From Pseudomonas sp. J452 (GTDB taxonomy: Bacteria; Pseudomonadota; Gammaproteobacteria; Pseudomonadales; Pseudomonadaceae), in the NCBI RefSeq assembly GCF_024666525.1, contig NZ_CP088294.1, positions 2,790,001-2,854,000 on the forward strand: a stretch of DNA of 64,000 bases, written 5' to 3'. Under the pieces are notes generated by a model. It was given only the letters and a program-made list of their open reading frames with translations, ran no database searches and was not told the DNA's origin. Shown one piece after another: positions 1-64,000 of the stretch (positions are counted from its first letter, which is position 1; each line of letters starts with the position of its first letter). The position numbers and the translations under genes are program-made.

Positions 1-939
1 GGCCGGCCGTTGAGCATGCCGGCCAAGGCGGTCGAGGCCGTGCCGCACCTGGCGGCCAGCGAACAGGCACTGTTCGAGAGTCGCCAGCAGCAATTGCGTG
101 ACGAAGTGGCGGGGCTGGAAGAGCAGCTGATCCAGCGCCAGCAGGAACTGCGTGAATTCGCCTCCAAGCGCGAGCAGTACAGCCGCAGCCTCGGTTTCCT
201 GCGTCAGGAGATCGAGATGTCTGAGCCGCTGGTGGCGCAGGGTGCCATGTCCCAGGTCGAGCTGCTGCGCCTGCGCCGTACCGAGGCGGAGAACCGTGGT
301 CAGCTGGATGCCACCAGCCTGGCGATTCCACGGGCCGAGTCGGCGATCAAGGAAGTGCAGCGCAAGATCGACGAGACCCGTGGGCGCTTCCGCAGCGATG
401 CGCTGACCGAGCTGAACGAGGCGCGTACCGAACTGAGCAAGATCCAGGCGACCGGCAAGGCCCTGGAAGACCGGGTCAACCGCACCCTGGTCACCTCGCC
501 GGTGCGCGGCATCGTCAAGCAGTTGCTGGTCAACACCATCGGCGGGGTGATCCAGCCGGGCAGCGACCTGGTGGAAATCGTGCCGCTGGACGACAGCCTG
601 CTGGTCGAGGCGCGCATCCGTCCGCAGGACATCGCCTTCCTCCATCCGGGGCAGAAGGCCGTGGTCAAGTTCACCGCCTACGACTACACCATCTACGGCG
701 GTCTGCAGGGCAAGCTGGAGCAGATCGGTGCCGACACCATCACCGATGAGGAAGGCAACAGCTTCTACCTGATCCAGCTGCGCACCGACAAAAGCCACCT
801 GGGGACTGAAGAGCGCCCGCTGCTGATCATTCCCGGCATGGTCGCCTCGGTGGACATCATCACCGGCAAGAAGAGTGTGCTGAGCTACCTGCTCAAACCG
901 ATCATCCGCGCCCAGTCCGAGGCACTGCGCGAGCGCTGA
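1..939 (+). CDS. HlyD-family type I secretion periplasmic adaptor (5' end outside window)
   Basis: This is the C-terminal part of a membrane fusion protein that links an inner-membrane ABC exporter to a TolC-like outer-membrane channel. The reading frame is open from base 1, so the N-terminal membrane anchor lies upstream of the window. About 310 residues are visible: a long Gln/Glu/Arg-rich alpha-hairpin coiled coil (roughly residues 15-160), then a lipoyl/barrel segment with V-T-S-P-V-R-G-I-V-K and G-G-V-I-Q-P-G-S-D-L-V-E-I-V-P, which are hallmarks of HlyD/LapC adaptors. It ends with TGA at 937-939. The partner ATPase is presumably upstream. The substrate (adhesin or RTX protein) cannot be told from this piece. 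Confidence 0.85.
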   Translation, partial: GRPLSMPAKAVEAVPHLAASEQALFESRQQQLRDEVAGLEEQLIQRQQELREFASKREQYSRSLGFLRQEIEMSEPLVAQGAMSQVELLRLRRTEAENRGQLDATSLAIPRAESAIKEVQRKIDETRGRFRSDALTELNEARTELSKIQATGKALEDRVNRTLVTSPVRGIVKQLLVNTIGGVIQPGSDLVEIVPLDDSLLVEARIRPQDIAFLHPGQKAVVKFTAYDYTIYGGLQGKLEQIGADTITDEEGNSFYLIQLRTDKSHLGTEERPLLIIPGMVASVDIITGKKSVLSYLLKPIIRAQSEALRER

Positions 940-951
940 GTGGCCTGCGTT

Positions 952-1156
952 TCCTCTCCCCCGGCTCCTCTCCCATTCTTTGTTTGTGAAGAGTGGGAGA
1001 GGGGTGACTATTGGTCCACGCCGTGAAGTTTCACCTGACGGTCGCAGGGCACGCTTGCGTCTCAACCAATACTTCAATGGGGCCGATCAATAGGCTTCAG
1101 GCATCGCAGGGACTGCCCCCTCTCCCATTTATGGGAGAGGGTTGGGGAGAGGGGCG
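952..1156. repeat. CTCTCCC-type palindromic repeats
   Basis: CT-rich arms (CCTCTCCC) and their complements (GGGAGAGG) recur at 952-1006 and 1116-1156. They form imperfect hairpins in the space after the HlyD gene. The same family recurs at 22166-22281 and 29204-29250. No gene was seen here. Confidence 0.7.
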
Positions 1157-1165
1157 GTGTCGAAG

Positions 1166-1218
1166 GTAGCCCGGATGCAATCCGGAAGTGGGATTGCCCC
1201 GGATTCCATCCGGGCTAC
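1166..1218. repeat. REP palindrome, GTAGCCCGGAT family
   Basis: Two inverted copies of GTAGCCCGGATGCAATCCGG (the right arm with changes) face each other and can form a hairpin. Related copies lie at 2237-2296 and 20194-20252. It sits between the 3' ends of the convergent HlyD and mmsB genes. Confidence 0.8.
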
Positions 1219-1237
1219 GGTCGGTGAAGGCGCTCGG

Positions 1238-2122
1238 CTACTCGACAAACAACTTCTGCACCGCCGAGAAGTCCAGCTTGCCGTTACCCTGCTTGAGCAA
1301 CAGGCGATACAGCTGCAGGGCCAGCGCGCCCATCGGCGTGCTGCTGGCTGTGGCTTGCGCGGCTTCCTGGGCCAGGCCCAGGTCCTTGGCCATCAGTTCG
1401 GCCATAAAGCCGCCGCTGTAACCCTTGCTGGCCGGTGCATTTTCCATCACCCCGGGCCAGGGGTTGTACTTCTCCAGGGTCCAGTTGCCGCCCGAACTCT
1501 GCCGCATGATCTCGGCCAGCACGGCCGGGTCCAGGCCGCTGGCCACGCCTAGGGCCATGGCTTCGGCGGTGCCGATCATCTGCACCGCGAGCAGCTGGTT
1601 GTTGCACACCTTGGCCACCTGGCCGGCACCGTCGGGGCCGGCGTGGAAGATGTTCTTGCCCATGGCGGCGAGAATCGGTCGTGCCTTTTCCAGGGCCTCG
1701 GCCTTACCGCCAACCATAAAGGTCAGGGTGCCGGCTGCCGCACCGGCGGTGCCACCGGATACCGGCGCATCGAGCAGGCCGATACCGCGCGCCGCCGCCG
1801 CCGCGTGTACCTTGCGCGCCGAGTCCGGGGCGATGGTCGAGCATTCCAGCACCAGGCTGCCGGGGGTGATCTGGGTCAGCAGTCCCTGGTCGCCCAGGTA
1901 CAGGCTTTCCACATGGCGACTGGCCGGCAGCATGCTGATCACGATCGTGGCATCGCGCACCGCGTCCACCGCACTATCGGCAGCCTTGGCGCCTTCGGCG
2001 GCGATGCTGGCCACGGTCTCCTGGACCAGGTCGAAGACGCTGATGGCAAAGCCGGCCTTGAGCAGGTTGCGGGCCATGGGTAGGCCCATGTGGCCGAGGC
2101 CGATAAAGGCGATCTGAGTCAT
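1238..2122 (-). CDS. mmsB: 3-hydroxyisobutyrate dehydrogenase family protein
   Basis: NAD-dependent beta-hydroxyacid dehydrogenase of 294 aa, the usual family length. The Rossmann motif G-L-G-H-M-G is at residues 8-13, the substrate-binding D-A-P-V-S-G-G at about 119-124, and the catalytic lysine in G-Q-V-A-K-V-C-N-N is K171. The start is supported by an AGGAG-type ribosome site about 10 bases upstream. It is the last gene of the mmsA-to-mmsB run on this strand and would oxidise 3-hydroxyisobutyrate in valine breakdown. From memory, a P. aeruginosa homologue in an equivalent cluster (PA0743) was characterised as an L-serine dehydrogenase, so the true substrate is open. Confidence 0.9.
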   Translation of the reverse strand: MTQIAFIGLGHMGLPMARNLLKAGFAISVFDLVQETVASIAAEGAKAADSAVDAVRDATIVISMLPASRHVESLYLGDQGLLTQITPGSLVLECSTIAPDSARKVHAAAAARGIGLLDAPVSGGTAGAAAGTLTFMVGGKAEALEKARPILAAMGKNIFHAGPDGAGQVAKVCNNQLLAVQMIGTAEAMALGVASGLDPAVLAEIMRQSSGGNWTLEKYNPWPGVMENAPASKGYSGGFMAELMAKDLGLAQEAAQATASSTPMGALALQLYRLLLKQGNGKLDFSAVQKLFVE

Positions 2123-2163
2123 TGTTCTTGTTCTCCTCGTAGCGAATGCCAGGTGTCGCGTTC

Positions 2164-2220
2164 GTAGGAGCCAGCTTGCTGGCGATCAGGGGGGGCGATC
2201 GCCAGCAAGCTGGCTCCTAC
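2164..2220. repeat. REP palindrome, GTAGGAGCCAGC family
   Basis: Inverted arms GTAGGAGCCAGCTTGCTGGC and its complement around a short GATC-containing centre. Other copies lie at 23560-23620 (inside a gene) and 61672-61736. Confidence 0.85.
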
Positions 2221-2236
2221 AGGAAATTTACAGCGC

Positions 2237-2296
2237 GTAGCCCGGATGCAATCCGGGACGTTTTCGCAGAGCTCTCCCGGATTGCATCCGGGCTAC
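2237..2296. repeat. REP palindrome, GTAGCCCGGAT family
   Basis: Inverted pair GTAGCCCGGATGCAATCCGG and its complement, separated by about 20 bases. It lies directly beside the 2164-2220 palindrome, so two unrelated REP families are stacked between mmsB and the next gene. Confidence 0.85.
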
Positions 2297-2307
2297 AGGG
2301 CGGGTCA

Positions 2308-3411
2308 TTACAAATCCGCCAGCGGGTGCTCGCCTTCCCAGACCGCTTCGAAGTGCGCTTCGATCACCGCCGTCGGGATGGTCGCGACATCGGGCCAGTG
2401 CCAGCGCGGCGCCTGGTCCTTGTCGATCAGGCGGGCACGCACGCCTTCTGGGAATTCCGGGTGGCGGCAGCAGTTCAGGCTGATGGCGTATTCCATGCGG
2501 AATACTTCGGCCAGTGACAGGTGCCGGGCGCGCTGGATCTGTTGCCAGACCAGGTGCGCGGTCAGCGGGCAGCCCTCGCTGAGGGTCTTGGCGGCGCGCG
2601 CCAGGAGCAGGTCGCTGTCGCCCTGCAGGGCGGTGAGGGCGTGCCAGGCGCTGGCCAGATCGGCCACGTCGAGCAGGGCGTCGAGGCGCTCGCGGCGCGG
2701 CAGCCACTGCGCCTGCGGCAGGTCGGGGCGGGCTTCCTGTTCCAGGGCGCGCAGCAGGCTGGTGAGTTGTGCCGGCGCCTGTTCCTGCCAGTTCATCTGC
2801 GCCAGGCCTTCAATCAGCACGTCCTGCTGGTCGTCACGCAGGAAGCGGTCGGCCAGGTTCAGGTCGAGGGCGTCGCGGGCATTGATCTGCGCGGCGCTGA
2901 GGCCGAGGAACAGGCCGAGCTTGCCCGGCAGGCGGGCGAGGAACCAGCTGCCGCCAACATCCGGGTACAGGCCGATATTGATCTCCGGCATGGCCAGGCG
3001 ACTGCTCGGCGTGACGATGCGCATCCCGGCGCCCTGCATCAGGCCCATGCCGCCGCCCAGCACATGGCCATGGGCCCAGCAGATCAGCGGTTTGGGGTAG
3101 GTGTGGATGCGGTGGTCGAGGCGGTATTCGTCGGCGAAGAAGCGCCGCGCCAGCGCGGGGATCTCGCCCGGATGTTCGCGGCACTGTTGCACCAGCTGCA
3201 CCACATCGCCGCCAGCGCAGAAGGCCTTGGGCCCGTTGCCGCGCAGCAGCACGCAGGCGATGCTCGGGTCAGCCGCCCAGGCGCTCAGCTTGGCATCCAA
3301 CGCCTCGATCATTGGCAGGGTCAGGGCATTCAGGCTTTTTTCCGCATCCAGGCTGGCGATGCCGATGCGGTAGCCATGCTGGCCGTGACGTTCTTCGAAA
3401 TGCACGTTCAT
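2308..3411 (-). CDS. 3-hydroxyisobutyryl-CoA hydrolase-like crotonase-fold enzyme
   Basis: Crotonase-superfamily protein of 367 aa, longer than ordinary enoyl-CoA hydratases and matching the 3-hydroxyisobutyryl-CoA hydrolase (HIBCH) group. The oxyanion-hole segment F-C-A-G-G-D-V is at 64-70, the G-G-G-M-G loop at 119-123, and the hydrolase signature M-P-E-I-N-I-G-L-Y-P-D-V-G-G at 141-154, with E143 and D151 as likely catalytic residues. The start chosen (M-N-V-H-F) begins the fold; a longer in-frame extension to 3441 has no family support. It releases 3-hydroxyisobutyrate for MmsB, whose gene follows on the same strand after a REP-filled gap. Confidence 0.85.
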   Translation of the reverse strand: MNVHFEERHGQHGYRIGIASLDAEKSLNALTLPMIEALDAKLSAWAADPSIACVLLRGNGPKAFCAGGDVVQLVQQCREHPGEIPALARRFFADEYRLDHRIHTYPKPLICWAHGHVLGGGMGLMQGAGMRIVTPSSRLAMPEINIGLYPDVGGSWFLARLPGKLGLFLGLSAAQINARDALDLNLADRFLRDDQQDVLIEGLAQMNWQEQAPAQLTSLLRALEQEARPDLPQAQWLPRRERLDALLDVADLASAWHALTALQGDSDLLLARAAKTLSEGCPLTAHLVWQQIQRARHLSLAEVFRMEYAISLNCCRHPEFPEGVRARLIDKDQAPRWHWPDVATIPTAVIEAHFEAVWEGEHPLADL

Positions 3412-3474
3412 CGTCGGGGGTTCCTGGTGCGCACGGCGCACCCTACAAGGAGGGGCGCCGTCAGGTTAGTTCGG

Positions 3475-3537
3475 GTAGGGCGGGTGCAACCCGCAGCTTT
3501 TGCTGTGTGCCCAGCACGCGGGTTGCACCCGCTCTAC
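3475..3537. repeat. REP-like palindrome, GTAGGGCGGGTGCAACCCGC
   Basis: Inverted arms GTAGGGCGGGTGCAACCCGC and GCGGGTTGCACCCGCTCTAC flank a 20-base centre, between two genes read on the minus strand. This is a third REP sequence family. Confidence 0.8.
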
Positions 3538-3548
3538 GCGGTTTCAGA

Positions 3549-4367
3549 TCACTTGTTGCGCCACTGCGGATCGCGTTTCTCGAGGAAGGCGTTGACCCCT
3601 TCGCGGGTGTCGTCGGCATCGAACAGGTCGACGAAGCGCTCGCGCTCTTCCGGCAGCCAGGTATTCGCGCCGCGCTCGCGGGCGCCCTGGATCAGCGGCT
3701 TGATGGTGCGTACCGCCACCGGGCTCTGCCGCGCCACCTTGGCCGCCAGCAGCAGGGCATGGCCACGGGCTTCGCCGTTGTCCACTACCTGTTCGACCAG
3801 GCCGATGCGCAGGGCGGTCTCGGCGTCGATGCGCTCGCCGCAGAGGATCATGCGCTTGGCCCAGCCTTCGCCGATCAGCCAGGGCAACGCCTGGGTGCCG
3901 CCGGCGCAGGGCAGCAGGCCGACCGTGGCTTCCGGTAGGGCCAGCTGCGCCTGGCGCTCGGCGATGCGGATGTCGCAGGCCAGCGCGCATTCAAGGCCGC
4001 CACCCATGGCGTAGCCGTTGATCGCGGCAATTGATACGCCGCGGAAATCGCGCAGCGCCTCGAAGGCCTCGCCGAAGCGCCGGGCCATCTCGCGGGCACG
4101 GGCCTTGTCGCCGTCGGCGAACAGGTTGAGGTCGGCGCCGGCGCTGAAGAACTTGCCGCCCTGGCCAGTCACCACCAGGGCGTAGATGTCGTCGTCATGG
4201 TTGAGGTGCTCGACCAGCTGCTTGAGGCCGATCAGCGAGTCGCGGTCCCAGGTGTTGGCCGGTGGGTGGTTGATGGTGATCAGCGCGGTGTGGCCGTGTT
4301 TTTCCACGGTCAGCTTGTGGGTCAGGTCGAAAACCCCGGGCTTGTAGGCTTCGATGGCGTTGCTCAT
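3549..4367 (-). CDS. Enoyl-CoA hydratase/isomerase (DspI-like)
   Basis: Crotonase of 272 aa. It has F-F-S-A-G-A-D-L at 73-80, G-Y-A-M-G-G-G-L-E ending at E126, and L-P-E-A-T-V-G with E146. The two glutamates are 20 residues apart, as in catalytic enoyl-CoA hydratases. The start M-S-N-A-I-E has a GAGGACG ribosome site; the longer frame to 4433 runs into the upstream repeat. In the cluster it would hydrate methacrylyl-CoA for valine catabolism. The gene order resembles the P. aeruginosa PA0743-PA0748 cluster, whose hydratase PA0745 (DspI) is linked to the cis-2-decenoic acid dispersion signal. That orthology is from memory and needs alignment. Confidence 0.85.
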   Translation of the reverse strand: MSNAIEAYKPGVFDLTHKLTVEKHGHTALITINHPPANTWDRDSLIGLKQLVEHLNHDDDIYALVVTGQGGKFFSAGADLNLFADGDKARAREMARRFGEAFEALRDFRGVSIAAINGYAMGGGLECALACDIRIAERQAQLALPEATVGLLPCAGGTQALPWLIGEGWAKRMILCGERIDAETALRIGLVEQVVDNGEARGHALLLAAKVARQSPVAVRTIKPLIQGARERGANTWLPEERERFVDLFDADDTREGVNAFLEKRDPQWRNK

Positions 4368-4393
4368 AAAACGTCCTCGTTTCTGTAGTGTGC

Positions 4394-4565
4394 TTAGAGC
4401 CTGTTTAGGATTTGGCGAGCTAGAGCCATGCAAGGCGCTACGTTAGTAACAGCCTTCGGCTGGTCAAAGCGGCGAGGAAGCGGAATGTACTTTTGTACAT
4501 GAGCATTCCGAGCCTGTTTTTAACGCAGCAGGGCCGACGCGCAGCAAATCCTATGCAGGTTCTTA
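4394..4565. mobile_element. MITE family 1, copy A (stop-codon-abutting)
   Basis: Element of about 170 bp bounded by imperfect terminal inverted repeats, GAGCCTGTTTAGGATTTG at left and the complement of GAACCTGCATAGGATTTG at right, flanked by a direct TTA on both sides. The right TTA is the complement of the TAA stop codon of the acyl-CoA dehydrogenase gene. The interior (GTCGGCC, GTTAAAAACAG, GCTCAT) matches the copy at 45690. No coding capacity. Confidence 0.75.
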
Positions 4566-5726
4566 CAACAGGCGATCGAGCATGCCGCCCTGGTCCAGCA
4601 GGCGGCGGGCGATGATCACCCGCATGATCTCGTTGGTGCCTTCCAGAATCTGGTGCACGCGGCTGTCGCGCACCCAGCGCTCCAGCGGGTAGTCGTTGAG
4701 GTAACCGTAGCCGCCATGCAGCTGCAGCGCCTCGTTGCACAGGGTGAAGCAATGGTCGGTGGCGAAGCGCTTGGCCATGGCGCAGTACAGGCTGGCCTCG
4801 CCGTCGGCGTGGTCCAGCTTGTGCGCGGCCAGGCGCACCATCTGCCGGCTGGCGGTCAGGTCGGTGAGCATGTCGGCCAGCTTGAACTGCAGGGCCTGGA
4901 ACTCGCTGAGCGCCTTGCCGAACTGCTTGCGCTCCTCGACATAGCGCAGCGATTGCTCCAGCGCCGCCTGGGCCGCGCCCAGCGAGCAGCTGGCGATATT
5001 GATGCGACCGCCGTCCAGGCCCTTCATCGCGTAGACGAAGCCCTGGCCTTCCGGGCCGATGCGGTTGCCCGCCGGGATGCGCACGCCTTCGAAGGTGATG
5101 GTGCGGGTCGGCTGGGCGCGCCAGCCCATCTTCAGTTCGTTGCGGCCGTACTTCACGCCCGGCGCATCGCCCGGCACCAGGAAGCACGACACGCCCTTGG
5201 CGCCGTCCTCGCCGGTACGCGCCATGACGATCAGCACGTCGGTGCTGCCGGCGCCGGAGATAAAGCACTTGCTGCCATCGATCACGTAGTCGTCGCCGTC
5301 GCGTTTGGCGCGGGTGCGCAGGCGGGCGGCGTCGGAGCCGGCGTCCGGCTCGGTCAGGCAGTAGGAGGCCAGCAGCTCGCCCGAAGTCAGGCGCGGCAGC
5401 CAGGCATCCTTGAGCGCGGCATCGCCGAACGAGGCGAGCATCCAGGAAGCCATGTTGTGGATGGTCAGGAAGGCCGTGGTGGCCACGCAGCCGGCGGACA
5501 GCTGCTCGAAGATCAGCGAGCTGGAGAGGCGCGACAGGCCCAGGCCGCCGTCCTCTTCTTTTATGTACAGGGCCAGGTAGCCCTGCGAGGCGGCACGCTT
5601 GATCACGTCCACCGGGAAGTGGTGGTCGCGGTCCCAGTCGGCGGCGTGCGGCGCCAGTTCGTGGGCGGCAAAGGCGCTGGCACTGTGCACCAGCAGGCGT
5701 TGTTCGTCGCTCAGTTCAAAATCCAT
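4563..5726 (-). CDS. Acyl-CoA dehydrogenase (isobutyryl/short branched-chain type)
   Basis: FAD-dependent acyl-CoA dehydrogenase of 387 aa, full family length. It shows C-L-T-E-P-D-A-G-S-D-A in the FAD/substrate domain and I-L-E-G-T-N-E-I-M-R near the C-terminus, which carries the catalytic glutamate of short and branched-chain members. Its start has a GAGGAG ribosome site. Between mmsA and the hydratase gene it most likely oxidises isobutyryl-CoA to methacrylyl-CoA, passing electrons to ETF. Its TAA stop codon forms one flank of MITE copy A, so the element separates it from the downstream hydratase gene by about 200 bp. Confidence 0.88.
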   Translation of the reverse strand: MDFELSDEQRLLVHSASAFAAHELAPHAADWDRDHHFPVDVIKRAASQGYLALYIKEEDGGLGLSRLSSSLIFEQLSAGCVATTAFLTIHNMASWMLASFGDAALKDAWLPRLTSGELLASYCLTEPDAGSDAARLRTRAKRDGDDYVIDGSKCFISGAGSTDVLIVMARTGEDGAKGVSCFLVPGDAPGVKYGRNELKMGWRAQPTRTITFEGVRIPAGNRIGPEGQGFVYAMKGLDGGRINIASCSLGAAQAALEQSLRYVEERKQFGKALSEFQALQFKLADMLTDLTASRQMVRLAAHKLDHADGEASLYCAMAKRFATDHCFTLCNEALQLHGGYGYLNDYPLERWVRDSRVHQILEGTNEIMRVIIARRLLDQGGMLDRLL

Positions 5727-5811
5727 TGTGGCTCCTCAGGCTGGCGCCAGTGTGCAAAAAAAGAGGCAGGGGAGGGGCGCGCTGGATGGCCTGCACCCCC
5801 CGCCCGATCCA

Positions 5812-7323
5812 TCACTTGAGAGTGATGGTGGTGTTGACGTGACCGACTTCGTCCTCGTCCAGCCAGCGCTGGGTGACGGTCTTGGTCTGGGTATAGAACA
5901 GTACCACCTGCTTGCCGTAGGGGCCGAGGTCGCCCAGCTTGGAACCGCGCGAGCCGGTGAAGGAGAACAGCGGCACCGGCACCGGGATCGGCACGTTGAT
6001 GCCGACCTGGCCGACGTCGATCTCTTCCTGGAAGTGCCGGGCGGCGGCACCGGAGCGGGTGAAGATGGCGGTGCCGTTGCCGTTCGGGTTGGCGTTGATC
6101 AGCTCGATGGCGTCGTCCAGGGTGGCGGCGTGCATCACGCACAGCGCCGGGCCGAAGATCTCCTCCTGGTACACGCTCATCGCCGCGGTGACCCCGGAGA
6201 AGATGGTCGGGCCGATGAAGTTGCCGTTCTCGTAGCCCGGCACCTGCGGGTTGCGCCCGTCCAGTTCGAGGGTGGCGCCTTCGCTGAGGCCCTTGGCGAT
6301 CAGCCCGTCGATGCGGTCGAGGGCGGCGCAGGACACCACCGGGCCAACGTCGGTGCCCGGTTCCACGCCGGCGCCGATCTTCAGGGTCTTGGCCTTGGCC
6401 ACCAGCTCGGGCAGCCAGCTCTGCGCCTCGCCGACCAGCACCACCACCGGCAAGGCCATGCAGCGCTGGCCGGCGGCGCCGAAGGAGGCGCCGACCAGGT
6501 TGTTCAGGGTCTGCTGCTTGGGTGCGTCGGGCATCACGATGGCGTGGTTCTTCGCGCCCATCATGCACTGCGCGCGCTTGCCGTTCTGCGTGGCGCGGTT
6601 GTAGACATGGGTGCCGACCTTGGTCGAGCCGACGAAGGACACCGCCTTGATGTCCGGGTGATCGCAGATCAGGTTCACCGCCTCGGCGCCGCCGTGGATC
6701 ACGTTGAGCACACCGGCCGGGATGCCGGCTTCCAGGGCCAGTTCGACCAGGCGCATGGTCACCATCGGGTCCTGCTCGGACGGCTTGAGCACGAAGGTGT
6801 TGCCGCAGGCGATGGCCATCGGGAACATCCACAGCGGGATCATCGCCGGGAAGTTGAACGGGGTGATGCCGGCACACACGCCCAGCGGCTGCTGCAGGGT
6901 GTAGGTATCGACCCCGGCGGCGACGTTGTTGGCCAGCTCGCCCATCTGTAGGCTGCCGATATTGGCGGCATGCTCGACCACTTCCAGGCCGCGGAACACA
7001 TCGCCCTCGGCGTCGGCCAGGGTCTTGCCCTGCTCGGCGGTGAGGATGGCGGCCAGCTCCTTGATGTTCTCGCGGATCAGCTGCTGGTACTTGAGGAAGA
7101 TCCGCGCACGGGCGCCAATCGGCGTGCGCTTCCAGGTCTTGAAGGCGTTCTTCGCGGCAGCCACCGCGGCGTTCATTTCCTCGGGCGTGGCGAAGGGCAC
7201 GCGGGCCAGCACCTGCTGGGTGGCCGGGTTGACGATGTCGCGCCACTGGCTGCTCTGGGATTCGACGAATTCACCGGCGATCAGCAATTTGACCGTGGGG
7301 ATGGCGCTTGCTGGGGTTGTCAT
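5812..7323 (-). CDS. mmsA: Methylmalonate-semialdehyde dehydrogenase (CoA-acylating)
   Basis: Aldehyde dehydrogenase superfamily protein of 503 aa, the MmsA length. It has [11 protein letters not shown] at about 153-163 and the MmsA-typical nucleophile context G-A-A-G-Q-R-C-M-A with C288. It converts methylmalonate semialdehyde (valine route) to propionyl-CoA, with NAD and CoA. The start is preceded by AGGT. It is the first gene of the minus-strand cluster and is divergent from the LysR gene at 7460, across a 136-bp gap with phased TTTGCA repeats. Confidence 0.93.
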
Positions 7324-7395
7324 CTTGCGTACCTGCCGTTGGCTGCGTGGAGTGGGGCTCGGCGAGCCTTCTTAAGTTGATGCTAGCAGTGTATT

Positions 7396-7444
7396 TTTGC
7401 AGATGGCAGTCGGGGTATTTGCAAGTATATTCTGCGTTTTTGCA
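7396..7444. promoter_or_regulatory. Three phased TTTGCA repeats, possible LysR operator
   Basis: TTTGCA occurs at 7396-7401, 7418-7423 and 7439-7444, that is every 21-22 bp or two helical turns, in the gap between the divergent mmsA and lysR genes. Regular spacing on one DNA face is what a multimeric regulator would need. Inference only: no matching consensus is known to me. Confidence 0.35.
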
Positions 7445-7459
7445 CAGATAGGGGCCTCC

Positions 7460-8362
7460 GTGGATTGGGACAACCTGCGTTATTTCCTGGAGCTTTCCCG
7501 CGGCGGCAAGCTGACCGTCGCCGCCCGCCGCCTGGGCGTCGACCACACCACGGTGGCGCGGCGCATTCAGGCGCTGGAGAAGAGCCTGCAAACCCAGCTG
7601 TTCCTGCGCAGCGCCGCCGGTTACAGCCTGACCGAGGCCGGGCGCAACCTGCTGCCCCAGGCGGAAGCCATGGAGAGCGCCTGCAGCGGCATCGAGCGGG
7701 CCCGGCAGACGCCCAAGGACGGCCTGTCCGGGCTGGTGCGCATCGGCGTCACCGAAGGCTATGGCTCGATGATGCTGGCCCCGCAGCTGGCCGAACTGAT
7801 CCGCCGCTACCCCAATCTGGGCATCGACCTGCTGGCGGCGCCGCGCATGCTGCAGCTGTCGCGCCGCGAGGCGGACATCGTGATCACCCTGGACCGCCCC
7901 GAACGCGGCCCCTTCATCATCACCCGGCTGACCGACTACTGCCTGCGCCTGTATGCCTCGCCCGACTACCTGGCCCGCCATGCGCCGATCCGCAGCCGCG
8001 ACGACCTGCGCGAGCAGGCTTTCGTCAGCTACATCGACGACCTGCTGTACAGCAAGGAACTGCTCTACCTGGACGAGATCGGCAAGCCCAGCCATGTGCC
8101 GCTGCGCAGCACCAGCATCCTTATCCAGCAACAGGCGGCAGCGGCCGGCGCCGGCATCGCCATCCTGCCGTCCTTCGCCGCCGACGCCGACCCGCGTCTG
8201 CAGCGGGTGCTGGGCGACGAGGTGAAGTTCATCCGCACCTTCTGGATGCTGATGCCGATCGAACTCAAGGACATCGCGCGCATGCAGGCGACCTGGAACT
8301 TCCTGCGCGAGATGGCGCAGGCGAGCAGGGCGGTGCTGATGGGCGAGGGGGCTGAACGGTAA
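7460..8362 (+). CDS. LysR-family regulator of the mmsA-mmsB cluster
   Basis: LysR-type transcriptional regulator. With the GTG start at 7460 it is 300 aa and begins V-D-W-D-N-L-R-Y-F, the normal start of the winged helix domain. The helix-turn-helix spans roughly residues 15-40 (G-K-L-T-V-A-A-R-R-L-G-V-D-H-T-T-V-A-R-R), followed by the periplasmic-binding-like effector domain. An AGGGG ribosome site precedes the GTG; the upstream TTG at 7397 would add 21 residues with no family match. It is divergent from mmsA, so it probably controls that cluster, where the classical Pseudomonas mmsAB operon uses an AraC-type MmsR. Confidence 0.88.
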   Translation: MDWDNLRYFLELSRGGKLTVAARRLGVDHTTVARRIQALEKSLQTQLFLRSAAGYSLTEAGRNLLPQAEAMESACSGIERARQTPKDGLSGLVRIGVTEGYGSMMLAPQLAELIRRYPNLGIDLLAAPRMLQLSRREADIVITLDRPERGPFIITRLTDYCLRLYASPDYLARHAPIRSRDDLREQAFVSYIDDLLYSKELLYLDEIGKPSHVPLRSTSILIQQQAAAAGAGIAILPSFAADADPRLQRVLGDEVKFIRTFWMLMPIELKDIARMQATWNFLREMAQASRAVLMGEGAER

Positions 8363-8369
8363 AGCCATG

Positions 8370-8468
8370 CTGGCTGAGCGACTCAGCAAACTCTTGCCAG
8401 ATACCGCCGTTGGCCCAGGTGCCATGGATGAGGACTACGTGATGTTTGGTCACTTCTTTCGACTGCAT
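8370..8468 (-). pseudogene. Alpha/beta hydrolase N-terminal remnant
   Basis: Reading the minus strand from ATG at 8466-8468 gives about 33 residues including H-V-V-L-I-H-G-T-W-A-N-G-G-I-W, the N-terminal strand and oxyanion loop (H-G-x-W) of alpha/beta hydrolases. The homology stops near 8370; beyond it the frame runs antisense into the LysR gene. No nucleophile elbow follows. I read it as a decayed gene start left by a rearrangement. Confidence 0.6.
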
Positions 8469-8505
8469 GGAATTTAGGCCTTAGGGGGCTGGTTGATTGC
8501 TCTGC

Positions 8506-8658
8506 GCCGAAGTGGCTACCGGCCACCCCTTCGCAGCCACTGGCGGACGTATTGTGGGCACTCTCGCAAAGATGATCGACCAGCGTGGAGGCGGGCGAGG
8601 TCTGATCTCAATCTGTGCCGCTGGTGGCCAAGCCGTCACAGCCATTCTTGAACGATAA
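8506..8658 (+). pseudogene. Thiolase C-terminal remnant
   Basis: The plus frame ending at TAA 8656-8658 encodes T-G-H-P-F-A-A-T-G-G-R-I-V followed by R-G-L-I-S-I-C-A-A-G-G-Q-A-V and A-I-L-E-R. This is the catalytic-histidine (G-H-P) and catalytic-cysteine (I-C-A-A-G-G) region at the end of acetyl-CoA acyltransferases. Only about 50 residues remain and no start is present, so the gene is broken. It sits 13 bp before the FabG-like remnant, as in intact thiolase-reductase operons. Confidence 0.75.
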
Positions 8659-8671
8659 TTACGGGAAACTC

Positions 8672-8779
8672 ATGTCTGATCTACTGGTACAGCTTCACGG
8701 CAACCCGCTCACTGCATGGCTCGCGCGGGCTATAGGTTTGCCTAGTCCGGTGCCTCTGGCTCGGGAGGAAAACGGATAG
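8672..8779 (+). pseudogene. 3-oxoacyl-ACP reductase (FabG4-like) N-terminal remnant
   Basis: An ATG at 8672, preceded by an ACGGGAAAC leader, opens 35 codons beginning M-S-D-L-L-V-Q-L and including A-I-G-L-P-S-P-V-P-L, then stops at TAG 8777-8779. This looks like the short N-terminal segment of the approximately 450-aa two-domain reductases that follow thiolase genes in Pseudomonas. The body of the gene is missing: foreign DNA begins near 8770. The assignment rests on the short match and on context. Confidence 0.5.
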
Positions 8780-9930
8780 CGCCCCAGGAGCTTCAAGCGA
8801 TCTGCGGTTTTCTTGTCTACAGGCAATGTCTCAACGAGGCCGTGATCTACAGTAGGGCTAATCAAGAGCGCGTTTCTCTGCGCTCGATCTCGACCTTCCT
8901 GTAATTGTTCCGGCGTACAAATAAATACTGACAGCACCCCCGACCAGTTACCTACTCCTTCAAGCTCCGCATCCACATGAATAGACAGATATTGCTCGGC
9001 AAGCTCAAAGGTCGGAGTGCTAACGCTATTGACGCGATTGACCCAGGCAAGCGGTGCCACTTTCTTGTTAGCAACTCTGGAGTTCCGGGGGACAAACGAA
9101 AGGCGGATGATCTCCATCATAATGAGCCTGCTAAGCCAAGCGGAGTCTGCATACCTTTCGTGATAATCAGAGATAAAGCTGCCGCTCTGGAGGTCTGTAA
9201 ACAACGTGCCGTGAGCCAAGCTCAGCACGTTGCCAAATAGCGACTCCATCGCTTCCATGCCACCGAGCATCCTGGCGGTCTCTCTGCACATGGTTTTGGT
9301 TGTCATTGCATTGCGACGGTCTGTGGCCGCTTGGATTTGGACGGTGACCTCGTGCCCAAACTCAGTTCGCTCAATTGCAGGCGCTTGGGAAAGCAGCCCG
9401 CCATAGCCCAGTTCATTTGAAAGGACGTATCGATCCTCATCTGGCCATTTGCTGAAATCCACGCTCAGTGCCCACAGCTCCCGGATGTTGCCTTCCAGGA
9501 AGTGAGAAATTCGGAATCGGCATCCGTCCGGACCGAACCGTAGTACCGCCCCTAGCGCTATCAGACTCGGGCCGATAGCGATGATGTCGTCGCGACTCAC
9601 TTCACCTTGTCCTTGAAGGCGCCTTGATGCCTCGTGGCTGAGCTTCAGCTCATGAAGGTATTGAGCTGAGAATCGGGCTTCGTCCCTGTCGATGAGAACG
9701 CTACAGCTAGCGCACAGCCAAATCCCATTATCGATTGATCCGCGTTGCTCAGGAGTCATTGAGTGGTCGTAACGGCGCGCGCCAGGACCAGGCGCAGCTG
9801 CTGCAATGTGAGCAGCAAAGCGTGACTGCCAGACAAGAGCGAGGGTCGCTTGTGCCGCACAGACTGAATCCCGCCCAGCGAGAAAATTTATTGTCTGAGT
9901 GACTGCTCCTGGCCGACAGCAGCCGCTCAT
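8695..9930 (-). CDS. HNH-type zinc-domain protein of unknown function, possibly damaged
   Basis: About 411 aa from the ATG at 9930 (an in-frame TTG at 9963 is also possible). An N-terminal segment reads A-A-H-I-A-A-A-A-P-G, then M-T-P-E-Q-R-G-S-I-D-N-G-I-W-L-C-A-S-C, then L-I-D-R-D. This HNH-like zinc motif is known from fused defence and restriction-type proteins. The following 300 residues match nothing I recognise. Two oddities stand out. The expected first Cys pair lies partly in another frame (A-G-F-S-L-C-G), suggesting two compensating indels. The last ~25 residues are the antisense of the FabG-like remnant, so the native C-terminus was lost at the insertion junction. GC content is visibly lower than in neighbours. 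Confidence 0.55.
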   Translation of the reverse strand: MSGCCRPGAVTQTINFLAGRDSVCAAQATLALVWQSRFAAHIAAAAPGPGARRYDHSMTPEQRGSIDNGIWLCASCSVLIDRDEARFSAQYLHELKLSHEASRRLQGQGEVSRDDIIAIGPSLIALGAVLRFGPDGCRFRISHFLEGNIRELWALSVDFSKWPDEDRYVLSNELGYGGLLSQAPAIERTEFGHEVTVQIQAATDRRNAMTTKTMCRETARMLGGMEAMESLFGNVLSLAHGTLFTDLQSGSFISDYHERYADSAWLSRLIMMEIIRLSFVPRNSRVANKKVAPLAWVNRVNSVSTPTFELAEQYLSIHVDAELEGVGNWSGVLSVFICTPEQLQEGRDRAQRNALLISPTVDHGLVETLPVDKKTADRLKLLGRYPFSSRARGTGLGKPIARASHAVSGLP

Positions 9931-10130
9931 AAACGAGTGCTTCGGGTCGGTAGCCGCCAGCAAGTAGCCGAGATATCTGCCTGGTGGAAAACGCTTTGCG
10001 GTTTTCCACCCTACATACGGATCGGCTTTTGTAGGGTGGACAAGGGTTCTTTGTCCGCCCGCTTTTCGACAATCAGCGCGAGGTCGCTAGCAGCCAGTCC
10101 GCAACATTCGTCCGTTGGGTCGGATCCGCG
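9888..10130. other. Non-coding junction with inverted repeats flanking the HNH insert
   Basis: The stretch holds an inverted pair, GGTGGAAAAC at 9983-9992 and GTTTTCCACC at 10001-10010, then GTAGGGTGGA near 10032. The ends contain related GACCC/GGCTGCT motifs (around 9905-9950 and 10085-10120) in similar order. I see no gene in it. It probably marks the right boundary of the inserted segment. A related compound palindrome is at 26022-26094. Confidence 0.5.
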
Positions 10131-10133
10131 ATT

Positions 10134-10547
10134 TCACACCCGCGCAATGGTCGCCAACCCCGTCGCCACCAGCTTTTCCTGGCCATCCTTCACTGCGAAC
10201 ACATCGGCGCGGCACACCGCCTGGCGCTGGCCGGCCTTGAGTACCTCGCTGCGGCAGATCAGGCGTTCGCCCAGGGCCGGGGCGAGCAGGTTGAGTTTGT
10301 ATTCGCTGGTGACCACGTCGCCAACCAGCGAGGCGGCGGCCCAGGCGCAGCCGCTGTCGACCATGAAGCCGACCACCGCGCCGTGCATGTAGCCATGGTG
10401 CTGGCACAGGTCGGGGCGACTGCGTACCTGCAGGCTGACTTTACCCGGCTCGAAGTCGAGCAGTTCGGCGCCGAGCAACTGGGCGAAGGTGGAGTTTTGC
10501 AGGGCCTGCTCCAGGCGTTCTCGGCTGATGCCGGTAGCTGTGTTCAT
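10134..10547 (-). CDS. PaaI-type hotdog thioesterase
   Basis: A 137-aa single hotdog domain with H-H-G-Y-M-H-G-A-V-V-G-F-M-V-D-S-G around 52-68, the helix and catalytic Asp region of PaaI/YbgC-like acyl-CoA thioesterases. The start M-N-T-A-T-G is preceded by GGAG eight bases away; the frame upstream to 10634 lacks family support. It probably hydrolyses acyl-CoA or aromatic acyl-CoA; the substrate is unknown. It is divergent from ung. Confidence 0.8.
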   Translation of the reverse strand: MNTATGISRERLEQALQNSTFAQLLGAELLDFEPGKVSLQVRSRPDLCQHHGYMHGAVVGFMVDSGCAWAAASLVGDVVTSEYKLNLLAPALGERLICRSEVLKAGQRQAVCRADVFAVKDGQEKLVATGLATIARV

Positions 10548-10765
10548 GCGGGCGACTCCGTGGGGTGATGCCTGCAGTCTTGACCCGCCTGCAGGCATCG
10601 ACAATCTGCATACAGGGGCGTGATGGTGGCGCATCAGGTTGTCGTGTTGGTCGTGCTCAACCCGACAGCGCGTTGGTTGCTCTTGCGCTGCAGTTTCCCG
10701 ACCTTGACTTGCCCCTGCGCCTTCCTTAGCGTGCCGTTTCCGTTTTTTGCCGTGCAGGACTACCC

Positions 10766-11458
10766 ATGAGCGTCGACGATCGCATCAAACTCGAACCGGG
10801 CTGGAAAGAGGCCCTGCGCGAGGAGTTCGACAAGCCCTACATGGCGCAGCTCAGCGAGTTTCTGCGGGCGGAGAAGGCGGCGGGCAAGGTGGTGTTTCCG
10901 CCGGGGCCGCTGATCTTCAATGCGCTGAATTCCACGCCGCTGGAGCAGGTCAAGGTGGTGATCATCGGCCAGGACCCCTACCACGGCCCTGGCCAGGCCC
11001 ATGGCCTGTGCTTCTCGGTGCAGCCGGGGGTGCCGGCGCCGCCGTCGCTGGTGAATATCTTCAAGGAGCTGCAGCGCGACCTGAACATCGACATCCCCAA
11101 GCATGGCTGCCTGCAGAGCTGGGCCGAGCAGGGCGTGCTGCTGCTCAACACCTCGCTGACGGTGGAGCAGGCCAATGCCGGCTCGCATGCCGACAAGGGC
11201 TGGCAGCCGTTCACCGACAAGGTGATCGAGGTGGTCAATGCGCGGCCGGGCAACCTGGTGTTCCTGCTCTGGGGGGCGCATGCCCAGGGCAAGCAGAAGC
11301 TGATCGATGCCACCCGCCACCTGGTGCTGAAGTCGGCCCATCCGTCACCGCTGTCGGCTTACCGCGGCTTCCTCGGCAATGGCCACTTCAGCCGCACCAA
11401 CAAGTACCTGGAGCAGTGCGGTCTCACTCCGATCGATTGGCGACTGCCGGCGCTGTAG
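10766..11458 (+). CDS. ung: Uracil-DNA glycosylase
   Basis: Family 1 uracil-DNA glycosylase of 230 aa, full length. It has the water-activating loop G-Q-D-P-Y-H-G at 68-74 (D70, H73) and the DNA-intercalation motif H-P-S-P-L-S-A near 193. It excises uracil from DNA to start base excision repair. The ATG follows a weak purine-poor leader (AGGACTACCC). Its last 35 bases overlap the end of the convergent lipoprotein gene. Confidence 0.97.
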
Positions 11459-12311
11459 TCGGCGCCTGGCAAGCCAGGCTGTCGAGATCCTGACGCAGGG
11501 CCGCCAGGCGTTGTTGCAGGTGCTGGCGCTGGGGGTTGTCGGCGGCATTCAGCAGGTTGCTGAACAGCTCGGCGAGTAGCTGTTGCGAGCGTTCGAATTG
11601 CTCGCGATAGGCCGGCGTCCAGTGCTGCGCCCGTTGCTGCAACAGGCTTTGCAGGCGTACGTCGAAATCGGCGCCGCGGCGGCTCTCCAGGGCGGCGCGC
11701 AGTTTGGCTTGCCAGTGCGCGCGGTTGTCTAGCCACAGCTGGTTCTGCTCGCCGAGCTGGTTGGCCCAGGTGGCCACGTATTGCCGCTGCGCCTCGTTCA
11801 GTTCGCCAAACCAGGGTTGCAGGCGTTCCTCCATGCGTTCGCGGCGACGGGCGATCTGCTCCTCCATCGCGGGTTCCAGGTACTCGGCGCGCAGCTCGGC
11901 ATCCTCTTGGGCCATGGCCGCTTCCAGTTCCTGTATCTGCAACGGGTTGAGCCCGCGCAGCAGTGCGGTGCCGGTCGGGGTGATCTCCACGGCAATGGCG
12001 TCCAGCGCCTGGCGGAACTCGCCGAACTGCGCCTGCAGTTGCTCGGGTTGCAGCTGTGGCTGCTCGACCAGGGCTTCGCTGCGTTGCAGCCAGGCCGAGT
12101 AGGCCGGCAGCTGGGTGCTGCAGTGCCAGTCCAGGTGCTCGCGCAGGCGCGGCTTGAGCCAGTCCTTCTGGGTGCTGTTGAGTTGCAGGTAGTCGTCCAG
12201 CGACCAGCTGATCAGCCAGTCGAGGTTGCGATAGGCCAGGTCGATGCGGCTGCAGGCGCTCAGTAGCAAGGTGACGCAAAGCAGGGTAATGGTACGGCGG
12301 CGCAGGTGCAT
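11424..12311 (-). CDS. DUF6279-type lipoprotein
   Basis: Predicted lipoprotein of 295 aa. A basic N-terminus and hydrophobic stretch end in a lipobox L-L-L-S-A-C with Cys at about residue 20. The rest is helical and rich in Gln, Glu, Arg and Trp ([13 protein letters not shown] near the start), which I recall as the DUF6279 pattern. The function is unknown. The start M-H-L-R-R-R was chosen because it begins the signal peptide; the frame open to 12488 is repeat-derived. It overlaps the ung 3' end by 35 bp. Confidence 0.8.
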
Positions 12312-12406
12312 GGCGAGACCCGTCCTAGGATTCTGACCCAAGAATAGAGCAGTCAGGGGCCGTTGCGGTTCCCCATGCAGCGGATGGCGCGCGGCTGCAT
12401 GACTGC

Positions 12407-12705
12407 CTAGAACCTGTTTCGGGTCTTTTGAGCTAGAGCCAGGCAAGGCGCAACGACCAGCGGGAGTAACAGCCGCAGGCTGGCCCAAAGGGTGAGCGCC
12501 AGCGAATCAAGTGGGCGAGGGTCGGTCGGAATAGCGGGCGACTTTACGAGCTGTAAATGAGCAGTACTCGTTTCACTCGCCCTTCGGGCCGCGCTAAAGC
12601 GCGTTAGCCGCAAGCGGCTTGCCGAGCCCAATTGATCAGCCTACGGCTGTTACTGCGTTGCAACGCAGCATGGCCGGCGATCAAGAGATCCGAGACAGGT
12701 TCTTA
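12407..12705. mobile_element. MITE family 1, copy B (long form)
   Basis: An element of about 300 bp. The left end is CTA then GAACCTGTTTCGGGTC; the right end is the complement of TAA then GAACCTGTCTCGGATC. The right TTA (12703-12705) is the stop codon of the ABC permease read on the minus strand. Its interior is longer than other copies and shares TGATCGCCGGCCAT and GCTGTAAATGAGCAG blocks with them. It fills the whole gap between the lipoprotein gene and the permease; no gene was seen. Confidence 0.75.
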
Positions 12706-13782
12706 GTCCAGGCGCTTGCTGATCCGGGTCACCGCCAGCGCCAGCAGCAGCGCCGAGAACAGCAGCAGGACCAGCACCGGTGGCCACAGCTCCAGCAGGG
12801 TGGCCTCGCGCAGCATGATGCCGCGGGCCAGGCGCAGGTAGTGGGTCAGCGGCATCAGCTCGGCGATCCACTGCGCCGCCTTGGGCATGCCGGCGAAGGG
12901 GAACATGAAGCCGGACAGCAGGATCTGCGGCAGGAAGGTGAAGAAGGCCATCTGCATGGCCTGGAACTGAGTCTGCGACAGGGTCGACAGGTACACGCCG
13001 AGGGCCAGGCTGGCGACGATGAACAGCAGCGAGGCGGCGTACAGCTCCAGCAGCGAGCCGCGCACCGGTACGCCGAACAGCCAGTAGCCGACCACCAGGA
13101 TTACCGTGATCTGCACCAGGCCGATGCCGACAAAGGGCAGCAGCTTGCCGATGGTCAGTTCCCAGGGCGATACCGGCGTGGCGATGAGCATTTCCAGGTT
13201 GCCGTGCTCGCGCTCGCGGACCAGGGCCACGGCGGTGAACAGCACCATGGTCATGGTCAGGATCACCCCGAGCAGCCCCGGCACCGTGTTCAGCGGTGCC
13301 AGGCGTTCGGGGTTGTAGAAGTTGACCACTTCGACGCCCTGGCGACTCTCCCAGCCGGGCAGCGGATAGGCCGCCAGCTGGCGCGCCGAGGCCTGTACGC
13401 TCTGGTCCGAGCCATCCACGATCAGCTGCAGCGGCGGGCGGTCCTGGCGTTGCAGGCGGGCGTCGAAGTCCGCCGGCACCACCAGCGCGGCGCTGATCTT
13501 GCCCTGGCGCAGCAACTGATCGATCTGCTGCGGCGAACTCAGGCGGTAGCGCAGGTCGAGCACCTGGCTGGAGGCAATTTCCGCCACCGCTTCGCGTGAG
13601 CTGGCAGTGTTGGCCTGGTCCAGCACGGCCGCTTCGATGCCGCGCACGTCCATGTTGATGGCGTAGCCGAACAGCACCAGTTGCAGCAGCGGGATGCCGG
13701 CGATCATGGCGAAGGTCAGCTTGTCGCGGCGCAGCTGGCGCAGCTCCTTGATCACGATGGCACTCAGGCGGCGCAGGTTCAT
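12703..13782 (-). CDS. ABC-2 type permease of a drug/lipid exporter (YbhS/YbhR-like)
   Basis: Inner-membrane permease of 359 aa with one N-terminal helix (I-P-L-L-Q-L-V-L-F-G-Y-A-I), a large periplasmic domain (about 40-170), and five C-terminal helices, the ABC-2 MdrPQ architecture. The start overlaps the ATPase stop by 4 nt, so translation is coupled. E. coli has two such permeases (YbhS and YbhR); only one is encoded here, so it would act as a homodimer. Its TAA stop is a flank of MITE copy B. Confidence 0.88.
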   Translation of the reverse strand: MNLRRLSAIVIKELRQLRRDKLTFAMIAGIPLLQLVLFGYAINMDVRGIEAAVLDQANTASSREAVAEIASSQVLDLRYRLSSPQQIDQLLRQGKISAALVVPADFDARLQRQDRPPLQLIVDGSDQSVQASARQLAAYPLPGWESRQGVEVVNFYNPERLAPLNTVPGLLGVILTMTMVLFTAVALVREREHGNLEMLIATPVSPWELTIGKLLPFVGIGLVQITVILVVGYWLFGVPVRGSLLELYAASLLFIVASLALGVYLSTLSQTQFQAMQMAFFTFLPQILLSGFMFPFAGMPKAAQWIAELMPLTHYLRLARGIMLREATLLELWPPVLVLLLFSALLLALAVTRISKRLD

Positions 13783-14717
13783 GGCTGGGCCTGCACGGGC
13801 TTGCGGGTGACGCTGACGAAGACGTCTTCCAGGTTGGCCTCGCCGTCCTCGATCTGCGCGCTGATACCGGCGCTGCGCAGGCGCTGCTCGATGTGCTGGC
13901 GGGCATCGGGGTTGGCCACCAGCACGCGCAGGACGTTGCCGATCTGCGCCATGGCCAGCACGTCCGGGCTGCCTTGTAGAGTGCGCTGAACCAGGCGTGG
14001 CTGCGGGTGCTCAATCAGCAGCGGGTGGCCGGGCAGGGCGTCCATCAACTCGCGCGGGCTGCCGTCGGCCACCAGGCGACCGGCGTCGAGGATGCCCAGG
14101 CGCGTGCAGCGCTCGGCTTCGTCCATGTAGTGGGTGGACACCAGCAGGGTGGTGCCGGCGTCGGCCAGTTCGAACAGCGAGTCCCAGAACTCGCGGCGCG
14201 ACTGTGGGTCGACCGCGCTGGTCGGTTCGTCGAGCAACAGCAGGTCGGGTTTGTGCAATACCGCGCCGGCCAGGGCCAGGCGCTGCTTCTGCCCGCCGCT
14301 GAGGGTGCCGGCCAGCTGCTTGCGTCGGTCGGCCAGCCAGTAGCGCTCCAGCACTTCGTTGATGCGCTGGCGGCTGCTGCGCCGGGGCACGCCATGCACG
14401 GCGGCGAGGAATTCGAGGTTCTCGCCCACCGTGAGGTCTTCGTAAAGCGAGAAACGCTGGGTCATGTAGCCGATGCGCCGCTTCAACTCTTCGGCGTCGC
14501 GCGGGATCTGGCAGCCGAGCACCTCGATCTCGCCGGCGCTGGGCAGCAGCAGGCCGCAGAGCATGCGGATGGTGGTGGACTTGCCGCAGCCGTTGGGGCC
14601 GAGGAAGCCGAACACTTCGGCGCGGCGCACGCTGAGGTCAAGCTGGTCGACCGCGGTTAGCTCGCCGAAGCGCTTGCTCAGGCCGCGCGCCTGGATCACC
14701 AGGTCACTGCTGGTCAT
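13779..14717 (-). CDS. ABC exporter ATP-binding protein
   Basis: ATPase of 312 aa. It has Walker A G-P-N-G-C-G-K-S-T at about 39-47, signature L-S-G-G-Q-K-Q-R, Walker B L-L-L-L-D-E-P and the H-loop S-T-H-Y-M-D-E-A-E typical of DrrA/CcmA-type exporters. It is a single nucleotide-binding domain, half the length of E. coli YbhF. It overlaps the HlyD gene by 14 nt upstream and the permease by 4 nt downstream, so the three form one export operon. Confidence 0.92.
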   Translation of the reverse strand: MTSSDLVIQARGLSKRFGELTAVDQLDLSVRRAEVFGFLGPNGCGKSTTIRMLCGLLLPSAGEIEVLGCQIPRDAEELKRRIGYMTQRFSLYEDLTVGENLEFLAAVHGVPRRSSRQRINEVLERYWLADRRKQLAGTLSGGQKQRLALAGAVLHKPDLLLLDEPTSAVDPQSRREFWDSLFELADAGTTLLVSTHYMDEAERCTRLGILDAGRLVADGSPRELMDALPGHPLLIEHPQPRLVQRTLQGSPDVLAMAQIGNVLRVLVANPDARQHIEQRLRSAGISAQIEDGEANLEDVFVSVTRKPVQAQP

Positions 14718-15666
14718 GGCCCGCTCGTTCGGCGCGCAGCGGCAGACCGGCCGGCAGCTGCTGTGCGGCGGCGTCCTGCAGGCGCAGCTCGGCGCGGTAC
14801 ACCAGGCGGCTGGCGTCGTCGCCGGTGAGGGCGTAGTAGGGAGTGAAGCTGGCTTCGCTGCGGATCACGCTGACGCTGGCGGCGAAAGGCTGCTCGATGC
14901 CTTCGACGAACACGCGCATGGCGTCGCCGATCTTGAGCCCTGCACGCTGCCAGGCTGGCACGAAGACCCGCGCGTAGGGCTGCTCACCGACCAGCAGGCT
15001 GACCACCTCGGCGCCTGCGGGCGGCTGGTCGCCAGGCTTGAAGGGCAGGGCGTCGACGCGCCCGGCCCGCGGTGCACGTACGCTCAGGTGTTCACGACCG
15101 ACCTGCAGCTGGGCCAGGTTGCCGCGGGCGGCGGCCAGGGCGGCGCTAGCTTGGTCGAGCTGCTCGGGGCGGGTGCCATTGGTCAGCTCGCGCAGTTGGG
15201 CATCGGCATTGCGCGTGGCTGCGCTGGTCTGGTCGCGGGCGGCGCGGGCGCGGTCCAGTTCGGCGATGGCCACCTGCTTGCGCTGGTAGAGGGCGGCGAT
15301 GCGCTGGAAGTTGCGCTCGCTATCGAGCTGTTCGGCGCGGCTGCGCGCCAGGCTGGCCTGGGCCGCTTCGATGCTTTCTGCACGCGCGCCGTTGCGCAGT
15401 TCGCTCAGCCGGGCCTCGGCTTGCGCCACTTCGCCCTGGGCCTGGGCGATGCGCGCGTCCTGGCGGCGCGGGTCGAGTTCCAGCAGCAATTGCCCGGCGG
15501 CGACGCGGTCACCTTCGGCCACGTGCCAGTCGAGGATGCGCTCCGAGGCTTCGGCGGGCAGGCCGATGCGGTCCCATTCCAGGGTGCCGAGCAGCACCTC
15601 GTCGGCGGACGGGTTGCAGCCGGCGAGCAGGGCCAGGGGCAGCAGGCAGAGCAGCAGTCTGCTCAT
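14704..15666 (-). CDS. HlyD/YbhG-family periplasmic adaptor (predicted lipoprotein)
   Basis: Membrane fusion protein of 320 aa. A signal peptide with lipobox L-A-G-C puts Cys at residue 17. A lipoyl half-motif (V-A-E-G-D-R-V-A-A-G-Q-L-L-L-E-L) and a long alpha-hairpin rich in Ala, Gln and Arg (about 75-190) follow, then the second lipoyl half and barrel. It would link the ABC-2 exporter to an outer-membrane channel. It starts 1 bp after the TetR gene ends. Confidence 0.9.
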   Translation of the reverse strand: MSRLLLCLLPLALLAGCNPSADEVLLGTLEWDRIGLPAEASERILDWHVAEGDRVAAGQLLLELDPRRQDARIAQAQGEVAQAEARLSELRNGARAESIEAAQASLARSRAEQLDSERNFQRIAALYQRKQVAIAELDRARAARDQTSAATRNADAQLRELTNGTRPEQLDQASAALAAARGNLAQLQVGREHLSVRAPRAGRVDALPFKPGDQPPAGAEVVSLLVGEQPYARVFVPAWQRAGLKIGDAMRVFVEGIEQPFAASVSVIRSEASFTPYYALTGDDASRLVYRAELRLQDAAAQQLPAGLPLRAERAGHDQQ

Positions 15667-15667
15667 T

Positions 15668-16321
15668 TCAGGTCTCCATCCCGTTATGCAACAGGGCCAG
15701 GGTGTGCGCGATCAGCGCTTCGTCACCGATCTGCGGGTTGGCGAAGATGCCGCGCCAGAGCGGTGCGGCGGCGTAGGGCAGCATGGTTACGCCGATCAGC
15801 GAGACCACCAGCAGGCGCGGCTCCAGCGCCGGATTGAGGGCGCCACGGGCCTGGGCAGCGGCGAAGCGCTGGGCCAGCAGCAGAGGAATTAGCGGGGCGA
15901 TGCGCGCGGTCAGTTGCTCGCGCAGCTGGCCGCCTTCACAGAGGATTTCGCGCACCCACAGCGGCGGAATCCACGGGTTGCTCGCGACCATTGCGCTCAT
16001 GCTGCGGACGAAGCGCTCGACCAGCTCGTGCGGGTCGTCGCCCGCGGCCTGCAGGCCCTCGGCCACACTGCGGATCAGCGGCAGGAAGCGTTCCTCGACC
16101 AGGGCATCGACCAGGCGCTGCTTGCTGCCGAAGTAATAGTTGACCAGGGCCGGGGTGACCCCGGCCTGCTGGGCGATGCTGCGCAGGCTGGAGGCCTGGA
16201 TGCCGGTATGGGCGAAGGCCTGGGCGGCCGCATCGAGCAGGCGTTCGCGCTGCAATTGGGCATCGCCGGCGGGGCGGCCCGGTGCGCGGGGAGGCTGTTT
16301 GGGGTGGGGGCTCTTGGTCAT
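15668..16321 (-). CDS. TetR/AcrR regulator (CecR-like) of the exporter operon
   Basis: A 217-aa TetR-family repressor. The helix-turn-helix is at about 40-65 (I-A-Q-Q-A-G-V-T-P-A-L-V-N-Y-Y-F-G-S-K), followed by an all-helical ligand domain. It is the first gene of the operon with HlyD, ATPase and permease, the same arrangement as E. coli cecR-ybhGFSR. It probably represses its own operon through the AT-rich inverted repeat just upstream (16325-16351). Confidence 0.9.
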   Translation of the reverse strand: MTKSPHPKQPPRAPGRPAGDAQLQRERLLDAAAQAFAHTGIQASSLRSIAQQAGVTPALVNYYFGSKQRLVDALVEERFLPLIRSVAEGLQAAGDDPHELVERFVRSMSAMVASNPWIPPLWVREILCEGGQLREQLTARIAPLIPLLLAQRFAAAQARGALNPALEPRLLVVSLIGVTMLPYAAAPLWRGIFANPQIGDEALIAHTLALLHNGMET

Positions 16322-16324
16322 GGC

Positions 16325-16351
16325 TTAATAATTAAATGAGTAATTAATTAA
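16325..16351. promoter_or_regulatory. AT-rich inverted repeat, candidate TetR operator
   Basis: TAATTAAATGAGTAATTA lies 4-30 bp upstream of the tetR start. The two TAATTA units are each self-complementary and separated by six bases. The base composition contrasts sharply with the GC-rich surroundings. Placement immediately before a TetR gene suggests an autoregulatory operator. Confidence 0.5.
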
Positions 16352-16472
16352 CGGCAAGCACCGTTGATCAGATGGAGTGCATGGATGAGGCATCCAGGCT
16401 CGCACCTGAGGGGCTCAGCCCCTCATTTGTCGTAGTTGGAGATGATCGTAAACAGCCGGCGGATAAGGATGC

Positions 16473-17927
16473 TTAGTGCCGCCAGAAGGACGGCATCAGC
16501 AACACCAGCACGGTGAGGATTTCCAGGCGGCCGATCAGCATGCCCAGGGTCAGCGCCCACTTGGCCAGGTCGGGCATGGCGGCATAGTTGCCGGCCGGTC
16601 CGATCATTTCGCCCATGCCCGGGCCGACCCCGGAAACCATGGCGGCTGCACCCGACAGCGAGGTGATCCAGTCCATGCCGGTCATTGCCACGATAAGCGC
16701 CAGGCTGGCAATGGTGATGGTGTAGAAGAAGGCGAAGGCGAGAATCGAACGGGCGATCTCTTCATCCAGGCGGTGACGGTTGTACTGCTGCTTGATCACC
16801 GCGCGCGGGTGCACCAGTTGCAGCAGGTTGGCCTTGAGCAGGATGTAGGCGACCTGGAAGCGGAACACCTTGAGGCCGCCGGCGGTGGAGCCGGAGCAGC
16901 CGCCGACAAAGCCCAGGTAGAAGAACATCATGCTGGCGAAGGGGCCCCACAGGTGGTAATCGCCGAGGGCGAAGCCGGTGGTGGTCATCACCGAGGTGAT
17001 GTTCACCGCTACATGGCGCAAGGTATCCAGCCAGTGCAGGTCGGTAGTGCTCCACTTCCAGCAGGCCAGGATCAGCCAGCTGCTCAGCAGCAGGATGAAG
17101 AAACCTTGTACCTGCTGATCGCGCAGCAGCGCCTTGAGATTGCCGCGCAGGGTGGAAACGTAGAGCACGAAGGGCAGGCTGCCGAGGATCATCACCACCA
17201 CGGCCACCCAGTGCACCGCTGGTTCCTGCCATTTCGCCAGGGACGCGTCTGAGGTGGAGAAACCGCCGGTGGCGATGGCCGACATGGCATGGTTGATCGC
17301 GTCGAACAGGTTCATCCCGGCCAGCCAGAAGGCCAGCACCGACAAGCTGCTGAGGCCGACATAGGCCAGCACCATGTACTTGGCGACCATGTGCGAACGC
17401 GGCATGACCTTGTCCGAGCGATCCGACGATTCGGTCTGGAACAGACGCATGCCGCCGATGCGCAGCATCGGCAGGATGGCCACGGCCATGGCGATGAAGC
17501 CGATACCGCCGAGCCAGTGCAGCAGCGAGCGCCAGATCAGCACGCCGCGCGACATGCCGTCCAGGCCGGTGAAGATGGTGGCGCCGGTGGCGGTGATGCC
17601 GGACATGCTCTCGAAGTAGGCGTCGGTGAAGCTGACCTGCTGGGTAAAGACAAACGGCAGGGCGGCGAAGATCGACACCAGTACCCAGCTCGATACCGTC
17701 AGCATGTACATGTCGCGCGGGCGCAGTTGCGTGTTTTGCGGGCGTCCCTGGGCGACCATGGTGATACCGGCGATAAAGGTGATCAGGCTCGACCAGAGGA
17801 ATGCATTGATGCCCTGCGGCTGCTGGTAAACCAGCAAGGTGGCGATCGGCACCAGCATGGCGATGGCCAGGGTGACCAGGAAGATGCCGTTGATGAACGC
17901 CAGGGTGCGCAGGGTCGGCAGGGTCAT
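16473..17927 (-). CDS. trkH: TrkH-family potassium uptake protein, copy 1
   Basis: Membrane K+ channel subunit of 484 aa, usual TrkH length, with about ten hydrophobic helices. Selectivity-filter-like turns occur in four repeats: G-I-T-A-T-G-A-T-I-F, A-I-A-T-G-G-F-S-T, T-T-T-G-F-A-L-G-D and V-S-G-V-G-P-G. It would work with a TrkA protein encoded elsewhere. It lies 46 bp downstream of a closely related trkH gene. The last filter reads G-V-G-P-G here but N-V-G-P-G in its neighbour. Confidence 0.92.
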   Translation of the reverse strand: MTLPTLRTLAFINGIFLVTLAIAMLVPIATLLVYQQPQGINAFLWSSLITFIAGITMVAQGRPQNTQLRPRDMYMLTVSSWVLVSIFAALPFVFTQQVSFTDAYFESMSGITATGATIFTGLDGMSRGVLIWRSLLHWLGGIGFIAMAVAILPMLRIGGMRLFQTESSDRSDKVMPRSHMVAKYMVLAYVGLSSLSVLAFWLAGMNLFDAINHAMSAIATGGFSTSDASLAKWQEPAVHWVAVVVMILGSLPFVLYVSTLRGNLKALLRDQQVQGFFILLLSSWLILACWKWSTTDLHWLDTLRHVAVNITSVMTTTGFALGDYHLWGPFASMMFFYLGFVGGCSGSTAGGLKVFRFQVAYILLKANLLQLVHPRAVIKQQYNRHRLDEEIARSILAFAFFYTITIASLALIVAMTGMDWITSLSGAAAMVSGVGPGMGEMIGPAGNYAAMPDLAKWALTLGMLIGRLEILTVLVLLMPSFWRH

Positions 17928-17973
17928 GGCTGGCCTTTGGCGCAGGCGCTCAGGGTGGTGGCAGACTGGCGCA

Positions 17974-19428
17974 TCAGTGTTTCCAGAAGGCGCGGGTGAA
18001 CAGCACCAGCACGGTGAGAATTTCCAGACGGCCGAGCAGCATGCCGATGGTCAGCAGCCACTTGGCCGCATCCGGCAGGGTGGAGAAGTTGCCGGCCGGG
18101 CCGATGGTCGGACCGAGGCCCGGGCCGACGTTGCATACCGCCGTGGCCGCGCCGGTCAGGGCGGTGACCCAGTCGAGGCCGACCAGGGTCAGGCCGAGGG
18201 CGATCACGCCGATGGTGATGGTGAAGAAGAACGAGAAGGTGATCAGCGAGCGGACGATGTCTTCGTCCAGGTTGTGGTTGTTGTACTGCTGCTTGATCAC
18301 CGCCCGTGGGTGCACCAGCTGCTGCAGGTTGGCCTTGAGCAGGACGAAGGCGACCTGGAAACGGAAGATCTTCAGGCCGCCCGAGGTAGAGCCGGAACAG
18401 CCGCCGACAAAGGTCAGGTAGAAGAACAGCAGCACCGCGAAGCTGCCCCAGGTGGTGTAATCACCGAGGGCAAAGCCGGTGGTGGTGACCACCGAGGTGA
18501 CGTTGACCGCGACGATGCGGAAGGCGTCCAGCCAGGCGTGATCGGAGTTGGCCCATAGCCAGGTGCCGAACACCAGCCAGGTCAGCAGCAGGAAACCGAG
18601 GAAGCCGCGGACTTGATGGTCGCGCAGCAGCGCTCGGCGATGACCGCGCAGGGTGGCGACATAGAGGGTGAAGGGCAGGCCGCCGACAATCATGAACAAC
18701 ACGGCGACCCAGTGCACCGCCGGTTGCTGCCAGTTGGCCAGGGACGAGTCAGAGGTGGAGAAGCCGCCGGTGGAAATCGAGGCCATCGAGTGGTTGATCG
18801 CCTCGAACGGGGTCATGCCGGCGGCCCAGAAGGCCAGGAAACCGAGCAAGGTGAACGCCAGGTAGATCAGCAGAATGTACTTGGCTGCCATGTGCGAGCG
18901 CGGCATGACCTTCTCGCCCCAGTCCGAGGACTCGGTCTGGAACAGGCGCATGCCGCCGACGCGCAGCAGCGGCAGGATCGCCACCGCCATGCCGATGAAG
19001 CCGATGCCGCCGAGCCAGTGCAGCATCGAGCGCCAGATCAGGATGCCCGGCGACATGCTGTCCAGGCCGACAAAGATCGTGGAGCCGGTGGTGGTGATGC
19101 CCGACATGGTCTCGAAGAAGGCGTCGGTGTAGCTGATATGGGCGATCAGCACCATTGGCAGGGCGGCGAAGGCGCACACCACCACCCAACTGGCAGTGGT
19201 CAGCAGGTACATGTCGCGCGGGCGCAGGTGCATGTGCTGCGGTCGGCCGCGAATCACCAGGGCCAGGCCGGCGATAAAGGTGATCAGGCTCGACCAGAGG
19301 AATTCGTTCAGGTCATCGGTGCGGTCGAATGCCAGCAGAGTGAGCATGGGCAGAGCCATGCTCACGGCCAGGGTGATGAGGAAAATGCCGATGATGAAAC
19401 CGATGATGCGCAGCGTCGAGAAAGCCAT
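17974..19428 (-). CDS. trkH: TrkH-family potassium uptake protein, copy 2
   Basis: TrkH paralogue of 484 aa, identical in length to copy 1 and similar throughout. Filter turns are G-I-T-T-T-G-S-T-I-F, S-I-S-T-G-G-F-S-T, T-T-T-G-F-A-L-G-D and C-N-V-G-P-G. The chosen start M-A-F-S-T-L-R-I aligns with that of copy 1; the frame extends to 19650 but that part would overlap the divergent nitroreductase gene. Tandem duplication with divergence suggests subunits differing in affinity or regulation. Confidence 0.9.
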   Translation of the reverse strand: MAFSTLRIIGFIIGIFLITLAVSMALPMLTLLAFDRTDDLNEFLWSSLITFIAGLALVIRGRPQHMHLRPRDMYLLTTASWVVVCAFAALPMVLIAHISYTDAFFETMSGITTTGSTIFVGLDSMSPGILIWRSMLHWLGGIGFIGMAVAILPLLRVGGMRLFQTESSDWGEKVMPRSHMAAKYILLIYLAFTLLGFLAFWAAGMTPFEAINHSMASISTGGFSTSDSSLANWQQPAVHWVAVLFMIVGGLPFTLYVATLRGHRRALLRDHQVRGFLGFLLLTWLVFGTWLWANSDHAWLDAFRIVAVNVTSVVTTTGFALGDYTTWGSFAVLLFFYLTFVGGCSGSTSGGLKIFRFQVAFVLLKANLQQLVHPRAVIKQQYNNHNLDEDIVRSLITFSFFFTITIGVIALGLTLVGLDWVTALTGAATAVCNVGPGLGPTIGPAGNFSTLPDAAKWLLTIGMLLGRLEILTVLVLFTRAFWKH

Positions 19429-19624
19429 GAAGCAGCTCGGTGGGCGAGGAAGGCGGCATTCTACCTGCAGGCGCGTTGCTCTAGAAGCGTTGGCGCTCTG
19501 CGCTGGCAGGCTGTCCGGTACGGGGATGTTTGACCATAGCAGGGCGAGGCGCAGGCTGCGTCGCGGTCGCGCCGAAACGGCAATAGACCCTAGAATGCCA
19601 GCCTGACCTGCCTGGAGATGACCG

Positions 19625-20185
19625 ATGCAAGCTCTCGATCTATTGCTCAACCGTGTTTCCGTCGGCCGTCTGCTGGAGCCGGCGCCGGATGCGGCGCAGC
19701 GTGAGCTGCTGTTTCGGGCCGCGCTGCGTGCGCCGGATCATGGTCAGCTGCGGCCCTGGCGTTTCCTCACTATCGAAGGTGCGGCCCGCGCCAAGCTCGG
19801 CGAACTGTTCGCCAGCGCGCTGCAGGCGGGCAATTCGGAGGTCAAGAGCGAGGCACTGGACAAGGCCCGCGCCATGCCACTGCGTGCGCCCCTGCTGGTA
19901 GCGGTGATCGCCCGTCTGACGGCCCCGCACAAGGTGCCGGAGCAGGAGCAACTGCTGTCTGCCGGTTGCGCTGCCCACGGCATGCTGCTGGCCGCCCATG
20001 CGCAAGGCCTGGGCGCCATGTGGCGCACCGGTGAGCTGTGTTACAACGCCCAGGTCATGACCGGCCTGGGCCTGGCGGCCAATGAGCGCATCGTCGGCTT
20101 CCTCTACCTCGGCAGCGTCGAAGGCGAGCGGCGCACGCCGCCGGCGCTGGCCCCGGCCGATTTCGTCGACAGCTGGCAGGGCTGA
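19625..20185 (+). CDS. Nitroreductase family protein (YdjA-like)
   Basis: FMN-dependent nitroreductase of 186 aa, the short single-domain YdjA type. The N-terminal R-A-P-D-H-G-Q-L-R-P-W-R-F segment binds FMN, and G-L-G-A-M-W-R-T-G plus G-F-L-Y-L-G-S-V-E-G follow. The start is preceded by GGAG seven bases upstream. It is divergent from trkH copy 2 and stands alone. The physiological substrate of this subfamily is unclear. Confidence 0.88.
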   Translation: MQALDLLLNRVSVGRLLEPAPDAAQRELLFRAALRAPDHGQLRPWRFLTIEGAARAKLGELFASALQAGNSEVKSEALDKARAMPLRAPLLVAVIARLTAPHKVPEQEQLLSAGCAAHGMLLAAHAQGLGAMWRTGELCYNAQVMTGLGLAANERIVGFLYLGSVEGERRTPPALAPADFVDSWQG

Positions 20186-20193
20186 TGCAAACC

Positions 20194-20252
20194 GTAGCCC
20201 GGATGTAATCCGGGGACGGAGTTAGCTGTTCCCCGGATTGCATCCGGGCTAC
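20194..20252. repeat. REP palindrome, GTAGCCCGGAT family
   Basis: Inverted pair GTAGCCCGGATGTAATCCGG and its complement between the convergent nitroreductase and allophanate hydrolase genes. Third copy of this family in the window. Confidence 0.85.
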
Positions 20253-20319
20253 GGTCATTCGAGCCTACCGGCCAGGCACTGAGCTGCAATCGCTATTTCT
20301 ACCCTAGAGTTCTGACACC

Positions 20320-22125
20320 TCAGCCCTTGCTTTGCATATAGGCCTTCCAGCCGCCGAAGTGGGTGATGTCGACGGCCCCTGCGAGCCCGTACGGCTCGCA
20401 GATAAAACCGGTTTCCCAGCTGCCGTCGGCCAGCTGCACCTTGCCCAGGCCCAGCGGCGCGGGGATGCCGGTGAGGAACGAGCCCAGTTCGGCGCTCGGC
20501 AGTTCCCAGACTTCCACGGCGATGGCCACGCCGCCTTCGGCGACCCGGACCATGCCCGGACGAAACGGCGGGCCGCCGGCCAGGGCGTACAGCTGGTAGT
20601 CAGGCGAGCTCCGGGTGGCCTGCAGCAGGCGGCCGCCACGTTGCTTGAGCTGCCAGTTCAGCGGCAGGCCGTCCAGATGCGCGCCGCACACCACCACGCG
20701 GGCGCGGTCGTTACGGGCGAGGGTGGCCGGTACCTGGGCATCCAGGCTGCGCTCACCGGATAGCGGCAGGCCGTGCTGGCGCTGCAGGCCGTCGGCGAGG
20801 CCAAGCAGGTACTGGTCGGTGAAGGCGCGGCCGAACAGGGTCACGCCCCAGGGCAGGCCGTTGGCCATGAAACCGGCCGGTACCGCGACTGCGGCGTAGT
20901 CGAGCATGTTCATGAAGTTGGTGTAGTAGCCCAGGTCCGAATTGCGCTTGACCGGCTCGGCGTGCAGCTCGTCCAGCGTCACCGGACGCGGGTAGGCCGG
21001 GGTGAGGATGCAGTCGACCTCGGCGAGGATGCGGTCACAGATTGCCTTGAGCGCCTGCAGGCGGTACTGCGCGCGGAAGGTGTCGACGCCGCTGACGCCG
21101 GGCGCCTGTTCCAGCACGGCCTTGATCACCGGCAGCACGGCGTCCGGCTGCTGTTCGATCAGCGCGCCGGCGACGCTGTAGCGCTCGGCGACCCAGGGGC
21201 CTTCATAGAGCAGGCGCGCGGCTTCGAGGAAGGGCGCGAAGTCGATTTCAACCGCTTCGCCGCCGAGCGCTTTCAGCTGTTCGATAGTGTTGGCGAACAG
21301 CGCCGGGCTTTCTGCGCAGCCGAGAAATTCCAGCTGTGTGGGTACGCCGAAGCGGAAGCCCGCGCGCGGTTTGCCGAAGGCGCTGGCATCGTTCCACAGC
21401 GGGTTGGCGCGGCTGTATTCGTCACGCGCATCCAGCTTGGCGGTCAGCGCCAGCAGTTGGCTGGCTTCAAAGGCGGTGGCGGTGAAGTAGGTGACGCAGT
21501 CCAGGGTACGGCAGGCGGGCACCAGGCCAGCGGTGGAAATCAGGCCCTTGGTGGCTTTCAGGCCGACCAGGTTGTTCAGCGCCGCCGGCACGCGGCCGCT
21601 TCCAGCGGTATCGGTGCCGAGGGCGAAACTGGCCACACCGAGCGCCACGGCCAGGGCCGAGCCGGCGCTGGAGCCGCCGGACGGGTAGGCCGGGTGCAGG
21701 CTGTTGCGGCATTCGCCATACGGGGATCTTGTGCCGTTAAGGCCGGTGGCGAACTGGTCGAGGTTGGTCTTGCCCATGGGCACGGCGCCGAGGGCGATCA
21801 GCTGTGCGACCAGGGTGGCGCTGGTGTCCGGTACATAGGCGAAGGCCGGGCAGGCGGCGGTGGTCGGCACGCCGGCCAGGTCGATGTTGTCCTTGATGGC
21901 GAAGGGCACGCCGAACAGCGGCAGCTCGGCCGGCGATTTGCCGTCCAGCGCAGCCAGGTAGGGTTCCAGCTCTGCCAGGCTGAGCAGGTGGATAAACAGC
22001 TTGAACTCGGGGTTGAGCGCGGCGGCCTGCTCGTGCAGGGCGCTGATCAGCTGGCGCGGGGTCAGGCTGCCGTCGCTGTAGGCGGATTTCAGGGCGCCGA
22101 GGCGCAGATCGAATTGATGACTCAT
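20320..22125 (-). CDS. atzF: Allophanate hydrolase
   Basis: Amidase-signature enzyme of 601 aa, full length for AtzF. The catalytic triad region is visible: K78 in A-I-K-D-N-I-D, the cis-serine segment S-G-G-S-S-A-G-S at 149-156, and nucleophile S176 in G-T-D-T-A-G-S-G-R. A C-terminal domain (about 470-601) that processes N-carboxycarbamate is present. It hydrolyses allophanate to two ammonia and two CO2. It is the last gene of the guanidine operon, separated from the carboxylase by CT-rich palindromes. Confidence 0.95.
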   Translation of the reverse strand: MSHQFDLRLGALKSAYSDGSLTPRQLISALHEQAAALNPEFKLFIHLLSLAELEPYLAALDGKSPAELPLFGVPFAIKDNIDLAGVPTTAACPAFAYVPDTSATLVAQLIALGAVPMGKTNLDQFATGLNGTRSPYGECRNSLHPAYPSGGSSAGSALAVALGVASFALGTDTAGSGRVPAALNNLVGLKATKGLISTAGLVPACRTLDCVTYFTATAFEASQLLALTAKLDARDEYSRANPLWNDASAFGKPRAGFRFGVPTQLEFLGCAESPALFANTIEQLKALGGEAVEIDFAPFLEAARLLYEGPWVAERYSVAGALIEQQPDAVLPVIKAVLEQAPGVSGVDTFRAQYRLQALKAICDRILAEVDCILTPAYPRPVTLDELHAEPVKRNSDLGYYTNFMNMLDYAAVAVPAGFMANGLPWGVTLFGRAFTDQYLLGLADGLQRQHGLPLSGERSLDAQVPATLARNDRARVVVCGAHLDGLPLNWQLKQRGGRLLQATRSSPDYQLYALAGGPPFRPGMVRVAEGGVAIAVEVWELPSAELGSFLTGIPAPLGLGKVQLADGSWETGFICEPYGLAGAVDITHFGGWKAYMQSKG

Positions 22126-22165
22126 GCTCAGTTCCTTCTCGGAAATTCAGGCTTGCACAATCAAT

Positions 22166-22281
22166 TCCCTCTCCCATTGATGGGAGAGGGTTAGGGAGAG
22201 GGTGGATGAGTCAGGCAACTGATTAGCCTGTCGGAAATCGCGCCCTCTCCCCCGGCCCCTCTCCCGCAAGCGGGAGAGGGG
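22166..22281. repeat. CTCTCCC-type palindromic repeats
   Basis: CCCTCTCCCATTGATGGGAG forms a hairpin at 22167-22190, and a second CCTCTCCC/GGGAGAGG pair lies at 22240-22280. It occupies the gap between the carboxylase and atzF genes on the transcribed strand, so it could act as an intercistronic RNA hairpin. Confidence 0.7.
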
Positions 22282-22292
22282 AGCAAAGCGGT

Positions 22293-25200
22293 TCACGCTT
22301 CTTCCAGCACCACCACGCGCTGCCCGGCGCGCACTGGCGAGCCAGGCTGCACGCGCACCTCGCGCACCACGCCGTCGCGTGGGGCGAGCAGGGGGATTTC
22401 CATCTTCATCGACTCGAGAATCACCAACACGTCGCCGGCTTTCACCGTGCTGCCTGCCTCGACCTGCACCTGCCAGAGGTTGCCGGCAATGTGGCTGTCG
22501 ATGCTGTGCTGGCCGGCCGAAAGCGGCGCGTCGTCGTCCAGTTCAGCGACTACTTCCTCGCTTTCGTAGTGGGCCTGGCCGGAGGCGATCCAGCGCTGGC
22601 GTTCGGCGTCGAAGGCGGCGCGTTGCTGGGTGCGGAAGGCGTCGATGCCCTCGGCTTCCTCGGTGAGGAAGTCTTGATAATCGGCCAGGGCCAGTTCGCT
22701 GTCTTCGATGCGCAGCTCATAACGGCCGAGCGGGAAGTCGCGGCGGATCTGCAGCAGTTCCTCGGCCCCCACCGGGTAGAAGCGGATCTGGTCGAAGAAG
22801 CGCAGCAGCCAGGGCTTGCCGTGGAAGGCGGCGACTTCGCGGTAGCGGTTCCACATCTGCAGGGTGCGGCCGACGAACTGGTAGCCGCCGGGGCCTTCCA
22901 TGCCGTACACGCACATGTAGGCGCCGCCGATGCCCACCGAGTTCTCGGCGGTCCAGGTGCGCGCCGGGTTGTACTTGGTGGTGACCAGGCGGTGGCGCGG
23001 GTCCAGCGGGGTGGCCACCGGCGCGCCAAGGTAGACGTCGCCGAGGCCCATCACCAGGTAGCTGGCGTCGAACACGGTGCGGTACACCTCGTCGAGATTG
23101 GGCAGGTCGTTGATGCGGCGGATAAATTCCAGGTTGCTCGGGCACCAGGGCGCGTCCTTGCGCACCGTGGTCATGTACTTGTCGATGGCCAGCTGGCAGG
23201 CCGGGTCATCCCAGGACAGCGGCAGGTGCACGATGCGCGACGGCACCTTGAGGTCCTGGGCATTGCACACCGCGTCCCATTCGCCGGCGACGGTGTCGAG
23301 CAGTTGCTGCAGGGGCAGGGTTTCCGGCTGGTAGTGCACCTGCAGTGAGCGGATGCCGGGCGTCAGGTCGATCACGCCCTTGAGCTGCTTGGCTTCCAGC
23401 GCCTGCATCAGTGCATGGCCACGGAAGCGCAGCACCAGGTCCAGCTCGGCCTGGCCGATTTCCAGCAGCAGGTGGGTGTCGCCGGAGAGGCGAGCGACCA
23501 GGCGTTTGTCGGCTTGGCCTATGTCGAGGACGATGGGGGAGGTGAGCGCACTTGCTTGTGTAGGAGCGAGCTTGCTCGCGATCAGCGATACCGAAGGATC
23601 GCCAGCAAGCTGGCTCCTACAAAGGCTCGCGCATTCGAGGCTTTTCGCTTTGGCCAGCTCCCGCGCCGTAGCGATATCAACCGGGATGAACCGGACCTTG
23701 TCGCCCGCCTTGAGCTGCCCCAGCTGCCACAAATCCGCCTCGATGATGGTCACCGGACAGACGAAGCCGCCCAGGCTCGGGCCGTCCGGGCCGAGGATCA
23801 CCGGCATATCGCCAGTGAAGTCCACCGCACCGATGGCGTAGGGGTTGTCGTGGATATTCGACGGGTGCAGGCCGGCTTCGCCGCCGCTGTCGCGCACCCA
23901 CTCCGGTTTCGGGCCGATCAGGCGCACGCCGGTGCGGCTGGAGTTGAAATGCACTTCCCAGTCGGTGGTGAGGAAGGTGTCGATATAGGCCGGGGTGAAG
24001 TATTCCGGTGCGCCGTGCGGGCCGTAGATCACGCGGATTTCGCGGACGGCGGGCAGGGCAGTGCACAGCGCGGTGGGCAGTTGCGCGCCAGCCTTCAGAT
24101 CGCTCAATGCCGGGATATGCAGCACATCGCCGGCACGCAGGGCGCGGCCGCCGTGGCCGCCGAACTGGCCGAGGGTGAAGGTGCTTTTGCTGCCCAGGTA
24201 CTCGGGCACCTGCAGGCCGCCGCGGAGGGTCAGATAAGAGCGTGCGCCTGAACCAGCGATAGTGCCGAGGCTCAGGGTGCTGCCGGCCTTGATCAGCAGC
24301 GCGGTGTTCATCGGTTGCTCGGCGCCATCCAGGGTCAGCGGAATCGCCGCGCCGGTTACTGCGACCACCGCATCGGTATTGAAGCGCAGCAGCGGGCCAC
24401 TCATGGTGATTTCCAGGCCGGCGGCGCCTTCGTTATTGCCCAGCAGGCGGTTGCCCAGGCGCAGCGCGCGGTCGTCCATCGGTCCCGATGGCGGCACGCC
24501 GACGGCCCAGTAGCCGAGGCGGCCGGGGAAGTCCTGCACGGTGGTCTGGGTGCCGGCGCTGAGCACCTCGAAGGTGTTGGCCTGATAAACCAGACCTTCC
24601 AGGCAGCGGGTCCAGGGCGAGCCGCTGGCGAACGGCGCGTCGACCAGGATCTGCCGCAGGTAGTCGCGGTTGGATTCCACGCCGTACAGCACCGAGTCGG
24701 CCAGGGCCTGGTTCAGTGCGGCGCTGGCTTGGTCGCGGGTCGCTGCCCAGGTGATGACCTTGGCGATCATCGGGTCGAAGTAGGGCGGAATCTCGCAACC
24801 GGCTTCGACCCAGGTGTCGATGCGCAGGGCTTTGCCATCGGCCTTGGGGAAGTCCACGGCGGTGAGCAGGCCGGGGCTCGGCTGGAAGTCGCGGCCCGGA
24901 TCTTCGGCATACAGGCGCGCCTGGATGGCGTGGCCGCTGGGTTTCAATCCTTCGCTCAATTCACTAAGTGGCGCCAGGTCACCGGCCGCCAGTTCGATCA
25001 TCCAGCGCACCAGATCGACGCCCCACACCTGTTCGGTGACGCCGTGCTCGACCTGCAGGCGGGTGTTCACTTCGAGGAAATAAAAGCGCGCTGCTTCGCT
25101 GTCGTAGACAAACTCCACGGTGCCGGCGCTGCGGTAGCTGACTGCCTTGGCCAGTTTGATCGCCGCCGCGCACAACTCATCGGCCATGCCGGCCGGCAGG

Positions 25201-25934
25201 TTGGGCGCCGGGGTTTCTTCCAGCACCTTCTGGTTGCGCCGTTGCACCGAGCAGTCGCGCACGCCGAGGGCCAGCACGTCGCCGCGACCATCGCCAAATA
25301 CCTGCACTTCCAGGTGACGGGCACGCTGGATGTACTTCTCGATAAACACGCCGCTGTCGCTGAAGTTGTTCTGCCCCAGGCGCTTGACCGCCTCGAAGGC
25401 GTCGCTCAGCTCGGCGGCGCTGTTGCACACACGCATGCCGATGCCGCCGCCGCCGGCGGTGCTTTTCAGCATCACCGGGTAGCCGACTTGCTCGCCGGCG
25501 ATCAGCGCGGCGTCGAGGTTTTCCAGCAGCTCGGTGCCTTCCAGCATCGGCACGCCGTGCTGCTTGGCCAGGGCGCGGGCCGTGTGCTTCAGGCCGAACA
25601 CGCGCAGCTGCTCGGGTGTCGGGCCGACGAAGGCGATGCCGGCGGCTTCGCAGGCTTCGGCGAAGGCAGCGTTCTCCGAGAGGAAACCGTAGCCCGGGTG
25701 AATGGCTTTGGCGCCGGTCTGCTTGGCGACGGCAAGGATTTTGTCGACCACCAGGTAGGTGCCGGCGGCCGGGCCTTCGCCGAGGCTGAAAGCTTCATCG
25801 GCCTGTTGGATATGCAGACTGGCGGCGTCGGCCTCGGAATACACGGCCACGCCCTGTACATCGAGGGTGCGCAGGGTGCGCAGGATGCGGCAGGCAATGG
25901 CGCCGCGGTTGGCGATCAGGAGTTTGTCGAACAT
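22293..25934 (-). CDS. Biotin-dependent guanidine/urea carboxylase
   Basis: Single-chain carboxylase of 1213 aa. Domains in order: biotin carboxylase (about 1-450, with G-G-G-G-I-G-M-R and E-V-N-T-R-L-Q-V-E-H), KipA-like carboxyltransferase (about 470-765), KipI-like part (about 800-1010), and BCCP with E-S-M-K-M-E near the C-terminus (biotinyl Lys about 1177). Databases call this urea carboxylase. Guanidine-I riboswitches and deiminase partner genes indicate that guanidine is the substrate, giving carboxyguanidine. Residues of about 772-792 are encoded by a REP palindrome in the KipA/KipI linker, with the frame kept open. Confidence 0.92.
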   Translation of the reverse strand: MFDKLLIANRGAIACRILRTLRTLDVQGVAVYSEADAASLHIQQADEAFSLGEGPAAGTYLVVDKILAVAKQTGAKAIHPGYGFLSENAAFAEACEAAGIAFVGPTPEQLRVFGLKHTARALAKQHGVPMLEGTELLENLDAALIAGEQVGYPVMLKSTAGGGGIGMRVCNSAAELSDAFEAVKRLGQNNFSDSGVFIEKYIQRARHLEVQVFGDGRGDVLALGVRDCSVQRRNQKVLEETPAPNLPAGMADELCAAAIKLAKAVSYRSAGTVEFVYDSEAARFYFLEVNTRLQVEHGVTEQVWGVDLVRWMIELAAGDLAPLSELSEGLKPSGHAIQARLYAEDPGRDFQPSPGLLTAVDFPKADGKALRIDTWVEAGCEIPPYFDPMIAKVITWAATRDQASAALNQALADSVLYGVESNRDYLRQILVDAPFASGSPWTRCLEGLVYQANTFEVLSAGTQTTVQDFPGRLGYWAVGVPPSGPMDDRALRLGNRLLGNNEGAAGLEITMSGPLLRFNTDAVVAVTGAAIPLTLDGAEQPMNTALLIKAGSTLSLGTIAGSGARSYLTLRGGLQVPEYLGSKSTFTLGQFGGHGGRALRAGDVLHIPALSDLKAGAQLPTALCTALPAVREIRVIYGPHGAPEYFTPAYIDTFLTTDWEVHFNSSRTGVRLIGPKPEWVRDSGGEAGLHPSNIHDNPYAIGAVDFTGDMPVILGPDGPSLGGFVCPVTIIEADLWQLGQLKAGDKVRFIPVDIATARELAKAKSLECASLCRSQLAGDPSVSLIASKLAPTQASALTSPIVLDIGQADKRLVARLSGDTHLLLEIGQAELDLVLRFRGHALMQALEAKQLKGVIDLTPGIRSLQVHYQPETLPLQQLLDTVAGEWDAVCNAQDLKVPSRIVHLPLSWDDPACQLAIDKYMTTVRKDAPWCPSNLEFIRRINDLPNLDEVYRTVFDASYLVMGLGDVYLGAPVATPLDPRHRLVTTKYNPARTWTAENSVGIGGAYMCVYGMEGPGGYQFVGRTLQMWNRYREVAAFHGKPWLLRFFDQIRFYPVGAEELLQIRRDFPLGRYELRIEDSELALADYQDFLTEEAEGIDAFRTQQRAAFDAERQRWIASGQAHYESEEVVAELDDDAPLSAGQHSIDSHIAGNLWQVQVEAGSTVKAGDVLVILESMKMEIPLLAPRDGVVREVRVQPGSPVRAGQRVVVLEEA
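23560..23620. repeat. REP palindrome inside the carboxylase coding sequence
   Basis: GTAGGAGCGAGCTTGCTCGC and GGCTCCTAC-type inverted arms lie within the carboxylase frame, encoding roughly C-R-S-Q-L-A-G-D-P and I-A-S-K-L-A-P. The same family is intergenic at 2164 and 61672. Confidence 0.9.
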
Positions 25935-26021
25935 GGAGGTTGCCCCATGCAGTGGCGGGCCGTCCCGTCTTTAGTCGTCTGCACCGCGGTCGTCCACGGC
26001 TGAAATTCTGTTGCTAGCTGT

Positions 26022-26094
26022 CCGTAGGGTGGAAAACCGCGAAGCGTTTTCCACCGTGCTCTGGTGGATGTGAAAAGCGACATCCACCCTACGG
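26022..26094. repeat. Compound palindrome CCGTAGGGTGGA...
   Basis: Outer arms CCGTAGGGTGG (26022-26032) and CCACCCTACGG (26084-26094) enclose an inner GGAAAACCGC/GCGTTTTCC hairpin. Related to the repeat at 9983-10040. It lies between the deiminase and carboxylase genes of the guanidine operon. Confidence 0.8.
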
Positions 26095-26199
26095 CTGTTG
26101 GTCCTGCTTCTGCTGCTGTGCGGGTTGCTGCTCCAGGCACTGGCCCGAGCGGCTCTGGCACAGGCGGAACAGCCATTCGCGAAGCTGCTTCAGTCCCAT
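26089..26199 (-). CDS. Possible 36-aa small ORF overlapping the deiminase gene end
   Basis: An ATG inside the last codons of the upstream deiminase gene (ATGGGACTGA overlap) opens 36 codons: [16 protein letters not shown], then a Gln-rich tail ending at TAG inside the 26022-26094 palindrome. It has an amphipathic start and a biased composition, but no known family. It may be a translationally coupled small protein or chance. Confidence 0.3.
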
Positions 26200-26825
26200 A
26201 CCAGCACCTCGGCCGGGGTCGGGTTCCAGCCGTTGCAGGGGTTGTTCAGTTGCGGGCAGTTGGAGATCAGCACGATGACGTCCATATGCGCGACCAGTTC
26301 GACGTACTTGCCTGGCGCGGAGATGCCGTCCTCGAAGGTCAGGCCGCCCTCGGGTGTCACCGGCACGTTCATGAAGAAGTTGATATTGGCGCCGATGTCG
26401 CGCTTCTCCAGGCGGCCGTCGTGCAGGCTGGCGCGCAGGAAGTTGTCGCGGCAGCTGTGCATATAGCGCTTGTCCAGGGCGTACCTGACCGTGTTGCTCT
26501 CCTGGGCGCAGGCACCGCCGAGGGTGTCGTGGCGCCCGCACGTGTCGGCGCTGATGGTCAGCAGCGGGTTGCCCAGGTTGGAGTAGAGAACGGTGCCGGT
26601 GGTCAGGTACACGCTGTTCTGCTTGCGCAGGGTGCGTTGCGGGTCGTAGCGCTCGCGTGGGTTCTTGGCGCTGAAGAACAGCGTGTCGACCGCTTGGTTA
26701 CCTTCCAGGTCGAGCAGGCGCACGGTCTGCCCGGCTTTGACTTCGCAGAGGAACGGCTCGCCGGCTGGGATCTCGTGGCGGTAGACGGCGGCTTCGGGGT
26801 GCTTGTCGCTATGGGTAAGAGTCAT
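26190..26825 (-). CDS. Carboxyguanidine deiminase subunit (urea carboxylase-associated protein 2)
   Basis: A 211-aa DUF1989-family protein. It has [10 protein letters not shown], then [15 protein letters not shown] and N-I-N-F-F-M-N-V-P, with Cys/His positions likely to bind zinc. This family, long annotated as urea amidolyase-associated, was shown to form carboxyguanidine deiminase (CgdAB), which converts carboxyguanidine to allophanate and ammonia. The start M-T-L-T-H-S-D-K lies 11 bp after the companion gene; the longer frame to 27152 overlaps that gene and is rejected. Confidence 0.88.
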
Positions 26826-26836
26826 GCTGGCAGCCC

Positions 26837-27565
26837 TTAGATATACAGACGTTCGGTGTTGTGGAAGCCGCGGCCGTTTTCCGGGCGCGAGGTGCGGCAG
26901 AGCACGCTGATGCCGTCGCTCTCGACGCGGCTCCAGCTCAGCTGCACCGGCTTGGGTGCGTACTCGGGATTCGGGTCCATTGGGTGCTGCAGGGCGGTGA
27001 GCACCACCAGGGTGTCCATCGGTGCGTACAGCTCGATGTAGTCGCCGGCCTTGGAGTTGCCGGGTTCGAAATGGAAGCGGCCGTCGCCGTCGACGCTGAC
27101 TTTGCTGAACAGGTTGAGCGCCATCAGCAGGTCCTGCAGGTTCAGGTTCCACTTGCCCATTTCCACCAGCAGGTTGTCCACGCCGTTGCGGAAGTAGCCG
27201 TTGCGCAGCTCCTGGTAGCGCCCGGCACCGTACTTCTCGGTGACTTCCTCGGCATTCAGCACGCCGCCGAAGCTGTCATGCCAGCCGCAGGTGTCGGCGG
27301 TAATCGCAGCGAGCACGCGGCCCATGTCCGAGTACAGGCAGTGGCCGGCGGTGAGCTTGGCGGTGTGCTGGCACTTGAGGGTGTCCGGCAGGTTGAGGCG
27401 CTCGCTTTTCTCGGCGGCGGAAAGCAGCAGCAGGCTGACGTTGGCGCCACCTTCGAGATCGGTGATGCGCAGCAGCTGGCCACGCTTGAGGACGAAGGAG
27501 GTGTGGCCGCCGCCGGGTACGAGTTCCTCGTACAGGCTGGGGCGCAGGGTCAGGGATGCGGTCAT
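26837..27565 (-). CDS. Carboxyguanidine deiminase subunit (urea carboxylase-associated protein 1)
   Basis: A 242-aa DUF1989 protein paralogous to the next gene. Shared motifs are [23 protein letters not shown] and N-L-F-S-K-V. It forms the second subunit of the heteromeric CgdAB deiminase. A ribosome site (AAGGAG) lies upstream of the ATG. It is placed between the transporter ATPase and the second subunit gene, with gaps of about 10 bp, so the three are co-transcribed. Confidence 0.88.
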
Positions 27566-27574
27566 GGTTGCTCC

Positions 27575-28369
27575 TTACAGGGCCGGTTGCGGGGTGCCGG
27601 TGATGTGCGCCGGCAGCGCCTCGACGGCGGCGCGGGTGGCGCGGCGGTCGCTGTTCAGGGGGATGTCATAGGTGATGCGCGCGCCGAAGGCGTTCGGTGC
27701 GTGCGGGTCGATACGGGTCTTGTCGAACACCAGCAGGCGGGTGCCGAGGCTGAAGCCTTCACTCAGGTCGTGGGTGACCATAAATACGGTCAGCTTGGTC
27801 TCGTTCCACAGCTCCAGCAGCAGGGCGTGCATGTCCTTGCGAATGCCCGGGTCCAGCGCGCCGAAGGGCTCGTCGAGCAGCAGCACGCGCGGCTTCATGA
27901 TCAGCGCCTGGGCGATGGCCAGGCGTTGCTGCATGCCGCCGGAGAGCTGGCTGGGGTATTTGTCCAGGGCGTGGCCGAGGCCGACTTTCTTGAGGATGAC
28001 TGCCGCCTGTTCGCGGGCGTCGCGCTTGGCGGCGCCGAACAGGCGACCGAGCAGCGGTGAACGTGGCAGCTCCAGGCCGATGGCGACGTTGTCCAGCACG
28101 CTCAGGTGCGGGAACACCGAGTAGCGCTGGAACACCACGCCACGGCTGCTATCCGGCTCGCCGGCCAGCGGCTGGCCAGCCAGCAGAATCTCGCCACGGC
28201 TGGCGCGCTCCTGGCCCAGCAGCAGGCGCAGAAAGGTCGACTTGCCGCAGCCGGACGCGCCGACCAGGGTGCAGAACTCGCCCTCGTTGATGCTCAGGTT
28301 CAGGCGCTCCAGAACAACCTGATCGGCGTATTCCTGCCACACGTTTTTGACTTCGATGAAGGCGCTCAT
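27575..28369 (-). CDS. ABC transporter ATP-binding protein (guanidine/urea uptake)
   Basis: ATPase of 264 aa in the nitrate/taurine (TauB/SsuB-like) class. Walker A is G-A-S-G-C-G-K-S-T at about 37-45, the signature L-S-G-G-M-Q-Q-R, and Walker B V-L-L-L-D-E-P. Its start overlaps the permease stop by 4 nt. With the permease and two binding proteins it forms an uptake system under guanidine-I riboswitch control. Confidence 0.9.
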   Translation of the reverse strand: MSAFIEVKNVWQEYADQVVLERLNLSINEGEFCTLVGASGCGKSTFLRLLLGQERASRGEILLAGQPLAGEPDSSRGVVFQRYSVFPHLSVLDNVAIGLELPRSPLLGRLFGAAKRDAREQAAVILKKVGLGHALDKYPSQLSGGMQQRLAIAQALIMKPRVLLLDEPFGALDPGIRKDMHALLLELWNETKLTVFMVTHDLSEGFSLGTRLLVFDKTRIDPHAPNAFGARITYDIPLNSDRRATRAAVEALPAHITGTPQPAL

Positions 28370-29181
28370 GCTTTTGCTCCTTCATACCAGGGGAAGACCA
28401 AGCGGGTGGTCTGCCGCAGGCCCAGGTCCATCAGCCAGGCGAGCAGGGTGATCCACACCACGTACGGCAGGATCACGTCCATCGCCATATAGCGACGCAC
28501 GAGGAAGATGCGGTAACCCAGGCCGTCGGTGGCGGCGATGGCTTCGGCGGCGATCAGGAACAGCCAGGCCGAGCCCAGCACCAGGCGCAGGGCGATCAGC
28601 AGGCGCGGCAGCAACTGCGGCAGCACCACGCGCAGGATCAGGGTCCAGGTGCTGGCGCCGAGGGTCTGCGCCTTGATCAGGATTTCCTGGGGGATTTCGC
28701 GGGCGCGCTGTTCCAGGTCGCGGGCTAATACGGGGGTAATGCCGATCACGATCAGCATCACTTTGGATAATTCGCCGAGGCCGAAAACGATAAACAGGAT
28801 CGGCAGGATCGCCAGCGGTGGCACCATCGACAGCACGGTCAGCAGCGGCGACAGCGGCGCGCGGAACAACGGCAGGATGCCCGCCGCGATGCCCAGGCAC
28901 AGGCCGACCAGCGCGGCGATGCCAATGCCCATGCCGAGGCGGGCCAGGCTGGCGGCACTGTCCTGCCAGAACAGGTAGTTTCCGCTGCGTTTGTCCTCGG
29001 TAAAGGCCAGGCGGTCGATGGCGTCGGCCATCTGCGCCGCGCTGGGCAGCAGCTTGTCGTTGGGGTTGTCCGTCAGCCGCGCCGCCGAACCCATGAAGTA
29101 GGCGAACAGCAGCAGGGCGAAGGGCAGCAGGATCAGCAGCAGGCGGCCGCCGCGGTCCGGGTGTCGGTTGATCAGGCGCAT
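28366..29181 (-). CDS. ABC transporter permease (guanidine/urea uptake)
   Basis: Permease of 271 aa in the binding-protein-dependent (TauC/SsuC-like) class. Several membrane helices are visible, and the cytoplasmic coupling loop reads E-I-L-I-K-A-Q-T-L-G-A-S. The start M-R-L-I-N-R-H-P was chosen because the extra 16 codons upstream fall inside a CTCTCCC repeat. It overlaps the ATPase gene by 4 nt. Confidence 0.9.
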   Translation of the reverse strand: MRLINRHPDRGGRLLLILLPFALLLFAYFMGSAARLTDNPNDKLLPSAAQMADAIDRLAFTEDKRSGNYLFWQDSAASLARLGMGIGIAALVGLCLGIAAGILPLFRAPLSPLLTVLSMVPPLAILPILFIVFGLGELSKVMLIVIGITPVLARDLEQRAREIPQEILIKAQTLGASTWTLILRVVLPQLLPRLLIALRLVLGSAWLFLIAAEAIAATDGLGYRIFLVRRYMAMDVILPYVVWITLLAWLMDLGLRQTTRLVFPWYEGAKA

Positions 29182-29203
29182 GGATGCATCTCTGAGAGCA
29201 GAT

Positions 29204-29250
29204 TCCCTCTCCCCCGGCCCCTCTCCCATGAATGGGAGAGGGGGAGGGAA
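29204..29250. repeat. CTCTCCC-type palindromic repeat
   Basis: CCTCTCCCATGAATGGGAGAGG hairpin-type repeat (arms CCTCTCCC/GGGAGAGG) directly upstream of the permease gene and next to MITE copy C. Confidence 0.7.
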
Positions 29251-29254
29251 AGCC

Positions 29255-29400
29255 TTAGAACCGGTCTCGGATCTCTTGATCGTCGGCCATCCTGCGTTGA
29301 AATTGGGCTCGGGCTGCTCATTTACAGCTCGTAAACTCCGCGCCCTCGCCCAATTTCGCCTTGCCTGGCTCTAGCTCAAAAAATCCTAAACAGGTTCTTA
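29255..29400. mobile_element. MITE family 1, copy C
   Basis: A 146-bp element flanked by TTA on both sides. The left end is GAACCGGTCTCGGATC; the right end is the complement of GAACCTGTTTAGGATT. The right TTA (29398-29400) is the complement of the TAA stop codon of the binding-protein gene. It is inserted in the opposite orientation to copies A and E relative to the abutting gene, so either end can face the stop codon. Confidence 0.8.
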
Positions 29401-30465
29401 CAGCGTGCCGTCGGCTGCCATCTGCATAAACGAAGGGTCGAAGCGCAGCTTGAGGTTGCCTTGGTCGCCGGTGGTCACATCCTTGGCGAAGCCCATGCCG
29501 ATGGCGTCGGCACTTTTCGCGCCTTCACCGAGCAGGCCGTGGCTGAAGGAGAACTCGGCCACCTTGCTCATGGTCGCCGGCAGTTTCGGGCTGTTGGCGA
29601 AGGCCACGGCATCCTTGGCGCTGTAGAACATCTTGGTGGCAGCCAGCTGCGCTTCGTAGCCGGCCAGGTCGGTGCCGGAGGTCTTGGCCATGTGCTCGCG
29701 GGCGGCCTTGCCTGCGTCGGTGTCGGCACTCATGGTCGCCATGATTTCGTACCAGGCGCCGGTCAGGGCTTTGCCCAGGGCGGGGTTGTCTTTCAGGGTG
29801 TCGCTGTTGACCACCATCAGGTCGATGATCTCGCCGGGGATCTGGCTGGAGTCGAAGACCTTGGTCACGCCCGGGGTGGCTTCGATTTCGGCCAACAGCG
29901 GGTTCCAGGTGGTCACGGCGGTGACGTCGTCGGTGGCGAAGGCGGCCACCAGGTCGGCGTCGGAGGTGTTGACCACTTTCAGGTCTTTTTCGCTGAGGTT
30001 GGCCTTTTCCAGGCCACGGGCGAGCAGGTAGTGCGACACCGACAGTTCGACTAGGTTGACGCTCTGGCCCTTGAGGTCGCCGAGGGTCTTCTTCTCACCT
30101 TTGAGCACCACGCCATCGTTGCCGTTGGAGAAGTCGCCGATGATCAGCGCTGTGGAGTCGACGCCACCGGCGGCGGGAATGGTCAGGGCGTCCATGTTGG
30201 TCATGGTGCAGCCATCGAACTGGCCGGCGGTGTACTGGTTGATCGACTCGACGTAGTCATTGAGCTGCACCACATCGATGTTGATGTCGTACTTCTTCGC
30301 CCACTTGTCGACGATGCCTTCGGCCTGGCCGTATTCCCAAGGCATCCAGCCGGCATAGATGGTCCAGCAGACGCTGAAGTCGGTCTTCGGGGCAGCGAGG
30401 GCGGGGAAGCTCAGGGCGGCGGACAGGCCGGTAGCGATCAGCGAGGACAGCAGAGACTTGCGCAT
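29398..30465 (-). CDS. Periplasmic binding protein of the guanidine/urea ABC transporter, copy 1
   Basis: A 355-aa NMT1/TauA-like binding protein. It has a Sec signal peptide (cleavage after P-A-L-A-A, about residue 25), then C-W-T-I-Y-A-G-W-M-P-W and T-M-T-N-M-D-A-L-T-I-P-A-A-G-G-V-D-S-T-A. It carries its own guanidine-I riboswitch immediately upstream and a GAGGTC ribosome site 5 nt before the ATG. It is a paralogue of the protein at 30872. The MITE at its stop codon separates it from the permease gene. Confidence 0.9.
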   Translation of the reverse strand: MRKSLLSSLIATGLSAALSFPALAAPKTDFSVCWTIYAGWMPWEYGQAEGIVDKWAKKYDINIDVVQLNDYVESINQYTAGQFDGCTMTNMDALTIPAAGGVDSTALIIGDFSNGNDGVVLKGEKKTLGDLKGQSVNLVELSVSHYLLARGLEKANLSEKDLKVVNTSDADLVAAFATDDVTAVTTWNPLLAEIEATPGVTKVFDSSQIPGEIIDLMVVNSDTLKDNPALGKALTGAWYEIMATMSADTDAGKAAREHMAKTSGTDLAGYEAQLAATKMFYSAKDAVAFANSPKLPATMSKVAEFSFSHGLLGEGAKSADAIGMGFAKDVTTGDQGNLKLRFDPSFMQMAADGTL

Positions 30466-30470
30466 GGGTA

Positions 30471-30476
30471 GACCTC
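30471..30476 (-). promoter_or_regulatory. Ribosome site complementary to riboswitch stem
   Basis: On the minus strand this reads GAGGTC, 5 nt before the ATG. It is perfectly complementary to GACCTC at 30574-30579 within the guanidine-I aptamer. The second riboswitch-gene pair has the same relation (31938-31943 against 32031-32036). Confidence 0.5.
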
Positions 30477-30536
30477 CAGTTCTAGGGAATGCGGGCAGGA
30501 GCAGCGCGGCACGTGCCTGGCTAGCCAGGTGGCGCG

Positions 30537-30645
30537 TTCTCCCGGGCTTTTATCCCGCCGTGTAACCCCGAACGAGGTCGCCAACTCTCGGACCAGTCAC
30601 TTGCCGTTCTGTGGAGAGCGACGAGCCGGAACCCTAGTCAGCCAT
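30537..30645 (-). ncRNA. Guanidine-I (ykkC) riboswitch, copy 1
   Basis: Reading the minus strand from about 30638: CTAGGGTTCCG, then ACTGGTCCGAGAG, ACCTC with partner GGGGT, and ACACGGCGGGATAAAAGCCC with GGGAGA. These are the conserved blocks of the ykkC subtype 1 aptamer, which binds guanidinium and turns genes on. A 14-bp perfect palindrome CCTGGCTAGCCAGG (30516-30529) lies between aptamer and start codon. There is no U-run, so translational control is likely. Confidence 0.95.
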
Positions 30646-30871
30646 TGCAAATTGTCGTGCCGCGCCCCTTGCGGGGTGCTTCTGCATGTGTGAGCTAAAG
30701 CGAACATCGTGCCAGTTGGCGCAAAGCGCTTGGCCTGGCGCTTTGCGTGGTGAGCATGGTGGCGGATGGGATGGCTGGTTGCGCCATCCTGGTGCGCGGT
30801 GTTCGTTGTTGGTGCCTGGGCGCGTCCTTGGTCGCGCCATTCGCGAATAAATCCGCTGCCACAACAGCCTG
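30646..30871. other. Intergenic stretch between the two binding-protein genes
   Basis: This region lies between the stop codon of the upstream binding protein and the first riboswitch. A GC-rich inverted motif (GCGCCATT/AATGGCGC-like around 30835-30850) and GCGCAAAGCG/CGCTTTGCG arms near 30720-30747 could form a terminator-like hairpin. No gene was seen. A promoter for the second riboswitch unit is expected here but is not recognisable. Confidence 0.3.
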
Positions 30872-31933
30872 TTAAAGCTTGGCTTCGGCGGCCTGTTGCA
30901 TATAGCTGGGGTCGAAGCGCAGCTTGATCTGCGCCGGGTTGCCCAGCACGCGGTTGCCGCTGAAGCTGATGCCGAGCAAATCCAGGCCATTGCCCTGGTT
31001 GCCGAGCAGGTGGTGGACGTCGGCGAACTGGGCGACCCGCTGCATCAGCGCTGGCATCTTGTCGCTGCTGGCAAAGGCATGCGCCGAGCGGGGCGAGTAG
31101 AAGGAGCGGATGGTCTTCAGTTGCAGATCGAAGTCTTCCAGGGTGGTGCCCGCCGCAGTTGCCATCTGCGTGCGGGCGGCCTTGCCGTCGGCGGTCGGCA
31201 TGCCCATCAGGCGCATGCCTTCGTACCAGGCGCCGGTCAGCGCTTTGCCCAGTTCAGGATGTTCGGTCAGGGTAGCACTGTTGATCACTAGCAGGTCGAG
31301 GATTTCGCCGGGGATATGGTGCGAACTGAACACCTGGGTGGTGTCGCCGTCCTGGCGCAGGTCGGAGAGGATCGGGTTCCAGGTCACCACCGCATCACCC
31401 TTGCCGCTGCGCCAGACCTGGGCCAGGTCCTTGTCCGAGACGTTCTCGATGATCACATCGCTTTCCTGCAGGTGCGCCCATTCCAGGGCGCGGCCGAGCA
31501 GGTAGTGGGAAACCGAGTTTTCCACCAGCAGGATGGTCTTGCCCTTGAGATCCTTGATGTCGCGATTGCCGCCACGCACCAGGATGCCGTCGGCGCCAGC
31601 GGAGAAGTCGCCGACGATCAGTGCGGTGGAGTCGACCCCGGCCGCAGCCGGGATGGTCAGGGCGTCCATGTTGGTCATGGCGCAGGCGGCGTAGTCGCCG
31701 GCGGTGTACTGCTCGATGGAGGCGACGTAGTCCGGCACCTGTTCGACCTCGATCTGGATGCCGTACTGCTTCGCCCATTTGTCGATGATGCCCTGTTCGG
31801 CCATCTGCCCCCAGAGCATCCAGCCGGCGTAGATCGACCAGCAGACCTTGAACTTGGGGTTTTCCGCGCTGGCGCCGAGTGGTTGCAGGAGTAGCAGGGC
31901 GAGCAGGCAGGGGAGCAGGGCGCGTAGTGACAT
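30872..31933 (-). CDS. Periplasmic binding protein of the guanidine/urea ABC transporter, copy 2
   Basis: A 353-aa paralogue of the 29398 gene. The signal peptide ends near G-A-S-A-E-N, and the motifs C-W-S-I-Y-A-G-W-M-L-W and A-M-T-N-M-D-A-L-T-I-P-A-A-A-G-V-D-S-T-A are shared. Start M-S-L-R-A-L-L-P has a GAGGTC ribosome site; the frame open to 31966 is not used. It is first in the operon, under its own guanidine-I riboswitch. Two binding proteins sharing one permease could widen ligand range (guanidine and urea or methylguanidine, for example). Confidence 0.9.
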   Translation of the reverse strand: MSLRALLPCLLALLLLQPLGASAENPKFKVCWSIYAGWMLWGQMAEQGIIDKWAKQYGIQIEVEQVPDYVASIEQYTAGDYAACAMTNMDALTIPAAAGVDSTALIVGDFSAGADGILVRGGNRDIKDLKGKTILLVENSVSHYLLGRALEWAHLQESDVIIENVSDKDLAQVWRSGKGDAVVTWNPILSDLRQDGDTTQVFSSHHIPGEILDLLVINSATLTEHPELGKALTGAWYEGMRLMGMPTADGKAARTQMATAAGTTLEDFDLQLKTIRSFYSPRSAHAFASSDKMPALMQRVAQFADVHHLLGNQGNGLDLLGISFSGNRVLGNPAQIKLRFDPSYMQQAAEAKL

Positions 31934-31993
31934 GGGGGACCTCAGGCGGATTAACGAAAGACGCACGGGACGGCGGCAGTCATGTGCTGCGCG

Positions 31994-32100
31994 TTCTCCC
32001 GGGCTTTTGTCCCGCCGTGTAACCCCGATCGAGGTCGCCGACTCTCGGACCAGTCACTTGCCGTTTCTGTGTAGAGCGGCGAGCCGGAACCCTAGTCGAC
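31994..32100 (-). ncRNA. Guanidine-I (ykkC) riboswitch, copy 2
   Basis: On the minus strand from about 32096: CTAGGGTTCCGG, ACTGGTCCGAGAG, GACCTC with GGGGTT, ACACGGCGGGACAAAAGCCC and GGGAGA. All conserved ykkC-I blocks are present and nearly identical to copy 1, the differences lying in loops. The start codon of the downstream binding-protein gene is about 60 nt away with no intervening terminator-like U-run. Confidence 0.95.
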
Positions 32101-32421
32101 CATTGTGTTGCAGTGTTGAGGCGACTCCATGTGCCGCGGCAATCCTGTGCAGCGGCTGCATAGCGAATGGCGTGCCAACCCGTGAAATAGCCTTGCGGAT
32201 GTGAGCGGGGTCTCGTTATGACACAGCGAATTGCAGGTGGGAGCACCGTAATAGAGCGGCTGGTGGGTCATTTCAGTGCGTCAGGCCTGGAAATGCATGG
32301 ATACAACTTATCGAACCTGAGGTCGCTGCACTTCACGGCTGGTGGCGTGGTCAAACACAGTGGGAGCAATCCCAGGTGCCGACATTCGTCGGCGCCGTCC
32401 CAGCGGTCGAAGGAGGCCGCC
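32101..32421. other. Intergenic region between divergent riboswitch operon and lipoprotein gene
   Basis: About 320 bp that must hold the promoter of the guanidine operon (minus) and of the lipoprotein gene (plus). A GTCGGC-rich inverted motif (GCCGACATTCGTCGGCG near 32377-32394) lies upstream of the lipoprotein ribosome site. I see no convincing coding capacity. Confidence 0.3.
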
Positions 32422-32931
32422 ATGTCCAGTCGATCAATCCTATTTGCAGTATTGGGTCTGACCTTGAGTGGTTGTGCCGTTTCTGATGATGGTCGTTACT
32501 ACGGCGGCTATTACGGCGGCAGTAGTAGCTATAACGTGCAGCGTTATGAGGTGTATCCGACGTACCCCACGTACCGGGTTTACCGCTATGAGGATGACCG
32601 CCGTTACAACTGGCACCAGGATCGCTATCAGGAGCGGCGCCACCATCACTATGCGCCGGGTTACGACGGGCGCTACGGCTGGCAGGGGCATGATCGGCGC
32701 AATGATCGCCGGGATGAACACCGCGGCCATGAGCATGCGCGGCCGGTACCCAATGTCCACGGCTACAAGCCCTCGCGCCACGATGACAACCGCTACCAGC
32801 AGCGCGAGTACGGACGTAATCAGGTGCTCTCGCGCCCGCAGCCCGGCAAGCACTACCAGATCAGGCGCGAGGATCGACCGCGCCATCAGCAGCGCCATGA
32901 CGATAGGGAAGTGCGTCGAGAACGCAATTAA
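32422..32931 (+). CDS. Tyr/Arg/His-rich lipoprotein of unknown function
   Basis: A 169-aa predicted lipoprotein. Signal peptide L-G-L-T-L-S-G-C puts the lipidated Cys at about residue 18. The mature part is very low complexity, rich in Tyr, Arg, His, Asp and Gly, with short repeats such as Y-Y-G-G and Y-P-T-Y-P-T-Y-R-V-Y-R-Y. The carboxy-terminal third resembles RcnB-like tails (G-K-H-Y-Q-I-R). The start has a strong AAGGAGG site 6 nt upstream. Role unknown; envelope binding of metal or polymer is only a guess. Confidence 0.75.
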   Translation: MSSRSILFAVLGLTLSGCAVSDDGRYYGGYYGGSSSYNVQRYEVYPTYPTYRVYRYEDDRRYNWHQDRYQERRHHHYAPGYDGRYGWQGHDRRNDRRDEHRGHEHARPVPNVHGYKPSRHDDNRYQQREYGRNQVLSRPQPGKHYQIRREDRPRHQQRHDDREVRRERN

Positions 32932-32956
32932 ACTGGCCAGTGGCCGAGCATGAAAA

Positions 32957-32984
32957 AGCCGGCCTGCTAAATGGCAGGCCGGCT
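32957..32984. terminator. Bidirectional terminator between lipoprotein gene and cyaB
   Basis: Perfect 11-bp stem AGCCGGCCTGC/GCAGGCCGGCT with a 6-base loop. On the minus strand it ends with a TTTTT run (32953-32957), making it a good intrinsic terminator for cyaB; on the plus strand the tail is TCTCTGT. Confidence 0.85.
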
Positions 32985-33015
32985 CTCTGTTGGCCACCTT
33001 GCGTTGGCTGCTGCG

Positions 33016-34392
33016 CTACAGGATGACCTTGTCGCGCAGCTTCTCGGCGGCATGGTTGAGCGCCTGGATGACTTTCTCCTTGTCGTAGTTCTGGATGCCG
33101 TTGGTATCCAGGTACATGGAGAAACCGGGCAGTTCGTGCTCGACATAGCTGGACTTGGCGCCCAGGTCGCGGCGGAAGTCCACCACCTCGTAGATCTGCA
33201 CCGGGCGGCTGAAGCCCTTGACCGTGATCTGGCCCTTGTCGCGGCACATGATCACGTCCTTGATCAGCGAGTAGGCTTCGTGGGAGATCAGAATCTCGCC
33301 GGCTTCGGCCGAACTTTCCAGGCGGCTGGCCAGGTTCACTTCGCGACCGATGATGGTGTAGTCCATGCGCGTGTCGGCGCCGAAGTTGCCCACCGTGCAG
33401 TAGCCGGTGTTGAGGCCCATGCGGATTTCCAGCGGCTTGGTGATGCCCTGGGCGCGCCACTGCTGGCGCAGTACCTTCATGTGCTTGCGCATGGCGATGG
33501 CCATGGACACGGCGTTGACGGCGTCCTGCTTGGCGCCTTGGGTCTTGGGGTCGCCGAAGAACACCAGCACGCTGTCGCCGACGAACTTGTCGATGGTACC
33601 GCCGTATTTCAGGGCGATCTTCGACATCTCGTTGAGGTAGGTGTTGAGGAGGTCGGTGAGCTGTTCGGCTTCCAGTTCCTCGGACAGCTCGGTGAAGCCT
33701 TTGATGTCGGAGAAGAACACGGTGAGTTTCTTGCGCTGGGTCTCCAGGCGCACGTGCTTCTTGCCGCTGAAGATCATTTCCCAGACCTGTGGCGACAGGT
33801 ATTTGGCCAGGTTGCGCGCCAGGCGGGCGGCTTTTTCCTGCTCTTTCTTGATCTCGCTGCGAATCAGGGTCAGGCGTTGGCCCTGGGCATGCACGAAGAA
33901 GGCGGTGATGCAGATATACAGCGTGGCTAGCAGGATGCTGACCATGGCCACCAGGATCGGCGTGGCCGCATTGATTTTCGGCTGCAGCAGGGCGGTGTTC
34001 AAGGCCATGCTGCCAGCGGCGATCAGCAGGGTCAGACCCATGTAGCGCAGACCTCCGGAGATCAGCGCACTGAAACTGAGGGTCAGCAGGATCATCAGCC
34101 CCGGTACCACCGAGAAACCCATCAGCACGGCGGCAGCGCCTGCATGGGCAGAGTCGATGAACAGCAAGCTGAGGCGCGTCTGCTGCGGATAGTCCTGCTT
34201 GAAGCGGTTGCCCAGGTGATGGGCCAGGTGTGGGTAGAGCAGGGCGTAGGGCACCATCCACAGGATGTCGTAGGCGAAGTGCTGGGCGTAGGTGCCGGCG
34301 GCGATGCTGGCGGCGGTGGCGATGTAGGCCAGCACGCGTGAGTAGTATTCGCGCAGCAGCGGGGCGGACTGAACCTGGGCAGGTAACTTCAT
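33016..34392 (-). CDS. cyaB: MASE2-type membrane adenylate cyclase
   Basis: Class III nucleotidyl cyclase of 458 aa. Five to six membrane helices (about 20-170) form the MASE2 sensor domain, then the catalytic domain: F-F-S-D-I-K-G-F-T-E-L (metal Asp229), D-K-F-V-G-D-S-V (Lys269 for adenine, metal Asp273), and R-M-G-L-N-T-G plus N-L-A-S-R-L-E-S further on. All residues for cAMP synthesis are present. Length and order match Pseudomonas CyaB, the main source of cAMP for Vfr signalling in P. aeruginosa. It ends at a strong terminator. Confidence 0.93.
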   Translation of the reverse strand: MKLPAQVQSAPLLREYYSRVLAYIATAASIAAGTYAQHFAYDILWMVPYALLYPHLAHHLGNRFKQDYPQQTRLSLLFIDSAHAGAAAVLMGFSVVPGLMILLTLSFSALISGGLRYMGLTLLIAAGSMALNTALLQPKINAATPILVAMVSILLATLYICITAFFVHAQGQRLTLIRSEIKKEQEKAARLARNLAKYLSPQVWEMIFSGKKHVRLETQRKKLTVFFSDIKGFTELSEELEAEQLTDLLNTYLNEMSKIALKYGGTIDKFVGDSVLVFFGDPKTQGAKQDAVNAVSMAIAMRKHMKVLRQQWRAQGITKPLEIRMGLNTGYCTVGNFGADTRMDYTIIGREVNLASRLESSAEAGEILISHEAYSLIKDVIMCRDKGQITVKGFSRPVQIYEVVDFRRDLGAKSSYVEHELPGFSMYLDTNGIQNYDKEKVIQALNHAAEKLRDKVIL

Positions 34393-34553
34393 GAAGTGAA
34401 ACGATCCCCGATAGTTTTCTGACGCTTCTAAGCGAGCGTTCAGACGGTCTGCAAAACCTGAACCAGTGTTGCGGCAGGAGGAGGATCATAACCAAGCGTA
34501 TGCTCGGCGGCCAAGTGCGACCGCCGAATGGTGATTTTCGCAGGCTGCCTGGT

Positions 34554-35141
34554 TCAGCTGGCCGCAGGTTGCATGGCGGCCTTGTAGAGGGACTGCCGTG
34601 GCTGGGCGAAGACCCGGCGCAGCATGGGCTCGAAGAACGCCAGGGGCAGGGTTTCGCCCTGTGGGTCAAAGGCGGCGGCGTCGTAGCGGGCGCAGAACTC
34701 GATGGTGCGCTGGTACTGCGGGTGCTCCTTGAACTGTTCGCGCAGGTGGCGATCCAGGCCCAGGTGATGGAAGAAGTAGTAGCCCTGGAAGATCCCGTGT
34801 TTTTCCACCATCCACAGGTTTTCCGCGCTGACGAACGGCTTGAGGATGGCGGCGGCGATATCCGGGTGGTTGTAGCTGCCGAGGGTGTCGCCGATGTCGT
34901 GGAGCAGGGCACAGACCACGTATTCCTCATCTTCACCGGCGCGGTGGGCCAGGGTGGCGGCCTGCAGGGAGTGGCTCAGGCGATCCACCGGAAAGCCGCC
35001 GAAGTCGCCATCCAGCAGTTTGAGGTGGCTCAGGATACGGTCCGGCAAGTGCTTTGCGTAGGCAGCGAAATCCTCGGCGATGATGGCCCAGTCCTCGGCC
35101 TGGCCGTCTTGCATATGGGTGAAACGGGCGCGGCTGTTCAT
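34554..35141 (-). CDS. HD-domain protein, PhnZ-like oxygenase or phosphohydrolase
   Basis: A 195-aa HD-domain protein with S-L-Q-A-A-T-L-A-H-R-A-G then C-A-L-L-H-D-I-G-D, and downstream H-P-D-I-A and H-H-L-G-L. The H...HD...H...D pattern is that of the short HD proteins that bind two irons, such as PhnZ and inositol-oxygenase relatives, though ordinary HD hydrolases are also possible. It lies 40 bp downstream of an Mpo1-like gene on the same strand, so the two are probably co-expressed. Confidence 0.75.
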   Translation of the reverse strand: MNSRARFTHMQDGQAEDWAIIAEDFAAYAKHLPDRILSHLKLLDGDFGGFPVDRLSHSLQAATLAHRAGEDEEYVVCALLHDIGDTLGSYNHPDIAAAILKPFVSAENLWMVEKHGIFQGYYFFHHLGLDRHLREQFKEHPQYQRTIEFCARYDAAAFDPQGETLPLAFFEPMLRRVFAQPRQSLYKAAMQPAAS

Positions 35142-35181
35142 CAGGTCGGTCTCGTTCTTGTTGTAACCGATGACGGTGCGA

Positions 35182-35499
35182 TCAGAAGCGGATGCGCCCG
35201 GTGAAGGCGTCCTTGAGCATCACCCAGTCGCCCATCAGGCTGTACAGCGGGTACTGGAAGGTGGCCGGGCGGTTCTTCTCGAAGACGAAGTGGCCAACCC
35301 AGGCAAAGCCATAGCCGGCGACCGGCAGGGCCAGCAGCCAGAGCCATTGCTGGGTCAGCAGGCTGTAGCCGAGGATGGTCAGGACCAGCAGGCTGCCGAC
35401 ATAGTGCAGGCGCCGGCAGATATCGTTGCTGTGTTCCTGCAGGTAATAGGGATAGAACTCGGCAAAGCTCTGGTAGCGTTCGGTGGGTGCGGCGCTCAT
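35182..35499 (-). CDS. Mpo1/DUF962-family membrane protein
   Basis: A 105-aa protein. It begins R-Y-Q-S-F-A-E-F-Y-P-Y-Y-L-Q-E-H-S-N, the DUF962 hallmark with the H-x-x-N-x-x-x-R pattern, followed by two hydrophobic helices and G-H-F-V-F-E-K-N-R-P-A-T-F. Yeast Mpo1 of this family is an Fe(II)-dependent dioxygenase of 2-hydroxy fatty acids in alpha-oxidation. The ATG at 35499 has a perfect GGAGG site; the frame open to 35562 is not used. Upstream of an HD-domain gene. Confidence 0.88.
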   Translation of the reverse strand: MSAAPTERYQSFAEFYPYYLQEHSNDICRRLHYVGSLLVLTILGYSLLTQQWLWLLALPVAGYGFAWVGHFVFEKNRPATFQYPLYSLMGDWVMLKDAFTGRIRF

Positions 35500-35624
35500 G
35501 GCGTACCTCCTGTCATTGTCGACGGACAGTGTAGGGTGGCTGTCTTCTGCGGCCAGTGACATACAGTGCCAGTTTAGTATCCTTGCGCCGCCAGCCTGCG
35601 CTTGAACAGAACAAGAATTAGCCT

Positions 35625-36626
35625 ATGAGCGAACGTACCACTTCATCCAGTTGGGCTTCCGGCATCGTTGCGGCGCTGGAGCTGGGCGGTGTCGACTGCC
35701 GCAGCCTGTTTGCCCGCCTGGGCCTGGATTACGCGGCACTCAGCGATGCCGATGCGCGCTTCCCGCAGGATGCCATGACCCGCCTGTGGCACCTGGCCGT
35801 GGAGGCCTCCGGCAATCCGGCGATCGGTCTGAACATGGCGAAGACCCTGCGTCCGTCGTCGTTCAACGTGGTCGGCTATGCGGTGATGTCCAGTCGCAAC
35901 CTGCAGGAAGGCTTCGCCCGTCTGGTGCGCTATCAGCGGATCATCGGTGAGGGTGCCGACCTCAGCTTCCACCCCACGCCGGAAGGCTACGAGATCGTTC
36001 TGGCCATCCACGGTGATCGCCTGCCTTCCGCAAGCCAGAGTGCCGAAGCATCGCTGGCGTATTCCCTGGCGTTCTGTCGCTGGCTGACCGGCAAGCCACT
36101 GAGTCCGCGTCTGGCCAGCTTCATGGGCCCGCCGCCAGCGGATATGCAACCCTACCGTGAAGTATTCCAGTGCCCGCTGAAGTTCAACGCCGAGCGCTAT
36201 GCGCTGTTGTTCGAACGGGCCGACCTGGATGCGCCGCTGCCCTCGGCCAACGAGGCGCTGGCGCAACTGCATGATCGTTTTGCCGGCGATTATCTGGCGC
36301 GCTTCTCGGGCAGCCGGGTGACCCATCAGGTGCGTCAGGTGCTGTGCCGCCTGCTACCGCAGGGTGAGCCCAAGCGCGAGACCGTGGCGCAGGCTCTGCT
36401 GCTGTCCGAGCGCACCTTGCAGCGCCGCTTGCAGGATGAAGGCACCAGCTATCAGCAGTTGCTCGACGATACGCGCCGCGAGCTGGCCGGCCAGTACCTG
36501 ACCCAGCCCAACCTGACCTTGCTGGAGATTTCCTATCTGCTGGGTTTTGCCGATCCGAGCAATTTCTTCCGCGCATTTCGCCGCTGGTTCGATGTCACCC
36601 CAGGCGAGTATCGCGCGCGCTTATAA
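35625..36626 (+). CDS. AraC-family regulator (OruR-like)
   Basis: A 333-aa regulator. It has an N-terminal arabinose-binding-like domain (PF12625 type, about 25-210; V-V-G-Y-A-V-M-S-S-R-N-L-Q-E-G) and a C-terminal double helix-turn-helix with L-S-E-R-T-L-Q-R-R-L and L-G-F-A-D-P-S-N-F-F-R-A-F. It is divergent from the Mpo1-like gene with a 125-bp gap, so it may regulate that pair. No ligand can be inferred. Confidence 0.88.
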   Translation: MSERTTSSSWASGIVAALELGGVDCRSLFARLGLDYAALSDADARFPQDAMTRLWHLAVEASGNPAIGLNMAKTLRPSSFNVVGYAVMSSRNLQEGFARLVRYQRIIGEGADLSFHPTPEGYEIVLAIHGDRLPSASQSAEASLAYSLAFCRWLTGKPLSPRLASFMGPPPADMQPYREVFQCPLKFNAERYALLFERADLDAPLPSANEALAQLHDRFAGDYLARFSGSRVTHQVRQVLCRLLPQGEPKRETVAQALLLSERTLQRRLQDEGTSYQQLLDDTRRELAGQYLTQPNLTLLEISYLLGFADPSNFFRAFRRWFDVTPGEYRARL

Positions 36627-36666
36627 GGTTTGATCCGGCCGGGCAGCATTGCGCTGATCGGCTGTC

Positions 36667-36693
36667 AGCCCTCTGCGTCAGGCGCAGAGGGCT
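36667..36693. terminator. Hairpin between convergent araC and phaJ genes
   Basis: Perfect 11-bp stem AGCCCTCTGCG/CGCAGAGGGCT with a 5-base loop, midway between the two converging stop codons. There is no strong T-run on either side, so its strength as a terminator is uncertain. Confidence 0.55.
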
Positions 36694-36699
36694 ATCCAC

Positions 36700-37170
36700 T
36701 CAGCCGACGGTCACCTGCGGCATGGCCGGCATGGTTACGGTCTGCTCGGCGCGCGGGGCTAGCACTTCGGCTTCGCCATCGACCACTTGCTCAGCGTTCT
36801 GGTTGAACACCCGGGTGGCCAGGCGCACGCGGCCCTTGGGCAGCTTTTCCAGCACTTCCAGTTTTACCGTCAGGGTGTCGCCCAGTTTCACCGGACGGGT
36901 GAACTTGAGCTGCTGGCCGAGGTAGATGGTGCCCGGGCCGGGCAGGCGGCAGGCGATGGCCGCGCTGATCAGTGCGCCGCTGAACATGCCGTGGGCGATA
37001 CGTTCCTTGAACATCGTTTCGGCGGCGAAGGCGGCGTCCAAGTGGACCGGGTTGTTGTCGCCGGATACGGCGGCGAACAGCTGGATGTCGCGCTCTTCAA
37101 CGGTCTTGTCGAAGCTGGCCTGCTGGCCGACCTCGAGGGCTTCGTAGGGGATATTGGTGACCTGGGTCAT
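36700..37170 (-). CDS. phaJ: (R)-specific enoyl-CoA hydratase, MaoC domain
   Basis: A 156-aa single hotdog MaoC-like hydratase. The signature G-D-N-N-P-V-H-L-D-A-A-F-A at about 38-50 holds the catalytic Asp/His pair, followed by R-I-A-H-G-M-F-S-G. Members convert trans-2-enoyl-CoA from beta-oxidation to (R)-3-hydroxyacyl-CoA for PHA synthesis. The start M-T-Q-V-T-N overlaps the lipase stop codon by 4 nt. From memory, P. aeruginosa places phaJ3 next to the same lipase and the fadD pair. Confidence 0.88.
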   Translation of the reverse strand: MTQVTNIPYEALEVGQQASFDKTVEERDIQLFAAVSGDNNPVHLDAAFAAETMFKERIAHGMFSGALISAAIACRLPGPGTIYLGQQLKFTRPVKLGDTLTVKLEVLEKLPKGRVRLATRVFNQNAEQVVDGEAEVLAPRAEQTVTMPAMPQVTVG

Positions 37171-38126
37171 GCGGGCTCCTGGACAGGTGTGGGGCACTGA
37201 CGGCTGTGGGCGAGGGTCGCGTCCAGCCAGTCGAGCAGGTAAGTGGTCACCTCGTCGCGGTTGCTCTCGTTGAGCAGCTCGTGGCGGGCGTCGGGGTAGA
37301 TCTGCAGTTGCACGTCCTTGAGGCCGGCGGCGCGCAGCGCACCGGCCAGATCAGCAAGACGCTTGCCCTCGCTGACCGGGTCACGGTCACCGCCGATCAC
37401 CAGCAGCGGCAGGTCGCTGTCGATCTGTGCCAGGTTGTCGACCTGGCTGATGTACTGCATGCCACCGAGCAGGTCGATCCACAGCTGGTTGCTGCAGGGG
37501 TGGCCGCAGAACGGGTCGTGGATGTACTTGTCGACTTCTGCCGGGTCGCGGCTGAGCCAGTCGAAGGCCGTACGGTTGGGCTTGAAGGCCTTGTTGAACG
37601 AGCCGAAGGAGAGGAAGTCGATCAGCTTGCTGTGGCCGCCCGGCCCCTGACGCCAGCGCTCGGCACGGGCAATCAGGCTAGCCAGCTTGTACAGCCGCGG
37701 CGACTGATAATTGGAGCCGGAGAGGATGGCGCCCTGCAGGCTGCAACTGTGGCGCATCAGGTAGGCCTGGCCGATGTAGCTGCCCATGCTGTGTGCCAGC
37801 AGGAAGATCGGCGCCTGCGGGTGCTGCTGGCGGATATGGTGATTGAGGCTGGCCAGGTCGCCGACCACCTTGCTCCAGCCGTCGGCATCGGCGTAATGGC
37901 CGAGTACGCCGCGTTCGGCGGTGCGGCCGTGGCCGCGTTGGTCGAGGGCGTACACGGCAAAGCCGTCGGCGACCAGGCTCTCGGCCAGGCGCGCATAGCG
38001 GGCGCTGTGCTCGGCCATGCCGTGGGCGATCATCACCACGGCCTTGGGCGGGCTCTCGCCATGCCAGTGGTTGACCAGCAGGGCGCTGCCGTCAGTGGCG
38101 CTGAGCCAGAAGTCTTGGTGCTGCAT
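37167..38126 (-). CDS. Monoacylglycerol lipase-like alpha/beta hydrolase
   Basis: A 319-aa serine hydrolase of the lysophospholipase/MGL group. It has H-G-M-A-E-H-S-A-R-Y (oxyanion loop), Y-A-L-D-Q-R-G-H-G-R-T, nucleophile elbow L-A-H-S-M-G-S, D in G-G-D-R-D-P-V and final His in P-D-A-R-H-E-L-L-N-E. The start M-Q-H-Q-D-F-W has AAGGA upstream; the frame upstream to 38384 overlaps the next gene. It releases fatty acids from glycerides, fitting the adjacent phaJ and fadD genes. Confidence 0.88.
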   Translation of the reverse strand: MQHQDFWLSATDGSALLVNHWHGESPPKAVVMIAHGMAEHSARYARLAESLVADGFAVYALDQRGHGRTAERGVLGHYADADGWSKVVGDLASLNHHIRQQHPQAPIFLLAHSMGSYIGQAYLMRHSCSLQGAILSGSNYQSPRLYKLASLIARAERWRQGPGGHSKLIDFLSFGSFNKAFKPNRTAFDWLSRDPAEVDKYIHDPFCGHPCSNQLWIDLLGGMQYISQVDNLAQIDSDLPLLVIGGDRDPVSEGKRLADLAGALRAAGLKDVQLQIYPDARHELLNESNRDEVTTYLLDWLDATLAHSRQCPTPVQEPA

Positions 38127-38193
38127 GGCGGGTCCTTGTGCCCAGGATGTCGCGGCATTGTGCATGGGCGGGGCGGGGCAGGCCAAGTACTGT

Positions 38194-38925
38194 TCAGCGC
38201 ACTGGATTGGCGTATCGCTGGAGAATGCGCGTGTATTCGCCGCTGCTGTGCAGTTCGGCCAGGCCGCGGGCGAAGATGGCTGCCCAGTCCGGTTGTCCGG
38301 GTTTCTGGGCGGTGAAACCGACAAATAGCGGAATGCGCTCCAGGGCTGGCTCCTGCCAGTGCAGGCGGCCGCGCAAAGCGGCATCCTGGTTGATCAGGTA
38401 GTCGCCGACGGTACGTTCCAGCAACACCAGATCGAAACGCCGCGCCGCCAGTTTGCGCAGGTTGCTGATGTCGTCCACGGCTTCTTCGGCGCTGAAGCCC
38501 GAGCGCAGCAGGTTGGGTGGATAGCCATAGCCGCGCACGATGCCGACGCGCTGGCCACGCAATTCGCTCAGGCTCTGATAGGCCACCGGTTTGCTCTTGC
38601 GTACGAAGAAGCCCAGCTGGCTGTAGAACAGCGGGCGCGAAGCGATCAGCTGTTCCTCGATGATTTCCTGTGGCCACAAGGCCAGCGCGCCCTGGTAATT
38701 GCCACTGCGCAGGTCGGCGCGCACCCGTGCCCAGGGCAGGAAGTCCACCTGCGCGACATGGCCCTGGGTAGCGAAGGCGCGTACGGTCAGCTCGACGATG
38801 CTGCCGCCGGTCGGCAGCGCCTGCGAGCAGTACGGCGGGTATTCCAGGGTGGCTAGGCGCAGCTCTGCGGCCACAGGCAGGCTCAGGCAGAGGGAGAGCA
38901 GTAGGGCGGACAGGCTCAGGCGCAT
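38194..38925 (-). CDS. Periplasmic solute-binding protein, family 3
   Basis: A 243-aa SBP_bac_3-type protein with a clear signal peptide (cleavage near V-A-A-E-L). The domain starts A-T-L-E-Y-P-P-Y-C-S and includes F-L-P-W-A-R-V-R-A-D-L, W-P-Q-E-I-I and V-G-I-V-R-G-Y-G-Y-P. It is an orphan: no permease or ATPase gene is nearby. It may act as a stand-alone polar amino acid or signal sensor. A second orphan of this type is at 52536. Confidence 0.85.
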   Translation of the reverse strand: MRLSLSALLLSLCLSLPVAAELRLATLEYPPYCSQALPTGGSIVELTVRAFATQGHVAQVDFLPWARVRADLRSGNYQGALALWPQEIIEEQLIASRPLFYSQLGFFVRKSKPVAYQSLSELRGQRVGIVRGYGYPPNLLRSGFSAEEAVDDISNLRKLAARRFDLVLLERTVGDYLINQDAALRGRLHWQEPALERIPLFVGFTAQKPGQPDWAAIFARGLAELHSSGEYTRILQRYANPVR

Positions 38926-39123
38926 TAGGACGGGTCGTGATGACTAACTATTAGCTATAGCTCAACAGAGTGGTGATCGCTCTGCAATCATTGGCAAGAT
39001 TCATGCGGTCAATGAGTCAGTCGTGGGTATTTGCCTGCGTCCGTGGAGCTGTTAAGTTCCGGGGCAGCCCGGCTGTTGTCTTGACGGTCGGTTAGGATTT
39101 TCAGGTCAAGGGGAATAACAACA

Positions 39124-40812
39124 ATGCAACCTGACTTTTGGGACGACAAACGCCCGGCTGGGGTCTCCAATCAACTCGATCTCTCCACCTACCGCTCGGT
39201 GGTCGAAGTGTTCGAGCGTTCCTGCAAGAAGTTCGCTGACCGACCGGCGTTCAGCAACCTCGGTGTCACGCTGACCTATGCCGAGCTGGAGCGCCATTCA
39301 GCGGCGTTCGCCGGCTGGTTGCAGAAAAACACCGACCTCAAGCCCGGCGACCGTATCGCCGTGCAGATGCCCAATATCCTGCAGTACCCGATTGCCGTGT
39401 TCGGTGCCATGCGCGCCGGCCTGATCGTGGTCAACACCAACCCGTTGTACACCGTGCGCGAGATGCGTCACCAGTTCAATGATGCTGGTGTACGGGCCTT
39501 GGTTTACCTCAATACCTTCGGCAAGTCGGTGCAGGACGTGCTGCCCGACACCCCGATCGAGTACCTGATCGAAGCGCGCATGGGCGACCTGATGCCGAGC
39601 CTCAAGGGCTGGCTGGTCAATACCCTGGTGAATAAGGTCAAGAAGCTGGTGCCGGACTACAGCCTGCCGCAGGCACTGGCATTCAAGGACGTGCTGCGCA
39701 ATGGTCGCGGGCATGCACTGAAACCGGCCAAGGTCGCTTTCGACGATGTCGCCGTGCTGCAGTACACCGGTGGCACCACGGGCGTGGCCAAGGGCGCCAT
39801 GCTGACCCATGGCAACCTGATCGCCAACATGCAGCAGGTGCACAACTGCCTGCAGCAGACGGCGGAAGACGGCCAGCCGCTGATGAAGGAGGGTGGCGAG
39901 ATCATGATCGCGCCGCTGCCGCTCTACCATATCTATGCCTTCACCGCGAACTGCATGTGCATGATGGTCAGCGGCAACCACAATGTGCTGATCACCAATC
40001 CGCGCGACATTCCGGGCTTCGTCAAGGAGCTCGGCAAGTGGCAGTTCTCCGCGTTTCTGGGGCTCAACACCCTGTTCGTTGCGCTGATGGACAATCCCGA
40101 GTTCAAGAACCTCGATTTCTCCCGGCTCAAGCTGACCAACTCCGGCGGCACCGCGCTGGTTAAGGCCACGGCCGAGCGCTGGCAGCAGATGACCGGTTGC
40201 GCCATTGTCGAAGGCTACGGCCTCACCGAAACTGCGCCGGTCGCCACCACCAACTGCTACGGCAAGCTGGCGCGCCTGGGCACCGTGGGCATTCCGGTGG
40301 CAGGCACGGCGCTCAAGGTGATCGATGACGACGGTGTCGAGCAGCCGATCGGCGAACGTGGCGAGCTGTGCATCAAGGGCCCGCAGGTGATGAAAGGCTA
40401 CTGGCAGCGCCCGGAAGCCACCGCCGAGGTACTGGATGCCGAAGGCTGGTTCAAGACCGGTGACGTGGCGGTGATCGACCCGGACGGCTATGTACGCATC
40501 GTCGACCGCAAGAAGGACATGATCATCGTCTCTGGCTTCAACGTGTACCCCAACGAGATCGAGGACGTGGTCATGGCTCATCCGAAGGTTGCCAGCTGCG
40601 CGGCCATCGGTGTGCCGGACGAGAAATCCGGCGAGGCGGTCAAGCTGTTCGTCGTGCCGCGCGAGGGCGGTATCAGCGTGGAAGAGTTGAAGGCCTTCTG
40701 CCGGGAGAACTTCACCGGCTACAAGGTGCCCAAGCACATCGTCTTCAGGGACGCCTTGCCAATGACACCGGTCGGCAAGATTCTGCGTCGCGAACTGCGC
40801 GATATCGCCTAA
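39124..40812 (+). CDS. fadD2: Long-chain fatty acyl-CoA ligase, FadD2
   Basis: ANL-superfamily ligase of 562 aa. It has the P-loop Y-T-G-G-T-T-G-V-A-K-G, Y-G-L-T-E-T-A-P, the FACS motif beginning D-R-K-K-D-M-I-I-V-S-G-F-N-V, and the catalytic Lys in P-V-G-K-I-L-R-R. It activates fatty acids at the inner membrane for beta-oxidation. Position upstream of a second fadD matches the Pseudomonas fadD2-fadD1 pair. The ATG at 39124 follows AAGGGGAATAACAACA. It ends with an intrinsic terminator. Confidence 0.95.
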   Translation: MQPDFWDDKRPAGVSNQLDLSTYRSVVEVFERSCKKFADRPAFSNLGVTLTYAELERHSAAFAGWLQKNTDLKPGDRIAVQMPNILQYPIAVFGAMRAGLIVVNTNPLYTVREMRHQFNDAGVRALVYLNTFGKSVQDVLPDTPIEYLIEARMGDLMPSLKGWLVNTLVNKVKKLVPDYSLPQALAFKDVLRNGRGHALKPAKVAFDDVAVLQYTGGTTGVAKGAMLTHGNLIANMQQVHNCLQQTAEDGQPLMKEGGEIMIAPLPLYHIYAFTANCMCMMVSGNHNVLITNPRDIPGFVKELGKWQFSAFLGLNTLFVALMDNPEFKNLDFSRLKLTNSGGTALVKATAERWQQMTGCAIVEGYGLTETAPVATTNCYGKLARLGTVGIPVAGTALKVIDDDGVEQPIGERGELCIKGPQVMKGYWQRPEATAEVLDAEGWFKTGDVAVIDPDGYVRIVDRKKDMIIVSGFNVYPNEIEDVVMAHPKVASCAAIGVPDEKSGEAVKLFVVPREGGISVEELKAFCRENFTGYKVPKHIVFRDALPMTPVGKILRRELRDIA

Positions 40813-40862
40813 AAGCCCTATGCTGCCTGCTGTCCGGAGAAGTTTTCCGGATAGTCAAGAAA

Positions 40863-40892
40863 ATGACCGTCCAGCATTGGGTGGTCATTTTT
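40863..40892 (+). terminator. Terminator after fadD2
   Basis: Stem ATGACC...GGTCAT (40863-40868 with 40883-40888) extended by CCA/TGG across a GT/GT bulge and followed by TTTTT. It separates fadD2 from fadD1, so the two genes can be expressed independently. Confidence 0.7.
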
Positions 40893-41051
40893 ATGACCGT
40901 TCGGGGCAGGTTTGGTGCTAGTCGGTGTTTGGCAAAGCTGCTACTCTCGGCCCGATTTTTTGCCGACCCGTCGGCGAAAACGCACACCAATCACAAAAAA
41001 TAACCGCCATTGCGCGGTGTAAATAAGCTGTTGCTCAGGAGTAGGCTTTTC

Positions 41052-42743
41052 ATGACCGAAAACTTCTGGAAGGACAAGTACCCTGTCGGGATCGCTGCCG
41101 AGATCGATGCCGACCAGTACCCCAATATTCAGACCGTACTGAAACAGTCCTGCCAACGCTTTGCCGACAAGCCTGCGTTCAGCAACCTGGGCAAGACACT
41201 CACCTACGGTGAGTTGTACGAGTTGTCCGGCGCCTTTGCCGCCTATCTGCAGAATCACACCGACCTTCAGCCCGGCGACCGCATCGCCGTGCAGCTGCCC
41301 AACGTCCTGCAATACCCGGTCGTGGTATTCGGTGCCCTGCGTGCCGGCCTGGTGGTGGTCAACACCAACCCGCTGTACACCGCGCGGGAGATGGAACACC
41401 AGTTCAACGACTCCGGCGCCAAGGCCCTGGTCTGCCTGGCCAACATGGCCCACCTGGCCGAGGAAGTGCTGCCCAAGACCGGCATCAAGCACGTGGTGGT
41501 CACCGAAGTCGCCGACATGCTGCCGCTGCTCAAGCGCACCCTGGTCAACTTCGTCGTCAAGCATGTGAAGAAGATGGTCCCGGCCTACAATCTGCCGCAG
41601 GCCGTATCGATCAACCAGGCCCTGGCCAAGGGCCGTGGCAAGCCGGTCAAGGAAGCCAGCCCGCACAACGGCGATGTCGCCGTACTGCAGTACACCGGCG
41701 GCACCACCGGCGTGGCCAAGGGTGCGATGCTGACCCACCGCAACCTGATCGCCAACATGCTGCAATCCAAGGCGCTGATGGGCTCCAACCTCAACGAGGG
41801 TTGTGAGATCGTCATCTGCCCGCTGCCGCTGTATCACATCTACGCCTTCACCTTCCATTGCATGGCGATGATGCTCACCGGCAACCACAACATCCTCATC
41901 ACCAACCCGCGCGACCTGCCGGGCACCGTGAAGGAACTGGGCAACTGGAAGTTCAGCGCCTTCGTCGGCCTCAACACCCTGTTCGTCGCCCTGTGCAACA
42001 GCGAAGACTTCCGCAAGCTGGACTTCTCCGCGCTGAAGCTGACCCTGTCTGGCGGCATGGCCCTGCAACTGGCTGCGGCCGAGCGCTGGAAAGCCGTCAC
42101 CGGCTGCGCCATCTGCGAAGGTTACGGCATGACCGAAACCAGCCCGGTGGTGTCGGTCAACCCGTTCCAGAACATCCAGATCGGCACCATCGGCATCCCG
42201 GTTCCGTCGACCCTGTGCAAGGTCATCGACGACGCCGGCAACGACCTGCCGATGGGCGAGCGTGGCGAGCTGTGCGTCAAGGGCCCGCAGGTGATGAAAG
42301 GCTACTGGCAGCGCCAGGAAGCCACCGACGAGATGCTCGACAAGGATGGCTGGCTGAAGACCGGCGACATCGCCGTGATCCAGGATGACGGCTTCATGCG
42401 CATCGTCGACCGCAAGAAGGACATGATTCTGGTGTCCGGCTTCAACGTCTACCCGAACGAGCTGGAAGACGTGCTGGTGACCCTGCCGGGCGTGCTGCTG
42501 TGCGCCGCCATCGGCGTGCCGGACGAGAAGTCCGGCGAGGCGATCAAGGTCTTCGTGGTGGTCAAACCAGGCGAAAGCCTGACCAAGGAGCAGGTGATGG
42601 AGCACATGCGTGCCAACCTTACCGGCTACAAGGTGCCGCGCACTGTCGAGTTCCGTGACAGCCTGCCGACCACCAACGTCGGCAAGATCCTGCGCCGCGA
42701 GCTGCGTGACGAAGAGCTGAAGAAGATCGCCGCCAAGGCCTGA
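41052..42743 (+). CDS. fadD1: Long-chain fatty acyl-CoA ligase, FadD1
   Basis: ANL ligase of 563 aa, a close paralogue of FadD2. It has Y-T-G-G-T-T-G-V-A-K-G, Y-G-M-T-E-T-S-P, D-R-K-K-D-M-I-L-V-S-G-F-N-V and N-V-G-K-I-L-R-R. The start M-T-E-N-F-W-K-D was preferred over the frame from 41010 because of the AGGAG site and alignment with FadD2. FadD1 is the main long-chain ligase in pseudomonads. A GC-rich terminator follows. Confidence 0.96.
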   Translation: MTENFWKDKYPVGIAAEIDADQYPNIQTVLKQSCQRFADKPAFSNLGKTLTYGELYELSGAFAAYLQNHTDLQPGDRIAVQLPNVLQYPVVVFGALRAGLVVVNTNPLYTAREMEHQFNDSGAKALVCLANMAHLAEEVLPKTGIKHVVVTEVADMLPLLKRTLVNFVVKHVKKMVPAYNLPQAVSINQALAKGRGKPVKEASPHNGDVAVLQYTGGTTGVAKGAMLTHRNLIANMLQSKALMGSNLNEGCEIVICPLPLYHIYAFTFHCMAMMLTGNHNILITNPRDLPGTVKELGNWKFSAFVGLNTLFVALCNSEDFRKLDFSALKLTLSGGMALQLAAAERWKAVTGCAICEGYGMTETSPVVSVNPFQNIQIGTIGIPVPSTLCKVIDDAGNDLPMGERGELCVKGPQVMKGYWQRQEATDEMLDKDGWLKTGDIAVIQDDGFMRIVDRKKDMILVSGFNVYPNELEDVLVTLPGVLLCAAIGVPDEKSGEAIKVFVVVKPGESLTKEQVMEHMRANLTGYKVPRTVEFRDSLPTTNVGKILRRELRDEELKKIAAKA

Positions 42744-42761
42744 TGCCTGCGCTGCAATGAT

Positions 42762-42785
42762 AAAGCCCCGCTTCGGCGGGGCTTT
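42762..42785 (+). terminator. Terminator after fadD1
   Basis: Perfect 10-bp stem AAAGCCCCGC/GCGGGGCTTT with a TTCG tetraloop, 19 bp after the fadD1 stop codon. Confidence 0.92.
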
Positions 42786-42844
42786 GTCGTTTCTGCGCGG
42801 TGCTGCTTCCAAGGAGGGCAGGGCCCGCGCCTGAAAAGAGGCAT

Positions 42845-43020
42845 TCAGGGGCTGCTTATGATCTCGCGAGATAGAGAAAAACAGCCGAGGAAGCGAAGTT
42901 TACGAGCCGTAATGAGCATGGCTCGTTTCACTCGCCCTTTGGGGCGCGCTAAACAAGCCGCGCTCCAAGGCTGTTTTGCGCCGAATAGCCGGCGTGCCGC
43001 AGATCGTAGGCAGGTGCTCA
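42845..43020. mobile_element. MITE family 1, copy D (divergent)
   Basis: A 176-bp element flanked by TCA on both sides. The right end is the complement of GCACCTGCCTACGATC and the left end GGGGCTGCTTATGATC. The right TCA (43018-43020) is the complement of the TGA stop codon of the cyclophilin gene. It shares GAGTGAAACGAGCCATGCTC-type interior blocks with copy B. Confidence 0.7.
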
Positions 43021-43584
43021 GAGCTTCTTGGCAGAGATGATCAGCACCGGCTGGCGCGGTACGTTCTGGTGCATGCCGCGGTTGCCGGTCGGTACCTGGG
43101 CGATCTTGTCGACCACTTCCATGCCGCGCACTACCTTGCCGAACACCGCATAGCCGAAGTCGCGGCCGCCGTGGTCGAGGAAGGCGTTGTCCTTGTGGTT
43201 GATGAAGAACTGGCTGGTGGCCGAGTCGACGACCTGGGTGCGGGCCATGGCCAGGGTGCCGCGCAGGTTGCGCAGGCCGTTGTCGGCCTCGTTCTTGATC
43301 GGATCCTGGGTGTCTTTCTCGCCCATGTCGGCATCGAAGCCGCCGCCCTGGACCATGAAACCGGGGATCACCCGGTGGAACTGGGTGCCGTCGTAGAAAC
43401 CGGATTCCACATAGGCGAGGAAGTTCTTGGCGCTGATCGGCGCCTTGTCGGCGGCCAGCTCGATCTCGACTTCACCGAGGCTGGTGGTCAGCAGCACATG
43501 GGGATTCTCGGTGGCAGTCTCGGCGGCCATCAGGTTGAGGCTGAGCAGCAGGCTGCAGGCGGCGAGGGCAAGTTTGTTCAGCAT
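43018..43584 (-). CDS. ppiA: Periplasmic peptidyl-prolyl cis-trans isomerase (cyclophilin A)
   Basis: A 188-aa cyclophilin with a signal peptide (cleavage near L-M-A-A-E). Active-site motifs are [19 protein letters not shown] and S-Q-F-F-I-N. It catalyses proline isomerisation in periplasmic proteins. The start M-L-N-K-L-A is 39 bp inside the longest frame and begins the signal peptide. Its TGA stop is one flank of MITE copy D. The next gene upstream (hydrolase) ends 17 bp before its start, so they may be co-transcribed. Confidence 0.92.
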
Positions 43585-43600
43585 GGGTAGGTCCTTGTTT

Positions 43601-44392
43601 TCAGGGTTTTTCGACTGAGCCAATAAAACTCAGCAGGGTCGTGTTGAACTGATCGGGCTGATCCATCGGTGTGGCATGGCGCGACTGCGGGATGACCACC
43701 AGGCGCGCGTCGGGCAGCCGCTCGACATAGCGTTCCTTGTGCGCCACCGGGGTGTAGTCGCGGTCACCGCTGATCACCAGCGTAGGACAGGTGATATTGC
43801 CCAGGTGTTCCCAGACGCTCCAGCCGATGATGGCATCCAGGCTGGCCAAATAGGCGCGTTTGTCGTTCTGCGGCCAGCGCTGCTCGATCTTCTGCCGCAG
43901 CTCGGCCTGTTCCGGACGCGGGAAGAGGATGCGTCCCAGGCCCTTGCCGATGGTCTCCAGGCTGAGCAGGCGCGAGAGTGCCCAGCGCTTACCCAGCTGC
44001 CACCAGTCGCCCAGGCTCTTGGCGCGCACTTCCGGGGTGCTGTTGACGATGGTCAGGCTATGCAGCAGTTCAGGGCGCTCGACGCCAAGCTGGAAGGCAA
44101 TCATGCCGCCCATGGAAATACCGACCAGGTGTACCTTGCCGAGCTTGAGGTGCTCGATCAGGGCGGCCACGTCGTCGGCAAACTGCGCAATGCTGTAGGC
44201 CTCGTGCGGCTTGCCGGAACGGCCGTGGCCACGCACGTCGAGGGCGATCACCCGGTGGCTGCGGCTGAGCAGCGGCACCTGGTATTCCCAGTCACGGATG
44301 CTTGAGCCCAGACCGTGTACCAGCAGCAGTGGTGTGCCCTGGCCATGGTCCTCGAAGTGCAACTGGCAGCCGGCGTGTTCGAAATAAGACAT
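43601..44392 (-). CDS. Alpha/beta hydrolase
   Basis: A 263-aa hydrolase. It has [24 protein letters not shown], nucleophile elbow L-V-G-I-S-M-G-G, acid residue in [10 protein letters not shown] and final His in [10 protein letters not shown]. It resembles enol-lactone hydrolase/esterase types (PcaD-like), but no pathway partners are present. The start M-S-Y-F-E-H is 60 bp inside the longest frame. A LysR gene ends 10 bp upstream. Confidence 0.85.
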
Positions 44393-44402
44393 GGCTGGGC
44401 CC

Positions 44403-45329
44403 TCAGTTGGCGGGTAGGGGCGCGGCGAACGGCGCATCGAGTGGGGCGGCATCGAAGGTCTTGATCAGTTCGACGAGAATCTGCGTGGCCGGGCCCAGCG
44501 GCTTTTCCTTGTTGGCATACAGCGAGAAGGAGGGGTTGCGCGTGCCGCCCTGGGCCAATGGCAGGGGCTTGAGCAGGCCTTCGCGCAATTCGCGCTCGAT
44601 CAGGTGACGCGGCAGCCAGGCGAAGCCCAGGCCGCTGCTGACGAATGAGGCGGCGGTGGGCAGGCTGCCAACCGTCCAGCGCTGCTCGGCGCCGAGCCAG
44701 CCGACATCGCGCGGCTGGGTGCGGCCGGAGTCGCGGATTACCACCTGCATCTGGCTCTCCAGGTCCTGGAAGGTCAGTTCGCGCTGCAGGCGGTGCAGGG
44801 CGTGATCAGGATGGGCGACGGCGACGAACTCGACGCTGCACAGCTCGGTGCCCAGATAGCCGGAGATATTTAGGCTGGTGACAGCCAGGTCGGCGGTGCC
44901 TTCCAGCAACACTTCCTCGACTCCCGACAGCACTTCTTCACGCAGGCGCACGCGGCAGCCGCGGCTTTGCGGGATAAAGGCGGAGAGGGCGCGCACCAGG
45001 CGTGCGTTGGGGTAGGCGGCGTCGACCACCAGGCGCACTTCGGCTTCCCAGCCCTGTTCCATGTAGTGGGCCAGGTCTTCCAGCTGGCTGGCCTGCTTGA
45101 CCAGTTGCCGCGAGCGCCGTAGCAGCACTTCGCCGGCCTCGGTCAGCACCGCCTTGCGCCCGTCGATGCGCAGCAGCGGCACGCCGAGCTGTTCCTGCAT
45201 GCGTGCCACCGTGTAGCTCACCGAGGATTGCGAGCGATGCAGCACATCGGCGGCCTGGGCGAAGCCGTTGTGGTCGACCACCGCCTGCAGCGTGCGCCAT
45301 TGATCAAGGGTGACACGGGGCGCTTTCAT
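44403..45329 (-). CDS. LysR-family transcriptional regulator
   Basis: A 308-aa LysR regulator. The helix-turn-helix is at about 20-45 (F-A-Q-A-A-D-V-L-H-R-S-Q-S-S-V-S-Y-T), and the effector domain includes L-A-V-T-S-L-N-I and G-L-G-F-A-W-L-P-R-H. The start M-K-A-P-R-V-T-L was chosen since the frame upstream to 45725 overlaps the divergent small gene. It lies just upstream of the hydrolase gene on the same strand and divergent from 45378. Target unknown. Confidence 0.88.
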   Translation of the reverse strand: MKAPRVTLDQWRTLQAVVDHNGFAQAADVLHRSQSSVSYTVARMQEQLGVPLLRIDGRKAVLTEAGEVLLRRSRQLVKQASQLEDLAHYMEQGWEAEVRLVVDAAYPNARLVRALSAFIPQSRGCRVRLREEVLSGVEEVLLEGTADLAVTSLNISGYLGTELCSVEFVAVAHPDHALHRLQRELTFQDLESQMQVVIRDSGRTQPRDVGWLGAEQRWTVGSLPTAASFVSSGLGFAWLPRHLIERELREGLLKPLPLAQGGTRNPSFSLYANKEKPLGPATQILVELIKTFDAAPLDAPFAAPLPAN

Positions 45330-45377
45330 CGTTGCTTCCTCTTCTCTACTCTTGGTGTCCCCTGAAGGAGACGCTGC

Positions 45378-45692
45378 ATGAAAAAGCTTTGCCTGGCTCT
45401 GGTCACTCTGTTGCCGCTCACCGCCGTGGCTTATCCGGTAGAAATGAACAAGCAGATGAATGGCGCCGAAGTGTCGGCGACGCTTGAGGATATCGACAGC
45501 GATATCGGCTCGGTGATGCTCTACAACTACGGTCAGCGCGCTGCCCAGTGCAAGGCCACGTTCCGCAATGGCCCGGATGCGCCGCGTACGCGCAAGATCG
45601 ATCTGGCGCCGGGGCAGAACAGCAACCTGACGGTGAAGTTCGGCCGTCAGGTGATCAAGCTGCGTGTCGACCTGACCTGCAAGCCCATCTGA
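45378..45692 (+). CDS. Small secreted protein of unknown function
   Basis: A 104-aa protein with a signal peptide (M-K-K-L-C-L-A-L-V, cleavage near A-V-A-Y) and a compact beta-rich remainder with two Cys (Q-C-K-A-T-F and L-T-C-K-P-I) that could form a disulfide. GAAGGAG ribosome site upstream. Its TGA stop codon forms the left flank of MITE copy E. I recognise conserved Pseudomonas homologues but no function. Confidence 0.75.
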   Translation: MKKLCLALVTLLPLTAVAYPVEMNKQMNGAEVSATLEDIDSDIGSVMLYNYGQRAAQCKATFRNGPDAPRTRKIDLAPGQNSNLTVKFGRQVIKLRVDLTCKPI

Positions 45693-45835
45693 GAACCTGT
45701 TTACGATCTCCTGGCCGTCGGCCATACGGCGTTAAAAACAGCCTCGAAATGCTCATTTACAGCTCGTAAACTCCGCTTCCTCGGCTATTTTTGCCTTGTC
45801 TGGCTCTAGTCCAAAAGATCGTAAACAGGTTCTGA
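45690..45835. mobile_element. MITE family 1, copy E (best-preserved)
   Basis: A 146-bp element with direct TGA on both flanks and nearly perfect terminal inverted repeats: GAACCTGTTTACGATC at left, GATCGTAAACAGGTTC at right. The left TGA is the stop codon of the 45378 gene. Interior blocks GGCCGTCGGCC, GTTAAAAACAGCCTCG and GCTCATTTACAGCTCG are shared with copies A and C. Confidence 0.88.
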
Positions 45836-45887
45836 AGCGTTAAGCAGAGCTGTTGGCAGCCTAGTGCGGGGCTGCCTACAAATCAAC

Positions 45888-45930
45888 TTAATCGATAGGT
45901 AATAGCGGTTTTTTGCGCTTTTTAATCGAT
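45888..45930. promoter_or_regulatory. Duplicated TTAATCGAT upstream of azoR
   Basis: TTAATCGAT occurs at 45888-45896 and 45922-45930, in the AT-rich leader of azoR. ATCGAT is itself palindromic. The placement 60-100 bp upstream of the start suggests a regulator or promoter element; no regulator gene is adjacent. Confidence 0.35.
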
Positions 45931-45989
45931 CTGTATCACCCTAATCTGCCCCCATCGACGCACAACAACCCCCGATGGAGGTAAGCCAA

Positions 45990-46589
45990 ATGTCCCGTGT
46001 CCTGGTTATCGAAAGCAGCGCCCGTAAAGAAGGTTCCGTATCCCGTCAGCTGACCGCCGACTTCATCGGCCAGTGGCAAGCCGCCAATCCGCAGGATCAG
46101 ATCCAGGTCCGCGACCTGGCCGTGGAGCAGGTGCCGCATCTGGATATCGACCTGCTCAGCGGTTGGATGAAGCCGACCGAGCAGCAGAACGAAGTGGAGA
46201 AGGCCGCTGCCGCCCGTTCCAACCTGCTCACCGACGAACTGCTGGCCGCCGATGTACTGGTCCTGGCGGCACCGATGTACAACTTCGCCATCCCCAGCAC
46301 CCTGAAATCCTGGCTAGACCATGTGCTGCGTGCCGGCGTCACCTTCAAATACACCGAAGCCGGCCCGCAAGGCCTGCTGACTGGCAAGCGCGCCTATGTG
46401 CTGACCGCCCGTGGCGGCGTCTACAGCGGCAGCGCGATGGATCACCAGGAGCCCTACCTGCGCCAGGCGCTGGCCTTCGTCGGCATCCACGACGTGACCT
46501 TCATCCATGCCGAAGGCCTGAACATGGGCGCCGAGTTCCTCGAAAAGGGCCTGGCCCAGGCGCGTGAGCAGCTGGCCAAGGTCGCCTGA
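45990..46589 (+). CDS. azoR: FMN-dependent NADH-azoreductase
   Basis: Flavodoxin-fold quinone/azo reductase of 199 aa, usual AzoR length. It has S-S-A-R-K-E-G-S-V-S-R (FMN phosphate binding), A-A-P-M-Y-N-F-A-I-P-S-T-L-K (FMN site) and the A-R-G-G-V-Y-S-G loop. It reduces quinones and azo compounds by two electrons with NADH. The start M-S-R-V-L-V has a GGAGG site 9 nt upstream. Its TGA stop abuts MITE copy F. Confidence 0.93.
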   Translation: MSRVLVIESSARKEGSVSRQLTADFIGQWQAANPQDQIQVRDLAVEQVPHLDIDLLSGWMKPTEQQNEVEKAAAARSNLLTDELLAADVLVLAAPMYNFAIPSTLKSWLDHVLRAGVTFKYTEAGPQGLLTGKRAYVLTARGGVYSGSAMDHQEPYLRQALAFVGIHDVTFIHAEGLNMGAEFLEKGLAQAREQLAKVA

Positions 46590-46628
46590 AAACCTGTCTA
46601 CGATCAAAAGATCGTAAACAGGCTCTGT
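46587..46628. mobile_element. MITE family 1, copy F (terminal repeats only)
   Basis: A collapsed element: AACCTGTCTACGATC, then AAAA, then GATCGTAAACAGGCTC, that is the two terminal repeats joined with no interior. The left flank TGA is the azoR stop codon; the right flank is TGT. It forms a perfect-looking hairpin and could function as an RNA structure after azoR. Confidence 0.75.
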
Positions 46629-46671
46629 AATACCGATCTTCCCTCCGGGCCGTGCTCCTCGGCCCGACGTT

Positions 46672-46708
46672 TGACCCGCTAGGCCTTGCGCCTGGCGGGT
46701 CATTTTTT
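46672..46708 (+). terminator. Terminator after azoR
   Basis: Stem TGACCCGC (46672-46679) with GCGGGTCA (46695-46702), inner AGGC/GCCT pairing, followed by TTTTTT. Good intrinsic terminator between azoR and rarD. Confidence 0.88.
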
Positions 46709-46804
46709 ATCCGGCTGTATGCCTGCTTTCCTGTGTAACTGTGTTTGAAATATTGCACATCCTGTGCTGATATCGTCGCCACTTAATCAGGGCCGGAGGC
46801 TCCC

Positions 46805-47701
46805 GTGCACTTGTCTGGTCGTGGTGTGGCGCTGTCGGTGGCAGCGTCGGTGCTGTTCGTGCTGATTCCCGGCTATGTGCGCGAGCTGGCACCGCTGGAT
46901 GGCGTGCAGGTGTTCGCCCAGCGCATTCTCTGGTCGATTCCTGCCGTCCTGCTGCTGGTCGCCCTGGCGCGCCAGTGGACGGTATTGGGCGCAGCTTTTA
47001 CGCGCCTGCGCCGCGAGCCGCTGCTGTTGCCGGCCCTGCTGCTGGCTGCGGCGCTGATGGGGGTGCAGTGGTTGCTGTTCGTCTGGGCGCCGCTGGCCGG
47101 GCGCATGCTGGAAGTGTCGCTCGGCTATTTCCTTCTGCCGCTGGCCATGGTTCTGGTCGGCCGGCTGTTCTACGGCGAACGTCTGCGCCCGCTGCAACGC
47201 CTGGCGGTGGTCTGTGCGCTGCTCGGTGTGGCCCATGAGTTGTGGCTGACCCAGGCGTTTTCCTGGGTGACGCTGGTGGCGGCCCTGGGTTATCCGCCGT
47301 ATTTCATGCTGCGTCGCTGGATGCGCCTGGATGCGTTGTCCGGTTTCATCCTGGAGATGCTGGTGCTGACGCCCCTGGCGATCTGGCTGATCCATGCCCA
47401 TGGCCCGCTCGGGGTATTCGACCAGGCACCGCAACTCTGGTGGTTGTTGCCGGGGCTGGGGTTGCTCAGCGCCCTGGCCTTCGGTGCGATGATGGCGGCC
47501 AGTCGCCTGCTGCCGTTGGGCCTGTTCGGCATCCTCAGCTATGTCGAGCCGGTGCTGCTGTTTGCCCTGGCGGTCTTGTTTCTCGGCGAGTCCTTCGATC
47601 CCCTGCAGCTGTGGACCTATGCGCCGATCTGGCTGGCCGTGCTGCTGACCGGTTGGGATAGCGCGCGCCTGTTGCGCAAGCAGGCGCGGCAGGTGCTCTA
47701 G
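46805..47701 (+). CDS. rarD: RarD-type EamA-family transporter
   Basis: Inner-membrane protein of 298 aa with ten predicted helices in two EamA repeats, the RarD length. The GTG start has a GGAGG site 7 nt upstream. E. coli RarD is named from chloramphenicol sensitivity; the substrate is unknown. The TAG stop codon at 47699-47701 is made of the TA target site and first G of the adjacent MITE, so the native C-terminus may have been altered by the insertion. Confidence 0.88.
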   Translation: MHLSGRGVALSVAASVLFVLIPGYVRELAPLDGVQVFAQRILWSIPAVLLLVALARQWTVLGAAFTRLRREPLLLPALLLAAALMGVQWLLFVWAPLAGRMLEVSLGYFLLPLAMVLVGRLFYGERLRPLQRLAVVCALLGVAHELWLTQAFSWVTLVAALGYPPYFMLRRWMRLDALSGFILEMLVLTPLAIWLIHAHGPLGVFDQAPQLWWLLPGLGLLSALAFGAMMAASRLLPLGLFGILSYVEPVLLFALAVLFLGESFDPLQLWTYAPIWLAVLLTGWDSARLLRKQARQVL

Positions 47702-47964
47702 GGGCTGTTCCCGTTTCGTTCGCGAACCGCGTTGCTGCGCAAAATCGCGCCAGGCTAGGCGTGGGACGCAGGCAATGGTCATTCCCTTGGCAAGTCCCGC
47801 AACGCCGCATGGCGCGATTTTGCGCGCAACCCGCAGGGGCCCGCTTTTGCGCGGGACGTTGTTACTCGACGGCTCATTTGGACAACCAAACCTCGCGTCT
47901 CGTGCCTAGCCCCGCGCAAAAGCGGGCTCCGTCGCGGCCGTGAACGAAACGGGAACAGACCCTA
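47699..47964. mobile_element. MITE family 2, copy 1 (TA flanks)
   Basis: A 266-bp element including flanking TA dinucleotides. Terminal inverted repeats are GGGGCTGTTCCCGTTTCG (left) and GGGTCTGTTCCCGTTTCG (right, complement). Internal palindromes include GCGCAAAATCGCGCC. The TA plus first G make TAG at both ends: the stop codon of rarD on plus and of the RibD-like gene on minus. A second, inverted copy is at 54161-54481. TA duplication fits a mariner/IS630-type mobiliser; no transposase is nearby. Confidence 0.85.
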
Positions 47965-48525
47965 TGTCTGCTGAAAACTGTCCGGCAGGGCGTTCTCTGG
48001 CAGGACCTGATAATGCAGCTGCACCACGCCGCTGCTGAAGCTGCGCTGCTCATGCAGCTTGAGGTGGCGTTCCAGGCCGGTGGCAAACAGCGGGATGCCG
48101 GCACCGAGCAGGTAAGGCACCAGGCTGACCACCAGTTCGTCGAGCAAACCTGCCGCAAAGCAGGTGCCGGCCAGGGCGCCGCCACCGACCAGCCAGATAC
48201 GTTGGCAACCCAGTTCTTCGAGTTCGTGGAGGGCTTCCGCAGGGCTGGCATGCCGGGCGATCACGCCTGCCGGTGCCTGCTCCATGGGGTGGCGGGTCAG
48301 CACCCGGCAAGGTTTGTCGGGGTAGGGCCAGTCGCCGGCGAAGCCCAGCACCGTGTCATAGGTGCCGCGGCCCATCAGCAGGCCATCGATGCTGGCGTAG
48401 AAAGCCTGGTAGCCGTGGTCGTCGCCAGAGGCTTCGATGGGTTGCAGCCAGTCCACCCGCCCATCCGGACGGGCGATATAGCCATCCAGGCTGGCGGCCA
48501 CGTAATAGATCAATGCTGGTTTCAA
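47962..48525 (-). CDS. RibD C-terminal / dihydrofolate reductase-like protein
   Basis: A 187-aa NADPH-binding reductase of the RibD-C family (YyaP-like). It begins A-L-I-Y-Y-V-A-A-S-L-D-G-Y-I-A-R-P-D-G and includes L-L-M-G-R-G-T-Y-D-T and I-W-L-V-G-G-G-A-L-A. No riboflavin gene is near, so its substrate is unknown. Its TAG stop codon is formed by the end of MITE family 2 copy 1, so the last residues may be insertion-derived. Confidence 0.88.
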   Translation of the reverse strand: MKPALIYYVAASLDGYIARPDGRVDWLQPIEASGDDHGYQAFYASIDGLLMGRGTYDTVLGFAGDWPYPDKPCRVLTRHPMEQAPAGVIARHASPAEALHELEELGCQRIWLVGGGALAGTCFAAGLLDELVVSLVPYLLGAGIPLFATGLERHLKLHEQRSFSSGVVQLHYQVLPENALPDSFQQT

Positions 48526-48611
48526 GTGCGCGGTTCTCAGTCAGCCCAAGGCGACCACCCGCGGGTCGCTAGAGTTTGGAGCCGCGTTGCGCCGGCAAAG
48601 TTTCCTGCGAC

Positions 48612-49025
48612 TCAGTCCAGTACGTTCTGCAGCACTTCATAGATGATGCCGGTGGCAATGGCGACCAGTACCACATCGGTACCAACCTGCTGCCACTCGT
48701 AGCCAGCGTAGTACGGTAGTTGCCCCTGCAGGCGGCTGTCGAAGCGCTTGGCGATACCGGGCGGCAGCGGCTTGCCGCGCGCCAGGTTCTTGCGGATACC
48801 CGGTGGCAGCGCTTGCGCCGGACCGATCAGCTCGCGGTTGTTGCCGAGGGTGATACGCACCTGGCCGATGTCGATGGTCGGTCCGCGCAGGTCGACCTGA
48901 ACATCCTCGCCACCACCATGCTTACCCTCATTGCTGTGTTTATCGTGCTTGGGTGCGGCGTTGGCAGCGTTGAGGCCAATGGCCAGGGCCAGGCCGGTGA
49001 GTACGAGAAGGGTTGAGCGCGACAT
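48612..49025 (-). CDS. CigR-like secreted protein
   Basis: A 137-aa protein. It has a signal peptide (cleavage near A-N-A-A-P), a His/Lys/Gly-rich spacer, then G-Q-V-R-I-T-L-G-N-N-R-E-L and two L-P-P-G-I repeats (A-L-P-P-G-I-R-K-N and P-L-P-P-G-I-A-K-R), ending in a hydrophobic helix. This matches the family that includes the Salmonella anti-virulence regulator CigR and RcnB-like proteins. The start was placed at M-S-R-S-T-L because it begins the signal peptide. Confidence 0.78.
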   Translation of the reverse strand: MSRSTLLVLTGLALAIGLNAANAAPKHDKHSNEGKHGGGEDVQVDLRGPTIDIGQVRITLGNNRELIGPAQALPPGIRKNLARGKPLPPGIAKRFDSRLQGQLPYYAGYEWQQVGTDVVLVAIATGIIYEVLQNVLD

Positions 49026-49139
49026 ACTGACTACTCCGTGTGGTGACAAGGCATTGGAGCCCGGTGGACGCTGGGTGTTCCCTGAGTGTTGCCGGGCTCC
49101 GGGGAAATGCCAAGGCCGTCTCCGCTTCCTGTGCAACCT

Positions 49140-49793
49140 TTAGGCTGCCACGCGAGCCCGCCCAGCCAGCAAACGCAGGATGGCGTTGAGCAGCAGGCCG
49201 TAGAGCGGCACGAACAGCATCAGGCTGACGGCCAGCTTGACGCCGTAGTCCACGCTGGCGATTTCCACCCAGTGCTCGGCCATGAAGGCATTGCTGCTGC
49301 GCCAGAAGGCCACGGAGAAGAAGGCGAAGGTATCCAGCAGATTGCCGACGATGGTCGACAGGGTAGGGGCGATCCACCATTGCGGCAGGCGGCGCAGACG
49401 GTCGAAGACCTGGATATCGAGGATCTGCCCGAGCACGTAGGCGAGGAAGCTGGCCACGGAAATGCGCAGGACGAATTCGTTGAACTCACTCAACGCCGCC
49501 AGGCCGTGGAAGGCGCCTTCCTGGAACAGCACCGAGACCACGTAGGAAGCCAGCAGCGCCGGCAGCATGACCCGGGCGATCACCTGGCGCGCCGGGCCCT
49601 TGCCGAGCAGGCGCACGGTCAGGTCGGTGGCGAGGAAGATGAACGGAAAGCTGAATGCGCCCCAGGTGGTATGCCAGCCGAACAGAGTGATCGGCAGCTG
49701 CACCAGGTAGTTGCTGGCGATGATGATGAGGATGTGGAAGGCAATCAGCACCGCCAGCGCAGAGCGCCGACGCTGCTCGGGAAGCAGGGACAT
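49140..49793 (-). CDS. yhhQ: Queuosine precursor transporter
   Basis: A 217-aa membrane protein with about six helices (VUT/YhhQ family). It has W-G-A-F-S-F-P-F-I-F-L-A-T-D-L-T-V-R-L and V-G-N-L-L-D-T-F-A-F-F. It imports preQ0/preQ1 for tRNA queuosine synthesis. A preQ1 riboswitch was looked for in the leader (49794-49860) and not recognised. It ends 114 bp from the start of the CigR-like gene. Confidence 0.9.
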   Translation of the reverse strand: MSLLPEQRRRSALAVLIAFHILIIIASNYLVQLPITLFGWHTTWGAFSFPFIFLATDLTVRLLGKGPARQVIARVMLPALLASYVVSVLFQEGAFHGLAALSEFNEFVLRISVASFLAYVLGQILDIQVFDRLRRLPQWWIAPTLSTIVGNLLDTFAFFSVAFWRSSNAFMAEHWVEIASVDYGVKLAVSLMLFVPLYGLLLNAILRLLAGRARVAA

Positions 49794-50026
49794 AGCGGGA
49801 CCTTTTTAATGAATGGGGTTAGGGAACCCATGCCTGCCGGGATTGGCAGGCGGCGCGCATTCTATCTGCTTGCTCAGCTTTGTACAAAAAACAAACAGCA
49901 GCTGTGGGGCGAAAAACTGCCGTTCGGCCGGTGCTGAGTGGCTTTTTGCATAACAGAGGCGGTCATTTACCCTGACAACCGGTAATCTATGCGGCTGTTT
50001 TGCTGATTTTTGTCGAGGTATCCCCC

Positions 50027-51364
50027 GTGTTCGCCCAATTCGCCCTGCATGAACGCCTGCTCAAGGCCGTCGCCGAGCTCAACTTCACCGAGCCGACGCC
50101 GGTGCAGCAAGCGGCGATTCCGCCGGCACTGGAAGGGCGCGACCTGCGGGTGACGGCGCAGACTGGCAGCGGCAAGACCGCGGCCTTCGTCCTGCCGCTG
50201 CTCAACCGCCTGATGGGCGATGCCCTGCCGCGGGTAACCATCCGTGCGCTGATCCTGCTGCCGACCCGCGAACTGGCGCAGCAGACGCTCAAGGAAGTCG
50301 AACGTTTCTCCCAGTTCACCTTCATCAAGTCGGGGATGATCACCGGCGGCGAAGACTTCAAGGTACAGGCGGCCATGCTGCGCAAGGTGCCGGACATCCT
50401 CATCGGCACTCCGGGGCGCCTGCTCGAACACCTCAACGCCGGCACCCTCAAGCTCAACGACGTGGAAGTGCTGATCCTCGACGAAGCCGACCGCATGCTC
50501 GACATGGGCTTCTCCGAAGACGTGCAGCGCCTGGGCAAGGAGTGCAGCAACCGTCAGCAGACCATGCTGTTCTCCGCCACCAGTGGCGGCAATGGCTTGC
50601 GCGAGATGGTCGCCAGCGTGCTGCGCGAGCCGGTGCACCTCAAGCTCAACAGCGTCAGCGAGCTGAACGAGGGCACCCGCCAGCAGATCATCACTGCCGA
50701 CCACAACTACCACAAGGAACGGCTGGTCGAGTGGCTGCTGGCCAACGAGACCTACCAGAAGGCGATCATCTTCACCAACACCCGCGTCCAGGCCGATCGC
50801 CTGTGGGGCAAGCTGGTGGCGGCCGAGCACAAGGTGTACGTGCTGCACGGCGAGAAGGATCAGAAGGATCGCAAGCTGGCCATCGACCGCATCAAGCAGG
50901 GCGGGGCCAAGGTCCTGGTCGCTACCGACGTGGCCGCCCGTGGCCTGGATGTCGACGGTATGGATCTGGTGATCAACTTCGACATGCCGCGTTCCGGCGA
51001 TGACTACGTGCACCGCATCGGTCGTACCGGGCGTGCCGGTGGCGAAGGCCTGGCGATCTCGCTGATTACCCACAGCGACTGGAGCCTGATGTCGAGCATC
51101 GAACGCTACCTCAAACAGCGTTTCGAACGGCGCAATATCAAGGACCTGAAGGGCATCTACCAGGGGCCGAAGAACCTCAAGGCCTCCGGCAAGCCGGTCG
51201 GGCCGAAGAAGAAAAAGGTCGACAAGAAGGACGCCAAGAAACCGGGCGCCAAGGCGGCCGCACCGAAGCGCAAGCCGACTGCGCGACCGAACAATGCCCC
51301 CTCCGCGGTGGTCAGCCAGGATGGCCTGGCACCGCTCAAGCGCAAGAAGCCGACGGCGGAATAA
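50027..51364 (+). CDS. DEAD-box ATP-dependent RNA helicase
   Basis: A 445-aa helicase with all core motifs: Q motif region, A-Q-T-G-S-G-K-T, P-T-R-E-L-A, T-P-G-R, D-E-A-D, S-A-T, and H-R-I-G-R-T-G-R-A-G. The C-terminal tail (about 375-445) is Lys/Ala/Pro-rich and disordered, as in RNA-binding tails of RhlE/SrmB-type proteins. The GTG at 50027 has a GAGG site 8 nt upstream and starts the conserved F-A-Q-F-A-L-H; the TTG at 50000 is less likely. It ends with a strong terminator. Confidence 0.93.
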   Translation: MFAQFALHERLLKAVAELNFTEPTPVQQAAIPPALEGRDLRVTAQTGSGKTAAFVLPLLNRLMGDALPRVTIRALILLPTRELAQQTLKEVERFSQFTFIKSGMITGGEDFKVQAAMLRKVPDILIGTPGRLLEHLNAGTLKLNDVEVLILDEADRMLDMGFSEDVQRLGKECSNRQQTMLFSATSGGNGLREMVASVLREPVHLKLNSVSELNEGTRQQIITADHNYHKERLVEWLLANETYQKAIIFTNTRVQADRLWGKLVAAEHKVYVLHGEKDQKDRKLAIDRIKQGGAKVLVATDVAARGLDVDGMDLVINFDMPRSGDDYVHRIGRTGRAGGEGLAISLITHSDWSLMSSIERYLKQRFERRNIKDLKGIYQGPKNLKASGKPVGPKKKKVDKKDAKKPGAKAAAPKRKPTARPNNAPSAVVSQDGLAPLKRKKPTAE

Positions 51365-51365
51365 A

Positions 51366-51393
51366 AAGAGGGGGCCAGATGGCCCCCTTTTTT
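51366..51393 (+). terminator. Terminator after the DEAD-box helicase gene
   Basis: Stem AGGGGGCC/GGCCCCCT with loop AGAT, preceded by A-rich and followed by T-rich tracts, so it can work in both directions for the convergent quinone reductase gene. Confidence 0.92.
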
Positions 51394-51411
51394 ATTGCCT
51401 GGCTGGTTCTA

Positions 51412-52388
51412 TCAGGGAACGATCAGGACTTTTCCGCCGCGTTCGCCACTGGCGGCTGCGGCAATGGCCTGCTTGATCTGGCTGATATTGAAGGTGGCGG
51501 CGACGCGTGCCTTGAGCTTGCCGGCAGCGATCAGTTGGGTCAGCTCGCCGAAGACCTTGAACTGCTCGGCCGGGGTGGCCTTCTGGAACCACTTGGCCAG
51601 CCAGAAGCCGCGCAGGGTCACGTCGCGGAAGACGAACGAGGCGGCCGAAACCTGGCACGGCTGGCCGCTCATCAAACCGTAGTTGACCAGAGTGCCGCCT
51701 TCGCCAAGGGAGGCGGCCAGGTGGTCGGTGGCCGTGCCGCCAATGGCATCGATACCCAGGAGTACCGGGGTGCCGCCAGTGGCTTCGCGTACCCGCTTGT
51801 GCAGGTCCGGACCATCCACCAGTACCACATCACCGCCTTCGGCCTTGACCTCGGCGATGGCCGACTCGCGGCGCACCACGTTGATGGTCTTGAAGCCGCG
51901 CAGCTTGGCCAGCTGGATCAGGTAGCCACCGACGCCCGAGTTGGCCGCGTTCTGGATCACCCAGTCGCCAGGCTTGAGGTCGACAAACTCGCTGAGCAGC
52001 AAGGAGGCGGTCGGTGGATTGATGGTCATCATCGCCAGTTGCTGCGGATCGGCGTCCGGCAGCGGAATCAGTTTGTTGGCGGCGGCGTGCAGGTGGGTCA
52101 CCCAGGTACCGCTACCGACCGGCAGCAGCACGGTCTGGCCAACCTTGAGGTTGCTCACGCCTTCACCCAGGGCTTCGACGCGGCCGACGCCTTCGTTGCC
52201 GCCGATTGCCGGCAGGGGGGCAGCATGCCGTACTCGCCAGTCAGAGTGAGCACGTCGGACGGGTTGATCGGCGCAGCCAGCACCTTGACCAGTACCTGGC
52301 CGGCCGGCAGCGCTGGCAGGGTCAGTTCGACCGCTTCGATAACATCCTGAGGCACCTTGCCGCGGTGCTGGTATTCGGCTTTGAGCAT
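51412..52388 (-). pseudogene. Quinone reductase / zinc-less alcohol dehydrogenase, single-base frameshift
   Basis: An MDR-superfamily NAD(P)H oxidoreductase of about 325 aa split over two frames. The N-terminus (M-L-K-A-E-Y-Q-H-R-G, from ATG 52388 with a GGAG site) runs to G-M-L-P-P; the rest (L-P-A-I-G-G-N-E-G-V-G-R-V-E onward, with G-V-G-G-Y-L-I-Q-L-A-K) is in another frame. A run of six G on the plus strand at 52215-52220 would need seven to restore the frame. Everything else is intact, so this is a recent mutation, a slippage site or a sequencing error. Confidence 0.85.
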
Positions 52389-52535
52389 GGGGTTTCTCCA
52401 AACGATCCATGGAACAGACCCACGCAGTCTAGCCCCTAGTCGCCGGCCATGGATGAATCCCCGGACATACGCCATGGTGATGGCGCGGCACGCGCTGCTG
52501 GGCCTATCCTAGAAAGATTCTTTGGGGGTGCAGGC

Positions 52536-53261
52536 ATGCCGTGTCGCTGTTGGCTATGGGGGTTGATGCTGCTGGCATCCGGCGTAATGGCCGAGCCGCT
52601 ACACATCGGTTTCGGCACGCACAAACCGCCTTACATCTTCGAGAATGAAGCACGCGGCCTGGAGTACGACATCGTCGCCGCGGCGGTGAGCGCCGCGGGC
52701 TTTACCCTGGAAGCACGCTACGCGCCGATGGAGCGCCTGCACCTGGCGCTGCGCCGGGGCGAGCTGGACGGCATCGCTACGACCAATCCGCAGAGCGGTA
52801 TCGAGGCCTACTACTCGGTGCCCTATATCCACTATCACAACGCGGCGGTGGCCTTGTCCGCGCGCGGCTATCGAATCAGCAGTATCGCCGAGCTGGCGAA
52901 TTACTCGATCAGCACCTTCCAGCGTGCCCGTTTTCTATTGGGGCCGGAGTTTCAGGCCATGGCCGAAGCCAATCCGCGCTATCGCGAGGAGGCCCAGCAG
53001 ATCAACCGTAACCGTCTGCTCTACAGTGGCCGCATCGATGTGGTGGTGGGGGACTCGCGGATCCTGCGCTATTTCAATCGCGAAGTGGCCGAGCAGGTCG
53101 ATACCACTCAGCCGCTGACCTGGTACATGTTGCTGCCGGCGACACCCTATAGCGTTGGTTTTCGCCTGGACGAGCAGCGCGAGCGTTTCGAACTCGGCCT
53201 GGCGACGATACGGGCCAATGGTGAGTATCTGCGGATCGAGCAACGCTACGCCGACTACTGA
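52536..53261 (+). CDS. Periplasmic solute-binding protein, family 3
   Basis: A 241-aa SBP_bac_3-type protein. The signal peptide ends near V-M-A-E-P; the domain begins H-I-G-F-G-T-H-K-P-P-Y-I-F-E-N and includes G-L-E-Y-D-I-V and R-G-E-L-D-G-I-A. No transporter genes are nearby, as with the protein at 38194. The start was placed at the ATG that opens the signal peptide; an upstream frame to 52449 lacks one. Confidence 0.85.
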   Translation: MPCRCWLWGLMLLASGVMAEPLHIGFGTHKPPYIFENEARGLEYDIVAAAVSAAGFTLEARYAPMERLHLALRRGELDGIATTNPQSGIEAYYSVPYIHYHNAAVALSARGYRISSIAELANYSISTFQRARFLLGPEFQAMAEANPRYREEAQQINRNRLLYSGRIDVVVGDSRILRYFNREVAEQVDTTQPLTWYMLLPATPYSVGFRLDEQRERFELGLATIRANGEYLRIEQRYADY

Positions 53262-53352
53262 GGGCCGGTCTGCGATCTTTATCGCGACAATCGGCGCAGA
53301 CTGGTGGTGGAAGCCGCATCGGTAGCCCAACTACAACGCCGCAATAGCCGGT

Positions 53353-54075
53353 TTAGAACTTCTCGTTCGGCCCCAGATAGCGCCACTGGCCAACCGGCAG
53401 CTTGGCCATGCCGGTGCGGCCGATACGCAGGCGACGAATTCCCACCAGCTGCAGGCCGACGCTTTCGCACATGAAGCGGATCTGTCCCGGCTGGGTCGCC
53501 TTGATGGCGAAGCGCAGGCGGTTTTCGCTCTGCCAGCTGACCTTGCACGGGGCCAGCGTCACACCCTTGTAGCTGAGACCGAAGGCCAGGCGCTTGAGGC
53601 CGTTGCCGACCATCTCGCCGCCGACCTCGACCACGTATTCGTGTTCCAGCTGGTCGGCGTCGTCCTTGAGCAGGCGGATCACCGAGCGGTTCTGGCTGAA
53701 CACCAGCAGGCCGCTGGCATCGGTTTCCAGTGGGGTGAGCATGTCCAGGCGGGTGAAATGGCGCTGCAACGGGCGAATGCCGCTGGCATCGTTTTCCATC
53801 TGGTTGGCCAGTGTCAGCAGTTGCTGTACGGAGTTGGCCCCCATGCCGCAGCCCAGGCCGGCGGGCTTGTGCAGGATGATGGTCACCGGCGGCAGGGTTT
53901 CCGCCACGGCGCCGGGCAGCAGGGCGATGGTTTCGTCGCGCACCTTGAACTGCGGCTCTTCCACCACGCGCCCGTCGACGGTGACCCAGCCGTTCTCGAT
54001 ATACAGCTCCGCCTCGCGGCGCGAGCAGGGCAGCTGTTGGGTCAGGCGTTTGGACAGGCGCTCGGGTTCGCTCAT
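53353..54075 (-). CDS. RluF/RsuA-family RNA pseudouridine synthase
   Basis: A 240-aa enzyme. An N-terminal S4 domain (L-S-K-R-L-T-Q-Q-L-P-C-S-R-R-E-A-E-L-Y-I) precedes the synthase domain with the catalytic Asp in R-L-D-M-L-T-P-L-E-T-D-A-S-G-L-L. The spacing in this motif is wider than the usual R-L-D-x-x-T-x-G-L, a feature of the RluF-like branch. No good ribosome site exists for the ATG at 54075 or the GTG at 54090. It likely modifies 23S rRNA or a tRNA. Confidence 0.85.
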   Translation of the reverse strand: MSEPERLSKRLTQQLPCSRREAELYIENGWVTVDGRVVEEPQFKVRDETIALLPGAVAETLPPVTIILHKPAGLGCGMGANSVQQLLTLANQMENDASGIRPLQRHFTRLDMLTPLETDASGLLVFSQNRSVIRLLKDDADQLEHEYVVEVGGEMVGNGLKRLAFGLSYKGVTLAPCKVSWQSENRLRFAIKATQPGQIRFMCESVGLQLVGIRRLRIGRTGMAKLPVGQWRYLGPNEKF

Positions 54076-54160
54076 GGTGGTAGCAGTCACAAAAGGAAAT
54101 GAAAGGTGATTGTAACCGGCTGGGAGCCTCTACCGGGATTGGGCTACAAGAATGCGGTGC

Positions 54161-54481
54161 TAGGGTCTTTTGCCGTTTCGTTCACGGCCGCGACGGAGCC
54201 CGTTTTTGCGCGGGGCTAGGCAGCGCCCGCTCCCGGCGGGCTTGCTGCATTCACCACATCCATGTGGATCGCGCGAGACGCGAGGTTTGATCGTCCAAAT
54301 GAGCCGTCGAGTAATGACGTTCCGCGCAAAAACAGGCCCGTCCCTGCGGGTTGCGCGCAAAATCGCGCCATGCGTCGTTGCGGGACTTGCCAAGGGAATG
54401 ACCATTGCCGGCGTCCCGCGCCTAGCCTGGCGCGATTTTGCGCAGCAACGCGGTTCGCGAACGAAACGGCAACAGACCCTA
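54161..54481. mobile_element. MITE family 2, copy 2 (TA flanks, inverted)
   Basis: A 321-bp element flanked by TA, an inverted copy of 47699-47964 with extensive identity. Ends are GGGTCTTTTGCCGTTTCG and, complemented, GGGTCTGTTGCCGTTTCG. It carries an extra block of about 54 bp (54213-54268) absent from copy 1. Its right end lies 14 bp before the start codon of the sugar dehydrogenase gene and directly before the ribosome site. The rest of 54076-54160 shows no gene. Confidence 0.85.
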
Positions 54482-54495
54482 ATGGAGATATCAAC

Positions 54496-55626
54496 ATGGT
54501 CAGAAATTTCCTGCTCAGCCTGCTCCTGGGCTTGCCACTGCTGACGCTGGCGGATGTGGAGGAGAGCGAACTGGGCGTGCTGCAGCTGCACGAAGTGGTG
54601 CGTGGCCTGGAGCATCCCTGGAGCGTGGCTTTTCTACCGGATGCTCAGGGCAGCCTGATCACCGAGCGGCCGGGGCGCCTGCGCTGGCTGGATGCCAAGG
54701 GGCGGCTGTCGGCGCCGCTCGCCGGTGTGCCGCCGGTATTCGCGGTGGGCCAGGGCGGCTTGCTGGATGTCGTGCTGTCGCCAGACTTTGCTCGCGATCG
54801 GCTGGTCTATCTCAGCTATGCCGAGGCCGCTGCCAGTGGCGACTTGGCCGGTACGGCTGTGGGGCGCGCGCGCCTGGCGGACGATGGGCGCAGCCTGGAG
54901 CAGTTCCAGGTGATTTTTCGCCAGGCGCCCAAGCTGTCCAGTGGCATTCACTTTGGCTCGCGCCTGGTGTTCGATCGCCAGGGGCTGCTGTTCATCACTT
55001 TGGGCGAGAACAACCAGCGCGCTACCGCCCAGGAGCTCGACAAGTTGCAGGGCAAGCTGGTGCGCATCCAGGCGGATGGCCGGGTGCCGGCCGACAACCC
55101 CTTTGTCGGACGGGCCGGGGCGCGGGCGGAAATCTGGTCCTACGGCCACCGCAACCCTCAAGGTGCGGCGCTCAATCCCTGGACGGGCCAGCTGTGGCTG
55201 CATGAGCACGGTCCGCGCGGCGGTGACGAGATCAATATTCCCCAGGCCGGCAAGAACTACGGCTGGCCTTTGGCGACCCACGGCGTCAACTACAGCTTCC
55301 TGCCGATCCCGGAAGCCGAGGGGGAGCGAGTGGCCGGTACGGAGCCGCCGCTGCATGTCTGGGAAAAGTCGCCGGCGCTTTCGGGTATGGCGTTTTATTC
55401 GGCCGAGCGCTTCCCGGCCTGGCAGCACAGTCTGTTCATTGGTGCCCTGGCCGGGCAGGCGCTGATCCGCCTGCAGCTCGATGGCGACCAGGTGGTGCAT
55501 GAGGAGCGCTTGCTGACGGAGCGCGGCTGGCGCATCCGCGACGTGCGCCAGGGCCCGGACGGCTATCTCTATCTGCTCACCGACGAGGCGGACGGCAAAT
55601 TGCTACGCCTGGGGCTGCGGCCCTAG
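54496..55626 (+). CDS. PQQ-dependent soluble sugar dehydrogenase (YliI/Asd-like)
   Basis: A 376-aa six-bladed beta-propeller with a signal peptide (cleavage near L-T-L-A-D). Family motifs are L-E-H-P-W-S-V-A-F-L-P-D, I-T-E-R-P-G-R-L, G-G-L-L-D-V, S-Y-G-H-R-N-P-Q-G and H-G-P-R-G-G-D-E-I-N. It would oxidise aldose sugars in the periplasm with PQQ. GGAG site 9 nt before the ATG. The MITE just upstream probably replaced or disrupted its native leader, so expression may depend on a promoter in the element. Confidence 0.9.
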   Translation: MVRNFLLSLLLGLPLLTLADVEESELGVLQLHEVVRGLEHPWSVAFLPDAQGSLITERPGRLRWLDAKGRLSAPLAGVPPVFAVGQGGLLDVVLSPDFARDRLVYLSYAEAAASGDLAGTAVGRARLADDGRSLEQFQVIFRQAPKLSSGIHFGSRLVFDRQGLLFITLGENNQRATAQELDKLQGKLVRIQADGRVPADNPFVGRAGARAEIWSYGHRNPQGAALNPWTGQLWLHEHGPRGGDEINIPQAGKNYGWPLATHGVNYSFLPIPEAEGERVAGTEPPLHVWEKSPALSGMAFYSAERFPAWQHSLFIGALAGQALIRLQLDGDQVVHEERLLTERGWRIRDVRQGPDGYLYLLTDEADGKLLRLGLRP

Positions 55627-55709
55627 CAGTCTGGAGCTGAGTCAAGACGGGCATTGCCCCGAGGTGTGCACGCGCACCGTGCCCGTCTGGCTTGAGGTGG
55701 TGAACTGTT

Positions 55710-56375
55710 CTAGCGGTTACGCGCGCCGCCGAACGAGCCGCAGCCGCGGTAGATCTGTCCGTCCAGGCGCAGCTCGGCGCTCAGGTGCTGCACCGTGCCG
55801 CTCATGCTGTCGGTGCAGCGTTGCGGGGCGACCCACAGGTCCAGGCGCTGGCCGTTGGCTTCGCTGCTCAGGCTGAAGCGCCCGTCTGGCAGTGCTTCTT
55901 CCAGATAGGGCAGGGCGAGCGCCGGCTGGCCGGGGCGCAGCAAGGCCAGGCCCTTGCCGGTGACGTTGATGCTCCAGTCCGGCTCATGGCCATTGGCGCG
56001 CAGAAGCAGGCGCTGGAAGCCGGCTTCGTTGCAGGCCGGGCCTTCGCGCTGGATGCGGTACACCTCGCTGAGCAGCAGCTGACCATCGGCACCCTCTAGC
56101 GAACTGGCGCCGAGCTGGCCACTGACATCGGCGAACAGCGGGCCGGGGCCGTCGGCGAGCAGCTCTGCCGCTTCGCGCACGATGTCGGTACTGCCGTCGT
56201 TGCTGATGCTGAACTGACGTTGCTCGCCGCAGGGACGGAACTGCAGGCCGCTAGTGCCGGCGCTCAGCTCACCCTGCAGACGCTGCATGGGCAGCGGTGG
56301 CTCAGGCTGCTTGAATACCTGGCAACCGGCGAACAGCGGCACGAGGACGAACAACAGGGAACGGGCAGGCGACAT
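55710..56375 (-). CDS. COG3650-type lipoprotein
   Basis: A 221-aa lipoprotein. Signal peptide with lipobox F-A-G-C (Cys at about 18). Two repeats follow: F-R-P-C-G-E-Q-R-Q-F and a C-terminal segment D-L-W-V-A-P-Q-R-C-T-D-S-M-S-G with Cys pairs. The pattern resembles COG3650/heat-shock HslJ-related envelope proteins. The function is unknown. The start at M-S-P-A-R-S was chosen to give a proper signal peptide; an extra six codons upstream are possible. Confidence 0.75.
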   Translation of the reverse strand: MSPARSLLFVLVPLFAGCQVFKQPEPPLPMQRLQGELSAGTSGLQFRPCGEQRQFSISNDGSTDIVREAAELLADGPGPLFADVSGQLGASSLEGADGQLLLSEVYRIQREGPACNEAGFQRLLLRANGHEPDWSINVTGKGLALLRPGQPALALPYLEEALPDGRFSLSSEANGQRLDLWVAPQRCTDSMSGTVQHLSAELRLDGQIYRGCGSFGGARNR

Positions 56376-56554
56376 GACGGGCTCTCCGGGCAAAGTGCGG
56401 CCACGTTACCCAGAGCCTGTGTCGATCTCAAGGGTTGCGGCGGTTTCCGGTGTACTGCCGGCTTGGCGATGTGCCCGACAGCATGACAGCGAAGATTCCC
56501 AGCCGGCCGTGCACATGTCAGGCTAGCGACCTTTGTCACTCCAGGGATAGCCGC

Positions 56555-57205
56555 ATGTCCAGCGAAGCCGATACCACCCCGGGCATTGACCCGCTCAGCG
56601 CCATCGAGGCGCGCATCCTCGGTTGCCTGATCGAGAAACAGGCCACCACGCCGGAAACCTACCCACTCACCGTGAATGCCGTGGTCCTGGCCTGCAACCA
56701 GAAGACCAGCCGCGAGCCGTTGATGAACCTCACCGAAGGCCAGGTCGGCCAGGGCCTGCGCAGCCTCGAAGGACGCGGCCTGAGTCGCCTGGTGATGGGC
56801 GGCCGTGCCGACCGCTGGGAGCAGCGGGCGGACAAGACCCTGGAACTGGTCAAACCGCAGGTGGCGCTGATCGGCCTGCTGCTGTTGCGCGGCCCGCAGA
56901 CCCTCAACGAATTGCTCACGCGCAGCAACCGCCTGTTCCAGTTCGATGATGTCGCCGAAGTGCAGCACCAGTTGGAGCGCCTGGCGGCCCGCGGCCTGGC
57001 ATTTCTGCTGCCGCGTCAGTCCGGTCAGCGCGAGGATCGCTACATGCACCTGCTCGGAGAGCCAGCCGATCTGGACGCCCTGCTGGCTGCCCGTAGCCAG
57101 GCCGACAGCGCGCCGCGCAGCAGTGGCGTGGACGACAGCCGCATCGCCGAACTGGAAGCCCGGGTGACGGCGCTGGAAGAGCGCCTGGCGCGTCTGGAAG
57201 GCTGA
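56555..57205 (+). CDS. yceH: YceH-family (DUF480) protein
   Basis: A 216-aa protein. It has the DUF480 winged-helix pattern [19 protein letters not shown] and [15 protein letters not shown], a second wing with R-G-P-Q-T-L-N-E-L, and a C-terminal coiled coil ([15 protein letters not shown]). The function is unknown; possible DNA binding. AGGGA ribosome site. Alone between the lipoprotein and the hemolysin-like operon. Confidence 0.92.
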
Positions 57206-57352
57206 GCCCACGCGGATGCCTCGGCTTCCATAGGGGCACTGGTGCACGCAGTGTTCAGTCGGGGGACATAGGTATCGGCTGAGCTGTCTGGGAAGATCGC
57301 CAGGCCCTTATCGCTAGCTTCAGGATTCATTAAGACTCGCTGCAGATACTCA

Positions 57353-57376
57353 CCTCCACGAACTGTCCCGTGGAGG
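57353..57376 (+). promoter_or_regulatory. Hairpin sequestering the ribosome site of the hemolysin-like gene
   Basis: Perfect 8-bp stem CCTCCACG (57353-57360) with CGTGGAGG (57369-57376), loop of 8. The 3' arm contains the GGAGG ribosome site whose start codon is at 57384. In mRNA the site would be hidden, so translation of the operon's first gene may need the stem to open. Confidence 0.65.
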
Positions 57377-57383
57377 GAGCCCG

Positions 57384-58058
57384 ATGCATCACCCCGAGTG
57401 GAATACCGTCTTCCCGCTGCACTTCGGTGCCGATCCGCAGTGCCAATCCAGCCTCTGCCTGGTGGGCGAGCAGGATCAGCAGCGTGCGGCTTACCAGCAC
57501 TTCATCCAGCAGCGCTTCAACGAAGCCCATGGCGCCCGGGTCAGCCACTTCATGCCCGAACTGCTCGGCCTGCGCACGCCCCAGGCAGAGCTGACCGCCG
57601 TCTGTGGCGCACGCCTGGCCCGTAGCGAAGAGCTGTTTCTCGAGCAGTACCTGCAGGCGCCGGTGGAGAGCGTGATCGCCCGCCTGGCCGAGCGTCCGGT
57701 CAGTCGCAGTGAGATCGTCGAAGTCGGCAACCTGGCCGCGATCAGCCCCGGCAATGCACGCCTGATCATCATCGCCATGACCTGCCTGCTGGCCCGTCGT
57801 GGCCTGCAATGGGTGGTGTTCACCGGCGCCGCAAGCCTGATCAACAGCTTCCGCCGTCTGGGTCTGGAACCGCTGCGCCTGTGCGAGGCCGACCCGCAGC
57901 GTCTCGGCGAGCAGCAGCATGCCTGGGGCCAGTACTACGCGCAGCGGCCCCAGGTGTTTGCCGGCAATATCCAGCTTGGCTACCGCCAGCTGTGCGAGCA
58001 GGGCGTGCTGCAGCGCCTGGGTTTTTTCCTCTGTGAGGATGCCTCCCATGCAGCCTGA
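57384..58058 (+). CDS. Thermostable-hemolysin-like (GNAT-related) protein
   Basis: A 224-aa member of the thermostable hemolysin family (PF12261 type), whose fold is related to N-acyltransferases. It has L-T-A-V-C-G-A-R, E-Q-Y-L-Q-A-P-V-E and I-V-E-V-G-N-L-A-A-I-S-P-G-N-A-R, typical of the family; residues 75-190 form the acyltransferase-like core. No signal peptide. It starts a translationally coupled operon with an AMP ligase, whose start lies inside its last codons (11-bp overlap). The hemolysin name is historical; an acyl-transfer role fits the neighbours better. Confidence 0.8.
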   Translation: MHHPEWNTVFPLHFGADPQCQSSLCLVGEQDQQRAAYQHFIQQRFNEAHGARVSHFMPELLGLRTPQAELTAVCGARLARSEELFLEQYLQAPVESVIARLAERPVSRSEIVEVGNLAAISPGNARLIIIAMTCLLARRGLQWVVFTGAASLINSFRRLGLEPLRLCEADPQRLGEQQHAWGQYYAQRPQVFAGNIQLGYRQLCEQGVLQRLGFFLCEDASHAA

Positions 58059-59517
58059 ATTGCAGCACCTGCGCAACGCTCTGCAGCGCCATGCCGAGAC
58101 GCAACCCCAGCGCCTGGCCTTGTGGGGCGACAGTGTGCGCGTGGATTACCAGAGCCTGCTGCAGGAAGTTCAGCGCTGTGAAGCCTTGCTGCGCATGCAG
58201 GGGGTCAAGGTTTTCGCCCTGGCCCTGGAAAACGGCACCGAGGCGGTGCTCTGGGACCTGGCGGGGCTGTTTGCCGGGATCGCCTGCGTGATCCTGCCGC
58301 CGTTCTTCAGTCCGGCCCAGCGTGCCCACTGCCTGCAACAGAGTCGGGCGACCCTGGTGATTGCCGAAGACAGCATGACCGAGGAGTTGCAGAGCTGCGG
58401 TTATCAGCACGACGGCCTGTTCTGGCGCCTGTCGGCAGACGCAGACAGCAGCCATCTGCCCGCCGGTACGGCCAAGATCACCTACACCTCCGGTACCACG
58501 GGCACGCCCAAGGGCGTGTGCCTGAGTGCCGAGGCCATGCTGCGCGTGGCCCGTGAGCTGGAGGACGTCAGCCGCAGCAGTGCGCCGCAGCATTACCTGG
58601 CGGTACTGCCGCTGGCCGTACTGCTGGAAAACCTCGGCATCTACGCCGCCTTGCTGGCCGGCGCCACGCTCAGTGTGCCGTCGCAACGCCAGCTGGGCAT
58701 CCAGGGCGCCAGCGGCGTCGATTGGTCGCGCCTGCTCGGCCTGTTGATGGTACGCGGCGCGCAAAGCCTGATCCTGGTGCCGCAACTGCTGCTCGGCCTG
58801 GTCAGCGCCATCGAGCGCGGCGCCGTGCCGGCCAGTGGTTTCCGTTTTATTGCGGTGGGCGGCGCCAAGGTCTCGCCGGACCTGCTACAGCGTGCTGCCC
58901 GCGTCGGCCTGCCGGTGTATGAAGGTTACGGCCTGTCCGAGTGCGCCTCGGTGGTCTGCCTCAATCGTCCCGAAGCCAGACGCCCCGGCAGCGTCGGCAA
59001 GCCGCTCAGCCATGTGCAGGTACGCCTGGCCGAAGACGGCGAAGTGCTGGTCAGCGGCTCGACCCTGCTCGGCTACCTGGGCGAGCCGGCCTGGGCCGGC
59101 GCGTGGTGGCCCACCGGCGATATCGGCGAATTCGATGCCGATGGCTACCTCTACCTGCGCGGCCGTAAGAAGCACCAGTTCACCACCAGCTTCGGCCGCA
59201 ACGTCAACCCGGAATGGGTGGAAGCCGAGCTGACCCAGCGCGGCGCCATCGCCCAGGCCTTCGTGCAGGGCGAGAGCCTGCCGCGCAACGTCGCGCTGCT
59301 CTGGCCCTTCGACCCGAGTTGCCCGGACAGCGTGCTGGAAGCGGCCGTGCAGGCGGCCAATGCCGGCTTGCCGGACTACGCCCGAGTCGGCCGCTGGCTA
59401 CGCCTGGAACAACCCTTTAGCCCCGCCAATGGCCTGCTCACGGCCAATGGCCGGCCCCGTCGCGACGCCATCCTGGCGCACTACGGCGAACTCTTTTCCG
59501 AATCCTTAACCGCATGA
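58048..59517 (+). CDS. AMP-dependent acyl ligase (ANL superfamily)
   Basis: A 489-aa adenylating enzyme, shorter than FadD. It has the P-loop I-T-Y-T-S-G-T-T-G-T-P-K-G, Y-E-G-Y-G-L-S-E-C-A, P-T-G-D-I-G-E-F and R-G-R-K-K. The C-terminal catalytic lysine (in long-chain ligases N-G-L-L-T then a K) is replaced: the segment reads N-G-L-L-T-A-N-G-R-P-R-R. It presumably activates a fatty or other carboxylic acid, perhaps handing it to the hemolysin-like or SDR protein. GAGGA site 8 nt before the ATG. Confidence 0.85.
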   Translation: MQPELQHLRNALQRHAETQPQRLALWGDSVRVDYQSLLQEVQRCEALLRMQGVKVFALALENGTEAVLWDLAGLFAGIACVILPPFFSPAQRAHCLQQSRATLVIAEDSMTEELQSCGYQHDGLFWRLSADADSSHLPAGTAKITYTSGTTGTPKGVCLSAEAMLRVARELEDVSRSSAPQHYLAVLPLAVLLENLGIYAALLAGATLSVPSQRQLGIQGASGVDWSRLLGLLMVRGAQSLILVPQLLLGLVSAIERGAVPASGFRFIAVGGAKVSPDLLQRAARVGLPVYEGYGLSECASVVCLNRPEARRPGSVGKPLSHVQVRLAEDGEVLVSGSTLLGYLGEPAWAGAWWPTGDIGEFDADGYLYLRGRKKHQFTTSFGRNVNPEWVEAELTQRGAIAQAFVQGESLPRNVALLWPFDPSCPDSVLEAAVQAANAGLPDYARVGRWLRLEQPFSPANGLLTANGRPRRDAILAHYGELFSESLTA

Positions 59518-59525
59518 GGTCAACC

Positions 59526-60200
59526 ATGAAATTCTTCGACGAACTGCAAGCCGCCACCGCCCAAGAGCGCCAGACCCTGTTCAGCCTGCCGGTGATCCAG
59601 GATGCCCTGGCCGGCCAGGTCAGCCTGGACAGCTACATCGCCTTCCTGACTCAGGCCTATTACCACGTACGTCACACCGTGCCGCTGCTGATGGCCTGCG
59701 GTGCGCGCCTGCCGGCTCGCCTGGAATGGCTGCGCCAGGCCGTGTGCGAATACATCGAGGAGGAGTACGGCCATGAGCAGTGGATCCTCAACGATATCGC
59801 TGCCTGCGGTGGCGACGCCGAAGCGGTGCGCAACGGCCAGCCGTCCGCGGCCATCGAGCTGATGGTCAGCTACCTCTACGACACCATCGCCCGTGGCAAC
59901 CCGGTCGCGCTGTTCGGCATGGTCAACGTGCTGGAAGGCACCAGCATCGCCTTGGCCAGCCAGGCCGCCGGCACCATCCAGAGTCGCCTGGGGCTGCCCA
60001 AGGAAGCCTTCAGCTACCTGTTCTCCCACGGCGCCCTGGACATCGGCCACATGGAGACCTATCGCGGCCTGATGGACCGGCTGGACTGTGCGGACGACAA
60101 GGCAGCGGTGATCCACGCCAGCCAAATGGTCTATCGCCTGTATACCGACATGTTCCGCGGCCTGCCGCGTAGCAGCGAGGTGCAGCATGCGGCTGCCTGA
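59526..60200 (+). CDS. Heme-oxygenase-like diiron oxidase/oxygenase (HDO, TenA-like fold)
   Basis: A 224-aa all-helical protein often mislabelled TenA regulator. A full set of candidate iron ligands is present: E80 and H83 in E-E-E-Y-G-H-E, E138 in N-V-L-E-G, and H168, D172, H175 in S-H-G-A-L-D-I-G-H. The E-x-x-H, E, H-x-x-x-D-x-x-H pattern and the 55-residue spacing H83 to E138 match my memory of UndA, which makes 1-alkenes from fatty acids. GAGGT site 5 nt before the ATG. In this operon it likely oxidises an acyl or amine substrate. Confidence 0.82.
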   Translation: MKFFDELQAATAQERQTLFSLPVIQDALAGQVSLDSYIAFLTQAYYHVRHTVPLLMACGARLPARLEWLRQAVCEYIEEEYGHEQWILNDIAACGGDAEAVRNGQPSAAIELMVSYLYDTIARGNPVALFGMVNVLEGTSIALASQAAGTIQSRLGLPKEAFSYLFSHGALDIGHMETYRGLMDRLDCADDKAAVIHASQMVYRLYTDMFRGLPRSSEVQHAAA

Positions 60201-60984
60201 ATGTCGCGCGTTGCTTACCGGCGCCAGTGGCGGCATCGGCCTGGCGCTGGCTGAGCAGCTCTGCGCCGGCGGCGCCCAGGTGCTCGCCGTGTCCCGCCAG
60301 GGGCAGGCGCTGGAGGAACTGGCGCGGCGCTATCCCAAGCAGCTGCGGCGGATCGAGGCCGACTTGACCAGCCTGGCTGGGCGCCAGGCGGTGGTCGAGG
60401 CGGCGCGCAGCTTGGGCGGCCTCAACCTGGTGATCAATGCTGCCGGGGTCAACCGCTTCGCCCTGCTGGAGCAGCTGGATGACCAGGAAATCGCCGAGAT
60501 GCTCGGCCTCAACCTGGTCGCCACCGTACAGCTGACCCGCGCCCTGTTGCCGCTGCTGCGTCAGCAGCGCCAGGCCCTGCTGGTCAACGTCGGTTCGATC
60601 TACGGCTCGATCGGCTACGCCGGCTATGCCACCTACTGCGCCAGCAAGTTCGCCCTGCGCGGCTTCTCCGAGGCGCTGCGCCGGGAAGTGGCGGACACCG
60701 GCGTGGGCGTGCTCTACGTCGCCCCGCGCGCCACCCGTACCCGCATGAACAGCGCCGCCGCGGTGGCGCTCAATTCGGCGCTCAAGGTGAGCATGGACGC
60801 ACCGGAGCAGGTGGCTGCCGAAGTGTTGAAAGCCATCGTCGGCGACCGCAGCGAGCTGTATCTCGGCTGGCCGGAAAAATTCTTCGTCCGCCTCAACGGC
60901 CTATGGCCCGGGGTGGTCGACAAGGCCCTGCGCAAGCAGCTGCCGCTGATTCGTCAATTCAGCAACAAGGAGTCTCATCTATGA
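60187..60984 (+). CDS. Short-chain dehydrogenase/reductase
   Basis: A 265-aa SDR. NADP(H) motif T-G-A-S-G-G-I-G at about 11-18, N-A-A-G-V near 88, catalytic S...Y-x-x-x-K (V-G-S-I-Y-G-S-I and Y-C-A-S-K). The C-terminus (about 215-265) carries an extra hydrophobic/basic region. The start overlaps the diiron enzyme gene by 14 nt with GAGGT upstream, and its stop overlaps the next ATG (ATGA). It probably reduces a carbonyl made by the preceding enzymes. Confidence 0.9.
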   Translation: MRLPECRALLTGASGGIGLALAEQLCAGGAQVLAVSRQGQALEELARRYPKQLRRIEADLTSLAGRQAVVEAARSLGGLNLVINAAGVNRFALLEQLDDQEIAEMLGLNLVATVQLTRALLPLLRQQRQALLVNVGSIYGSIGYAGYATYCASKFALRGFSEALRREVADTGVGVLYVAPRATRTRMNSAAAVALNSALKVSMDAPEQVAAEVLKAIVGDRSELYLGWPEKFFVRLNGLWPGVVDKALRKQLPLIRQFSNKESHL

Positions 60985-61625
60985 ACAAGCTGTTTTCCCT
61001 GCTGCTGGCCCTGAGCCTCAGTCTGCCCGCCTGGGCCCTGGACGAAGCCGGCACGCAACGCCTCAAGCAAGTGCAGACGCGCTGGGCACAGATCCAGTAC
61101 CAGACCGACGCGGCGCAGAAGGAAAAGGCCTTCGAGCAACTGGCTGCCGACAGCGCCGCGTTTACCCGCGAGCAGCCGCAGGCGGCCGAGGCCTGGATCT
61201 GGCACGGTATCGTCACCAGCAGTTGGGCCGGTGCCCAGGGCGGCCTCGGTGCACTGGGCAAGGCCAAGAGCGCGCGCGACTCCCTGGAAAAATCCATCCA
61301 GCTCGATCCGGCTGCGCTGCAAGGCTCTGCCTATACCAGCTTGGGCACCTTGTATGCGCAGGTGCCGGGCTGGCCGGTCGGCTTCGGCGACGACGACAAG
61401 GCCCAGCAACTGTTGCAACAGGCGCTCAAGCTCAATCCCACGGGCATCGACAGCCTGTATTTCTGGGGCGACTACCTTTACCGCCAGGACAAATTCGCCG
61501 AAGCTCGGGAGGCACTGCTCAAGGCCAAGCAGGCGCCGGCACGGCCGGGTCGTGAGTTGGCCGACCAGGGCCGGCAGGGCGAAATCGATAGCCTGCTCAA
61601 GGCCGTGGAAGAAGAGCTGCAATAA
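60981..61625 (+). CDS. Periplasmic TPR-like protein
   Basis: A 214-aa protein. Signal peptide M-N-K-L-F-S-L-L-L-A-L-S-L-S (cleavage near P-A-W-A-L), then helical repeats with TPR-like spacing (A-W-I-W-H-G-I-V and A-R-D-S-L-E-K-S-I-Q-L-D-P-A-A-L-Q-G-S-A-Y). AAGGAG ribosome site. It is translationally coupled to the SDR (ATGA). The periplasmic location suggests the pathway product or a step reaches the envelope. No specific function recognised. Confidence 0.82.
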   Translation: MNKLFSLLLALSLSLPAWALDEAGTQRLKQVQTRWAQIQYQTDAAQKEKAFEQLAADSAAFTREQPQAAEAWIWHGIVTSSWAGAQGGLGALGKAKSARDSLEKSIQLDPAALQGSAYTSLGTLYAQVPGWPVGFGDDDKAQQLLQQALKLNPTGIDSLYFWGDYLYRQDKFAEAREALLKAKQAPARPGRELADQGRQGEIDSLLKAVEEELQ

Positions 61626-61671
61626 AAACGGCTATGTCCCAGTCATGGGTTATACGGCGGCATAGCTCTAG

Positions 61672-61736
61672 GTAGGAGCCAGCTTGCTGGCGATCCAGTG
61701 CACCGCGAAAGGCATCGCCAGCAAGCTGGCTCCTAC
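61672..61736. repeat. REP palindrome, GTAGGAGCCAGC family
   Basis: Inverted arms GTAGGAGCCAGCTTGCTGGC and its complement with a 25-base centre, between the TPR-like gene and the response regulator gene. Confidence 0.88.
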
Positions 61737-61777
61737 AGGCGCTGCGTTATAAAGAAGCACTGAACGAAGGGCACAGC

Positions 61778-62440
61778 ATGCGTTTACTGTTGGTCGAGGA
61801 TGACAAGGCGCTGGGTGAGGGCCTGCGCCTGGGTTTGCGTCAGGAAGGCTACACGGTGGATTGGCTGCAGGACGGCGCCAGTGCGGTGCATGCTCTGCTC
61901 AGCGAGAGCTTCGACCTGCTGGTGCTCGACCTCGGCCTGCCGCGCCTGAGTGGTATCCAGGTGCTGCAGCAGCTGCGCAAGAGCGGTTCGGCGCTGCCGG
62001 TGCTAATCCTCACGGCGCGTGACGCCACCGAGGACCGCATCGCCGGGTTGGATGCTGGCGCCGACGACTACCTGATCAAACCCTTCGACCTCGATGAGCT
62101 CAAGGCCCGCTTGCGCGCCTTGCTGCGACGTAGTGCCGGGCGCGCGGAAGTGCGCATCGAGCATGCCGGGGTCTGTCTCGATCCGTCTTCGCAGCAGGTC
62201 ACCTACCTGGGCAAGGCCGTGCCGATGACGCCCAAGGAATACCTGCTGCTGCATGAGCTGCTGTCGCAGCCGGGCAAGGTGCTGACCCGCGAACGCCTGG
62301 CCCAGTCGCTCTACGGATGGGACGAGGAAGCCGAGAGCAATACCCTGGAAGTGCATATCCATCACCTGCGCAAGAAGCTGTTCAACAATCTGATCCGCAC
62401 TGTGCGCGGGGTCGGCTACCTGGTGGAAGAGCAGCCATGA
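61778..62440 (+). CDS. OmpR-family response regulator (QseB/PmrA-like)
   Basis: A 220-aa regulator. Receiver domain with acidic pair D8-D9, phosphorylation site D51 (L-V-L-D-L-G-L-P) and Lys in L-I-K-P-F-D-L; C-terminal winged helix with H-I-H-H-L-R-K-K-L. It overlaps the kinase start by 4 nt (ATGA). It sits 150 bp after the hemolysin-ligase-diiron-SDR operon and may control it, but a REP element separates them. Confidence 0.93.
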   Translation: MRLLLVEDDKALGEGLRLGLRQEGYTVDWLQDGASAVHALLSESFDLLVLDLGLPRLSGIQVLQQLRKSGSALPVLILTARDATEDRIAGLDAGADDYLIKPFDLDELKARLRALLRRSAGRAEVRIEHAGVCLDPSSQQVTYLGKAVPMTPKEYLLLHELLSQPGKVLTRERLAQSLYGWDEEAESNTLEVHIHHLRKKLFNNLIRTVRGVGYLVEEQP

Positions 62441-63810
62441 CCTCGATTCGCCGGCGCATCCTCGCCCTGGTGCTCAGCCTGCTGCTGCTGGGCACGGCGC
62501 TGATCTCGCTGTTCAACTACCTCGACAGTTCCCACGAGGTGGAGGAGGTTTACGACGCCCAGCTGGCCAATACCGCGCGCCTGTTACAAGGGGTGATGCA
62601 CATGCCCTTGCCCAGTGCCGAGCGCAGTGAGCTGTATGCCGCCTTCAACTCGGCGCTCGGTCAGGCCGGGCAGCACAAGGCGGGGCATCCCTACGAGAGC
62701 AAGCTGGCCTTCCAGGTCTGGGGGGCGGCGGGTGAGGTGCTGGTGCGTACTGCCAGCGCCCCGCAGTTGAGCGAGCCGCCGCGCCAGGCCGGGTTTGCCG
62801 ATATCGACCTGGGGCCGCACCAGTGGCGTGGCTTCCTGCTGATCGACGAGCAGCAGGGCGTGCGCATCTGGATCGGCGAGCGCGACGATGTGCGTCAGGA
62901 ACTGGTGGCCAGCATCGTGCGCCACACCCTGCTACCCAATCTGATCGGCAGCCTGGTGCTGGCGGCGCTGATCTGGTGGGCGATTGGCTGGGGGCTACAG
63001 CCCCTGCGCAATATGGCCGCGGTGATTCGCGCGCGGCATGCCGACTCGCTGGAGCCGCTGCAGCTGCAACCCTTGTCCAGCGAGCTGGAGCCGATGCAGG
63101 CGGCGCTCAATCGCCTGCTGGCGCAGATCGACCAGGTGCTGGAGCGCGAGCGGCGCTTTATCGCCGATGCCGCTCACGAGATGCGCACGCCATTGGCCGT
63201 GCTGCGCGTGCATGTGCAGAACGCCATCCAGGCCAGCGATGAGGCGCAGCGCAACGAGTCGCTGGGCTTCCTGATCGGCGGTATCGACCGTGCCACCCGG
63301 GTGGTCAACCAGTTGCTGACCATGGCTCGGGTCGAACCGACGCTAGCCAAGGGCAACTGGCCGATCATCGACTTGCAGGCGCTGACCCGCGAAACCCTGG
63401 CCGAGTTGACGCCCTGGGTGCTCAAGCAGGGGCTGGAGCTGTCACTGGAAGTGGCCGAGGGCGACTATCACCTCGCGGCGGACGCAGGCTCCATCGGCAT
63501 TGCCCTGCAGAACCTGCTGACCAACGCGGCGAATTTCTCGCCAGCCCATGGCCAGTTGAAAGTGCTGCTCAGCGCTGATGCCCAGACGCTGCGCTTGAGC
63601 GTCGAAGACCAGGGCCCGGGTATTGCTGCGCAAGAGCTGGAGCGGGTCTTCGAGCGCTTCTACAGCCGTGACAACAGCCAGGGCGCCGGCCTCGGTCTGG
63701 CCATCGTCGAGATGATCGCCTCGCGGCTGGGCGGGCGTATCCACCTGAGCAATCTGCCCCAGGGTGGTCTGCAAGCCAGTCTGGAACTGCCCCGTCACCC
63801 GCCGGCCTAG
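62437..63810 (+). CDS. Sensor histidine kinase (QseC-like)
   Basis: A 457-aa kinase with two membrane helices (about 7-27 and 165-185) enclosing a periplasmic sensor domain of roughly 135 residues, then HAMP. H-box D-A-A-H-E-M-R-T-P-L has phosphoacceptor H247, followed by the N-box (N-L-L-T-N-A-A-N), D-Q-G-P-G-I and G-L-G-L-A-I-V catalytic motifs. It pairs with the preceding response regulator. The start at 62437 begins the first membrane helix; upstream codons are not used. The signal is unknown. Confidence 0.93.
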   Translation: MTSIRRRILALVLSLLLLGTALISLFNYLDSSHEVEEVYDAQLANTARLLQGVMHMPLPSAERSELYAAFNSALGQAGQHKAGHPYESKLAFQVWGAAGEVLVRTASAPQLSEPPRQAGFADIDLGPHQWRGFLLIDEQQGVRIWIGERDDVRQELVASIVRHTLLPNLIGSLVLAALIWWAIGWGLQPLRNMAAVIRARHADSLEPLQLQPLSSELEPMQAALNRLLAQIDQVLERERRFIADAAHEMRTPLAVLRVHVQNAIQASDEAQRNESLGFLIGGIDRATRVVNQLLTMARVEPTLAKGNWPIIDLQALTRETLAELTPWVLKQGLELSLEVAEGDYHLAADAGSIGIALQNLLTNAANFSPAHGQLKVLLSADAQTLRLSVEDQGPGIAAQELERVFERFYSRDNSQGAGLGLAIVEMIASRLGGRIHLSNLPQGGLQASLELPRHPPA

Positions 63811-63865
63811 GCCAGGGTAGCGTTGCATGGCTTATCATGGCGCTTTCTCTTTCGGTGATTGCCCC

Positions 63866-64000
63866 ATGACCACGCCCAACCTGCTGACCCAACTGCAACA
63901 CGCCGACATGCTGCTGATTGATGGCCTGCATGCCTGGCAGTTCGAACTTGTCGACGAGGCCAGCGGCGAGCAAGTGCAGCTGCGTGTGGAGTGCATGGAT
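63866..64000 (+). CDS. Hypothetical protein, 3' end outside window (possibly DUF5629)
   Basis: ATG at 63866 opens a frame that is still open at the window edge: 45 codons, M-T-T-P-N-L-L-T-Q-L then D-M-L-L-I-D-G-L-H-A-W-Q-F. The D-G-L-H-A-W-Q-F segment reminds me of the small Pseudomonas DUF5629 family, but only the start is visible. Confidence 0.5.
   Translation, partial: MTTPNLLTQLQHADMLLIDGLHAWQFELVDEASGEQVQLRVECMD

Follow-up and report, generated by a model that had tools for sequence, protein, structure and literature searches.

Copies of the Element in the Window

The window, a stretch of 64,000 nucleotides from Pseudomonas sp. J452, contains six copies of a short repeated element. Each of them adjoins the stop codon of a gene, as the sequence-only reading had claimed, and all six pairs of flanking triplets were found as it had listed them. 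Strands are given relative to the copy starting at 45693. This reference copy (45690..45835; body 45693-45832, 140 bp, plus strand) is flanked by TGA on both sides, the left one being the stop codon of an ORF at 45378-45692. The element core (45716..45804, plus strand) is a predicted hairpin between an A5 tract and a T5 tract.

In four copies the right flank is the stop codon. The copy at 4394..4565 (body 4397-4562, 166 bp, minus strand, TTA/TTA flanks) adjoins the TAA on the minus strand of an acyl-CoA dehydrogenase gene (4563-5726). A long copy at 12407..12705 (body 12410-12702, 293 bp, minus strand, CTA/TTA) adjoins an ABC-2 permease gene (12703-13782). The copy at 29255..29400 (body 29258-29397, 140 bp, plus strand, TTA/TTA) meets the gene of an NMT1/THI5-like binding protein (29398-30465) and belongs to the minority with the right end of the element at the stop. 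The copy at 42845..43020 (body 42848-43017, 170 bp, minus strand, TCA/TCA) adjoins a cyclophilin gene (43018-43623). Finally, a 36-bp remnant reduced to its two ends (46587..46628, body 46590-46625, no strand assigned, TGA/TGT) adjoins on its left the stop codon of a flavodoxin-like gene (45975-46589), the azoR of the sequence-only reading. The ORFs ending at the six copies comprise, in this coordinate order, 390, 435, 383, 203, 108 and 214 open codons. Products were assigned with Pfam; the 104-aa product of ORF 45378-45692 matched no Pfam family at E ≤ 1e-5. The abutting reading frames were left intact.

The interior blocks said to be shared are present, though more loosely than claimed: GCTCATTTACAG occurs without mismatch, on one strand or the other, in three of the six copies (12410, 29258 and 45693), and the 36-bp copy has no interior. 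The related genome G118 shares the copy at 42845..43020 with the J452 window. The copy at 29255..29400 is missing from the syntenic place there, as is the remnant at 46587..46628, where the stop codon of G118 is TAA.

Ends, Copy Number and Target Duplication

The ends of the element read GAACCTGTTTACGATC. A genome scan with this end pattern (at most two mismatches) gave 170 matches, compared to one for a reversed control pattern. Matches in the genome fell into 111 clusters, and 74 of these yielded a pair for analysis; of 78 pairs, 3 were excluded because their ends were weak. None of the 75 analysed copies lies inside a called gene. Their lengths range from 36 to 293 bp, 39 of them measuring 136–144 bp. 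Thus the copies are short, numerous, intergenic and without transposase, as is general for miniature inverted-repeat elements (MITEs).

All 75 copies carry TNA on at least one side, 54 carry it on both sides and 42 have identical triplets; the scanned pattern itself contained TNA. Among 55 copies of related genomes the corresponding numbers were 51, 27 and 23. The bases around TNA are C (0.73) and G (0.63) at stop codons and C (0.65) and G (0.65) elsewhere. When flanks of stop copies were unequal, the far flank lacked TNA in 30 of 43 cases. The proposed 3-bp target duplication was borne out by an empty site: in place of the TGA, element and TGA of the window (45690..45835), G118 (~93% identical) carries TGA just once. 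Consequently, the duplication is real.

TNA is the target described for the IS1031 subgroup, whose member ISLrh has the terminal repeat GAACCTGTCTAGTATCT and a 3-bp TNA duplication (PMC12016507). We observed an ISLrh-type repeat on locus L426. Judged by its terminal repeats, with the subgroup placed via the ISLrh repeat rather than a transposase tree, the copies belong to the IS5-family MITEs of the IS1031 subgroup.

Association with Stop Codons

In the own genome 52 of the 75 end-paired copies adjoin a stop codon; in three further copies, left out of this count, the overlap is with a TAG stop lying one base out of register. DNA queries also recovered 60 of the own copies, 40 of them at stops. 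The 11 related genomes contributed 55 copies, 39 of them at stops, in a set drawn from 60 near full-length places (at most 7 scored per genome, 5 of the 60 without an end pair) that leaves out other places, for example in G093, G012 and G008. Over all 12 genomes, then, 91 of 130 copies sit at stops rather than away from them.

Whatever the middle base, one strand of a TNA triplet spells TAA or TGA, and in the fuller target, C-TNA-G, the triplet is preceded by C and followed by G; stop codons are therefore natural targets. Of the 124 CTNAG sites in the window 43 are non-coding, and 11 of these 43 serve as stops of called genes, with the element-flanked sites counted in. An intergenic model weighted for C-TNA-G, with weights derived from the family's own non-stop sites, predicted 62.7 of 120 copies at stops, and 90 of 120 were observed (P = 2.5e-13; 10 of the 130 copies were unusable). 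For the own genome the expectations were 23.8 for 46 of 74 copies (unweighted) and 32.6 for 52 of 71 (weighted). About 63 of the 90 stop matches are thus already expected from the motif and confinement to intergenic DNA, but the excess over this model is significant and leaves targeting some probability. The suggested preference for stop-like triplets is accordingly supported in the form of TNA, while the suggested mechanism tied to translation termination is not needed. An excess was also observed in convergent intergenic regions (P = 8e-5), where no promoter needs protection; this speaks against motif and survival as the whole cause.

These numbers rest on genes called with a home-made finder, and some abutting ORFs are short, such as the one at 45378-45692 (104 aa). 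The association could in principle be an artefact of mis-called genes or of a few old insertions inherited by descent. We consider this very improbable: in a test independent of the gene finder 53 of 75 copies still have a flank ending an ORF of at least 100 codons, compared to roughly 0.19 per C-TNA-G site when coding sites are counted too, and the 91 stop copies occupy 89 distinct sites.

Per weighted site, the rate was 0.144 at stops, 0.081 at 1–10 nt (4 copies), 0 at 11–40 nt and at most 0.016 beyond. No own copy lies 11–40 nt past a stop despite abundant weighted sites there; selection on terminators could be the cause. The same gradient would be expected if something other than C-TNA-G, such as exposed DNA or a host factor present at termination, brought the transposition complex to where translated genes end and also set the polarity of the element. 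Such directed insertion appears improbable to us, in view of the autonomous relatives described below.

Autonomous Elements with the Same Ends

A full-length relative with a transposase and these ends, which the sequence-only reading had proposed to look for, was found in other bacteria. Autonomous elements with the same 17-bp ends measure 828–964 bp and have TNA duplications, and some, such as L460 and L463, carry GARCCTGTTTACGATCT at both ends. In L450 and L451 the annotated IS5 family transposase is read over two frames.

An autonomous element on a Pandoraea plasmid adjoins the TAA of a 147-aa gene, as directed insertion would predict. Among the matches listed, 13 of 54 autonomous copies at first, and 19 of 71 in the enlarged set, adjoined the stop of an ORF with 100 codons or more, compared to 45 of 402 C-TNA-G control sites. 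L460 and L579 have the right flank in common and perhaps represent a single site. Loci without clear ends made up 25 of 80 in the first set and 6 of 27 in the second, both drawn among the matches listed. Against guidance to gene ends, 52 of the 71 listed copies lie elsewhere, including 19 of 25 with ACGATCT ends, and the autonomous copies at stops show 7 left and 12 right ends facing the stop, unlike the MITE. Furthermore, when 11 lactobacillus, pediococcus and Moraxella plasmid loci were scanned, none of the nine elements with GA-type ends adjoined an ORF of at least 100 codons. The MITE share at such stops (53 of 75) clearly exceeds the autonomous one (13 of 54 among the matches listed; P = 1.7e-7), the two sets coming from different hosts. 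This weaker share in the autonomous relatives suggests that survival contributes besides insertion.

The own genome yielded no such partner. As had been stated, no transposase is present in the window: PF13340 had no match genome-wide, and both PF01609 matches lie outside the window. Neither of these two showed a convincing pair of ends of the present type (A-type); near the first, a terminal-repeat scan found one A-like end (score 17.4) with a best opposite end of 9.7. The Pandoraea transposase half gave no own-genome match at E ≤ 1e-30. Across the genus, PF13340 loci (30, and 20 more) had other ends wherever ends were found, except for L436 in G063, a broken remnant with an A-type left end. 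A pattern scan of viral contigs (67 loci) revealed no convincing autonomous element.

We therefore favour, with reasonable though not full confidence, the explanation that the copies are non-autonomous IS1031-type MITEs and that the C-TNA-G target plus survival explain most of the stop association. The element would be moved in trans by a transposase absent from searches of the present genome. It would insert into TNA, preferably C-TNA-G, duplicating three bases, and TAA and TGA stops would serve as targets by sequence alone. Docking at a stop would be harmless because the duplicated triplet rebuilds the stop, and it would spare protein, promoter and probably terminator. Insertions within genes, promoters and terminators would be lost while stop-docked copies persist; selection would keep the stop-side triplet and the far one would decay. 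Motif and purifying selection probably account for most of the docking, and no link to translation termination is needed for it. The residual excess and the strong polarity described below suggest an added constraint at stops, perhaps on which hairpin strand is transcribed. The harmless spread of a transposon would thus have a simple basis: its 3-bp target is a stop codon on one strand and is rebuilt by duplication. Since the autonomous elements share the ends, insertion preference and survival can be measured separately by mapping new insertions before selection.

Polarity and the Core Hairpin

It had been stated that either end of the element can face the stop. This is true, and it masks a strong bias: the left end faces the stop in 77 copies and the right end in 12. 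Among own copies whose orientation could be assigned, the left end meets the stop in 42 of 50 (two of the 52 had no usable match), and among copies of relatives in 35 of 39. Own non-stop copies in tandem context showed no bias (7 versus 6). The polarity of 77 to 12 went unremarked in the sequence-only reading.

Several causes were considered. The motif is palindromic and cannot predict polarity. Replication direction does not fit, as the element keeps to the direction of the gene on either strand and in either chromosome half (arbitrary halves, not true replichores). The ends do not explain the bias either: in ungapped comparison the MITE left end pairs with the left end of the insertion sequences (left-left 50 of 71, opposite 11, ties 10), yet the polarity of the latter is 7 to 12. 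For the core, we turned to MITEs of the same genus that have a similar core and different ends, GGCTCTGTACGAAAA (B-type MITEs). They gave 9 versus 2 at first and, with 20 more loci, 14 versus 7, which is not significant. Because the bias weakened in this way, the core is not established as the cause.

One orientation of the core could nevertheless give the abutted gene a 3' end, as a terminator or as an mRNA-protecting or processing hairpin, and be retained by positive selection. We regard this as rather unlikely. In its favour, the bias tracks the gene at stops in own and related genomes and is absent from own non-stop tandem copies. The interior hairpin shows paired changes (in the whole element, 21 of 54 pairs have at least two Watson-Crick types; 90 sequences); paired changes in palindromes can, however, arise from template switching without selection. 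The hairpin is enclosed by A5 and T5 tracts, with T-tails scoring a little better on the favoured strand (2.65 versus 2.56, P = 0.0003), but the core of the favoured-orientation transcript folds less stably (-22.0 versus -27.2 kcal/mol, 39 copies). Although a hairpin and a T5 tract are present, a consensus scan of 45600-46700 detected no terminator-like site. Rfam gave no match (E up to 1) for the four elements lying within 28900-47000. Across the genus, MITEs whose terminal repeats differ carry a similar core, and the B-type polarity tells against its retention for function.

A broader reading, which we hold to be doubtful, makes the element a polar 3'-end module that docks at stops, rebuilds them and is kept only when oriented so as to give the upstream gene a working mRNA end, its core being taken up by MITEs with other ends. 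If the polarity were functional, many genes of the genus would have taken their 3' ends from a mobile element, which would bear on annotation, on studies of mRNA decay and on how selfish DNA turns useful.

Comparison with Other Mobile and Repeated Elements

Like the window copies, IS1031-type elements (ISLrh; L450, L460, L463) have ends GARCCTGTTTACGATCT or close to it and a 3-bp TNA duplication. They differ in being ~830–960 bp long and carrying a transposase (split over two frames in L450 and L451), which the window copies lack; the latter have the hairpin core, a far higher stop share and a fixed polarity. Tn7 attaches at a gene 3' end via a protein that reads one gene. It is likewise mobile DNA at a gene 3' end. 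SPRITE is, by description, repeated DNA of terminator-like character (PMC10969869). MITEPsy1 of Pseudomonas syringae is also an IS5-like pseudomonad MITE with a stop-like target, CTAG or YTAA, and a 4-bp duplication (PMC3189936). It differs in its length of 100 bp, its ends and its number of six copies, and the accessible part of its description mentions no stop-codon docking (PMC3189936). The R0 and R2 repeats of P. fluorescens SBW25 are alike by description, being intergenic, hairpin-forming and present in hundreds, with inverted repeats that match those of insertion sequences; they differ in size (PMC2718517). The literature searched yielded no account of MITEs docking at stop codons, an absence that we claim for that literature alone.

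The B-type MITEs have partner elements, for example L336 and L345, which we take to be IS427-like. In 24 of 49 cases they adjoin a TAG stop made up of TA and the first G of the element itself, compared to 10 of 71 CTAG control tests per strand. This stop share is lower than that of the window family.

Stop Codons at the Window Copies and Empty Sites

Re-reading of the sequence confirmed the positions that the sequence-only reading had assigned to six A-type MITE copies (4394-4565, 12407-12705, 29255-29400, 42845-43020, 45690-45835 and 46587-46628). As it had also claimed, the final codon of a reading frame flanks each copy on one side; these frames span 390, 435, 383, 203, 108 and 214 codons, in order. 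The shared interior proposed for all six was found only in part, and the copy at 46587 consists of two ends only. The neighbouring products were examined by Pfam; a 104-aa protein belonged to no family. Each of two tandem genes for NMT1/THI5-like binding proteins has a guanidine-I riboswitch (Rfam RF00442) upstream of it, at 30537-30648 and 31994-32106 on the minus strand; one of the two genes carries a MITE on its stop codon. A gene for a biotin-dependent carboxylase of 1213 aa is located nearby (22293-25934).

The 3-bp target duplication, postulated from the flanking triplets, was verified at an empty site. The genome G118, about 93% identical across the syntenic stretch, reads CCCATC TGA GGTG where the window contains TGA, the element at 45690 and a second TGA. 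The copy at 42845 is common to both genomes. Those at 46587 and 29255 are absent from G118, which has the stop codon TAA at the former site and other sequence near the latter. Three of 12 aligned loci from more distant relatives (L189, L192 and L195) show an azoR-like gene that stops at the identical point and lacks the element. Where the flanks of stop copies are unequal, the TNA was lost from the far flank in 30 of 43.

Copies in the Genome and the Genus

The single 4.86-Mb contig of the genome contained 84 forward and 86 reverse matches to the end plus TNA pattern; the reversed control pattern gave 0 and 1. DNA queries with three window copies, combined with the end pattern, yielded at least 111 clusters, each of which was fetched with its flanks. 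Paired ends were obtained in 78 cases and 75 pairs were retained. The stop adjacency claimed for the window was also observed in the count of all these copies: using a home-made gene finder, the flanking triplet was the exact stop of a called gene in 52/75. In a test independent of gene calling, 53/75 copies had a flank closing an ORF of 100 codons or more; C-TNA-G sites from those regions, including sites within coding sequence, gave a control value of about 0.19 per site. DNA queries impose no TNA requirement; of the 60 own copies they recovered, 40 were at stops. Three further copies overlap a TAG stop, offset by one base. Sixty loci from 11 further genomes of the genus provided 55 copies with paired ends, 39 of them at stops. 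Altogether, 91 stop copies occupy 89 distinct sites. Two pairs of stop-docked copies (L280/L291 and L289/L295) each have an identical flank in two genomes and are thus probably old insertions.

Target Motif and Selection

Since TNA comprises TAA, TGA, TTA and TCA, one strand of any target reads as a stop triplet. Sites with a preceding C and a following G are favoured, to a similar degree in stop and non-stop copies. In our null model each copy was kept in its own intergenic region and sites were weighted by the C-TNA-G preference. This model predicted 62.7 of 120 copies at stops, compared with 90 observed. By context, the values were 40/43 versus 31.3 expected (convergent), 26/36 versus 17.7 and 24/30 versus 13.8 (tandem), and 0/11 versus 0 (divergent). 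The pattern is real and strong. Measured against 272 element-free gene ends, the rate per weighted site was maximal at the stop and about half of this at 1-10 nt, but with 52 and 4 copies behind these values we claim no difference between them. The rate was zero at 11-40 nt and low farther out. A narrow harmless zone from the coding end to the terminator would suffice for the rates at the stop and at 1-10 nt. The known target rule together with selection probably accounts for most of the pattern, the polarity described below excepted.

Autonomous Relatives

PMC12016507 places ISLrh in the IS1031 subgroup of IS5; its repeats are GAACCTGTCTAGTATCT and it duplicates a 3-bp TNA target. ISLrh-type ends were found on the plasmid copy L426. 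The search for autonomous elements began from a remnant in the genome G063 that carries an A-type end. Apparently intact elements are present on a Moraxella plasmid (ends GAACCTGTTCACGATT, flanks TAA/TAA) and a Pandoraea plasmid (flanks TTA/TTA). A scan of named genomes gave at least 80 loci. Among the matches listed, 55 had clear ends, a length of 828-964 bp and, in 54 cases, TNA flanks; some carry GARCCTGTTTACGATCT on both sides, others related ends. A search of the J452 genome at E≤1e-30 found no autonomous element. Because of its ends, we infer that the MITE would be moved by a transposase of this autonomous kind.

Among the matches listed, 13/54 autonomous relatives, transposase-bearing and probably younger than the MITE copies, adjoined the stop of an ORF with 100 or more codons, significantly below the MITE share of 53/75 (P = 1.7e-7). 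This difference fits selective filtering, although the sets are unmatched and come from different hosts. A larger autonomous set with duplicates removed gave 19/71 (two may be one site), and elements with MITE-like ACGATCT ends gave 6/25. Control C-TNA-G sites gave 45/402. The excess of autonomous elements over the control is a point for some insertion preference, or for survival acting on autonomous elements too. In the genome G613, a 947-bp element with ends GAGCCTATCCGG is present in eight copies (L581-L589 minus L582), of which 5/8 lie directly at the stop of an ORF with 100 codons or more.

Polarity, Core and Hairpin

Copies were oriented by their interior, the left end being that of the element at 45693-45832. 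The left end faces the stop in 42/50 own and 35/39 relatives' stop copies (joint binomial P = 9e-13). This polarity tracks the gene whichever strand it lies on and in either chromosome half; non-stop own copies in tandem context are balanced (7 versus 6). Autonomous elements showed 7 left and 12 right, and their left end matches the MITE left end in 50/71. Since the target motif is palindromic, the cause must be within the element or its use.

The core of the element (positions 27-115) recurs across the genus in MITEs with other ends, and one of these end types has partner elements within the genus. Similar cores were seen under several other terminal repeats (L175-L185, L298-L327, L543-L562), thus cores and ends seem to be exchanged among the IS5-like elements of the genus. 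B-type MITEs, with a similar core and different ends, were at TAG stops (TA plus their own G) in 24/49 cases versus 10/71 CTAG control tests per strand; their polarity was 14 to 7.

The interior folds into a hairpin flanked by A5 and T5 tracts. At least two Watson-Crick types occur at 21/54 pairs of the whole element (90 sequences). The mRNA-side strand of the abutted gene has a weaker fold than the opposite strand and a slightly better T tail. This strand difference may reflect selection disfavouring a long, perfect hairpin downstream of the stop codon, but descent from a few masters or template switching may equally have produced it. Where pairs in the terminal repeats of A-type copies deviate from Watson-Crick, the sense strand mostly shows A-C (G-U opposite), 79 to 21. 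The interior total runs in the reverse direction (176 to 225), with a few fixed positions dominating.

Other Repeats in the Window

A long inverted repeat pair at 47699-47964 and 54161-54481, spaced 6.2-6.5 kb, consists of 140 nt at 96% identity followed by 69- and 62-nt pieces. A short inverted pair, GGTGGAAAACGC, is located at 9983-10014 and 26024-26055, and short repeats of CCCTCTCCCAT at 1116-1154, 22167-22207 and 29202-29244.
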